Shown here: in pieces, positions 1 to 64,000 of the stretch
Numbering within the stretch: position 1 is the first letter of the stretch
Layout: every line of letters starts with the position of its first letter
NCBI GenBank assembly: GCA_038501195.1
Contig: JBBPUQ010000001.1
Location: forward strand, 1,178,001 to 1,242,000
Length of the DNA stretch: 64,000 bases
Source: Nemania diffusa
Lineage: Eukaryota; Ascomycota; Sordariomycetes; Xylariales; Xylariaceae
Reading direction: 5' to 3'
The notes under the pieces: model-generated
Databases searched by the model: none
What the model was told of the DNA's origin: nothing
Seen by the model: only the letters and a program-made list of their open reading frames with translations
Program-made: the position numbers and the translations under genes

Positions 1-2464
1 AACTCGCCAAACACTACTCTTCTCGGCTACGCTCCCTTCCTCCGTTACGGAGTTTGTAAGGGCTGGATGCCAAGTAAGTGATCCCTAGCTATGTTATTGT
101 TTTCACCCTTAATTGTCAAGATGATGTCCACTTGAATCTGTTTACTTGTAGTCCTGCCGACGTTTCTTGTTTCCCGTGTACTAATAGGAAGCGCAAGCAT
201 GGCTAATTTATTTCTATAGGACCCCATATTGATCCGGTTAGATGCCGATACTAAGATTAGCCCAGATCTAGAAGCGGCTGTCTTTAGTGTTAAAGGGGCT
301 GAGAAGCTCGGGACACTACTACACATTTTGCACGATGTTATCAAGATACCCACCGGCTTGCCGGAAGGGGCTCAAGAGTCGGACGAGAATCTGTCAAAAA
401 AAAGGAAACGAGGGCCCGATGCATCTCACGAAAAGCAGAAACCTTCTCCATACTCGACTATTGTTTTCACTTCTACTAAGCATGACGTCGAGTTTCTCCA
501 GACGATGCTTACTCTTGCCGGTTTTGCCGTCTCTTATGTCTACGGTTCTCTAGACCAGACTGCAAGAAACACTCAAATAGACAACTTCCGAAAAGGAAGG
601 TCATACATCCTAGTAGTCACCGATGTTGCTGCTAGAGGTATAGATATACCTCTGTAAGTCGAAAAGCCCTTGCTCCTGTTCTATTTATGGTGAAGAGCCA
701 AGATTCGCTCTTCTAGCCAGTGGCACGTATGAAAAAATATCCATGTTTCCGAGTACCCCCACAAATGATACTAGAATAAAGTTGCTGACTATTGATTTAG
801 ACTATCCAATACGATTAATTACAGTTTTCCTGCAACCCCTAAACTCTATAGTAAGTAAAATTTAGGACAATACTCCTTCTGCTCTTGTTAGAAGTAGGAG
901 TAGAGATATTCTATTTCACTGCTTCAATGTCTCAAGAACAAGCTATACTCTCAAATCCTCTATAGGTTTCCCGTAAATAAGCAATTCGCTAACCTCTTCG
1001 AAAGTCCACAGAGTAGGTCGTGTCGCCCGAGCGGGCATGCGAGGCTGGGCCTACAGTCTTGTAAAAGACACAGACGTGCCATATCTCCTAGATCTCCAGC
1101 TATTCCTCTCTCATAAGCTCATTCTAGGTAAGGACGGCAATGGGCCGCCAAATTTCACAACAGACATGGTCGTGGGTGCCCCGGTTCGAAGCAAGGTCGA
1201 GAATTACATGGAATGGCTCAACAAGCTGTTGTCCGACGACTCCGACTTGACTGCCCTTCAGCGTGTTTCCGAAAAGGCGGAGAAACTCTACCTCAAGACT
1301 CGTAACAGTGCCTCGAGCCAAAGTGCGCGTCGGGCACGAGAAGTAGTCACATCTAGAGGGTTCTCCCAGGTCCATCCTATATACGGAGACGATGTCAGTG
1401 CCGTTGAGGATGACCGAGCCGATATGATGGCCAAGATCAGCGGCTTCAAACCGCAAGAAACAATCTTCGAGATCCGCAGAAATGCCAAAGGTGCTAAGGG
1501 CGGACGGAACAAGGAGGCAGAGGCCATAAAGGAGATACGAGAGCGATTCGGCCCCCGGAGATTAACCAATGGGATAGACAAGGAGGCTGAATCGAAAGAT
1601 TTGTCAGACGAAGATGCTGATGAGGCAGAAGGCGCCGAAGGTTTTGGTGTAGAAGCTGACGAAGATGAGGAAGCATCAGAGAATGAGCAGGATGACGTGG
1701 CGGAAGACTCCGACTCCGAAATGGAGGTCGTGATATCCAACCACCACGACACAGGCTCCTCCAAATCCCGCAAGGCCGCCCGCTCCGACGACTTCCGAGA
1801 CCCCAACTTCATCGCCTACGAGCCGCGCACCGTGAACGCGGCCGAGGCGCGCGCCTACGGCGTGCACTCGGGCGGGCAGTCGAACGGCAGCGTCAGCTTC
1901 GTCGAGGCGGCGCGCAGCGCCACCTTCGACCTCGCCAACGACGACGGCGCCAAGCACTTCGGCGAGCCCTCGCGCCCCGGCATGCGCTGGGACCGCAAGA
2001 ACGCCAAGTACGTCTCCCGCGCCAACGACGAGGACGGCTCCCGCGCCCAGGCCAAGGAGGGCGGCGGCGCCCGCATGGTCCGCGGCGAGTCCGGCGTCAA
2101 GATCGCCGCCAGCTTCCAGAGCGGCCGCTACGAGCGCTGGAAGAAGGAGCAGCGCGTCGGCCGCCTGCCCCGCATCGGCGAGGCCGAGCGCCGCGGCCCC
2201 GGCAGCGCGAGCGCGAACGCGAACGCCAGCAGTGGCCCCCGCTACAAGCATAAGCAGGAGAAGGCCCCTAAGGCCGCGGACAAGTACCGCGACGACTACC
2301 ACGAGCGCAAGAAGCGCGTCGCTGACGCGAAGGAGAAGCGCGTGGGCCGCTTCCGCGACGGCGACGGGAATAAGAAGGAACTTAAGAACGCGGATGATAT
2401 CCGCAGGGACAGGAAGGTCAAGGAATTACGTAGGCAGAAGAATGCGAGACCCCCGCGGAAGTAG
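1..2464 (+). CDS. DBP10: ATP-dependent RNA helicase DBP10, 3' part (5' end outside window)
   Basis: DEAD-box helicase of the nucleolus needed for 60S ribosomal subunit assembly (family knowledge). Exons read here are <2-73, 220-653, 801-850 and 1005-2464, with GT-AG introns of 146, 147 and 154 bases. They join in frame into 671 visible residues. The first exon carries motif III (LFSATLP). The second has the motif IV region (IVFTSTKH) and motif V ([12 protein letters not shown]). The 50-base third exon restores the INY-FP-PK stretch, and the fourth opens with motif [12 protein letters not shown], where the usual GRT is GRV. An acidic linker and a basic DBP10 C-terminal domain ([19 protein letters not shown], then RYKHKQEK) follow. 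Roughly 250-300 N-terminal residues lie upstream of the window. Base composition changes sharply within the last exon: from about 1,790 to 2,350 codons are strongly GC-ending. Converges on RPN1. Confidence 0.95.
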
Positions 2465-2774
2465 AAGCAGCCAGCAGATACAGTCGAGAATAATAGAGAC
2501 CGCAGTCGAGATGGCTACATAGCAATGAACACATATTATTTTCACCAATAACACAACGCCTGGCATCACATGAAACATTGTTGTAAACATGCATCGTCTA
2601 TTACCTTCCCACCAAGCAGATCTACGATCGCCGTGCCTAACGTGCGGCACGTCTAGCACGTGTACTCGATTTGATCTTAATAATACATTCCTGTGGCAGC
2701 CTAGTGACGTCCGTCCTACCATTTTCAATACCGGAGCGATTTGAGGCAGGACGAAAGGGGAGGGGAGAGCCCTA
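2465..2774. other. Convergent 3' intergenic region, DBP10/RPN1
   Basis: 310 bases between the two stop codons, which must hold both 3' UTRs and polyadenylation signals. I see no gene. A CACGTG palindrome sits near 2,657 in a small GC-richer patch. No clear terminator motif can be assigned by eye. Confidence 0.6.
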
Positions 2775-5692
2775 CTACTTCCCATCCTCCCAGTCCGGAT
2801 TCTAGAAAAGTTGTTAGCTGCAATTCCGTGCAAACTGGGCGAGGGGTAGATTTCATCCTACTTACCTTCCGAAGGATAACGAGGCCTTCCAAAGTGCTGC
2901 TCAGACTAATATATTCCTCATCCTCCAGCTCCGCTCGCTCACCATATGCCAAGAGCACAGGTGTGCTCTGTGTCTGCCACCCAGTTATAGTCTTGGGTCG
3001 ACCCGCCTGACCCACAACATCAACGGCCTGGCCAACGCGAACGTTGACGGTGAGGGGTTTCAAGTTCTCGTCAAGGGTAACAAGGAATCGAGGATGCATG
3101 GCAGTAACCAGGAAGTAAAGTAGGTAGTGGGAGTTCGCGGTGATGAACTGCTTAGCGTCAATCATAGCAACAAGGACGGCTAAAAGACCGCCAGTTGAGA
3201 CGCGTGAAAGAATCTGACGGTCGGTATGGAAGGGGTTCAAGGTCATTGTGCCCTTGCCCATATGCAGTAGACCTTGTGCTATGCGAACCATGAATAACGA
3301 TTCTTGGTCCCGGTGATAGTAGCTCGCAAGCTGCCGCAAAAGTTGGGCCAATCTTGCGTTGTTGGTGCCGGCGCCCAGAAGCCCCATAGCAAATATGGCG
3401 TTAATCGCAACATCATTGTCGTTATCATGGCTGTATCGAGACAATGTATCATACACCTTCATCTGAGGGTTGCTAGGGCTTATCAGGCCCATAGCTAACG
3501 GCACAGCACGGCGTATATTAGCCTCCCCATAATGCATAAGATGGCCAAAATGACGCAGGACCATTTCTTGGCCCACGTCCTCGCCCATGGCAACTAGAGC
3601 AATTCCGATAACAGCGTAAACCTGCTCTAACTCATCGCCCTTTTTCTCGTCCGTCTCTTCGAAGTGCTCATTGCATATGTGCAGCAGGTCTTGAATCTTC
3701 AAAACGGCACCAGTACCGGCCCAGGCACAGATCTCAGCTAGAACCGAGGTAGGTCGAGCCAATGGATGATTCATAGCCTTCAATGTTTCGAGAACAACAT
3801 CGACTTCCTCCTGACGGCCAAAAAATAAGAGGCCAAGGCCAAGACTAAGAAAGCGGGCCCACTTGTCTGTTAGTTTAGATTTGCGATCCTCGTCCATCAG
3901 CAAAGTGACAAACGCCTCGCTAATTTCCGGATTCGCTGAGCCAATGTAGATAAGGCCTAGCGATAGAGCAGCCATGGCAGCGATCTGCATGGATTCCTTA
4001 GAGTCATTGACAATAGGCAGAAGGTAGTCTACGAGATCGACCCTCTGAGATCCGGCATATGAAAGACCTAGGCCCATGATAGAAGCTGTTCTTACGAGGG
4101 GATTCTTGTGCTCCAACTTATCCGAATCACCCAGTAACGCTAGTGCTGGGTCACTGTCAATGTGTGTACCAGAGCTCATGATGCCAATAGCGAGCATCGC
4201 GCCAGCTAATATCTGAGGTTCTGATGCATAAGTGTATTTGTCGATCTTGTCAAGGCCGTTTTCGACATCCCACATGAGCAACGTGCCAAGGGAAGCCACT
4301 GTGGACATCATACCCTCATCTTTAGTTTTCCAAACCCAGGTGTCCTTCTCGTCGTCATTTAACATCATTTTGTCGTTACCAAAGCCCGCGTTGACGAACG
4401 CATTAACAAACCCAGCCGCCAAGTTGTGCCGGGCAGAATCCAGGTTTGTCATACCAGCTACACGACTGCTTTCAAGGTGACTCTTGTAAATATCTTCGGT
4501 GGTCTTGGGTTCCAGGATGTTGAGCTCCTTGCCCAAAGTCTTGAAGTATTCAGAGAGCTTGATATTGCCAGCCGCCTCTTCGAGAGCTTGGCCGTGTTGA
4601 TCGTTTTCTTCTATAGAGGCGCCATTACTTAAAAGCTTTAAAGCAATCTTTTGCCGGCCTATGACAAATGCCAGCTGCTTTTTAAGTGTCGGATCACTTA
4701 TAGCAGTAAAATCGCTCATGATTAACTCGAGATCATTTAAACGTATCGCAATAACCATGGCCTGGGCGCACTGATTATAGGTGTTGTAGATATCATGGGC
4801 AACGCGAAGGAACTGCTCATTTTCAGGAAAGGTCAACAGATTGACCATGCTGACGAGGTACAAGCAGACCCGGGAATAGGTATTCTCGTCGACGAATTTG
4901 GGTAACTGCTCGATTATCTCCAGCTCGCTCATCAAGTCAACGGCGTCCGCTTCTGCGTTGCTCTTCAAGAAGAGCGGCACGAGAATTAGAGCAAGATCCA
5001 CGAGGTTCCGCACGGGCTCATCAGCGGCAATACGTTTTACATATACCTCGCCGATCTCCAGGGCCAAGTGCCGGGTGTACTCGTGGCCCCACGACCCAAT
5101 GTCTTGGGTAGGGGATAGCAATCTGTATTTCAACGTGTCCTGGCGCTCCTCGTCCGAGAACGTCATCCCGATAACAGAAAGGACATCGGCCAAAGATGCC
5201 TTGTCTTCACCCTCGGGCCAGTTTTCGTACAGCTTTGTCAGCGGTTCGTAATGTGGTCTCAGAAATTTGAGGGGCTTCGGAACTGCTGTCATGGAGGAGG
5301 TGGACGTCTTGATCGAGGTCTTCATAGCTTCTAGGGCAGACTTGTATAAAGATGTATCTAGCTCCTACAGGCGTGCATGGTCAGTCGCAGATTCGTCACA
5401 CGCAGTAGAAAGCAGAAGCGTGCTCACCGTCAGTCTTTCTACGAGCATGTCAAGCTCGCTCTTGAGCTGTTGATCCTCTTCGCTCAGTTCCTCTATAGCG
5501 GTGATGAATTAGCATGGCTGAAATGGCAGCATCGCGCAAGGAAGGCAGCCTACCATCGATCTTGTCATCTTCCTTCTTGCTATTTGCTTGTGACGGTCCA
5601 TCCTTGCCTTTCTTGGCCTCGTCAGCCTTGGTATCGGTGGCTTTCCCCTTCCCCTTGTCGGTCACTTTAGATGCGTCATTGGTGGGTGCCAT
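2775..5692 (-). CDS. RPN1: 26S proteasome regulatory particle base subunit Rpn1 (PSMD2)
   Basis: Non-ATPase scaffold of the proteasome base that docks ubiquitin, UBL shuttle factors and the deubiquitinase Ubp6 (family knowledge). Four exons read on the minus strand: 5692-5554, 5492-5428, 5364-2866 and 2801-2775, with introns of 61, 63 and 64 bases. All junctions join in frame to 909 residues. The N-terminus is charged and Lys/Glu-rich, then EELSEEDQQLKSELDMLVERL, the conserved KTSTSSMTAVPKPLKFLRPHY block and IGSWGHEYTRHLALEIGEVY. A long series of helical PC (proteasome/cyclosome) repeats (GLGLSYAG, GLIYIGS, GLGLLFFG, AMGLLGAG) follows. The end is PKTITGWQTQSTPVLLAYGERAELEDEEYISL, then VILRK. 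The final exon encodes only NPDWEDGK; without splicing the frame would run into an unrelated tail. Length is normal for fungi. The start is the first ATG of exon 1. Confidence 0.96.
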
Positions 5693-8582
5693 GGTCGCTG
5701 AGACGGCAGCGGAAGAGGCGGATACGGAAGGGGAGTGACGTGAAGGGAAAGCAAGGTGCTTGGTGGGAACAACTCGGGCGGTTCTTTAGATGCTGTCAAA
5801 AGAGAAGTGTGGAATTGATGTGGAGTTTGAATAGAATCGATCGATCGGTATATGGATGATGAAGTTCGTAAATAATGTTGGCGGTGATATCTTGGCGTAC
5901 CTAAGATGGGCGTTATATGTCGTGCGCGGTGATGATCGCGGAGGTGGGATGAATGTTAAACTTCTTGGGAGCTGCTGGTGGAGTGATTGGGGAGCTTCGC
6001 TGCAGTAGAATACCTACAACAGCCGCAGGTGGTGGACTTGCTTAGGCCGGGCGGCAATTGGCAAGCATTACGCGACCCTCTGCCGCCTAGGAAGTGGTCC
6101 ATGCTGTCGAAGCCTTGCCGCCGCCGGCCAATCATAAGAGGTGGTACCTGTACCTACATTAAATCTCATTTACCACTAAAAGGAGCTAACTATTACCTAC
6201 GATATACCAAGCTACCAAATATATGTGAAATCTTATATATTAGGTATCTTTATAAATATCGCTTTACAATTGAGTTTAAGCAGAACAGTAAAAGCACTGC
6301 TGCTCTATACCATATGTATACGTAGGTAGGTAACATCTTCACTTAGTGCGTAGACCCGCTACCCTGGCTAATCTACGCACTGCCTAGAGATGTCGCAGGT
6401 AAGACGAAGAGGTTGTGGTCTATATCGCTATGTATTTCATAAAACACATACAAATTATTCTCATTAAATTTCCCTCTTCTATCTTCCCTTTTTCCTGTAT
6501 TTTGCGCTGGACAGATATGTTTTATCAGCATATCTCCTAAAGTCAAAGCATTTGCCTAGTCTAAATCACAACAGTTACGTAGTTATCGACTATAGCGCCG
6601 GTTTCTTCGTCCTTAAATTAAATGTAGTTTTACAGTCTTAGCTTCGATTCCCTAGATATCTATTCTTATTTACTACCAGAATGAGGGTTATAGAATGCCT
6701 AAGTGGTGGGCACTACCTTAGAGAGAACCTTTGGAACAAGTCCGAGAAGCTATTAAAATGTGGAGACAGACATACGATACATTACCTACCTAAATCGCCC
6801 CTCTCCGATAAGAATGCCGGGGGATCTTAAATAATAATTTTGGCGGGGTTCTAGGTTTTACCATTTTTTACAGCCTCTATGCCTTAGGTAATTAGTTACC
6901 TGAATGATAGATGACCAAGGAGCTACATTTATCCATTATTTTACTACCCACGCTTTGACATATTAGCCGCAACGAGGCTACAAGACATGTTAAAAGCTTT
7001 TACTAACTTTAAGAAGGCAGGGCCGGAGAAGTTCATACCAGATGCCCAAACCATATTCAACTTTACAGACTCAGGATGAGCTAAAGGGAACTCACTAGAC
7101 CATCTTAACTACAACTTTATTTAACTACGTAACTCAATCCCTAAAACTGCTAGAGGCAAAGGAGATCTAAGGATTCGCAAGGCGTATATATAGGTCTATA
7201 TGTAAGAAGACTTAAATTGAAGTAGATGCACTTTGATTTACAACGTACTTTAAATAGAGTGCCTTTGCCGGCAAAGCTTTCTATTTCAAAGACAACTTTC
7301 TTGGCACTAATGGGCATTTTTCGGGAAGGTAAATACGTGAAGGAAACAATAGGTTCCATGGAATACCCGACTAATAACCATCACTTGTCCAAACAAGTCA
7401 GACCCCATATTCGTTAAAGGGGCAAAATCAAGTACGTGTTTAGCTTCGGTGTAGAAATACAATTCATCAACACCAAAAGCTTCGGAACAACAATACGCCA
7501 TTAGACGGGACCCTCTTCAAAAAGCACGAAGGATAAGGAATTAAAACAGAGCCTGCGACTTGTAGCGCCTGATGTAAATATTTATTACTAAACGCGCCTT
7601 AGTTTGTACTGTTCCTTGCGCGTAATGAAAATATATATACCTGAATAGGTGTAGAGCGAGCGCCATCTTCAGTATATTCAGCATGAGGCAACCCATTAAC
7701 GCACTCAAACCCGTATAGCCCATAAAAAGCTTTTCAAGTCGTGACGCCCAAATCCAGGTAATATTCTTGATTTTGGCCCTCGTTGAAGAACCCTAGCATA
7801 CATATCTCGCAATCTACCGCGATTCAAAAGTTAATATTATACTCAGTAGATCTACGAGGTTTAGCAACTGTCACGGAACAGAACTGCAACGCTATACCAC
7901 AACACCACTCGTACAGAATGCAAAAGTAGAACGTTGTCAAGGTTGGGAAACCGTGACCGTATGCAGCTACTTATAGGCTCACGGTTGGGACCGTGACAGC
8001 AACTCTGAAGTAAATTTTATTGAAATGAGATTCCCGTTCCCGGTCACCTGGCGATCGAAGAAGCTTTTCTGTATGGCAGTACTCTATCGCAAGCTGGAAA
8101 CCGTCTTCGTCTTGGGAAAACCGTCGCTTAGCTATAGATAGCAGTCTATCTCGGGTGAGCACTATCCATTTATACGTGTTCCCTTCTCTCACTAGGACAG
8201 GTATGTATTTGAAAACGGATGCGTGTGAGGTGAATGGGGGAGTGTTTTGCTTGTTTACCGGAGTGTTGACAACTCCGCGCGCCCTCCAGGCGTTCCGCCT
8301 GTCAGCAATGGCATTATAACAGAACTAGTCACCGAAGCACCTTGTTCATGTCATCCCATTCGTAGTTTGTAGAACGCCAGGCAGGACCTGTCACATCTGA
8401 GTTTCTCGTGTTTACACGCGACTTATCCATACAATACCGTGGGCCGTGAATCCTACCAGTCATATTGAGCCCAAACCTATATCAGGCTCAACCGAGGAAA
8501 AGCATTTATGCTATGCTCAGTAGTAGAGCAACAAAGCAACACTACAAGCACGCTGCCACTCTAACAGCTACTATATATAGTG
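5693..8582. other. Gene-free stretch between RPN1 and the NLR-like gene
   Basis: About 2.9 kb. The first 250-300 bases must include the RPN1 promoter. The rest is moderately A+T-rich, with repeated short TACCTA/TAGGTA motifs and only short frames (under about 115 codons) with no recognisable protein. A perfect 10-base inverted repeat lies at 6,345-6,381. Nothing else could be supported; short degraded repeat fragments are possible. Confidence 0.6.
6345..6381. repeat. Perfect 10-base inverted repeat (hairpin)
   Basis: AGTGCGTAGA at 6,345-6,354 is followed by its exact reverse complement TCTACGCACT at 6,372-6,381, leaving a 17-base loop. It lies far from any gene start. It could be a remnant of a small inverted-repeat element or a chance hairpin. 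Confidence 0.5.
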
Positions 8583-11500
8583 ATGATGGACGAGGCCGGT
8601 GTACTCGTGTCACCATTAGCCAACCGCCCGAAGGGCAACTCCGACCTGAATCAAACCCGTCTCGGAGCACCCCCCTACCGACTCGACCATCCGCCACAGA
8701 TTTCGGGCTGTGATGCGGAGAACAAAGATGAAAAGACTATATATACGCAGTTGCTTGAAGTCGTTAGCAAGCTAGGGGTACTGATTGACAAGACCCGCCC
8801 GATAAACACCGGCGTCAGTCAAGAGGAACAGGGCAGCGGGTCTGAGGAATGGGCGAAAGAGATACATACCACATTAAGCTCTTCTCGAATCGATATACGT
8901 GTCTGGCTAGACGACACATCGAACATCGTCAGTAGTTTGCCTGATGCATTCGAACATCTTGCTAGCTGCAATGCAGAATTAGAACAAACCCTCCAAAAAA
9001 TAGTACAAGGCATGCACCAGCGCCTAGCCTCAGTAGATGAGATGGTAGTGTCCGATGCAAGAGGTCCTTCAATGTTAGTACCACAAAATATCTCTTAGCC
9101 AGTGAGCTGACTCCCCGGGGAAGAGCGGCCGGACACCAGAGTTGTGACGTTGTGCAGCCCTGCAACGATTTCCGTGGGCTCGTTAACCGCTTGCAAAACC
9201 TGAAGCAACAGGTCCAGAGGGATCTGGGGTCCATCAGGCCGGACGGAAGCCGACAGGGTGAAGCTATAATCGACTATCCGCCTTCGATCCTTTGCTTAGG
9301 TGAGTTCCCAGCCTACGATTCTATATTCAAAATAAATCTTAACTTACGAGTTGTGCCATTTAGATGGAGGCGGTGTGAGAAGTTTCGTTAGCCTCATCAT
9401 TCTACAAAGACTCATGACATATGTTCATGCCCTATGGGAGGGACTAGAGAATCAGCCAAACGGTAAGTAAGTTCTTAACAACTCGACCGCGTTATAGTCT
9501 ATTGTCTCCATCTAACTCCTTGCAGCAGCTTCGACATCGCCTCCTAAACCTTGCGATATCTTTGACTTTATTTTTGGTTCTAGCAGCGGAGGGTAGTACA
9601 AATGCGTAGAGTCGGCCTACCATAGAACACAAAGCTAACAAGTTATAGGCTACTAGCGATCATGCTCGGTCGTCTTGAAATGACTATCGAACAATGTTTT
9701 GAAAAATTCAGCGCTTATGCGGACGAAATTTTTTGCCATCGGAGACGGTTTCCTTTTTTTCCACTGTCGAAATACAGCGACAAGAGACTGATCCGAGCCA
9801 TAAGACATATTGTGGGTGACTTTGACCCGTCACCAGACAGCAAAAAATGGAGGGGCACCATTTTCAAGGACACAAGCGGACAATGTAGGACGTGAGTCAT
9901 TGCATGTATCTCAACTTGCTAGAGATTATATGGGATATTTTCACTAATTTAGAGTAGTGGCGTTTTGGCCTACATAGCTACGACAGGAAATCCTACCTTA
10001 TCTTACACGCCCTACATGATCCGTAGCTACGACTGTGAGCCCGAGATAGCAGAATCCGAGGAAGAGTCGGGTCGATTTCCAGCTTTGAATCCTGGGCCAG
10101 CCAGTTCCTTTCAAATCTGGGAGGCTGCACGAGCAACCACGGCAGCTCCGCGGTACTTTACGCCTCTCAAACATAAAGACCAAGAGTTCTATGATGGTGG
10201 AATTACCTCGAATAATCCCTCTCTACAGGCTCTAGGTGAAATGCAGGCTCTGATGCCACATACCCCAATCAATTGTATTGTGAGCATTGGTACGGGAGAT
10301 ATGCCGCCATTAGCAGCCGTATCACAGGACATAGCTGGGTTAATAACGATGGATTTAACGGAGACACAAGATACAGAGCGACTAGCTTTCGCCATCGCTA
10401 ATAGCCTAGAGATTCCATACTTCCGGTTCAACCCTAAACTCCAGAGACGTTTCGCGATGGACGAATGGATTCGTCGAGGATCTCCTCCAAACGCCACGAA
10501 CATGACATTAGATGATCTTCGGGTATCTGTTGAGGAATTTCTTGATAAGGGCGAAGTGATTACTGAGCTTCACAAATGTGCAGAGATACTTGCTCACCGA
10601 ACCACGTCCGTCAGCAAACATATCCTCGACTGGCTTACTGCGGTCGACTACGTCCCTGTGCACAGCGACTTGGTCAATTACCGAGCAGCGGGCACCGGTC
10701 AGTGGCTGCTAGACTCGAAGGAGTTTAGACAGTGGCTACGAGCCGGCAGCGAGACTCTATTCTGCTCGGGTGGGCCCAAAGTGGGAAAGACGATGTTGAC
10801 ATCGATTGTGATTGACGAACTTAGGGCTCATTCTGGGAGCTATGACACCGCCATTGCGTACGTCTATTGTAACTGGCATTGGAGACGGAGACAGAGAGCC
10901 GAAGACATTCTCGCAAGTCTTTTGAGACAGCTGGCTCAAGGCCGGCCCTCTCTATCAAAAAGCGTGAAGTTGCTCTACGAACAACATAATAAGCAAAGGA
11001 CGAGGCCATCGTTGAGCGAAATCTCGAGAGTTCTCCAGTCTGTGGTCGTTTTATACTCGAGGGTCTTTATTGTTATCGATGCAATAGATGAATGCCGTGA
11101 AGCCGACCGAATCAAGCTTTTGTCTGAGATCTTCGGGATCCAGAAGGAGTTTAGGGTAGCTTTTTTTGCCACGTCAAGGTTTATTGTCCCGGAACTCGTA
11201 AAGCCATCTGACAACACTACGTTACTCGAGATTCGAGCACATGAAGAGGACGTACAAAGATATGTAGACAGTCAAATGTCACGCCTACCATCGTTTGTTG
11301 ATAGCGATGAAGATCTTCAACAAGATATCAAAACTACGATTGCTAATACTGCCGACGGCATGTAAGTATTCTTACACCCTATCGAGAAATATGCTAACTT
11401 AAGTTACTCAACTAGTTTTTCATTAGCAGGAATTTCTTTGCTTTCTTTAATCGGGTGCAAATCTCTGAAGGTCCTCCAAAAAAATTTGGCGGAAATTCGA

Positions 11501-12385
11501 ACTAATCCCGGATATTATGACTCGATGTATCGATTCGTATTGAGCCGTATAGAAACACAGCTCAGCAATCAGAGAGCGCTCGCTATCCAGGTCTTATCTT
11601 GGATTACATGCGCTAAGCGGCCGCTTAATGTTACAGAGCTTCGGCACGCGCTTGCGGTTGAGGTTGGTGAGCCCCAGCTTGATCCAAAGAATCTCTCACA
11701 GATCGAAGACATGCTTGCTGTATGTGGTGGGTTGGTTACGGTGAACAAGGAAAGTGGCATTGTTCGATTCTACCACTACACAGCGCAAGAATATTTTAAA
11801 CGAATGCGAGAGGAAGAGGGTTGGTTTCCGAACGCGGAAGCTGAAATCGCCACCATTTGTGCGGTTTATCTCTCCTTTGATGTGTTCAAAAGTGGGCTGT
11901 GCCGAACAGACGAAGAGTTTGAAGAACGTTTGTCTGGAAATGCTTTCTATGACTACGCTGCGAACAACTGGGGCCATCATGCTCGCATAGCTTCAACGCC
12001 CTGCCAAGCCGTTATGGATTTCCTAGAGTGTGGGACGAAGGTAGAAGCATCAAGCCAAGCGATGATGGCTCATAAACGCGCCTCGTGCGAGACAGGATAT
12101 AGCCAAAGAACTCCGAGACGCATGACGGGACTGCACTTAGCGGCATATTTCGGGGTAGAAATAGCGATAAAAACGCTCCGTGAGAAGTCCTACGATCCAG
12201 ATGCGACAGACAGTCATGGCCAGACACCACTATCCTGGGCTGCCGCAGGAGGGCATGAGGCTCTAGTACAACCACTGCTCAATGTGGCTGTAGATGCCGA
12301 TTGTAGAGACGTTTCTGGCCGGACGCCGGACGGGAATACAGACGTCGTTGAGCCGCTGCAAGATTCATCTCCTAACCTAGTGTAA
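8583..12385 (+). CDS. Patatin-NACHT-ankyrin protein (fungal NOD-like receptor type)
   Basis: Multidomain STAND protein: an N-terminal region with a coiled-coil-like stretch, a patatin phospholipase, a NACHT-type NTPase, then a short ankyrin tail. Exons I can support: 8,583 to about 9,044 or later, about 9,099/9,140-9,299, 9,364-9,462, 9,526-9,592, 9,649-9,891, about 9,955/9,958-11,361 and 11,416-12,385. The patatin oxyanion motif DGGGVRS, nucleophile GSSSGG and catalytic Asp (YDGGITSNNP) are all present, split over several exons. Walker A is GGPKVGKT (about 10,770) and Walker B is FIVIDAIDECRE (about 11,066). Two ankyrin repeats follow (TGLHLAAYFG, GQTPLSWAAAGGHEA); a third is shortened (GRTPDGNTDVVEPL) and a stop follows. 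Such proteins act in fungal non-self recognition or cell death (family knowledge; role here inferred). The join near 9,045-9,140 is uncertain: it needs an intron I cannot place or marks a frameshift. It could therefore be a pseudogene. Confidence 0.8.
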
Positions 12386-12560
12386 TTATCTACTTACTGT
12401 TCGCTTCTCTTATTATTACTATCCTTGCGAAACTACACGCGTGTGGCGTATTCATTTTTTGAATAGAATAATTCTGCTATCGTTTTACTTATAAGAACTG
12501 TTTTAAAAAATTGTATCTAAGCTTATACTGCTAAACATTATACTAAGCGTCGTTTGGTAG
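12386..12560. other. Junction spacer between the NLR-like gene and the A+T block
   Basis: 175 bases of ordinary composition between the NLR-like stop codon and the first base of the inverted repeat. A small hairpin, ATTCATTTTTTGAAT, lies near 12,450. It presumably holds the gene's 3' UTR. The change to nearly pure A+T is complete by about 12,660. Confidence 0.6.
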
Positions 12561-14300
12561 TACACGTGTACAGTTGCCCACAGGGCTTACTGTTTTATAA
12601 TTCAATTTAAGTAACTATGCTGATACTACTAGGGCCCACTTTTTTTTTCTACTTTTTTTTTTAAATCAAACTTGCAACTTAACTTTTTACAATTATTTTT
12701 TTAATTTAGTAATAATTTATTTAAATTTTTATATAAATTAATATATATATAATTAATTTAATTATATTTTAAAATAGTTATATAAATTAAACGCAGTTTT
12801 TTTAAATTAAATTTGTTATATATAATTTATAAATATATTAGTTTTATATAGTTTATATATTTTATTTTTTTATTAATTTTATTTTATTTGTTACAATTGC
12901 TATAGTTGCTATGTAATTTTATATAAATAAATTTTATTTTTATATTTTTAATAATATTAAAAATAATTGCAAATGTTTTTAAATATTTTAGTTCGTTTTA
13001 AATTATATAAATAGTTTTTAATTTGTTAATAAATATATTTACTAGTTATAACTATATTTTATATTAATAAATATTATTTTTATATTTTTAGCAGTATTAA
13101 TTTTAACTATAAATATTTTTAACTACTTTAGTTAACTTTATACTATATAAATATATTTTAATTTATTAGTAAATATATTAAATAGTAATAACAATATTTT
13201 ATATTAATAAATATTGTTTTTATATTTTTAGTAGTATTAACTTTAATAACTAATTTTTTAAAAAACTTAAAGCTTTTTTATATTATATAAGTTTATTTTA
13301 ATTTATTAATAAATATATTTTATAATAGTTATAATATATTATATTAATAAATATTATTTTAATATTTTTAAAAATATTACTTTTAATTATTAACAGTTTT
13401 AAAAACTTAAAAATGTTTTAAATAATATAAATATAATTTAATTAAATAGTATATATATTTTTATTAAAACTAAAAAATCTAGTTAGTATATTTTTTAATT
13501 AAAACTTTTAAAAATAAATCTATATTATTAACAAAAATATAAATTTATATAAATATATTATTTATATTATAACTATAGCAGTATTATTATATAATATTTT
13601 GATTGTTTTACTAATATATTATATAACAAAACATTTAAAAAATTAAAACATAATTAATTAAAATAAAAACAATACTATTAAGCAATATATTTTATTTTTT
13701 AATTTTTAATATATTGTTTTTTTTTTATTATATAAAATTGCAGTAATTTTAATTATATTGTATAAAATATATAAACAGTTTATTAAAATCAAACTTAATT
13801 AAATATATAGTTAATAATATAATATTATTAAAGCTTATAAAAATACAAAAATATATAAAATAATATTAAAATATATAATTAATTTAAATATTAGTTAATT
13901 AATATAGCTTTTTGTTTATTAATTTGTTAATATTTAAGCTATTTATTTCTGCTTTTTATATTTTTCGACTTTTTTATATTTTATAAAAATTTCTTTTTAT
14001 ATGCTTTTGTTACATTTTGTTTTGTTTATTTTTTTTTTATTATTTATATATTGTTAATTTTTTGCTTTAATTATTATTATGCTTTTTTTTTTAATTAATA
14101 TTATTTAATATAATTAATAATATTTACTAGTTGTTTTTAACTACTTTAAAAACTGCAATATTTTTATAATTAAAACTATTTAAATTATTAAAGCGCTTTT
14201 TTAGTTTTTTTACAACAAAGTTTACTGCATTTTAAATAAATTTAAAATATAATTTTTTAATATATATTATATTATATTAAACTAATATAATTTGTTATAA
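12561..14300 (+). repeat. Left arm of the long terminal inverted repeat
   Basis: Starts at TACACGTGTACAGTTGCCCA and aligns without obvious large gaps to the reverse complement of 49,659-51,395 for about 1.74 kb. The outermost bases read ACAGTTGCCCACAGGGCTTA here and ACGGTTGCCCATAGAGCTTA in the other arm, so they differ only by transitions. Later landmarks also pair, such as the TGCTATAGTTGCTAT stretch near 12,900 and ATAATTTGTTATAA near 14,290. Patchy collinear similarity continues to about 14,850. Confidence 0.9.
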
Positions 14301-15469
14301 GTTATTTAATATTTAATTAATTTTGTTATAATTTATAAAAACAAAAAACTAAAAAATATAAAATAAAAAATCAATTAAGTTAAATATATAACTGCTATTA
14401 TATTATATATATTTAATAAAACTAAAACAAAAATAATATATTATATATATTAATAAAAAAATTATAATAGTTTAATAAAACAGTATATTATTATAAATAA
14501 TATAAATTTTAAAAATATTTATATAAACTGCTATTATTTTAAATAAAGTAAAAAATATTTGCTTTATATTAATAAGTTTTAATTTTAATAAACTAAATAT
14601 AAATAAATATTTATTAATTAATATAAAACTAAAAAATATAAAAAAAAAAAAAAAGTTAAAATTTTTAAAAATTTTTGCTAAGTTTATAGCAAAAATAGCA
14701 AAAATAGCAAATTTGTAAAAATTAAAAGTTTAGTTTAATTAAATTAAAAAAAAAATCGAAATATAAACTAAAGCTATATATATTATAAAAAAACAATATA
14801 AATATATTAATAATAAAAAAAAAAATAAATAAGCAATAAAAAAATAAATAATATATTAAAACTTTAAACTGTTTATAGTTAAATTATTATATTTAATAAC
14901 TAAAAAATTTAATAATATAAAATTAAATAAACTAAAAAAATATAAAGCTTTATATATATAAATATTATAAAATATACTCAATTTTTTATACAATTAAACT
15001 TAAACTATAAAATATAGCATTGTTTTAATTTAATCAAGCTTGTTTTAGTTATATTGTTTTTACGCTTTTTTAACTATTATATTTTATATTTATTTGCTAC
15101 TATTATTTATTGTTTTTTTTTGTTTATTATTTATATTTGTTATTTTATACAATATATAATAAATGTTGCTTTATAATAAACTGTTTATATTTAACAATAT
15201 ATAAACAAAATCTATGCTAAAAAGTTTATATATATAATTAATATTTATTTTTAATAAAAGTTATTATATTTTTATTTTTTTTATTGCAACAACTTCAGTA
15301 AGCTTTATTGTTTATTGTTATATTTTTAATTTAACTTTTATTTGCTTTGTTTTTATTAATTAATTTTTTATTATTATTTAATATATTGTTATTTATTTTT
15401 TTTTCTGTTTTATTTATACTATTTTAATACTTTAGTTTATTATTGTTTTTTTTGTTAGTTTTACAAAAT

Positions 15470-16500
15470 ATACAGATTGCAAAAAATCAAAGTATATATA
15501 AAACTATTTTAAATCGAAATTTTACAATTAAAAAAGTTTTATTTATATTTTAGTTAATTATAGCAGCGTATATTTGCAGTAGTGTTAGCTATATCAATTA
15601 TATTAATAAAATCGAACATATTTGTAGTTTCGATTTAATTAATATATATATATATAATTTATATAATAATTATGCAAACTTTATTAATTAAGTTTTTGCT
15701 TTTTTTATTATTATAAACTAAATATATAAAAACTATATAAAAACAAGTATAAACTTTTTTAAACAAATTATTTTAAAAAATAATATATTAGCAAATGTTT
15801 TATTTGTTAATATTTATATATTTTTTATTTTAAGCAATATTATTAAATATTATAAAATTAAAACTAATAATAGTTTAACAATTAATATTAATACAACGTT
15901 TTATATTTGTAACAAAAAAAATAAAAATTTAAAAAAAACTTAAAAAACTTAACTAGTTTTAAATGTTTTAAAACTAACTAGTTGTAAGTTAAAAAACAAA
16001 AAAGCAAATACAACAGTTTTAATTATAATTAAAACAATTGCAAATAATAAAACTTAAATTAAATAAAAGTATATAAACAAGCTATAAATTAAAAAAAGTA
16101 TAATTAATTAAACTTATAAATATAAATATAATTACTAACATAAAATTATTATAAAATTAATATATAATTTGTTTTTAATATTAATATTTAAACCGATATA
16201 TAATAAAACAAATATTAGCGAATTTGATTTTATTAAAACTTATATAAGCTATTTTAAAACAGTTATAGCTTTATTTGTTACAAATAATTATAGTAAATTA
16301 AACTTAATTAAATTAAATTATTAAAAAAAAATAATAAATAAAAAAGTTTATAGTTTATTTAATTAAAAATTTAATAGTTTAAATAAACTGCTGCTACTGC
16401 AAAAAGTTTTAAATATACTAGATATATTTGCAACTAATATATATAACTTTAATTGTAAATGTTTCAATAATACTTCAAACAAAAAACAAATAGCAAAAAA
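15470..16500 (+). pseudogene. Degraded reading frame in the left arm (RIP ghost gene)
   Basis: Reading frame 2 from about 15,470 to 16,322 (about 280 codons) contains only about ten stops, all TAA or TAG. That is several-fold fewer than expected for DNA of this composition. One stretch at 15,560-15,690 has over 40 codons with none and reads like a protein (AAYICSSVSYINYINKIEH). From about 16,385 a different frame runs about 40 codons without a stop (NKLLLLQKVLNILDIFATN). TAA/TAG are the expected RIP products of CAA, CAG and TGG. I cannot name the protein; a transposase is the obvious guess given the flanking inverted repeat. Confidence 0.45.
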
Positions 16501-16799
16501 AACTACAAAATAAATAAATGTTTTATTAATAAAAACAAAAGTTAAAATATAAAGTTTATAGCAATATATTTGTTTAATAATTAAAACTTTTTAATATAAA
16601 GTTTTAAAATTATAATATATTTTTTTATTTTTAAATTATTTTAACTATATTTTATATTTAATTTATAAATTTTATAAAATTAAACTTGTAAATATTAAAT
16701 ATATATTATTATATATTAATTATTTTAGTAATAATTTTAATAAAACATTTTTATTGTTTTTTTAAAAATAAATTTACTAAAATTTTATTAAAAAATTTT

Positions 16800-17237
16800 A
16801 AAATAATATTAAATATTAATAAATAATAAATAAATATAATAAATAAATAATAATAAATATAATAATAATAAATAAATAATAATAATTAATAAATAATAAT
16901 AAATATAATAATAATAAATATAATAATAATAATTAATAAATAATAATAAATATAATAATAATAAATAAATATAATAAATAAATAATAATAAATAATAAAA
17001 AATAATAAAAAATAAAATAAATAATAATAATAAATAAATATAATAAATAAATAATAATAAATAATAAATAATAATAAATAAATAATAATAAATAATAAAT
17101 AATAATAAATATAATAATAATAAAAATAATAATAATAAATAAATAATAATAAATAATAAATAATAATAAATATAATAATAATAAAAATAATAATAATAAA
17201 TAAATAATAATAAATAAATATAATAAATAAATAATAA
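16800..17237. repeat. Irregular AAT/AAAT microsatellite
   Basis: A-rich array of TAA and TAAA units in changing order, leading into the pure 7-base array. No G or C is present over several hundred bases. It marks the inner end of the left arm. Confidence 0.8.
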
Positions 17238-17724
17238 TAATAATAAATAATAAATAATAAATAATAAATAATAAATAATAAATAATAAATAATAAATAAT
17301 AAATAATAAATAATAAATAATAAATAATAAATAATAAATAATAAATAATAAATAATAAATAATAAATAATAAATAATAAATAATAAATAATAAATAATAA
17401 ATAATAAATAATAAATAATAAATAATAAATAATAAATAATAAATAATAAATAATAAATAATAAATAATAAATAATAAATAATAAATAATAAATAATAAAT
17501 AATAAATAATAAATAATAAATAATAAATAATAAATAATAAATAATAAATAATAAATAATAAATAATAAATAATAAATAATAAATAATAAATAATAAATAA
17601 TAAATAATAAATAATAAATAATAAATAATAAATAATAAATAATAAATAATAAATAATAAATAATAAATAATAAATAATAAATAATAAATAATAAATAATA
17701 AATAATAAATAATAAATAATAAAT
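17238..17724. repeat. Pure 7-base minisatellite (AATAATA)n, about 69 copies
   Basis: Near-perfect tandem array of AATAATA (equivalent to TAAATAA), period 7, over about 487 bases. The lack of variants contrasts with the irregular array before it and suggests recent expansion or homogenisation. The unit is 7 bases like some telomere repeats, but it has no G run. Confidence 0.9.
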
Positions 17725-20214
17725 ATATTTAATATTAATAAGTTTTTTTATAAATTTTGTTATATATAATAAATTTTATAAAAATAAATTAATAATATTT
17801 AAATTTAAAAAAATTTAAATAATTTTAATTAAAAATTAAATATAACAAATATATTATTATAATTATTATAAAAATATAATAGTTTTAAAATATTTTTAAT
17901 ATAAATTAATAATATATATAAATATAAATAATTAATTAAAATTTTAAATATATATTATTTATTTAATATTATAATTATAAATATATAAATATTAATTAAT
18001 AAATTTAAAAAATAAATATAAATTAATAAAATTATTAAATTATATTTATTTAAAATAAAAATATTATAAATATATTTTTAAAAAAAACTAATTTTAAAAA
18101 TATTATAAAATATAATAAATAATTTTTATTTTTAATAATATATTTTAAAAGTAATTATTTATTAAAAAATATTATTTTATATAAACATTATATAAATATA
18201 TTTTAATATATTTATATTTTAATGTTTTATATTATAAATAAATAATTATTATAAATTAATATTTAGTTTATTATTAAATAAATATAAATTTTTTTAAAAA
18301 AAAGCTTTTATTTAAAACTATATTAATTATTTAAAAAAAATAAACAAATATTTATATAAAAAACAAAATATAAATATAAAATTAATATTTAATTATATAT
18401 TATAAAATAAATAAATATATTTTATAAAAAATATAATATATTTATTTTAAATTAAAAAAATAATTAAAAGTTTTAATATAATAATAATATTTATAAAATA
18501 TTAATTTTATAATTAAAATAATTTATATTATAATTAAATTAATTAAAATTTATATATTAAATATATTTATTTTATTTTTAATATTATAATAAAATATAAT
18601 TATATATTATAAAAAAAGTTTAAAAATTTTAATTATTAATTTAATTATTTAAATGTTTTAAATTTAATATAAAAATTAAATATAATTTAATTTATAAATT
18701 ATAATTAATAATAAATAAATTATTAAATAATTATTTTTATATATAAATATTTTATTTTAAATTATTTAATTTTTAAAGTTTAATTTAATTTAATTTTAAT
18801 AAATATAATTTAATAAATAATTATAAATATTTTAAATTAAATAATTAAATTTTATAATTTATTATTTATAATATTAAAGTTTAAATTATATTTTATATTA
18901 AATATTATAAAAAATTATAATTAATATAATATATTAATTTAATTATATTATTATTATAAAGTTATAATAACTTTATAATATAAAAAAATAATAATTTAAT
19001 TTATATTTTAAATTATATATTAATATAAAAAATTAAATTATTAAATTTTTAATTTTTTAAATAAAATATATTAATAATTATAAATATTAATATTTATAAA
19101 AATAAAATAAAATAAAAATTAATTATAAAATATAATTAATATAATATTATAAAAAATTTATATAATAAAAATTAAAAATATTAAAATATAATATAAATAA
19201 ATTAATTAATAAATTATAATTAATATAATAATATTATAATATATATTTATATTTAATATAAATAAAAATATAATTATTATTTTAATAATATTTTAAATAA
19301 TATATATATAAATAAATAATTTTAAATATAATAAATATATTAATTTTATTATATAAAAATTAAATTATATTATTAATATTTTCTTTTTATAATATTTTAA
19401 ATTTAAATAAAGTTTTATTATTATAATATTATTATTTATTAATAATAAATAAATTTAAAATATTTATTTTAAATTTTTAATTTATTAATATTTTATAATA
19501 TTGTTATTATTTTATATATATTAATTAATTTATAAATAAAATATTATTAATTTTAAAAAATATATAAAATTATTTAATATAATAAATTAATTAATTTATT
19601 TTTATAATTAATTTTTTTTAATATAAAATATAAATTTAAAATTAAATTTGATTTTAAGTTTTATATATTAATAAAATATTTATATTAATTTTATAATTAA
19701 TATTAATAATAAAACAATTTAATTTTTTAAAATATTAAAATATTTATATTTTTTTATATTGTTTTTATAATAATTTTATAAATTTATTTATAATTTTTTA
19801 TTAATTAATAAATATTTTTATATTATTTAATTATATAATATTATTATTAAGTTTATATTTTAAAGTTTTTAATATATATAATTATTATTAAAATTATATA
19901 TATAAATAATTAAAATAATTTATAAAATTTAAATATATATTTAATTTTTTATTTTTTATATTAATATATAAATATATAAATTTTATTTATATATATTAAT
20001 AAAACTTTAATTATATATATTTAAATATATTTATATAAATTAAATTAAAAAATAATAATATAATAATATTAATTTAATTATTTATTAATTTTAATTATTT
20101 TATAATATTTATATTTTTTAAAAATAATATTATAATAATTATTAATTATATAATTTTTGAATTTTTTAAAATATATATAATATATAATATATAAAATATA
20201 ATAATTTTAATAAA

Positions 20215-20400
20215 AAAAATATAATATAATTTATTAATATTTATAAAATTTATAAATTATATATATATATATATATAATATTTTATTAATATTAATTAAT
20301 AATTATAAAATATAAATATAAATTAATAATTATATTTATATTAAAAATTAATTATAATTAAAAATAATTTTTATAATATATTATTAAGTTATTATTTTAA
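20215..20400 (+). repeat. Relict LTR-like copy, 3' end plus start of interior
   Basis: Matches the end of the 24,676 copy and the sequence after it: a (TA)n run, then ATTTTATTAATATTAATTAA, then AATTATAAAATATA. The upstream part of the roughly 300-base unit is not clear. This suggests that a related element starts here and runs right. Confidence 0.55.
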
Positions 20401-23400
20401 TTATTTTAATTATTATTTTTATGTTTATTATTATTTATATTTAAAATAATAATAATAAATATAAATTAATAAATTAATAACTTTATATAATAAAAATAAA
20501 TTTAATTATAAAAATATAATTAAATTAATTTAAAATATTATTATTAATATTATTAATATATTAAAAATATTATAAAATTAAATATTAAAAATAAATAATT
20601 TATAAATATATTTAAAATTAAATAATTAAAAACAAATTTATATATATTATTAAATAATATATATATAAAAATAAATAATTATATATAAAAAAATAATAAT
20701 ATTATAATTAATAATATTTAAATATTTAAATATATTAAATTTATAAAAATATATTATATTAATAAAAATTATAAACTTTTATTTTAATATATTATTAATT
20801 AAAAAATATTAAAAATATTATAATATAATATTTTTTTAAATTATAAATTAAATAAAATAAAGTTTATATAATATTTAATAAATATTTAATTTAAATAATT
20901 AATTATAATTAATATTATATAAAGTAAATTATTTTTATATTTATTTAAATAAAAAAACAATTTAATAAAAATAATATTTAAAATTTTTAAATTTTTAATT
21001 AATAAATTATAATTTATATAATATATATTAAATAATTTAATTATTATATAATTTTATTTTAATATATTTTAATTTAAAATTTTTTTAATTAATTAAAAAT
21101 TTATAATTAATATATTATTTTTTAATTTATAAATTATAGTATAAATATTTAATAAAAAATTTTTTAAAATTAAAAATAAAATAAATTTATTATAAAATAA
21201 TAAATTAAATAATAAAATAAAAAATAAAAAAAAATAATATTTTAATATATTAATTATATTTTTATTATAAATAATATATATATATATAAAATTAAATATT
21301 AATATTTTATAATATTTTTAAAAAATAATTAATATATTATAACATATAATTAAAATTAAAATTTTATATATATTTATTTTAATATAAATAAAATATATTT
21401 AAATAATAATTATTTTAATTATAATTAAATTAATTAAATTTTATTTAAATAATTATTATAAAATATAAATTTATTATTTAATTATTTTAATATTAATTAA
21501 TTAAAAATTAAAAGTTATTTTATAAAATAAAAAATTATAAAATTATTATAAATAATTAAATATTTAAAATTAATATTTTATATTTAATAATTAATTTTAT
21601 AAAGTTTTTTTTTATAAATATTATTTAAAATATATTATATTATTATTAAAATTTAATATTTTAAAAACTATTTAATTATATTATATATAACTTTAATATA
21701 AATTTTATAATAATATATTATTATATATAAAAAAAATAATATAAACATTTATAAAATTTTTAAATAATAATATTAAATTAAATAATATTATATTTAATTT
21801 ATTAATTTTTAAAATAATTTTTATAATTAATTATAATAAATTTTTTTATTTAAAAATATTTAATAATATTTATATAAAAATTAATATTAATTAAATTAAA
21901 TAAATTTAAAATAAATAAAGTTTTTATAATTAAAAAATATAATATTATAATTAATTTATTATATAAAAAAATAAATTTATATAAAAAAGTTTAAAATATT
22001 AAATAATTAAAACTTTAATATAAAACTAAATTAAAAAAAACTATTTATATTTATTAAAAAGTAATAATTGAATTTTAATTATATAAAATTATAAAAATAA
22101 TAATAAAATTTTAAATTTAATATAAATATTAATAATTTAATTTAATATTACTATTATTATTATATTAAATTTTAATATTAAATAAATAATTTATTTAAAA
22201 TAATATAATTATTATATATATTAATAAAATTAAAAATATATTAATTTAATATATATTATAAATATTATTATAATAAATTAAAATATAAAAATATTTATAT
22301 ATATTTAATATTTAATATATATTAAAAATAATTTTAATAAATTTATAATTATAAAATTATAAATTAATAATAATTTAATTTTTATTTTTAAATATATTAA
22401 ATAATATTAATATTTAAATATTTTAATAAATAAATAAAAGTTTTTTTTTTTTATAAAAAATTAATTATTATATAAAACTTTTTTCTTTATAACATATTAT
22501 TTTTAAATTATAATTAAAAATACTATATAATTTAATAATTATTATTAATATTTAATAAATTTTAAATAAAATATTAAAATATTAAAATATTAAATATATA
22601 AATATATTAATAAATTAATAATATAATTTTATAAAAAACTATTTATATATTTAAACTATTAATTATATTATTAATAATATATTTAAAATTTTAATTTATA
22701 TATAAATATTAAATTAAATTAAAAACAATATTAAAAAAATTATTTAAAATTAATATTATATTATTTTAAAAAATATAAAATTATAAAATATTAACAATAA
22801 AAATAAATTTATATTAAATATTTAAAAAATTAATTATAATATAAATATTAATTATATAATAATTTATATAATATTATTAATATATATAAATTTATAAAAT
22901 ATTATTTTATATTATAATTTAAATAATTATATTAAAAAATTTTAATATTAAATTAATAATTTATTTTATTTTATAAATATATATTTTAATAATTATATAT
23001 AAAAATTATAAAAAATAAATAAATTTAATAAAATTTATTAATATTATTAATTTTATTTATAATTAATAATATATTATTTATATAGTTGTTATTAATTAAT
23101 ATAAATATAAATTTAATTTAAATTTTAATATTAATATTATTATTATATATTTAATAAATAAATATAAAAGTTTTTATAATTTTTTATAATTTTTTAATTT
23201 ATATAATAATTAATAAATTATATAATATTTATATTTAATATAATAATATAATATAAATATTTAATTTATTTTTATATAAAATAATAATTTAATTATTATT
23301 AATAAATATTATTTAAATATAATATTTAAAATATTATTATTTTAAAATTTTAATTATAAATTTATTAAAATTTATTATTTAAATAAATAATAAAATTATA

Positions 23401-24675
23401 ACGAAATAATTAAATTTAATTTTAATAGCAAAAAATTAAATAAATAATAAAAAGTTTATTAAAATATTTCTTTAAAAATAATTTATTTATATTATTATAT
23501 ATTTATTTTTTAAAATTAAATAGTTATAATTATATAATTATTTTTATTAATTTATTAATATTTTATTAAAATATAATATTATTATAATTAATTTATTAAT
23601 AATTATATAATAATTAATATTAATTTAATATATAATTTTTTAATAAAATTAATAAATTATAAAAGTATTTTTAAATTTATATAATAAAATATTTATTATT
23701 AACAAAAAAAATTTTTTTTTTATTATATATTAATATAAATAATATAATTTTTTATTTAAAACAGCTAATATAATAAAAAAAATTAAAATATTAAATTTAT
23801 TAAAATTTTATTAAAATGTAATAAATATAAATTATTTTATTTTATTATTATTTTTATAATATTTTATATAATTTAATTAAAAGATTTTATTTTTATAAAT
23901 TTAAAATTTTAAAATTATATTTTATAATTTTAAATAAAGTTATAATTTATAAAAAAAATTCTAAAATAATTATAATAATTTAAATTTTTTAAAAATATAT
24001 AAAAAAAATTAATTTTTAATATTTTAAAATAAATATAATTTTTAATTAAATAAATAACTATTTAATATTTTTATATAAAGTTTTTAATATATAATAAAAT
24101 TATATATAAATTTATATAATTTTATAAATAATATATTATATTTTAATAATTATTTTTAAATATAATATTTTAATTAAATATATATTATAAGAAAAAAAAT
24201 TTAATATTAATATAATATATTTTAAATTTTTTATTATTTAGAATAAAATATTTATATAATTATATAATATATATTTAATTTAAAATATTTAATAAATATA
24301 AAAATAAAAATTTTAAATTATATTAATTTAATTAAAATAATTTTTTTATATTTAAAGTTTTTATATAAAAATTTTAAATTATTATATATATTTAATATAT
24401 AATAATAAATAAATTTTTAATTAAATCAAAATTATAATATTATATAAAAATAAAAATAATAATATTTTATATATAAACTTTTTAAATAATTAAAATAATT
24501 TTAAATTTAAATATATATAAATATATTTATATAATTATTATATTAATTAATTATTATATTTATATTATAATTAATTTAATATTAATTATAATATTTATTT
24601 ATAAATTATTTAATTAATTTATTAATAAAACAAATATTATATAATTATAATTATTAATATAATTTATATTAAACT

Positions 24676-24975
24676 AATAATTTAATAAAACTTATATATA
24701 TATATTAAATATATATAATTAAAACTTAAATTATAATTTTTATTAAATAATTAAATAAATAAAAAATATTAAAATTTATTAAAATTTATAAAATTTATAA
24801 ATTTTATATATATATATATATAAATAATTTATATATAACTTTTTTAATTATATTTTTTTTTATAAAATATATATATAAATTAATATAAAACTTTAAAATT
24901 TAAAAATAAAATTTAAATTTTATAAATTATTTTAAATTTTTTTATATATATATATATATAAAATTTTATTAATAT
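24676..24975 (+). repeat. LTR-like direct repeat, copy 1
   Basis: About 300 bases repeated almost unchanged at 30,243-30,540. Shared landmarks in order: ATATATTAAATATATATAAT, AAATAATTAAATAAATAAAA, TTATAAAATTTATAAATTTT, a (TA)n run, ATATATAACTTTTTTAATTA, and a second (TA)n run near the end. The spacing of about 5.57 kb fits an LTR retrotransposon. Confidence 0.75.
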
Positions 24976-27900
24976 TAATTAATAATTATAAAATATAATT
25001 ATAAATTAATAAAATAAAAAAGCAGAAATTAATTATTATTAAAAATAACTTTTATATTATATTTTTTTTTTTTTTTATATAAAAAATATATTACTATTTT
25101 TATTAATTAATTAAAAATATATTAAATTAATTATTAAATAAATAAAACTTAACTATTAAAAAATTAAAGTTTTTTTTATAATAATTTAATTAATTTTTAT
25201 ATAAAAATTAATAAAACTATAAATTATTTTATATATTTATTTTTTTAATTATTTTATTTATTTTATAATTTTTATTTTTTTATTTTTTTATTTTTTATAA
25301 TTATATTAATATTAATAATAAAAGCAATAATAATAATAATAGCTATAATAATTAAATAAATTTAAAATAACAATTTAATAGCTTTATATAATAAAAATAA
25401 CTTTATATATAAAAATATAGCTAAAAATAATAATATTTAAATAAAAATTTAAAAAAAAAAACAGATCTAAAATATTAAAATATAACTATTAATTTTAATA
25501 TTTTTGTAAAATTTATAAAATTAATAATATATTTTATATAATATTTATATAATTATATATAATTAAAAATTAAAAAAAAACAGTTTATATAAATATTTAT
25601 AATAAATTTTAATAAATAAATAAAATTTATATTTATAAATATTAATTATATATTTAAACAAAAATTTAATATTATAATTAAAAATAATTTAAATATTTAA
25701 TTATATAATATAATATATAATAATAAATTTATTTATATTTTTTAAAAATATAAAAATAAAAATAATAATAAATTAAACAATAATATATTTATATAAATAA
25801 TATTAATTTTAATATTTATATTAATTAATATATTAGAACTTTTTATTATATAAATAAATTTGTTAATATTATAACCGATTATATTAAAATTAATAATATT
25901 AATATATATTTTAATATTTAATATAAATAATTAAATATTTATTTTTTTTATATAAATAAAAATTTAAAAATTTATATTTATTTTTAAAATTTTTATTATA
26001 TATTTTATATTTTTATTTATATATAAAAATCGATTATATAAAATTTTTTTTATTTAAATTATTTATAATAATTTAATTAAAACAGTTTAATTTATTATAT
26101 TTATTAAAATATAATAGTTTAATTAAAATTATAATAATAAATTATATAATATATTATATAATAAAACTCGAATTTTTATTTTAATATATTATTAATTTAA
26201 AATTATTAAAAAATAATATTATATAATGTTTTTTTTTATATTAAAAAAAAAAGCTAAATAATATTATTTTAATTATATTAATTTAATATATAAATAAATT
26301 AAAATTTATATAATATTTAATAATTATTTTAATATAATAATTAATTATAATTAATATTAAATTAACTAAATTATTATTATTTTTATATAAATAAAATAAA
26401 ATAATTTAATAAAAATAATATTTAAAATATTAAAAACTATAATTAATAAATTTTAATTTATATAATATATTTTAAAATTTAGCTATTATAAAAAAATTTA
26501 ATTTTATATAATAGTTATATAAATATATTTTAATATATTGAAGCTTAAATTTATTTTAATTAATTAAAAATTTATATATAAAGCTTTATTTTTTAATTTA
26601 TAAATAATATTATAGAATTTTTTTAATTAAAAAATAAACTATTATTATATAATAAATATTTATTTTATTAATAAATAATATAATATTAAATATTTGAAAT
26701 AATTATATAATTATAGCTTTAAAAAAAATTTTTATTAAAAACTATAATAATTATATAATAAAAATAATAAAAATAACAAAAAATGTTTTATTTATAAAAA
26801 GCTTAATTATTAATTTATTAATTATAATTAATAAAAAAAATTAAAAATAAAAAAATAATATTTTATTATATATAATATTTTAAAATAAAAAACTTTATTA
26901 TATAAAAAATGTAATATATTTATATTAAATTATAAAAATAATAAAAACTTTTTATATAATAATAAATTTAATAACAATTTAAAATTTAAAACTAAAAATA
27001 AAACAGTTTAATTTTTAATAAATTTAATATATTTTTATTATATAATAAAAAAAATATATATATATTTAAAATTAAATATTAATATTAAATAATTTTTATT
27101 TAAATAATTAATATAATATAAAATATTAAAATATTTTATAAAATATTAATATAACTAAAATTTTAATTATTAAAAAAGTTTAAACTAAAACTTTTATATA
27201 AAAAAACTTTTTTATATAAATAAACTAAATTTTAAATAATATAATAATTTAATTTAATAATATTAAAAGTTTTAAAATTATAAATATTATAATAATTTTA
27301 ATATTAATTAAATTAATTAAATTTTATATTTTAAATATATTAATTTTATTTTTATTATTATTATAAAATATAAATTAATTATATATTTATTTTAATAATA
27401 TATAAAATATAATTATATAATAAAATAATATAATAATATTAATTATATAAAAATAAAAATATTTATTTTTTAATATTAATTAATTAAAAATTATAAATTA
27501 TTTTATAAAATAAAAATTTTAAAAATTATATTGTTAATTTAAATATTTTTATATAAAAAAATTTATAAAATTATTATAAAAAATTAAATATAATAATATT
27601 AATATTTTAATATTTTAAAAAATTAAAAAATTTTATTATTATTATTAATTATATAATTAAATTTTAAAAAAATTTAAATTTTTATTAAAAAATAAATATA
27701 ATTTTAATTATAAAATTATTATTAATATTATATAAATTAATAAATAATTAATTTTATATATAATTAATATAAATATTTTATTTTAAATAGCTAAATTTTT
27801 AAAGTTTTTAAATATATATAATATTTAAAATATATTATATTAATATTAAATTTTAATATATTGAAAGTTATTTAATTATATTATATATAATTTTAATATA

Positions 27901-30242
27901 AATTTTTTATTTAAAAAATTTTATAATAATATATAACTAATTAAAACTTTATATAAAAAAATATTTATTAAAATATATTAAATTATTAAAAAAATTAAAT
28001 AAATAAATATATTATTTTATTATATATTTAATATTTTATATAAAAAAATCAATTATTATATAAATAAAAAAATAATATTATAAATAATTATAAAAGTTTT
28101 ATATAATATAATTAAATTAAATAGTTTTATATTTATTTTATTAATTTTTAAAGTTTATTTTAAAATTAATAGCGATTTATTTTTTTTATTAAAAATTATT
28201 TAAAAAGTAAAAACTATATAAAAAAATATAAAAATATTAAAAATTATTTATATAAAAATTAATATTTACTAAATTATATAAATTAAAAATAAATTAATAT
28301 TATTATATAAAATATTTTTTTTATTTTTTTAAAATAAAATTATAATATAAAAAAAATATAAAAACTAAATAAAATTATATAAAATTTTTATAATTAAAAA
28401 TTATAATATTATAATTAATATAATAAATAAATTAGCTAAATTTTATTATATATAAATTAAATTATATTATTAATAAAAAATTATATTTAATTTATTATAT
28501 AAAAAAAATAACTTTTTATATAATTTTTTTTAAATTATTAAATAGTTATAACTTTAATATAAAAATAAACTAAAAAAGTTATTTATATTTATTAATAATT
28601 ATATTTTAATTATATAATTAAAATAAAATAATATAATTATTATATTTAATATATTTTTTAAATAATTAAATATAATTAAAATAAATATATTAATAATTTA
28701 AAATATATTTTAATTTATATAATATAATTTAAATTAATATAATTAAATAAAAATTTTTTAAATTAAATTTATATAAAAAGTTAAAAATAAAATAATTAAA
28801 TTATATAAAGTTATAAAAATAATAATAAAGTTTAAATTTTTATATAAATATTAATAATTTAATATATAAATTAATAATTTATTATAGTTTTAAAATTATT
28901 ATTAATTTAAAACTATAATATATATATATAAAATTATAAAATATTTTTAAAATATATATATAATTATATAATAAATTAAACTATAAATTTATATTTATTT
29001 ATTAAAAAAAACTAAAAAACTAAAATTTAATAAATATTATATTTTAAATTATATAATTATTATATAAATTAATTAAATTAAAATTATATTAATATAAAAT
29101 TTATTATAAATATTATTATTAAAAATTAAATATAAAAATATTTAAATATAATTTATATTTATTATATATTAAAAAATAATTTAATAAATTTATAATTATA
29201 AAACTTTAAATAAATAATATTTTTAATATTATATTTAAAAAATCTTTATATAAAAAAAAAACTAAGTTATTATTTTATATAAAACTAAAAATAAAATTAA
29301 TATTTAAATATTTTATTAAATTTAATAAAAATAAAATTTAAATAAATAAATATAATTTTTTTTTTAATTTAATAAAAATAAATCAAATAATTATATATTA
29401 TTAATTTTTATATAAAAACTATTTTTAATAATATATTATTTAATAAATTTAAAATATATATATTATATTAATATATTAATTAAAAATATTATATAATTTA
29501 TTAATTAATATATAAATTTAAAAACTATTAAAAAATAATATTAAAATATTAAATATATAAATATAATAATAAATTAATAATATATAATAAAAATTATATT
29601 ATATATTTTTAAATTTTAATTATATAAATATTTTTATTTTTATTAATAAAATATTTATAAATAATAAAAATTTAAATTTTTAAATTAAATTTATAATTAT
29701 ATTAATTAATAAAAGTTTTATAAAAAATATTTTTATAATTAAAAATAAAATTATTTATTAAAATTTAATTAAATATAAATAAATTATATATAATATATTA
29801 ATAAATAATTATATAATATAATTAATAAATTTAATTATATTATTATATTTAATATAATTTTTTAAAAAATTATTTATATAATAAAACTATTAATTATATT
29901 ATTAGTTATATATATCGATTTTAAATTTTTATATAAATATTTAATTAAATTAAAAATTATATAAAAAAAATAACTTATAATTAATATTATATTAATTTAA
30001 AAAATATATAAAAATTATAAAATTATAAAAATATATTAAATTAATAATAAAAATAACTTAATAAATATTAATATAAAAAAAATATTTAATTAAATATTAA
30101 AAAAATTAATTAATATAAATAAATAAATTATATAAATAAAAATATATATAAATCAATTAAATAATAAAAAAAAATAACAAAAAATTAATTAATATTAAAA
30201 TTAAAATTATTATATAAAAAAAAAAAGCTTTAATATTTAATT
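24976..30242 (+). mobile_element. Interior of a probable RIP-erased LTR retrotransposon
   Basis: About 5.3 kb between two near-identical 300-base direct repeats, with A over T bias on the + strand. Segments match other parts of the block in the same orientation and order: about 26,370-26,640 resembles 20,940-21,140, and 29,880-30,080 resembles 22,640-22,830. At least two copies of one family therefore lie head to tail, perhaps sharing the 24,676 repeat. No pol domain can be read any more, so the class is inferred from layout only. Confidence 0.5.
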
Positions 30243-30540
30243 AATAATTTAATAAAATTTATATATATATATTAAATATATATAATTAAAATTTAAACTA
30301 ACATTTTTATTAAATAATTAAATAAATAAAAAATATAAAAATTTATTAAAATTTATAAAATTTATAAATTTTATATATATATATATATAAATAATTTATA
30401 TATAACTTTTTTAATTATATTTTTTTTTATAAAATATATATATAAATTAATATAAAACTTTAAAACTTAAAATAAATTTGAAACTTTATAAATTATTTTA
30501 AATCTTTTTATATATATATATATAAAATGTTTTATTAATA
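30243..30540 (+). repeat. LTR-like direct repeat, copy 2
   Basis: Partner of 24,676-24,975, with a few transition-type differences. Directly after it the strand bias flips from A-rich to T-rich, so it marks an insertion boundary. Confidence 0.75.
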
Positions 30541-32404
30541 ATTTAATTAATAATAAATTATAATAAAAGTTTTATTATATTAATTTATTTATTAAATATT
30601 TATAAATATAATAAATATTTTTTAAAATAAACTTTTTAATATTAATAAAACTTTATTTATATATATTAACTTTAAATTTTAAATTAATATTTATTTATAT
30701 AAAATTTATAAAATTTATAAATTATAAAATAAAAATTATTTAATATTTATTTAATAATATAATTTAATTTTTAATTATATATTTAAAAATATAAATTAAA
30801 TTAAATTATTAATTTAATAAAAAATTTTAAATAATATTTTTAATTTTAATATTTATTAAATTTTATTAATTATTTTATTTTATTAAAATAAAAAGCTTTT
30901 ATAATATAAATATATATTAAATTTCTTTTATTATTAATATATTATTTATTTATTATTAAATTTATATAAAAGCTTTTTTAATATAATATTATTAATTTAA
31001 AATTTATAATAATAAATTTATTAATATTTTTTTTAATATATAATAAATTTAAATTATATATAAATATATTTATATTTAATATTTTATAATTAAAATTATA
31101 ATATATTTTAAATTAATTTATTTATATAATAATTATATAATTTAAATATAATATTTTTTTTTATTTTTTATTTATTTAATTTTTTAATAATTTTTTTTAT
31201 ATATAAACTTTAATTTTAATTTTAATATTAATTAATTTATATATATTTTTATTTAAATAATTAATTTATTTATATTAAATTGTTTTTTTATATTTAATTA
31301 ATAATATAATTATTTAATTAAATTTATTAATTATTTTATTTATAAATATATTAAAAAAATATATTTATTTTTAATTAAAATTTAATAAATATTATTATTT
31401 TTTATATAGTTTTTATAATTTAATATAATTATAAATTTAAATTAAAAATTTATATTTTTATTTAATTAAAATTTAAAAATATTAATTATAATTTTTTTAT
31501 ATATTATTAATTTATTATTATATTTATAAGTTTAATTTTTTAATATTATTTTTAATAATTTTTAAATTTATATAATAATTAATATATAAAAATAATATAT
31601 TATTAATAATTATTTTTATAAATAAAAAAAATTAATTTATTTATATAAATTTTATTTTTATAAATTTAATAAATTATTTAAATATTAATTTTAGTTTTAA
31701 TGTTATATAAAAACAATTTAAATATAATATTAAAAATATTATTTTTTAAAAGTTTTAATTATAAATTTATAAAGTTATTTTTTTAAATATATATTAAATA
31801 TAAATTATATATTAAAATTTTTATATTTAATTTTTAATAATAATTATATAATATTTATAAAATATTTATTTTTAATAAATAAATATAAATATTTTTAATT
31901 TAATTTTTTATATAATTATATATATAATTAAATAATATTTTATAATTTTATATTAATAATAGTTTTAAAGTTATAATAAATTATTAAAGTTTATATATAA
32001 ATTTAAATTTTATTATTATTTTTATAGTTTAATATAATTTAAACATTTTTTTATTTATATTTTATATAAATTTAATTTAAAAAACTTTTATTTAATTATA
32101 TTATTTTATTTTTATTATATAATTTAAATATTAATTATTAATAAATATAATAAAACTTTTTTAATTTATTTTTATATTAAAATTATAATTATTTAATAAT
32201 TTTAAAAAAACTATATTAAAATATATTATTTAAAATAAAATTATATATTAAATTTAAAAATATAATATAAAATAAAAAACTAGTTTAAAATTAATAAAAA
32301 AAATTTATTTAATTTAAATTTTAATTTATTTTTATTATTTATTTTTATTTTATTATTAATAAAATTTATTATAATATAAAGTTTATTTTTATTAAAATAA
32401 CTGT

Positions 32405-32715
32405 TATAATTATAATAAATATAAAAATTAATTAAATAATTTTATTAATTAAAAACTTTAAAAAAAAAAAAAAAAAAAACTTTAAATTATATATATATAT
32501 TATATAAATTATATAAATATATAAAATTATTAATAAAATTATAATTAAAATTATAAAATTTAATTAAAGTTTTTTTATTATAAATTTTATAAAATAAATT
32601 TTTTTAAAAATAATAATTTTTATAAATTAATAAAAATTATAAAATTTTATTATAATTAAATATATAAGTTTTAATTTATAATTAATAATTTATATAAATT
32701 ATTATATTATTTATT
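32405..32715. repeat. Second family of LTR-like direct repeat, copy 1
   Basis: About 310 bases repeated at 37,130-37,480. Shared landmarks: AAAAATTAATTAAATAATTT, a poly-A-rich tract (18 A here), ATATATATATTATATAAA, and TTATAATTAAAATTATAAAA. Spacing of about 4.7 kb. The unit is unrelated to the 24,676 family. Confidence 0.7.
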
Positions 32716-35700
32716 TTAAAAATTAAATAAATATAATATTTAAATTAAATATTTTATTATTATTTTTATACTTTTTTATAAATTTATTTATAATGTTTAA
32801 TTTTATTTAGTTTTATAATTTAATTAATAATTTTAATTTAATAAATTAATTTAAATAATATTAATTTAATATAATAAATATATTTTTAAAGTTTTTTATA
32901 AAATATTAAATATTATTAAATTTTTATTTTATTTTAATTTTAATATTTAATTTATTTTAAATTTTAATTTATTATTAATTTTTTTAATTAATATTAAATT
33001 TTATAATTATTATAATATTTAATTATTATTTATTTGTTTTAATTTATTTATATAAAATAAGTTTTTATTTTTATATAAATTTAATATATTTAATTTATAA
33101 CTATATTTTATTATATTTAAAAAAATTAATAAACTTTTATTTTTTATTAATTTAAATTTTTTAATTTTTTTATATAATTTTAATAACTTTATATATAATT
33201 TTTTAAATTTATTATATTTAAATAAGTAGTTTTTATATTTATTTAATTTATTTATTAATAAATTTTTTTTTTTAAATATAAAAATTAAATAATTTTAAAA
33301 TTTAATTTTAAACATTATAAAAAATTATATATAAAATTTAAAATTAACAAATATTTATTTTAATTTTTTTAATATTTATTTATATAAAAATATAATTTTT
33401 AATTTAAATTATAATTTATTTTTTTATAATATTTTATATTTAAAAATAATAAATATTATTTTATTTATATTTAATATTTATTAATAAATTTAATATTTTT
33501 ATAAATTTTAAAATAAATAGTTTTATATTATTAAAAATATAATATAATATATAATAATATTTAAATATTAGTTTTTTTATATTATTTATTTTTTAATTAA
33601 ATAAAATAACAATAATTTTATTAAATTTATTAATAATTAATTATATATAATTATATTTATATTAGTTTAAAAATATATTTTTATTATTTATTATTATATA
33701 TTTTTAAATATTTTATAATATAAATATTAATTATAATAATTTTGAAATTTTTTTTTTATTTTTTTATTATATTTATATTTATAACAATTGTTAATATATT
33801 AATATAATTTTTTTTTAAAAAAAACTAATAATAAATTTATTTAAATATTTATATTAATTTAGTTTAATTTTAATAAATTATTAATATTAATTTATATATT
33901 TTTTATAATAAAACAATTTAAAAAAAATAATTTTATTTATTATAACTTTTTAAATTTAAAATTATATTTTTTTTTTAAAAATTAAATTAATTAAATTATT
34001 ATTTTTTATAATTAATATTTTTATTTTAATAAATTAAAAAATAATTATAAAATTTTTAATTATATTTAATTTAATAAATATAAAAGTTTTTTTATTTTAT
34101 TTTTAAGTTTTAATTATTAATAAATTAATTTTTTTTAAAAAAAATATATTATTTATAAAATTGTTTTTTGTTATTAATATTAAAAAATAATGTTAAAATT
34201 ATTTAAAAAGTTTATTTATTTAATTTAATTTATTAAAAAAGCTTTTTAAATTAATTAATAAATTAATAATTAATAATTAATAATTATTTAAAACTATATA
34301 TTTAATAATTTAAAATAACAATATTTAAAAAATTATATTAATATTAATATTTTTTAGTTTTATATAAAATAAATTTATTTATATAAAGTTATAATTTTTA
34401 AAAAATAATTAATAACTTGTTTTTTTTTTTTTTAATTTTATTAAATAATTTTTTTTAATTATATTATATAAAATATTTATTTTAATATATATTAAAATTA
34501 ATATAATTAGTTTTTTTATTATTTTAAAAATTTTATATTAATTTAAATTTAATATTTATTTATAATTCTTTTTTAAATAATTATATAAATAATTTAAAAA
34601 TATTATTAATATAATAAAAAAATATTTTTTTAAAATTTTATAATTTTTAAAATCTTTAATTTTTAATTGTTTTAATTTTTTTAAATTTATTTTAATATTT
34701 TAGTTAATTTTTAAAATTATATTTAAATAATATATAATAATAATTTTAAAATAAATTAAAATATTATTAATATATATATTAATAAAATTTTATTATTATA
34801 TAAGTTTTATTTTTAAATTAAATAATAATATTATTTAATTAAAAATTTTAAGTTTAATTTAAATTATAATTTAAAAATAAAATTTAATTATTAATAATAT
34901 TAAATTTTAAATATATTTTTTAAATTAAAAAGTTAAATAATTTAATTTTTTAACTATTAATTTTATTATTAAAAATTAATATAAAATTTAAATATTAATA
35001 AAATAAATATTATATTTAAGTTTATATTTAATTTAATAAATTTTAATTTTAATAGTTTTTTTATTTTTTATTTTAAAAAAATATATTAAATTAATATATA
35101 ATATTATAAAAAGCTATTATTTTTAAATTTATTATTAAATTTTAAAAGTATATTATAATTAAATTAAAACAATAATATTTTAATTAATTAAATTTAAAAA
35201 AAAAATTTAAATTAATTAATTTTTTAAATATTAACTATTTTATAAATTTAATATATTTTAAATTTTTATTAAATAAAAATAATATTAATTTATTATTAAA
35301 AATTTTTTATTATTTTTTATAAAAAATATTAATATTAATAATTTAATTAATATTAAATATTTTTATAATATATTAAATTAAAATTAATTTATTAAATATA
35401 TTAACTTTTTTTTAATAAATTTAATTTAAATTATTTATATAATTTTATTTTAATTAAATTATAACTTTTATATTATTAATATAAATTTTAAAATTTTAAA
35501 TTAAATTATTAATTAATATATTATATTATAACATTTTTTTAATATTATTTAAAGTTTTTTCTTTTTACAATTATATTTATTTTATTATATTAATTTATAA
35601 TTTATTAAATTTTTAAATTAATTGTTTTTTTAATTTTAGTTTTTAATAAAATAATAATTATAAAAAACAATTATATAAAAATAAAAATATTATTAAATTA

Positions 35701-37129
35701 AATAATTTATTTATATTAATAATTTATTAAAATGTTTTATTTTAATAATTAATATTAATAACTTTAAATTTTTAAAATAATTATTAATATTTAATTTATT
35801 TTATTAATTATTTTATTATAAAAATTAATTAATAATATTAATTTTTTTAATTTAATAATTTTAGTTTTAAATTAATATTTAAGTTTTTAAATTAATTTAT
35901 ATTTTAATATATTTTTTTTAATTATTAGTTAATTTTTTATATTTATTATTTTAAAAAAATTTAATGTTTCTTTCAATTTTATTAAATTTATTATTAAAAT
36001 AAAAACTTTTTTTAAAATTATTTATATTTAAAGTTTAATTTTTTTAATTTTTATTTTTAATAATTATTAATAATTATATTATAACATTGTTTATATATAA
36101 AATATAAATTAATATTAGTTTTAAAATTTTTATTTTTAAAATTAATATTTAAATGTTTTAAATAAAACTATAAAAATATAAAATAAATTAATAAATATTT
36201 AATTATTTAAAAAGTTTATAATAATATTTAATAAAAAATAATTAAATTATTATAATTTAATTTAAATTATAATAAATAATAATTAATATTTAAATTATTT
36301 TAGTTATATTATTAAATATTATTAAATAATTAAATAATAAATTAATAATAAACTTTTATTAATTATAAAATAAGTTTTTTAAATTAAACAAACAAATAAT
36401 ATATTTAACTTTTTTTATTATAAAAAATAGTTTTATTTTTTTTTAAATTTATTAATAAATTTATTTTAATTATTAATAAATTTTTTAAAATATATAACTT
36501 TTATTTTAGTTTTATTTTAATAAATTATATATTAATTATTAAATTTAATTAATTGTTTTTTAAATATAAATTATATAATTATATTATAAAACTAAAAAAT
36601 AATATTTATAATTTTTTTTTAAAAAATATTGCTTTTATATTTATATTTAAAAAATATAATAAAATTAAATTGTTTTTATAATATAATTATTTATTAATAA
36701 TAAAAGTTAATTTAAATTTTATATATAATAATTATATTTTAGTTAATAATAAACTTTTTTTTTTAATTAAAATTACTATTATTGTTTTAATTTATTATTT
36801 TTAATTGTTAATATAAAATTAATTTATTAAATTTATTTTTATTATTAATAAATTTTATAAATAATAAAATAACAAATAAAATTATAATTAAAGTTATAAT
36901 TAATTAATTAATTAAATTTAATTAATTTTTAAATTTAATTTGAAAATTTTAAATAATAATATTTTTTTAAAAAAATATAAATAATATATTAAATTAATAG
37001 TTTTATTTTAAATATATAATTAAAATAATTTATTTATAATATATAAATTATATAAAATAAATAAAAATTATATATTTAAATTAAACATTTATTAATAAAT
37101 ATAAAGTTTAATTTTAAAATTATATTATA

Positions 37130-37480
37130 ATTATAAAAAAAATAAAAATTAATTAAATAATTTTATTAATTAAAAGATTTAAAATAAAAAAAAATAAAAA
37201 AAAAGTTTAATTATATATATATATTATATAAAATATATAAATATATAAAACTATAAATAAAGTTATAATTAAAATTATAAAATTTAATTAAAAAATTTTT
37301 AAAATAAATTTTATAAAATAAATTTTTTAAAATAAATTTTTTTAAAAATTATAGTTTTTATATATTAATAAAAATTATAAAGTTATATTATAATAAAATA
37401 TATAAATTTTAATTTATAATTAAAAAACTAAATATAAAAATTAATAGCTTATATAAATTATTATAATAATTATTTTATTT
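37130..37480. repeat. Second family of LTR-like direct repeat, copy 2
   Basis: Partner of 32,405-32,715, slightly longer because a short AAATAAATTTT-type segment is duplicated inside. The enclosed 4.4 kb is T-rich on the + strand, suggesting an element lying on the minus strand. Confidence 0.7.
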
Positions 37481-39079
37481 AATTATATTATATATAAAAT
37501 TTTATATTTTATATAATAAATTAAATATAATTTTTTATTAATTATATAATTTAATTTATAAATAATAAAATTTAATTATTTTATTTATTATATTAATTAT
37601 AATATTATAATTTTATTTTAAAAAAATAAAATAAATATTTTATATAATAATATAAACTTTTTTTTTATTTATATAATTTAATTAATATTAATTTTTATAT
37701 TATTTTATATAATTTTAATTTTTTAATGTTAAAATAAGCTTTAAAAATAAAAAAAATAATTAATTAATTAATTAATTTAGTTATATTTTTTTAAAATCTT
37801 TATAATTATTTATAATAATATTTTTTATTTATAAAATTTTAAATATATAATAAAATAATATATATATTTATTTAATATTAAATATAACTTTTAATTAATT
37901 AATATTAAAAAATAAATATTATTATATTAATTTATTATATAATTATATTTTATAATAATAATATTAATAAAAATATTATATTTAAAATATTAAAGTTAAT
38001 TTATTTATATAAAACTTTTTTTTTAATAAATAATATTTTAATTATATTAATTATTTCAATAAAAATTATTTATTGCTAATATTTAATTTTAAATATATAT
38101 ATATATATATTAATATTTAATAAAAATATATAAAATTTATTAAAAATTAAATTGTTTTATTTTTAATTTTAAAATTTAAATTATTATAAAATATATTATT
38201 ATATAAAAAATTTATATTATTTTTATAATTTAATATAAATTTATTATAATTTTTATATAATAAAGTTTTTTATTTTAAAATATTATATATAATAATTTAT
38301 TTTATATTTATTATTATTTCTTTTATTAATTTTATTATATAATTATTATAATTTTAAAAAAAAAGTTTATTTAAAATTATAATTATATAATTATTTTAAA
38401 TATTTAATATTATATTATTTAATAATAAAATAAATATTTATTATATAATAATAATTTATTTATAAATTAAACAATAAAACTATATATATAAAGTTTTAAT
38501 TAATTAAAACAAATTTAAATTTAAATATATTAAAATATATTAATATAATTATTATATAAAATAATATTATTTATAATAATTAAATTTTAATATATATTAT
38601 ATAAATTATAATTTAATAATTATAATTTTTATTATTTTAAATATTATTTTTTTTTAAATTATTTTGTTTTATTTATAAATGAAAAATTATAATTTAATAA
38701 ATTTAATATTTATTATAATTAATTAATATATAAAAATAATTATAAAAAATTATATAAAATTTATTTTATTTATATATTAAATTAATAAAATTTAAATAAT
38801 ATTGTTTATTTTTTTAAATATTAAAAATATTATATAATATTATTTTTTAATAGTTTTAAATTAATAATAAAATAAAATAAATATTTTAATTTTAATATAT
38901 ATTATATTATATAATTTATTATTATAACTTTTATAAATATAATAAATTAATTTATTTTAATTAAATTATTATAAATTATTTAATATAAATATAATAATAT
39001 AATATTAAATAATTTATTTATATAATTAAAAGTTTTAATATATTTATTAATATTAATATTAAAATTATTTATATAAATA

Positions 39080-39108
<29 letters not shown>
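39080..39108. repeat. (ATT)n microsatellite
   Basis: About ten ATT units in an otherwise irregular A+T sequence. Confidence 0.8.
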
Positions 39109-39111
<3 letters not shown>

Positions 39112-39231
39112 TATATAGCTTTATATATTTTAAATTTTTTATTATTTATAACTATTATATTAAAAATATATTTAAATAAATTATTTATTTTTAACTTTTA
39201 ATTATATATATTTTTTATAATATTATATAAA

Positions 39232-39340
39232 ATATAAAAATATAAAAATATAAAAATATAAAAATATAAAAATATAAAAATATAAAAATATAAAAATATA
39301 AAAATATAAAAATATAAAAATATAAAAATATAAAAATATT
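39232..39340. repeat. 8-base minisatellite (TATAAAAA)n, about 13 copies
   Basis: Perfect tandem repetition of TATAAAAA over about 109 bases. Confidence 0.9.
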
Positions 39341-39479
39341 ATATATAAAAAGTTTTTAATTTAATAAAGATTAAATTTTTTTTATTTAATTAATAATTTT
39401 TATTTTTTTTTAATAACTATAAAATATAATTTATTTTTTATATAAAAAATAAAAAGTTTAATATAAAAGCTATTTTATA

Positions 39480-39700
39480 ATTATATATATATATAAATTT
39501 AAAATAATTTATAAATATATATATTAAAACAAAATTTAATTAAAGAAATTATATATTAATAATTTATATATATATATATAATTTATAAACTTTATAAAAT
39601 TTAATAATTTTTATATTTTTTATTTATTTAATTATTTAATAAAACTTTTATTTATATATATAATTTAATTTTTATTTATTATATTAATTATATTAAATAA
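39480..39700 (-). repeat. Inverted copy of the first LTR-like family
   Basis: The reverse complement shows the same landmark order as 24,676-24,975, including AAATAATTAAATAAATAAAA and the (TA)n runs followed by TTTATAAATTATTTTAAATT. Orientation is opposite to the 24,676 and 30,243 copies, in agreement with the T-rich bias to its left. Confidence 0.6.
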
Positions 39701-40286
39701 AAAATTATATTATTATTTATTATAATATATAATAAAAACTTTTTTATTTTTTTTATTTTTTATTAATAAGTTATTTTATTATATAAATTTAAAAACAATA
39801 TTATAATTTATAAATTTTATTAATAAATAATATATTAAATTAATATTAGCTATTAAATAATTTGAAATAATTTTTTTATAATAATATAACATTTAATAAA
39901 ATATTAATAAATTAATAAAATTAACTATATAGTTAATATTAATTATATAAATATATTTATATATAAGTTTTATTAATTTATATTTTTATTTTTTATATAA
40001 AACTACTTTAATTTAAAATTTATATTATTATATTTTTTATATAAATTAAAATTTTAAATTTAAATAAAATTAATAATAATTTTAATATTATAATAATTTT
40101 ATTATTTTATTAATATTTAATTATTTTATATTAAATTTTTAATTATTAAAATATTAAATAAATATTTTTATAAAACTTTAATTTTTTTAAACTTTTTTTA
40201 AATAAATTTTATTAATAATAAAATAAAATTAAATAATTTTAATATTTTATTTATTAATAAAATTATATATATATAAATTTTTATTA

Positions 40287-40375
40287 AATGTTTTATTTTT
40301 ATATAATAATTTTAATTTTAATATTTATTAAACGTTTTATTTTTATATAATAATTTTAATTTTAATATTTATTAT
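40287..40375. repeat. Tandem duplication, about 44-base unit x2
   Basis: The stretch beginning GTTTTATTTTTATATAATAA occurs twice in direct succession with one C/T difference. This looks like a recent local duplication. Confidence 0.8.
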
Positions 40376-40809
40376 TTTTTTATTATTTTGATATTATTTA
40401 ATTAATTTTTATATATTTTTATTTATATAATTAATTTATTAAATATTTTTATTTTTAATTATATTTTTATATATAAAATTATATTTATTATATAAAGTTT
40501 TTAAATTATTATTTTAAATTTATTTAATTAATATTTTTTTATTATATTTTTAAATTTAATATATAATAATATTTTAAATAATATATTTTAATTATATTAA
40601 AATAAGTTTTATAAAAATATTTTTATATAAAAGCTATTAAAATTAATAAAATATTATTATTTATATATTTTATATATATAATAAAAAATTAACAATAAAC
40701 TATTTTATAATTAAATATAATAATATTTTTAAATTAATAACTATAATAAAATAAATTATTATATAAATATAATATTTAATATAATTTAAAATTATATTAA
40801 TATTAATAA

Positions 40810-43500
40810 TATTAATATATATATATATTTAAATTAAATTTATATATAAATATATAAAGTTATTTTAAAATTAATTAATAATTATAATATATAATTATAA
40901 ATAAATAAATTAAAAAAAAAAATATAAAAAGATTATAATTAAAAATAACTTTTATGTTTTATTTTTTAATTATTTATATAAAAAAAATAATTATTTAAAT
41001 TAATTAATTAATTAAAAATAGTTTAAAATTATTATAATAAATATAAAAATATAAATAAAATAAATTTAAAATTATAAATTTATATATTAAAATATAATTA
41101 AAAATTTAAAATAAAAATAATTAATTTAAAATAATAAAATATTATTATTATTTTTAATATATTTTATATAATATATATAAAATTATATATAAATAAAATT
41201 AAAAATATAATAATTAATAATTTATATAAATATTTATAATAAAATTTAATAATAATTATTATTAATTTTATATTTAAATAAATATAATTATTATTATTAA
41301 ATATTAAAAAATATTTAAAAATAAATTTATAAATTTTATTAAAAAATTAAATAATAATAAATTTATATAAATAATTTTAATATTTATAATAATTAATATA
41401 TTTAAATTTATAATTATATAAATAAAATAATTATTATTATAATTAATTAAATTAAAATTTATAATATTAATAAATATTATTATATTTAAAATATATATAT
41501 AAATAAAATTTTAAAAAAATTTATATATTTAAATTTTTTATAATATTTTTTTAAAATAATTTAAATTATTATATTTATTTAAATATTATAAATTTTTTCA
41601 AATTATAATAATATATTATAAAATTAATATTATATAATATTGTTTTTTTATATTTAAAAATTAAATAATATAATTTTATTTAAATTATATTAATTTAATA
41701 TATATATAAAATAAAGTTTATAAAAAATTTAATAATTATTTTAATATAATAATTAAATATATAATTAAAATTAAAACTTTTAATTTAAATTTAAATATTA
41801 AATAATTTATTTTAATATAATTTAATTTAATTTAATTTAATTTTATATTTTTTAAAAAAAATTATATAATTATTTATTTTTAAAAATTATAATATATAAA
41901 ATAATTTATATTAAAATATTTATTTTTTAATAAAAGTTAATAATATTTAATAAAATTTTTATTTATTAATTTATATATATATAATTTATTTTTTTTAATA
42001 TTAAAAATAATTAATAAATTTTTAATTATTTATTATAATAATATTTTATTTATATTTAAAACTATTTTAAAATATTTTAATTATATAAAATATATTATAT
42101 AATTTAATTATTTTATTAATTAATTTATAATTAATATTTTATTTATTTAAAAAAAAATAATTATATTATATATTTATAATAAAATAATTTATAATAATTG
42201 TTATTATATATAATTAAATATATAAAATAATATTTTTTTTTTATTTTTTTTTTTATATTTTAATTATTTATTTTTTATAACTTTATTTTTTATTATTATA
42301 TTTAAAATATATTATTTTAAATTTTAAATTTTATATATTAAATAAAATTTTATTTTATTTTATATATAAATATATATATATTAAAAAAACTTTTAATTAT
42401 TTTTTATTTAATAGTTTTTTTATTATTTAATTAAAACTAAATATTATAATTTATTAATAATTATATTTTTTTAATAAAATAATAATAAAATAAATATAAT
42501 TATAAATATATAATATTAAATATAAACTTATATTTATTTTAATAATTTATTATTAATATTATATTAAATTAAAAAATAATTATTTAATAATAAAATTAAT
42601 TTAAAAAATTAATTTAATTTTATAATATTATAAACTTTATAAATTTATATATATTTATTAATATAAAAAAATTAAAATTTTATATAATAATAATTAATTA
42701 AATAAAAATTATTAAAATTATTATATTTTATATTATTTTTAATAAATATATTAATATTTTTAATTAAATTTATTATAATAATTTAAAAAATTTAAATAAT
42801 AATATATATTTATATATAAAAATATAATTTAAATTAATTTAATTTTAATTAATAATAGTTAAATTTTATTAATATATTAAATATATTATTTAAATTAATA
42901 TAACTAATAATATAATTTATAATAATTTTTTAAATATTATATTAAATATTATATTAAATTTTTAAATTAATAATTATTTTTTTTATTAATTTAATAAATT
43001 GTTATTAATAAAAATTAATATATTAAAAAATTAAATATAAATTAAAAATATTAATTTTAAATTTTATTAAATATATTTAATATATTTTAATATTAAATTT
43101 ATTATAGTTTTAATTAAAATTTTTTTTAATTATTTTTAAAAAGTTTTAAATTATTAATATATAAATTTTTATTTAATAAATTAATTTTTAATATTAAAAA
43201 AGTTTATAAATATATTAAATAATTTATTAAATATATAATATTAAATTATAATATATAAAATATAGTTTTATTTTTAATTTTTATTTTAAATTAAATTTAA
43301 TTAATTATAAAAGTTATTATTTTATAATATATAAAGTTTTAAAATTAAAACTTTATTATAAAATATATATAATAAAATTATAATAAAATATAAAAATAAT
43401 TTTTTATTTTATATAAATATATTAAATATAAATATATATATTTATTAATAATAAAATTTAAAATAATTATTTATTTTTTTATTTATATTATAATATTAAA
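40810..43500 (+). mobile_element. Third, partial copy of the first element family
   Basis: From about 40,850 the sequence after the LTR-like unit recurs (AATTAATAATTATAATATAT, then ATTAAAAATAACTTTTATG). About 41,620-41,790 matches 26,215-26,350 in the same order. The right end is not clear. A-rich on the + strand like the other forward copies. Confidence 0.45.
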
Positions 43501-44089
43501 GATTTTTTAAAAAATTTAATATAATTTAAATAATAAAATAATATTTTATATAAATAAAAATAAATTTATATAATTTATTAACAAAATTTAAAACTTTAAT
43601 AATAATTAAATTTTATTTATATTTATATTATAAAATATAAATTAATTATATATTTATTTTAATATTATATAAAAAATATTATATTAAAATAAATATAATT
43701 ATATTTAAATATTATATTAAATAATTAAAATTAATTATTATTATTTATTATATTTAAAATATATTAAAATTTATTTATTTATTTTAAATAAAATATTAAT
43801 ATAAATTTTATAATAAATATTTTATATAATAAAATATAATTAATTAAAACATTATAAAAAAATTATAATTTATATAATATTTTAATTAATAATATTTTAT
43901 TATATATATATTAAATTATATTATAAATAAATAATATTATTAATATATTATATAAAAAAACTTTAAATATATTAAAATTTATAATATATATAAATAAATT
44001 AAAATAAATTATAAATTATATTATAAATATAATTATAAATTTTTTAAAAAGTTTAATTTATAAATAAGTTTTTATATTTTAAATTAAAA

Positions 44090-47000
44090 TTATTTTAATT
44101 TAATTTAATTTATTTTAATTTATTTTAATTTATTTTAATTTATTTTAATTTATTTTAATTTATTTTAATTATTATAGTTATTATAATTATTATAATTGTT
44201 TTAATTTATTTTATTTATTTTAATTATTTTAATTTATTTTAATTATTTTAATTTATTTTTATTTATTTTTATTTATTTTTATTTATTTTAATTTATTTTA
44301 TTTTATATATTATAATTATTATAATTAATATAATTATTATATTTATTTTAATTTATTTTAATTTATTTTAATTATTATAGTTATTATAATTATAATAATT
44401 GTTTTAATTTATTTTATTTATTTTAATTATTTTAATTTATTTTAATTATTTTAATTTATTTTTATTTATTTTTATTTATTTTATTTTATTTTATTTTATA
44501 TATTATAATTATAATAATTAATATAATTATTATATTTATTTTAATTAAATTTAATTTATTTTTATTTATTTTTATTTATTTTTATTTATTTTTATTTATT
44601 TTTATTTATTTTTATTTATTTTTATTTATTTTAATTTATTTTATTTTATATATTATAATTATTATAATTAATATAATTATTATATTTATTTTTATTTATT
44701 TTTATTTATTTTAATTTATTTTATTTTATATATTATAATTATAATAATTTATTTAATTAATTTATTTTATTTAAATTAATATAATTATTTTATTTATTTT
44801 TATTTATTTTTATTTATTTTAATTTATTTTATTTTATATATTATAATTATTATAATTTATTTAATTAATTTATTTTATTTTAATTAATATAATTATTATA
44901 TTTATTTTTATTTATTTTAATTTATTTTAATTATTATAATTATTATAATTATTATAATTGTTTTAATTTATTTTATTTATTTTAATTATTTTAATTTATT
45001 TTAATTATTTTAATTTATTTTTATTTATTTTTATTTATTTTAATTTATTTTATTTTATATATTATAATTATTATAATTAATATAATTATTATATTTATTT
45101 TAATTTAATTTAATTTATGTTTATTTATTTTTATTTATTTAAATTTATATTAAATATTTTAATTTTTATATTTATTAAATTTTTATTTATTTTAATATAT
45201 TTTAGTTATTTTAATTTGTTTTATTTATTTTATATATTATAGTTATTATAATTAATATAATTATTTTATTTCATTTTAATTAATATAATTAATATATTTA
45301 TTTTTATTTATTTTAATTTATTTTTATTTATTTTTATTTATTTTAATTTATTTTATTTTATATATTATAATTATTATAATTAATATAATTAATTTATTTT
45401 ATTTTAATTAATATAATTATTATATTTATTTTAATTTATTTTAATTTATTTTAATTTATTTTAATTATTATAGTTATTATAATTATTATAATTGTTTTAA
45501 TTTATTTTTATTTATTTTTATTTATTTTAATTTAATTTATTTTATATATTATAATTATTATAATTAATATAATTAATTTATTTTATTTTAATTAATATAA
45601 TTATTATATTTATTTTAATTTATTTTAATTTTTTTTTATTTATTTTTATTTATTTTATTTTATATATTATAGTTATTATAATTAATATAATTAATTTATT
45701 TTATTTTAATTAATATAATTATTATATTTAGTTTTTTTTATTTTAATTTATTTTATTTTAATTAATATAATTATTATATTTATTTTTATTTATTTTAATT
45801 TATTTTATTTTATTTTATTTTATATATTATAATTATTATAATTTATTTAATTAATTTATTTTATTTTAATTAATATAATTATTATATTTAGTTTTATTTA
45901 TTTTTATTTATTTTAATTTATTTTAATTTATTTTAATTTATTTTAATTATTATAGTTATTATAATTATTATAATTGTTTTAATTTATTTTATTTATTTTA
46001 ATTATTTTAATTTATTTTTATTTATTTTTATTTATTTTATTTTATTTTATTTTATATATTATAATTGTTATAATTAATATAATTAATTTATTTTATTTTA
46101 ATTAATATAATTATTATATTTATTTCAATTTATTTTAATTTATTTTTATTTATTTTAATTTATTTTATTTTATATATTATAGTTATTATAATTTATTTAC
46201 TTAATTTATTTTAATTTATTTTATTTATTTTAATTATTATAATTATAATAATTATTATAATTACTTTAATTTATTTTAATTATTTTAATTTATTTTAATT
46301 TATTTTAATTATTATAGTTTTTATAATTATTATAATTATTTTTATTTAGTTTATTTTTATATTTATTATTATTATTTATAATTATTTTAATTTATTTTAA
46401 TTATTATAATTATTATAATTTTTATTATTATTTTAATTTATTTAAATTTATTTTTATTATTTTAATAATTATAATTATTTTTATATATATTGTTTATTAT
46501 ATTTATTTTAATTATTTTAATTATTATTATTATTTTTAATTATTTTATTATATTTTAATTATTTTTTTTTTTTTTTTTTTAATTATTATAATAATTATTA
46601 TTATTTTAGTTTGTTTTATTTATTTTTAATTATTTTAATATATTTTAATTTATTTTAATTATTATTGTTATTATATTTATTATAATTATTTTAATTTATT
46701 TTAATTATTAAATTTATTATAATTATTATTATTATTTTAATTTTTTTTAATTATTATAATTATTATAATTATTTTTATTTATTTTATTTTTTATAGTTAT
46801 TATTTTTATTTTTATTTTATTTTATTTATTTTAAATTATTTTAATTTTTATATTTATTTTAATTATTATAGTTATTATAATTATTATTATTATTATAATT
46901 ATTATAATTATTTTTATTTATTTTATTTTTTATAGTTATTATAATTATTTTTATTTTATTTTATTTATTTTAAATTATTTCAATTTTTATATTTATTTTA

Positions 47001-47205
47001 ATTATTATAGTTATTATAGTTATTATTATTATTTTAATTATTTTAATTATTTTAATTATTTTAATTTATTTTAATTTATTTTAGTTTATTTTAAATATTT
47101 TAATTATTATAGTTATTATAGTTATTATTATTATTTTAATAATTTTAATTATTTTAATTTATTTTAATTTATTTTAATTTATTTTAGTTATTTATTTATT
47201 ATAAC
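44090..47205. repeat. T-rich minisatellite array with higher-order units
   Basis: About 3.1 kb of TTTTAATTTA and TTTTTATTTA units (period 10), interrupted by recurring blocks such as TATATATTATAATTATTATA and ATTATAATTGTTTTAATTTA. The blocks recur in similar order several times at a few hundred bases each, giving a satellite-like higher-order structure. It forms the inner border of the right arm, at nearly the same distance from the outer end (about 4.2 kb) as the left A-rich array. Confidence 0.85.
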
Positions 47206-49658
47206 TAATAGTATTATAATTTAAATTTATATTTTTAAACAATGTTTTATTTATTATTATTTTGATTTATTTTTTTTAGCTCGTTTTTATATATATTGTT
47301 TTATACTGCTTATTTTTCGAAATATTTAAATCTTTTTTCTAGTTGTAAGTATAAAAACAGCTTTAGTTCTTTATTATTTGTTTTATATTTATATAAACAT
47401 TGTTACAAATAATAATACTTACTTAATAACAGCTTTTTATAATTTAATTAGTTTGTATTAAACTAAAAACATTTAGCTATATACTAGTTGTATATTTATA
47501 ATATATTTGTAAATAAATATTTCTAATATTGTTTTATTGCTATTTAAATAAACTAATATAATATATTTTATTATAATTTGTTATTTTTAATACAGCAGTT
47601 AATTGTTCAAACTAGATCTAGTTAATAATACAACATTTAAAGTTTGCTTATATAAATATATTAACAATTCTTTTGTTTTTAAATAGTATATATATTCTAG
47701 TTATTTTTAAAACTATTTAGTTTATATTAAAACAAAAACATATAAATATATATTAATACGATTTAATTAAATCAGTTAGTTTTATTTTACGATTTTTTAT
47801 TTTTAAGTTTTTAAAAATAGTTTTATGTTTATTTAATTAATTTAAAAATAACTAGTTAAATATATTTTTAAATAATATATTTACTAAAATATTTTATGTT
47901 TTTTATATAGTTAATTTTATTAAAATTTAATTTGTTAATTTTTTGTACTTTTTTTATAAAACTAATAGTTATTAAACTAAAATAGTTGTAACTTAAACAA
48001 AAGTGTTTTATTTTTAGCGTTTTTTTCAAAAATCGATCAAGTTTAATTTAGTTAACTTAAATTATATACTAATTTATTTTATTTGTTTTAATATAACTTT
48101 AATAAATATATATTGCTATTATTTGTTAAAAGCTAATAATATATTATTATAGTTAATACTGTTTTATATTTTTAATTTAAATATATTATTATTAATAAAA
48201 AGTTCATTTGTTAAATATAATATATATATTAAACAAATATTATAATTTTTATTATAACTATTGTTTTAATATAAAACTAAACAATATAATACAAATATAT
48301 ATCGATTATACTATATATTTCAAAACTTCAATGTTATAGTTTGCAATATTTGTTAATATACTATATATAGTTTAAACTTAATGTTATTTAACTAATACAA
48401 TTGCTTTTAATTGTTTATAGTTGCTTTATTAACGCTTAAAAATAATATTTTTTAAATGTTTTAAATATAATATTACAAAAAAAGTTAATTACTGCTATTT
48501 TTTATATATACTAATATAAATTATATTGTAATAAATATAATATTATATAAAAAAATAGCAACTGTTTATTAAAAAACTTATAAAACTATATTTGTAAATA
48601 TATAATTTAATTTAATATTTTCTGTCGATATATTTTTAGCTTATATTAATATTGTTTAAACTTACTTTAATTAATTTAAAAGCATTATTTTTTAAACTTT
48701 TTTAAAATTTTTATATTATTTAATTCAAACTTAAAATAACAGTATTAAATTGTTTTATTAAAGCTTTTAGTTTAAATTATCCGCTTTTGTTTAAATATTA
48801 TACTTTATATTTAAAACTAACGATATAAAGTCATTTGTTTTATATTAATATTATATATTTGCAATAAAAACTAATAAATTTTATATATAAATATACTGTT
48901 ATAATATTATAAAATAATTACATTTTTATAAAAATTAAAGTTTTTTAATACTAGACTTTTTATTTTAAATTAATACAAGTTTAAACTGTTTAAATTTTTT
49001 AGTATATATAAAAAATCGGTTTAATTAATATATTAAACTTTATATATATAATAAAACTTAATGTTTTATTACAATATTATATAATATAACATTATTATAT
49101 AAATATTTCTTATTTTTTATTTGCTTATTTTTTATTTACAATATTATTATTTATATATGTTATTTTTTATAAAATAATTTAGCTAAAATTTTATTATAAA
49201 TAGTTTGTTTAAATATAAATTGCTAATTTTTTAACTTTTTAATAAATGCTTAACTAAAAATTTTTTTTGTAAATTTTTTAAAAAATTTTTAAGCTTTTTT
49301 TATAATTGCTTGCTTTTTTTTTTTTAAGTTAATATAAATTAGCAGTTGTTTTTTTATATTTAATTAACTAAAGTTATAACTTATTAATATAAAACAAATA
49401 GTTATAACTAGTACTTAAATAAAAATAATTAATACAAATGTTACTAAATTTATTACTGCTAAAAATAACACACTTATTATTTAAGCTAAAAGATTTATTA
49501 TATATATATTATATATATGCTTTTTTTACTACATTTTTAATAAACAAATAATATGCAATAATAGTATAATATTTTTAAGTATTTTTTTTATATTCAACTT
49601 TTTAGTATTTTTAGTTCAATATAATAACTTTAAAATTATAATAGCGTACAAATATTTA
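47206..49658. other. Inner part of the right arm, residual G/C, no gene
   Basis: About 2.45 kb with more G and C than the core. No frame on either strand is clearly depleted of stops, so I call no pseudogene. The outer part shows patchy collinear similarity to the left arm in inverted orientation (for example about 49,373-49,400 against about 14,560, and about 49,120 against about 14,830). Confidence 0.5.
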
Positions 49659-51395
49659 TAACAAATTATATTAATTTAATATAATATAAAATATACTAAA
49701 AAATTATATAAAAGTTATATTTAAAAAGCAGTAAACTTAATTATATATATATTAATAAAACTTTTTAACAATAAAAAAAGTTTGTTTTTTAATATTATTA
49801 ATTAATATATATATAATAAACAAAATAAACAAAAATATATTATTAACTTTAAAATTTAAAAGTAATTAAAAAAATATAATAATAATTAAAATAAAAAATT
49901 AACAATATATAAATAATAAAAAAAAAATAAATAAAATAAAATATAACAAAAATATATAAAAAAAAATTTTTACAAAATATAAAAAAGTTAAAAAATATAA
50001 AAAATAAAAACAAATAGTTTAAATATTAACAAGTTAATAAATAAAAAGCTATATTAATTAATTAATATTTAAATTAATTATATATTTTAATATTGCTTTA
50101 TATATTTTTATATTTTTGTAAATTTTAATAATATTATATTATTAATTATATATTTAATTAAGTTTAATTTTAATAAATTATTTATATATTTTATATAATA
50201 TAATTAAAATTATTGCAATTTTATATAACAAAAAAAAAAACAATATATTAAAAATTAAAAAATAAAATATATTATTTAATAATACTGCTTTTATTTTAAT
50301 TAACTATATTTTAATTTTTTAAATGTTTTATTATATAATATATTAATAAAACAATCGAAATATTATATAGTAGTACTACTGCAGTTACAATATAAATAAT
50401 ATATTTATATAAATTTATATTTTTATTAATAATATAGATTTATTTTTAAAAGTTTTAATTAAAAAATATATTAACTAGATTTTTTAGTTTTAATAAAAAT
50501 ATATATACTGTTTAATTAAATTATACTTATATTACTTAAAACATTTTTAAATTTTTAAAACTATTAATAATTAAAAATAATACTTTTAAAAATATTAAAA
50601 CAATATTTATTAATATAATATATTATAGCTATTATAAAATATATTTACTAATAAATTAAAATAAACTTATATAATATAAAAAAGTTTTAAATTTTTTAAA
50701 AAGTTAGTTATTAAAATTAATATTATTAAAAATATAAAAATAATATTTGTTAATATAAAATATTATTATTATTATTTAATATATTTATTAATAAATTAAA
50801 ATATATTTATATAATATAAAGTTAGTTAAAATAACTAAAAATATTTATAGTTAAAATTAATACTACTAAAAATATAAAAATAATATTTGTTAATATAAAA
50901 TATAGTTATAGCTAGCAAATATATTTATTAGCAAATTAAAAACTGCTTATATAGTTTAAAATAAATTGAAATATTTAAAAATATTTATAATTGTTTTTAA
51001 TATTATTAAAAATATAAAAATAAAATTTATTTATATAAAATTATATAGCAACTATAGCAATTATAACAAATAAAATAAAATTAATAAAAAAATAAAATAT
51101 ATAAACTATATAAAACTAATATGTTTATAAATTATATATAACAAATTTAATTTAAAAAAACTACATTTAATTTATATAGCTATTTTAAAATATAATTGAA
51201 TCAACTATATATATATTAATTTATATAAAAGTTTAAATAAATTATTGCTAAATTAAAAAAATAATTGTAAAAAATTAAGTTGTAAATTTAATTTAAAAAA
51301 AAAAGTAAAAAAAAAAAGTAGGCCCTAGTAGTATTAGCGTAATTATTAAATTGAATTATAAAACAGTAAGCTCTATGGGCAACCGTACACGTGTA
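49659..51395 (-). repeat. Right arm of the long terminal inverted repeat
   Basis: Reverse complement of 12,561-14,300, of nearly identical length (about 1,737 against 1,740 bases). It ends outward at TACACGTGTA (51,386-51,395). Differences from the left arm are mainly C/T and G/A, the pattern expected if two once-identical copies were mutated separately by RIP. Confidence 0.9.
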
Positions 51396-51727
51396 TATAG
51401 ATATGTAAAAGCGGGGACTTTTTTAGGCTCAGCTCAGACTAAAAGCAGCATGGCTCCATTAAAAATTCCCATTGCAATTCAGTATAGTAAAAAACCTACG
51501 TACTTGGATGTCCATTAAAAGCCAGTGCCCGACGTTAAGTTAACTTTCCCCCCATACACCTCCTTATTCAGATCAGCACACCGATCCGAATAAAATAGGA
51601 GCCGATTCCTCATGATTATAAATACGAAATCTAAATGCTATACCACTAATTCCCCGAGTCTAAATCACCAATCCACTCCGTAGTAAAAAGAACCAGAAAC
51701 GACCCCGAAGCAGTCAACCAGCCCGCC
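51396..51727 (+). promoter_or_regulatory. RIO2 upstream region next to the A+T block
   Basis: 332 bases of normal composition between the outer end of the inverted repeat and the RIO2 ATG, so the whole proximal promoter and 5' UTR must fit here. Pyrimidine-rich patches (TTTCCCCCC near 51,545) are visible; no specific factor site can be named. Confidence 0.5.
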
Positions 51728-53196
51728 ATGAAACTCGACAGCAAGGCGATGCGCCACCTCACAGCCGAGGACTGGCGCGTCCTAACAGCCGTACGCCCCC
51801 CTATCTCCCATTTCCCTCCCCGTCCCTATATTCATATGAATATACGACAATCCCCGTGTCTCGTAACCCCGCAACTAACCCCCCGCCCCGCCCCCACCAG
51901 GTCGAGATCGGCAGCCGCAACCACGAGGTCGTCCCGACGCCCCTGATAGAGAGCATCTCGAAGCTGCGCGGCGGCGCGGGCCGCGTGCGGCACTCGATCA
52001 GCGCGCTGGCCAAGGTGGGGCTCATCGCGCGCCTCAAGGAGGCCCGCTACGACGGCTACCGCCTGACCTACGGCGGCCTCGACTACCTGGCGCTGCACGC
52101 CTACGCGAGCCAGAAGGTAGTGTACAGCGTGGGCAACCAGATCGGCGTGGGCAAGGAGAGCGACATCCTCGTCGTCGCCGACGCGCAGGGGGCCCAGCTG
52201 ATCCTCAAGATCCACCGCCTCGGCCGCATCTCGTTCCGCACCGTCAAGGCCAACCGCGACTACCTGCGGCGCCGCAACGGCGGCTCCTGGATGTATCTGT
52301 CTCGCCTCGCCGCCGAGCGCGAGTACGCCTTCATGCGCGTGCTGAAAGAGGAGGGCTTCCTCGTGCCGGACCCCGTCTCCCAGAGCCGCCACACCATCCT
52401 CATGTCCCTGATCGACGCCTTCCCGCTGCGCCAGATCGCCTCCGTCCCCGACCCCGCGCTGCTCTACGCCGAGCTCATCGCCCTCATCCTGCGCCTCGCC
52501 AAGCACGGCCTCATCCACGGCGACTTCAACGAGTTCAACATCCTGATCAAGGAGGAGCCCCTCGAACCCGAGTCCGCCGCTGAGGAGGACGAGCAGAAGC
52601 AGCCCTCCCGCAAGGGCAAAGAGGTCGAGCGCCCCCAACCTGCCGCCGACCCTATTCCATCCGACGACGACCCCGAGGCGGCGGCGGCGGCCCCTGAACC
52701 CAAGGTGAAAATCACCCCCGTCCTCATCGACTTCCCGCAGATGGTCTCCATGGACCACGCCAATGCCGAGATGTACTTCGACCGCGACGTGGCCTGCGTG
52801 AAGCGGTTTTTCGAGCGCCGCTTCCACTTCATCAGCACCCAGCCCGGCCCCTTCTTCCGTGACGCGAAGAAGACTGTTGGTAAGAACGGTGCCCGCCGTC
52901 TCGATGCCGCTGTCGAGGCTTCGGGTTTCTCCAAGAAGGCTCTGAAAGACCTTGAAGCCGCCATCCGTGAACAACAGGAAGCCAGGGGTCCCGAGGGAGA
53001 GCAGGATCGCGCTTCAGCCGATGATGAGTATACGGATAATGAAGATGAGGTTGGTGACCTCGATAGCGAGGAAGACGGCGAAGAAAGTGATCAGGGGGTG
53101 GGTTCTAACGAACAGTCCGAAGAGGAAACGGCAACTAGTAGAGACGATTCTACAAAGTTAAATATGTCTAAATTAGCTATCAAAGACGGTACATAG
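51728..53196 (+). CDS. RIO2: Serine/threonine protein kinase/ATPase RIO2
   Basis: Atypical RIO-family kinase/ATPase required for late cytoplasmic maturation of the 40S subunit (family knowledge). Two exons, 51,728-51,790 and 51,901-53,196, are joined across a 110-base GT-AG intron and give 452 residues. The N-terminal winged-helix domain is MKLDSKAMRHLTAEDW through YDGYRLTYGGLDYLALHA. The RIO kinase core follows: P-loop GVGKESD (103-109), Lys124 in LKIHRLGR, catalytic HGDFNEFN (227-234, Asp229) and metal-binding DFPQ (298-301, IDFPQMVS). About 50 low-complexity acidic residues sit between the catalytic and metal loops. The C-terminus is acidic (DDEYTDNEDEVGDLDSEEDGE). The first 900 bases of exon 2 are extremely GC-rich, right beside the A+T block. 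Converges on the RNA-binding protein gene. Confidence 0.96.
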
Positions 53197-53707
53197 TATG
53201 AAACTTTGATTGTAATGAAAAAAAAGCAAGAAAACGAGATTATCCATAAGACCAAAGATTATAAATCCCATAAAATTTGCACAGATAAGGGCAGGATGTA
53301 TTATCAACACATTCAAGAGTGTCAACTTCGTATTGCAAGTCAGAAGTTACAGGATACATGAGTGCATCTATTGATACTGCCTATAGACTAAACTACAAGT
53401 CCCCCCTGGCAGTACAAGATGGAAAATCGTGTCCGAAGAAGATAGACACAACAAGTTCTGTCCACTGAAAAACCCTAGAATCGCAATACCACACACATAA
53501 TTGAGTCATCTCTAGCGACTCAAGGAGTCAATTAGTTGTCGTGTTGCAAAAAAACCAGAACAATGTAATCATGCGACCAATGGTGAACACCCTTGCCTGA
53601 ACAAGACATGGTAGGGAAAGATGTGCCAAGGTGATGATAGATCATGCCGATGCGAAACCAGACAAAATATGATGCCACACGCATACACAAGACCGTCGAA
53701 GGTTTGC
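53197..53707. other. Convergent 3' intergenic region, RIO2/RNA-binding protein
   Basis: About 510 bases between stop codons of converging genes, A+T-moderate, with short A-rich runs after the RIO2 stop (GAAAAAAAAGC near 53,217). I see no gene; it should hold both 3' UTRs. Confidence 0.55.
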
Positions 53708-55926
53708 CTACTCCTTCTCCTGCTTCACAGGTGAAGATCGAGAGCTACCATTCGCAACCAAGGGAGAGTCGATATGAACCGTAACACCCTCGTCCGCCGA
53801 ACCATCCTCCGAAGTTGCCGCCGCATTGTCAGAAACGACATTGCCGGGCCTATCCAGAGAGATGGTTAGTACTTGGGGTGGTGGGTGTACCAGTAGAGGG
53901 GGTCATTGTTTTCTTCAGCGTACTCGCTTTGACCACCACCACTAGCTAAACCGTGTCCCTGTCCACGAACGTTGATGCCGAACTGGGGAGTACGGGCAGC
54001 GTAGCCGTGGTTACTGTTATATCTGCAATGTTAATAAGTGATCATATAGTAAATGAAAATGGTTAGCAACTTACGGCGCAGCATTGAGAGCACGACGGTA
54101 ACCGCCAGGTTGGTTATACATGGTCGGGCCCATACCAACCATCGTAGTTCCGTAAGCGCCGACATTGTACTCGTTGGTGCGGAACTGTCGTCGCTCGGAT
54201 GTGATACGCTTAAGCTCCTTCTGGGCTGGAGTGTCAGCGTAACGAATCTGCATAGGCAAACCATCAGGCCCTAGCTTGAGGCCCTGGAATTCCTCAATGA
54301 CTCTGTCACAGACATCACGAGACTCGAATCTTTGGTTTCATTAGCGGCTAAACCTTCCAAACCAAAAGCAGATTCCATTACTTACCGTGCAAATCCAACT
54401 CCGCGGCTGTTGCCCATGCCATCTCGGAGGATCTTGCTAGAGAGGATCGTGAAACCGAGGAATACGGTACCGAGTTCCTAGAGGGTTTAGAGATGTTCGG
54501 TATCAATCATCAATAATAACTTACCGCTTCGGAGAAGTGTCGAGGGAGATTGGAGATGTAGAGGTTGGTAGATTCATCATCTCCTTCGGCCTTCAGACGG
54601 GAGTTGAACGACTCCTGAGGCGAACACATGTTAGTATGAAAGTGATCAATGATAGGTGCATCCGGCATTGCCAGCATGGCGTGTTTGTGACAGCAGAATT
54701 TGTCAGAAAGACGTGGGATGCTGTGATCACACGGTTCGTAGATAGTGCCGTAGGTGGGACGGGTGGCTGGGATGGTTACCCGTGCAAAGCCCACTTCGTA
54801 ACCCAGACGGAAGAATCCCCGAATGCATGCCTCCGAGTCACGAACATCAAAGAACTTCGCAAAACCAAAGCTAGAAAGAGTATGGATCAGTAGCTGTAAA
54901 TATAAATGAAGCAAAGACAAGCACATACCCCTTGCAGGCTCCTGTAGTAGTATCAATGATCGCCTTGGAGGTCTCGACTTTACCAAAGCGCTCGGTGTAT
55001 CGGAGCAAAAGTTCATCATCGGTGGTAGGATGAAGTCCGCGGATATAGACATTACGATTTCCAGGAATGTTGTTAACGAGGCTCTGCTCAAGAGTCTTCA
55101 TGCTCTTACGCGGAGTGAAGACCGCTGGAACAGCAGTAGGAATCGCGGGTTCACGTCGCAACAAGGCATCGAGGTCCCGGTCTACCACAAGGGGATAAGC
55201 GTAGAGGCTCTTGGGGTGATGGGTAACGTTGGGAGCTCCTCCAAGGTATTGCTGAGGCGAAGGTGTCGTGTAAGAGGAACGGTCAAAGACAGCAACTCGA
55301 GAAGCGGGATCACGAGAGGCCATGCTACCACCAAAGAATGGGGTAGCAGGAGTGGACTCGTTGGTCGAGTACGAGGAGCGGCGATTCTCAAGTGCCGGGA
55401 CCTCCTTGTTGGCGACCTCAGAGCGCTCGGGCATAATACCAGCACGGCCGGGGGTGTAGGGGACATAGGGGAATTGAAGATAAGTAGAGAAACCACCCTG
55501 AGTAAGGTAAGGTGCGGGAAAGGTAGGATTGTTGGCCGTCTCCGGAGCCTGCCCGTATGCGTAGGCAGGAATGCCGGTGGGAGCATAGCTGGCAGGGTAC
55601 AAGAGTTGGCCGTCAGCCGTTGTGACATAGGAGCTCATGACAGAAGGAACTGCGCCGTTAGGACCAACCGCAGCTCCATTGATTCCAAGACCGCCAAGCT
55701 GGTTGATAACAGCATTCATGCCCGCGTCAACAGAACTGTGGCCCGCGAGACCAGCCAGGTTACCAGCGGCATCATGAGTATTGGCAACCTGGGTAGCCAG
55801 ATAATGCTGAGGAATACCACCAGCGTTGGTAGCAGCTATGGCGCCCTGAGTCGTGCTAGAGGCATTGCCTCGCTTGGCTCCAAAGTTATTATCGGTCGAC
55901 ATGTTGCTATTAGGATGATACGGCAT
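53708..55926 (-). CDS. Two-RRM RNA-binding protein, MSSP/RBMS-like
   Basis: Likely cytoplasmic or nuclear mRNA-binding protein; the targets are unknown. Exons on the minus strand: 55926-54929, 54870-54780, 54614-54525, 54477-54386, 54329-54075 and from 54022. All junctions keep frame. A 290-residue low-complexity N-terminus rich in Ala, Gly, Pro, Tyr and Ser precedes RRM1 (NVYIRGLHPTTDDELLLRYT, RNP1-like KGFGFAKFF) and RRM2 (NLYISNLPRHFSEAELG, RNP1-like RGVGFARFE). The paired NLYI and GVGFAR motifs match the human RBMS/MSSP layout. Read straight through, the last exon stops at 53,866 (560 residues). Removing a 41- or 74-base intron (53,890/53,923-53,850) extends the protein to a stop at 53,708 (599 or 588 residues). 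Preferred start ATG 55,926, six bases after a consensus acceptor in the leader. Confidence 0.88.
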
Positions 55927-57320
55927 AGTTGTCTGTGATTTCTTTTAGGAGTTAGCTATTTGCAATGTATTGTAAGGGGGTGGTCTTGGGCAAGGGTAGT
56001 GTTGGTAAGAGCAAAAATCCTAAGTGAATTCTCCAAGTGCAAAGTGCGCCACGCATATGCAACTCAACCTAATGAAGTGATCGGATAGACAGGGGAATGA
56101 CATAAAGTGAGAGCACATGAAAGGTTGGCGTGGGTAGAGGCATACAAAGAAGTGTACGCGCTATACAACAAGATTGTGTGTGGAAGTATATGCAGATAAG
56201 ACTTGGGTGCTAGATGGAATTGCCAACACTGTAAAAGAATTACAAGACGCAACTCGACTTGCAGATGAAGGATATGTAGGCGTGAAGGTTGGGGGAAATT
56301 GGAGAGGATGGAAGTTATATTACCTGGTACAAAAGTAGTCGTGCGATTGAGTCTGGATTGATCTGAACAGATTAAGACCTAAGAAGAGAGTTGTTAATAC
56401 AGGGCTAATGGTGGCAGCATTCGACAAGCTAGCTTCTCTAACTAACGAGTCGATGTAGATGGGATTAATCAGGAACGAAAAGAAAGGTGTCTGGTGGGAG
56501 GACCGTGGACAGTCGACCTGTGTGAGGCAATGAAGATGGCTAGGGCTAGTGTACGGCGGGACGTTTGTGCGTCGGCAAGAAAGCCTGTGTAAACTGAATG
56601 GAAGAAATATAAGGTGGTAAGTATGGTAGTGGTGGGGTGATAGTTCAGGGTGGAAAGAAGGTTGTTCATGGTCAGGTACATGCTTTCGTTGAAATACACA
56701 CATAGGCAGGTAGTTCACCTATCAAGTATAACAACAGTGGGCTGGAGGCAAAGCCGAACGGGGAAATTTTGCGCGGAAAAATGGTTCAAATGTTTAGGCC
56801 GGTGATGGGAGAAAACAATGGCTGTGGATGGTAGTAAAGGGCTGCGAACGGTAGAGATATGGTAGGCTTGCAACAAAGTGCGTAAGTGTAGAGAAAGGAT
56901 TTATCGTGAAGGTTGCAGTTTAAAAGCAGAGATCCAAAATTACCTTGTAGTGTCTCTTTGGCGATGCCAATGTTGTTGCTACCAAGACAGGTCAGAAGAA
57001 AGCGAGTGGTAACAAGTAAAATAGTACAGCTAGCGAGCAAGATGGGAATCGAAGGTGACTGTGGAGATGCCGGTGCTGGATGAGTCGATGCTATGCTGGA
57101 GAACCAAGTTGGGAGAAGCAGAAAGGGAGGGGAGGGATGGGGATGAAGGTGAGAAGAAGAGATCCAGGTCGACGGCTCGAAGGCCCACGAGAATCCAGGT
57201 CCGAGACGAGCTGGGATTGGCTCTGACGCTCGGGGGAAGGTGTAAGGCTCGTGGGGTATAGAACCATTGGTGGTGCCCTTGCGGGAAGGTCGTGCTTACC
57301 TGACGTAGAGATAGAGGGTA
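55927..57320 (-). other. Long 5' leader region of the RNA-binding protein gene with probable introns
   Basis: On the minus strand strong donor-like sites occur at about 57,298 (CGTCAG|GTAAGC), 56,945 (CTACAAG|GTAATT) and 56,325 (GTACCAG|GTAATA). A good acceptor (AATCACAG) lies just before the start codon. This fits a 1-1.4 kb leader with alternative 5' UTR introns. The minus strand is pyrimidine-rich, and no other gene is recognisable. Inference from splice-site look only. Confidence 0.4.
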
Positions 57321-60300
57321 GTAGTGGGAGTATCGAACACAAGTAAGGCGCAGTCAAGCCTTGCTGAAGCGCAGAGGAAGCAGCGTGCACCTTGGTGATT
57401 GACTAGTGATGTAGTAGATGATGTACGCAATAAAGGTAGTATGAGGGTAGGTAGTAAGGGAGTATCGATCGTGATGTGCAATACGTGCAATGTGTTATGA
57501 GTTAAGAGAAAGGTGTAATTCGCAATTCGCAAGGCAAGACAGATGCCGAGAAAGAAGAAGGTGTGGTGAAGAAGAAGTGTAGGTTGCAGGTCGAGGGCCT
57601 CGAGGAGAATAAATAGAGTTCTCGGCGCAAAGCGAGAGAAGGAGAGGTAGAGGTAGAGGTAGTAGTAGCGCTACCAAGGTACGCGGGCGGGTAGAAGGCA
57701 GTAGAAGGTAGGGTAGGGTAGGTATGTTTGTACTTTACGCACATTAGGTAGTTGGGTAGGTAATTGTGGTGTAGTACAATAAAGTAAGTCGGCCAAGGCA
57801 GGTGACGTGGAGGAAGGTACGCAGGTTAAGAACCACCAGATAAACGAGTATACAGTGATGTTGTTTTGGAGGTTAACCGCAGCACGTGGACGGAGGCGCG
57901 TTGCTCTAATAACAACAGTCACTCGAGGCGGGCAACTGTTGGGGCAAACAACAGTTGCGAGGTAACTTGTACCTATACAGCGATTCCTGGCTCTTGTTAA
58001 AAAGTGCTCATGTCCATGCTTAATAACGAACCTTCCAGCTTGTTGCCAGGGAACGCGTGTCCTACAGACAAGAGTTTAGCCCTACTCTTTTGCTCACCAG
58101 CAAGAACTAGGCACAGTGAATAGAGAGCCGGCAGTAGCGTAATAACTACCCTTTGCCTACAAACAGCATCAGTCAGCTTTCGATACTATGTAATCGCTAG
58201 AGTAGAATAGATAGAAGAACAGAGACTTTGAGTAATATGAGATGACACGTTGGCCATTTGCCAAACTCAAATGTAGAGTCGTAACTAAGTCGGCCTTGTG
58301 TAACCCAACAGCAATACGAGTCCCTACCTATTGCTTTTGCTTGATTTTTTTGAGGCCTGCCAGCACACCAATTTCTAATAACACAGAGAATGTATATGAT
58401 AGGTTACCGGAATATTTTCTCAGCATCCTCTATGAGGACTAATTTGCTCTGGAGATCGAGAGTGTATCTGTGGTAAACTCTTCAAGTTTCTTAGACTGAA
58501 AATAGCGGGACTAGTTATGAAGTTACCACGCTATTAGCAAACAACATGCCAATATGATAGTAGAAGTGCTTACCTATAATATATTCTAGAGAACAAACGG
58601 AGTTACAATAACTTAGCGCCTCTTTTTCTAATGTAGAGTCTTGTTCAATTTGCTAGTTATTAAATATGGTCTTTACTTCGCAGAGATTTGCATATAAAGG
58701 AATCCTTTCCCCCTGGGATTCACAGCTCTGATTAGAAGAGATACAGATAATTAGTATTAAATGTTGATTGCATCAAGCATACCTATTTAGTAAGGCCCCG
58801 GTCCTCAAGCATGTATCGATGTTTATCTTGCAAGCGAGACCAGATGTTAAGTTATGGGAGTTTATGGCGTTATATAATCGGCAGAGATGATAACACTGAA
58901 GAGAGACCAGCCATATAATGGGCAATTTAGAATAGATATTATAATGCCAGAAATTGTAACTAGGAGCTTCCAGATCCAGAGGAGAAAGAGATGGCAGACA
59001 GGCTTTTAACACGGATTTCGTCGACAAATACATCAGCGTCAGCCAATCCAAGAGGGCAAAACCAGCCTCAGTTTCCCCATAGTTAGGGCAGGGCATATAA
59101 ATGTATATTAGAATATAATATGGAGAACTCGGTATGGGCGAATTATAGCGTAATGGAAGCTAGAGTCTCGCCACTTCATGCGCCTTCGAGGGCGGTGAGA
59201 CATTACGAGATGTAACGAGAAGGTATTTGGTCTAATGTGTATACTTAGCTCACATCCCCAGGAGGTAAATTTAACACTTTCCTATTATATTTTAGTAACC
59301 AAAGCAACGAGAATGAATATTACATGAGTAAATATTACTCTTAGAGTAGTTGGCAGAGATATCGAAGAAGAACGTTTGAGTCCTGATATTATTGCCATTC
59401 TTGTAATTTTAGATTTCTTAATTGTATATTAACTGTATTTACCGTTTCTCTTGAATGTTACCATGCCCGTCTCCTCCTCAGATAATAAGATGTACAAACC
59501 GTCAAGGAAACCTGTCATGAGTCATTACGTCTTAAATGTAGCATGCGTGTTTTACCCTTCCAGCTGCCGCATACATAAGCCACGATGTGAAATCCTGGTC
59601 CACCCCAGCCTATTGAATACGCAGGACGTCTATGCAAAGAATCACCAATTATGGAACACGCATGTTAACGTAGCATGGGAAGCTGCTACAAGTGTCGGAG
59701 CTGTTATTTTAATCGACGCCATCTGCAATTGAAAAATGTTGAAGGTACACAGAGATGAGTCGCCTCCGCCTCAACAATTTTGACCTAAAGAAGCCTGCAT
59801 AGCTGACTTCGGCTGGCCGATTTATCGAGAACTACTCGTCATAATGAGACAGGGTAGAGACAAGGATGACCCCTATGAGTGGACGCTGAAGTTCTCATTG
59901 TGTCGTTGTATCCGGCATAAAAAGCAACCAGTATCGACCTATGCTGATTGGGTATAGATCGTGTAGGGTCTTAGAAGAGTTGATCGCTAGTTTATATGGC
60001 TACTAGGTACACCATGGACTGGAAGGGGGATAATGATATAACATTGATTTGCATCTAGTATCTCGCAATACTCTCGATGGGCCGTGCATCGTATAATTGG
60101 TAAGATATCCTGACATACATAGTTACTCTAATAAACATACTGAAGTTATTTATTCTAGACAACTACCTCAAAAAGGGTACATCGTAATAACACATACGAA
60201 AATTCGTAGAGTACCAGCTACGAAGGCCTGGTGACATGGTCAAATATGTCAAGTGAAGATGAGTCTATATATGGAATCATTACGTTAGATAGTCAGCTAT

Positions 60301-60520
60301 GCATATACCTCCGAAATTCGTGCCAAACCTCTCTAATGGATAGACCGCCTGCCAAATCTAACCCCAACAACTTTGGGTGTAAAGTTGAGGTGTCGTAGAA
60401 TGCCTAGCCTGGAGGCTTCTAAACTCCCCCAAAAGGTCTACGCCAAACAAAACACCTTTCATGCCGGTTAAAATTAAATGCATATATCGCTGTAAGGTAT
60501 GCTCTCATGGATTTCTTTGT
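57321..60520. other. Gene-poor intergenic stretch
   Basis: About 3.2 kb. Purine-rich short repeats (GAGGTAGAGGTAGAGGTAG near 57,640; GTAGGGTAGGGTAG near 57,708) lie near 57.6-57.75 kb. A perfect 9-base hairpin is at 57,932-57,958. The longest frames are under 110 codons and match nothing I know. The part near 60.5 kb should hold the CPR 3' UTR. I see no tRNA. Confidence 0.5.
57932..57958. repeat. Perfect 9-base inverted repeat
   Basis: GCAACTGTT (57,932-57,940) and AACAGTTGC (57,950-57,958) with a 9-base spacer. Could be a protein-binding dyad upstream of the RNA-binding protein gene, or chance. Confidence 0.45.
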
Positions 60521-62713
60521 TCATGACCAGACATCCTCCTGTTAGGTTTGTTAGTAAAGATATGCAAACATGTCTGAGTGTAGGACTGCGACGTACTTGG
60601 TATTGATTGGCGGCTCTCATGTTCTTGACTACCTCTTCACCCTTTGACTCGGGAACGCCTCGTTGTTCGGCAATAATTTGGCCCAAAACCGTGTTGACTT
60701 CTCGAGCCATATTAGCCGCATCACCGCAGACATAAATGTATGCCTTCTGTTGAAGGAGCTCATTGATTTCCTTGGCCCTTTCCTTAAGACGGTGCTGAAC
60801 ATAGACCTTCTTGGACCCCTCTCTGGAGAATGCGGTAACAAGTTCAAATTTGTCACCTAAAACCTTCTTGTATTCCTGTAGGAGAGATTGTTAATACACA
60901 TTCGAGATAGTGTAACTTTGTTACATACCTCCCACTCAGATTCATATAAGAAATCTTCACTGCGTTTCCGGCAACCAAAGAAGAGAATGGTTTTTCCAAC
61001 ATTCTCGCCAGACTCCGCCTGCTTGGCGCGTTCTTGGACGAATCCACGCATCGGGGCCACACCGGTACCAGGGCCAATCAAAATAATTGGCTTGGAAGGG
61101 TCTGAAGGCAGCTTGAAGTTCGAATGTCGCACATGGACAGGGATGTGGATACCGTCGTATTTGTTTCGTGGGCCCAAAAGCTCGTATGTGAGCCCGAAGG
61201 CCTCGGGGTTTGGATCGCCATTCTGTTTCTGCTTGAGAGCAAATAAGTAGTTAGTGGCGACTCCCTTGAAGGGATCGCTGCGACCAGGAATCAACTGATT
61301 CTCAACAACAGCGGTAACCGAAATCTTCTTAGGTTGAACAAGAGAAGATGACGAAATAGAGTAATAACGTGGCTGCAACTTGTTGAGACCCTCAATGAAA
61401 GCCGAGAACGGAATGTTGCCCCACTTCTTTCCCTCACTGACAACGCTGAGAGTCCGAGAGATATTGTAGTGGTTTTTGCTGATCTTGTCATGGAAATAAT
61501 CCTTATCGCTACCAAGTTTTACCATCTCGGCTTTGATGCTCTCATCCGGGGCGAAGGCAGCCAACGTACCGAGGAACTGACGGGATACGGGTGCACATAT
61601 TTCCAGATGGTACCGGATAATTGCATCGTACGTCGTAGGTGTAGGGAAGGGAACCTTGGCGGTGGGCTCGAGAGCTTTGACACTGATGACGGTATCCTGC
61701 TTGTCCTTCAAATCTAAGATGCTCAACATCTCGTCGACTTCCTGGCCAGGGTTAGTCGGCCAGATCGCAAGGTGGTCGCCTGTCTGGTAAGATAGATTAG
61801 ATCCACTGATATCGACTTCCATGTGAAGGCAGTTTCGGTCTTTGACGCTGAACAGTTCCTTGGACTCGGCGATGGGGGCAATATATGGGTTGTGAGCATT
61901 GAACGGGCCCCTGGAGGACCCTTCGAGATGCATCTTGTTAGGCTCTCCCAGATATACCTCAGGGGAGTCCTTAGTCAAGTTCTCTCGCTCAACGATGCCA
62001 AAAATCGGCTCGTAGACAGCCTCGCGCTCCTCCAAGCCCATCTTCTCTGCCAGTGCAGCCCACATAGGATCCTTCCAAGCCAAGAAGTCTTCTTCCATGG
62101 TGCCAGCGCCGTCATCACCCTCACCAGCATCGCCGACTCTGTGAGCACCGAGCTTCGTCAAAGCCTTGTCGACGTTGCGAACCATAGAGTTATAGTGCTC
62201 GTAAGTGTTGTTGCCGAGACCGAATGCGACATAGGTGAGATTGCCTAGGGCGGGGTCGTTCGAGTTAGAAAAGGACGGGTCCTCGGATATGATGAACTCG
62301 TAAAAGTCGACAGCATTATCAGTGGGCTCGCCTTCACCGTAGGTCGCAAGAACGAACATGGCAACCTTATCTTCAGGAAAGGCGTCAAGGTTATCATAGT
62401 CGTACTCTTCTAAATCAACGACCATAGTCTCAAGTCCGAACCGGCTCTTGCCTTCTTTGGCCAACCTCGAGGCATAGTCCTCTGCGGTACCAGTCTGCGA
62501 GCCGTAAAAGATGACGCAGTTTTTGCCAGACTCTTCCATCTTTTCTACGATATTCCTGGTCTTTCCGGCCTTGGCGCCGCCATTGGCGTTTGCGAACGAC
62601 GCGGCATATGGGTCTTTGGTTACCCCCCAGACCTTGCCTTTTGTAAAGTAGGCAGCCGTGCCGAGGAGGATGACGGCGAGGACAACGATGTCCAAGGTGT
62701 CGAGTTGCGCCAT
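60521..62713 (-). CDS. CPR1: NADPH-cytochrome P450 reductase
   Basis: ER-anchored diflavin enzyme passing electrons from NADPH through FAD and FMN to microsomal P450s such as CYP51 and CYP61 (family knowledge). Three exons: 62713-60929, 60875-60597 and 60538-60521, with introns of 53 and 58 bases; 693 residues, normal for fungi. One membrane anchor at residues 9-23 (IVVLAVILLGTAAYF). FMN domain: FYGSQTGTAEDYA from residue 69, LATYGEGEPTD, FGLGNNTYEHY. FAD domain: RYYSISSSS. NADPH domain: IGPGTGVAPMRGF, FFGCRKRSEDFLYESEW, YVCGDAANMAREV. The last exon encodes only EDVWS, restoring the conserved terminal Trp region. The gene symbol is a family name and varies between species. Confidence 0.97.
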
Positions 62714-64000
62714 GTTGATATTGATGGTGATTGACAGCTAACACGGCAGGTTGGGAAACAAGTGAGACAGTTGTGTGGCTGACGAAAAGAGGGCGAAGAA
62801 CCACTTGAACTATTAGAGTGATTGGATCAGCAAACAATTGTGTGCGACCGGACCTAGCTGCGGGTACTACACCCTACACCATATGCAAAAAAACAACCGC
62901 GCGTCTCGCTCAGGACACGACTATTGGGTAATGGCACCTCAGACTTACAGAAACAATGTGTTAAGATGGGTGGACGGCTCAGTCTAGGTAGTCCAGTGGG
63001 AAAGAAATCTCCCGAGATGGTCCCCCGGGTCGATTTGCCGAGCGATCTGTGGTTGTCTACTACAGGGGCTCTAATAATAGAGCCACCTACTAATCTAGGA
63101 ACTAGGGCAGAAGGGGTTGCGAAAAGAAGAAAGGCTACGCTGAACGGCTCCGGCTCGAAGAGGGAGAACCACCCGAAAGGAAAGAAAGAAGCAGGAAAAT
63201 AGAGTGCGCTGGTTCCTCAAGTCCCGGTGACGGTGAGGTTGATGTCTCGAGTCACGGGTCGGTGGGTGCAGCAAGGCCGAGACGGAGGAAGAAGAGTGGA
63301 AGGGAACGTGGAACGTTGGGGAAATTTAGTTGATGGTGATCGGTGGCGCCGGGAGAGTTTTCTACTATTTAGATGTACAGAGCCACTAGAACAGCACGAT
63401 AAGGGTACCTACCTGGCCTGGCCTGCTGTACAGAATACCAACACTCATCTAACGCCGGGTGCCCCCACTTATGTATAGCTTGCCTCTTCGTCCATCCGCC
63501 TGCTTGGGGCATAAGTAGCGTAGGCACATAAGGTATGTGCATTTATGTATACGCATATTGGACATGCACATTAGGTAAGTAGTGTAGGGGAATTACATGT
63601 GATCATCGGAATACCTAGAAGCCGAACAATTCATATTTGTCGGAGACTATCGGTTAGAATCTACCTAGTGGGAAAGGCCAACTAAAATCCCCTTTGGACC
63701 TTGGACCTTGGACCTTGGAATATCTATTATACGTACATACTGCGTAACGCGCACATGTAGATACATTGGCTTACAGAATACCGCTTATTGAAATCTGTCC
63801 TTATACATCTACCAACATTATCTAAATCGTTCTATACTTAGTAAGGTGGTTCGATAATCTCTTAGCCCCCCTTTTCGCAAATCACAAGAAGATCCTTCTT
63901 TGTCTCAGCCACTTATGTCCAAGAACAAATATCTTACTCATCATGCGGCTAACGCCCCTGGCATTGCTAGAAATTCCTTATTGCACACTTAACATCATTG
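62714..64000. other. CPR upstream region and window edge
   Basis: About 1.3 kb with no recognisable gene; two short frames (62,924-63,202 and 63,227-63,478) look like chance. The first few hundred bases should hold the CPR promoter and leader. A three-copy CCTTGGA tandem lies at about 63,698-63,720, followed by TATGTGCATTTATGTATACGC-type low-complexity sequence at about 63,530-63,560. Confidence 0.5.
63698..63720. repeat. CCTTGGA tandem, 3 copies
   Basis: Three successive CCTTGGA units. Too short to interpret. Confidence 0.7.

Follow-up and report, generated by a model that had tools for sequence, protein, structure and literature searches.

A 38.8-kb block in the Nemania diffusa genome is very probably one copy of an IS3EU-type DNA transposon with a pre-formed A/T-only core

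The window analysed here, a stretch of 64,000 nucleotides of Nemania diffusa DNA, has a G+C content of about 45% outside a block in which it drops to 8-13% at 13-17 kb, falls to 0.4-3.6% across 17-47 kb, reaches 7-12% at 47-51 kb and becomes normal again past 51 kb. The 38.8-kb block with mirror-image ends described in the original prediction is real: it spans positions 12,569-51,387 (38,819 bp; hereafter copy E1), carries the same 6-bp duplication on both sides (Table 1) and shows a paired structure that was found at 15 places in the genome, which rules out chance. About 180 bp to its left lies a patatin/NPHP3/ankyrin gene split over two open frames (window positions 9965-12385), and about 470 bp to its right a RIO2-like kinase open frame (51856-53196). 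Neither a tRNA (scan with the bacterial code) nor an Rfam family was detected in the window.

Table 1. Features of transposon copy E1 (positions of the window)
Feature	Position	Strand	Remarks
Left target-site duplication CACGTG	12563..12568	+	Same as right copy
Left terminal inverted repeat, about 1.57 kb	12569..14139	+	Terminus TACAGTTGCCC; TACGGTCGCCC in copies with less mutation
Left arm, unique part	14140..16750	+	RIP-mutated, perhaps formerly coding; no family match for the same arm of E12 and E15
A/T-only core, 30.4 kb	16751..47150	.	1.7% G+C; 98.9-99.2% identity across five whole copies
Tandem (TAATAAA)n array, core left edge	16817..17725	+	
Degenerate T-rich tandem array, core right edge	44090..47204	+	78% matches
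Right arm, unique part, with decayed integrase/transposase gene	47200..49816	-	Gene runs from right end towards core
Place equivalent to the E12 integrase frame (L026:4956-5144; 110-aa paralogue match)	47493..47850	-	Same frame aligned, stops present; placed by calculating the distance to the element end
Right terminal inverted repeat	49817..51387	-	
Right target-site duplication CACGTG	51388..51393	+	

The ends of E1 are inverted repeats consisting of 1,120 nt that match at 93% and overlap with 450 nt that match at 85%; the inverted arms had been recognized correctly, but their length of 1.74 kb is corrected to about 1.57 kb. Written in purine/pyrimidine letters, an alphabet that is blind to C/T and G/A changes, the left and right ends of E1, E2 and E12 agreed at 100% of positions between 100 bp and 1.5 kb, the sole exception being one step in E1 that resembles a 1-bp indel. 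Beyond 1.5 kb, end-to-end identity in the same three copies was 66-82% up to about 2.2 kb, in agreement with the fading yet collinear similarity described before. The start TACACGTGTA attributed to both ends is present, but most of it is the target duplication and not the element. Likewise, 'A+T-only' is true of the core, which holds 525 G/C in 30,400 bases, and untrue of the arms (about 7-13% G+C).

A search of the genome (55.6 Mb, 16 contigs) with 1.5 kb of the E1 left end, of the kind proposed for the arm, returned, with the query itself counted, 31 ends that score above 1,700 bits. These are made up of 14 complete +/- pairs, one right arm on C6 and two partnerless arms on C8 (C8:283116 and C8:565720). 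The C6 arm belongs to a pair (E9) whose left arm is interrupted by about 31.7 kb (1,539 and 394 bits), which brings the count to about 15 end pairs genome-wide, three of them on C3 and two apiece on C2, C9 and C10. Perfect 6-bp target duplications were present in all 14 pairs with both ends read, each with a different sequence, which bears out the earlier suggestion of a very large terminal-inverted-repeat element; E9, whose right end is unread, stands outside this count as the 15th pair. The complete pairs measure 38.8-39.2 kb (n = 7), 40-41 kb (n = 2) or 44.6-55.2 kb (n = 5). A 4-kb core query also matched inside E8 at 98%, in a search that scored 1 of 1,785 candidates and is uninformative about copy number. 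A mis-join of two copies is unlikely, since each of the five whole copies, 38.8-39.2 kb long, sits on a different contig and has a target duplication of its own. At two genome loci, exactly 5,000 consecutive positions are N, which resembles masking more than an assembly gap.

The termini take the form TACGG..CCGTA: all 28 ends begin with TAC, followed by GG in 25 (TACGG) and by AG in three (TACAG). The termini of IS3EU elements are reported to be TA..TA, and their target duplications are usually 6 bp long (PMC10045372); the TET+ IS3EU families of rust fungi have termini TAYGG..CCRTA (PMC12730594). Both IS3EU traits are found here, the 6-bp duplication in 14/14 pairs and the TA..TA termini at 28/28 ends. 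In E12, the least mutated among the five whole copies, a right-arm frame matched the Pfam family rva_4 ('Integrase core domain') with an E value of 5e-5 and 23.5 bits, under the cut-off of 26. The match was absent in the frames of E1, E2, E6 and E14 (one positive in five copies scanned), and the aligned integrase frame of E1, E2 and E6 resembles that of E12 with more stops. Genes with rva_4 matches above the cut-off exist elsewhere in the genome, and we take this family to cover IS3EU transposases. Aligned with the E12 frame over 110 residues, the 333-residue frame of a G+C-normal rva_4 gene showed 28% identity, with an E value of 2e-9 when this one sequence was searched and composition correction was off; the two other frames reached 17 and 22 bits in the same comparison. 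Membership in IS3EU is well supported by the ends and the target duplication, and moderately so by the protein, which we regard as a putative transposase.

Left-arm family scans of E12 and E15 gave no Pfam match except DUF3716 (E 0.092), and no alpha-kinase, the reported partner gene of TET+ families, was found in these left-arm frames; RIP may mask genes there. The only alpha-kinase matches of the genome search were two, at C7:282.5-283.1 kb. No TET/JBP match was obtained in the arm frames scanned, all heavily mutated. The left arm of E1 showed 3-base periodicity in 600-base windows (z 8.0) and in 1500-base windows (z 3.3), and none in one 2400-base window.

Five whole copies out of the 15 (E1, E2, E6, E10 and E12) were aligned, and arms and core turned out to have separate histories. 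Compared pairwise, the 4-kb arms differed by 107-110 transitions and 0.4-0.6 transversions per kb, against about 5.2 transitions and 4.1-4.3 transversions per kb in the core; indels amounted to 0.13 per kb in the arms and 2.2 in the core (four copies, without E10). Pairwise identity was 98.9-99.2% in the core and 86-91% in the left arms, and arm G+C ranged from 10 to 21%. Arm differences are almost all C/T and G/A transitions, the mark of RIP following insertion, and the arm C had changed before all four bases (0.27-0.51), so that the process is RIP-like and not limited to CA. The alignments show arms that were evidently degraded copy by copy, after insertion, by RIP-type C-to-T mutation.

As for the core, 678 of 24,120 columns (2.8%) held G/C in at least one of the five copies; 320 of these were common to all five and 177 occurred in a single copy. 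Among the arm columns, 23-26% held G/C in any copy, and those common to all five were 37 of 328 in the terminal inverted repeat and 107 of 700 in the left arm. G/C of E12 was kept in other copies at 0.76-0.85 in the core vs 0.40-0.57 in the arms, and G/C of E1 at 0.85-0.89 vs 0.56-0.82. The G+C step is found 4.0-4.2 kb inside the element, in all five copies on the left side and in all four having sequence there on the right side. The high identity of the core and its shared residual G/C sites show a 30-kb core that was already A/T-only before the five copies dispersed, so that site-by-site RIP did not make it. The notion of a RIP-saturated tract thus holds for the arms, with damage from after insertion, and fails for the core. 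Transversions and indels in the core exceed those in the arms, which counts against a single recent burst at one mutation rate; the excess could stem from fast mutation of A/T-only DNA, from older core lineages or from assembly error. Taking everything together, we consider it very probable that the block belongs to a multi-copy family of IS3EU-type DNA transposons, with a putative transposase in its right arm, a confidence that applies to the whole explanation, including arm RIP after insertion and a pre-formed A/T core.

The order of A and T in the core is near that of random two-letter text, as expected where ordinary DNA lost C and G through transitions. The repeat finder gave hundreds of weak tandem arrays (790 rows in the window, of which 150 were listed), and the strongest arrays noticed were those at the core edges; diverged inverted repeats occur within the core, for example 289 nt at 89%. 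A one-ended relative at C8:283.1 kb holds the same core in purine/pyrimidine letters, fragmented into inverted pieces, until similarity stops about 34.6 kb into the stretch. Two of five C8 pieces were richer in G+C than their E1 counterparts (5.8 vs 2.5% and 4.6 vs 2.7%) and three were about equal. From the first C8 piece to E1, changes of the C>T or G>A type numbered 250 and those in reverse 70, with transversions at 2.2% vs 0.35-0.49% among the E copies. With period-3 repeats masked, 3-base periodicity of the core at two window sizes was z 6.8 and 9.3 in C8, 3.6 and 2.6 in E1, and 2.0 and 2.3 in E12, compared with z 35 in the flanking genes; the weak periodicity within E1's own core counts against a reading as worn coding DNA. 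No Pfam match was obtained in six frames of the less degraded core (L055). We infer that the core consists of worn cargo genes, RIP-worn rather than born A/T.

A/T-only DNA also adjoins a second family (family B), whose rva_4 gene is a different one and occurs in six near-identical copies (C3:2451500, C5:1107836, C4:2668698, C10:2198792, C10:2383765 and C10:3229513). Over 1,001 bases their identity rounds to 100%, four of the six, query included, being fully identical with the full score, and no RIP damage was seen over 1 kb in the six copies; other copies of the gene were 64-80% identical, part of them partial. The frame contains a TAG in 6/6 copies (two TAG in one copy), placed at or between the segments that match rva_4; it may lie inside an intron, and the gene is a candidate transposase. 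L051, an A/T-only stretch of about 1-5% G+C that was picked before family B was known, has counterparts of 98-100% identity upstream of all six genes, with their far edge 9.85-9.9 kb off. Similar DNA adjoins five older family-B copies as well, and three more L051 matches had no gene match listed nearby (C3:122 kb, C5:833-844 kb). At the one junction read (C3:2,450,900), shortly upstream of the open frame, G+C changes from 0.08 to 0.48 across adjacent 50-base bins, and the gene side has 41.8% G+C over 1.6 kb. Judged by the gene-to-A/T spacing in family B, A/T-only cores seem to travel with young elements, and this genome appears to have two families that contain them. Either family B moved too recently for RIP, or RIP is inactive in this strain.

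Among the alternatives, the one that survives best is capture, in which RIP-saturated heterochromatin of the host, from a subtelomere or a centromere, was bracketed by two element ends that mobilized it in the manner of a composite transposon. Host A/T-only DNA of equal composition exists, the boundaries are sharp in the E-family cores and at the one family-B junction, and the two families are without a long common core sequence, all of which would suit capture. However, the E1 core had no long sequence in common with any of the four A/T-only stretches compared (L051-L054), with which it shared 40, 30, 55 and 5 24-mers, against 2-21 in controls and 1,935 in the C8 relative. The first three values are a small excess over controls, and one of the four stretches, L051, turned out to belong to family B. 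We consider capture unlikely. At the contig end C2:1-2500 (L053), DNA of 0.4-1.2% G+C follows on telomere repeats (CTAACCC)n, the change taking about 250 bases.

Saturation in place, with ordinary cargo inserted and RIP later driving all cores to one A/T-only end point, has in its favour that full C-to-T/G-to-A conversion is deterministic and would make the cores look alike, that other genomic DNA also reaches 0-9% G+C (L051-L054 minus telomere repeats), and that C-to-T signatures occur in the arms and in the C8 core. Against it, the copies have a larger share of their remaining G/C sites in common in the core than they do in the arms, the arms of the same copies stand at 10-21% G+C with a step at 4.0-4.2 kb, and family-B gene DNA without RIP damage adjoins A/T-only DNA; we regard this explanation as largely refuted and very improbable. 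Even less can be said for a virus-like element of the Polinton/Maverick type. Such elements would share with ours the 6-bp duplication, long inverted ends, an integrase match and large size, but they have AG..CT termini, which the TA..TA termini found here do not match, and they carry genes for a capsid and for a protein-primed polymerase. The arm frames scanned gave no match to a polymerase, an ATPase or a capsid protein, a weak argument given the RIP damage. The centromere offered earlier, or a neocentromere, in either case flanked by inverted outer repeats, has the mirror-image layout and A/T-rich centre in its favour and practically no probability left, a regional centromere (one per chromosome, no target duplication) being ruled out by 15 pairs, several of them on the same contig (three on C3; two each on C2, C9 and C10), and by the 6-bp duplications in 14/14.

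Under the preferred reading of a transposon with a pre-formed core, the core would be older cargo or coding DNA that was RIP-mutated to saturation in the element's ancestors. Repeated rounds of RIP would have worn it down, only those copies with working ends and transposase going on to move, so that selection for movement would have preserved both. With C and G gone almost nothing mutable would be left, and the core would be passed on, changing only through slippage, transversions and rare G/C gains. Copies that are now dead may have been moved by their own transposase before RIP, or by a transposase acting in trans.

According to PMC4858203, the homology search of Neurospora RIP depends on sequence, with GAC triplets especially effective. 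The 30.3-kb E1 core contains no GAC/GTC triplet, vs 699 in 25 kb of flanks; by our calculation a sequence with the G+C content of the core should contain only about two, so that their absence reflects composition. We speculate that an A/T-only core shields against RIP: with hardly any C to deaminate and no GAC triplets it would be nearly invisible to the homology search, and only about 8 kb of the 39-kb element would be able to provoke RIP. That this is an adaptation, in which the end product of RIP was turned into armour against RIP, we hold to be distinctly doubtful. The element also offers a natural test of how RIP recognizes repeats.

RIP-saturated A/T blocks in fungi are usually seen as graveyards, in which whole elements decayed in place. 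In the present case the A/T-only state preceded dispersal, so that A/T-rich blocks can multiply through transposition and base composition is no clock for insertion; DNA that resembles a worn-out product of genome defence was itself mobile. As giant fungal elements carrying cargo, Starships are alike; they have a tyrosine-recombinase captain and are not known to have long inverted ends, and were rejected here by the long inverted ends, the 6-bp duplication and the rva_4 integrase match.

Compared with published systems, our element is like IS3EU (Kojima 2023, PMC10045372; fungal TET+ families PMC12730594) in the usual 6-bp duplication and the TA..TA termini, has a putative transposase that would be of the DDD/E type known from the IS3EU/GingerRoot clade, and is unlike IS3EU in its 39-kb length, inverted ends of about 1.57 kb and 30-kb A/T-only core; its scanned, heavily mutated arm frames gave no match to the alpha-kinase or TET/JBP of the TET+ families (PMC12730594). 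Styx of Zymoseptoria (PMC10853768) has an IS3EU-like transposase and resembles our element in the 6-bp duplications of the examples given and in RIP-like decay, and Styx copies with a broken transposase gene moved; the plotted copies, however, are below 13 kb with four coding sequences, and the excerpted text mentions no A/T-only core. The A/T-rich elements of Aspergillus flavus (PMC9910759) are likewise dispersed A/T-rich blocks, one category of which derives from RIP-mutated transposons, but the threshold there was 70% A/T, whereas here A/T exceeds 98% and this state was reached ahead of dispersal. Among the matches listed (titles and abstract openings), no published transposon with an A/T-only core was found.

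The outer 120-140 bp of the element were much less mutated than the DNA inside them: in the 31 ends read, G+C averages 0.63 at the outside and drops to about 0.08. RIP seems to fade at this edge of homology. On C1, the outer 120 bp of a diverged end (L068) are G+C-normal, whereas its inner part is A/T-only; it was set aside as evidence, since all 31 ends lose G+C over their first 140 bp. A marker, AGGT or GGTA, occurs at about bases 41-44 of the element ends. Relative to the integrase side it is oriented one way in nine of the 13 informative copies (E1, E4, E6, E7 and E10-E14) and reversed in four (E2, E3, E8 and E15), and E5 has AGGT at both ends. This pattern suggests that the two inverted ends have been exchanged by inversion or have converted one another.
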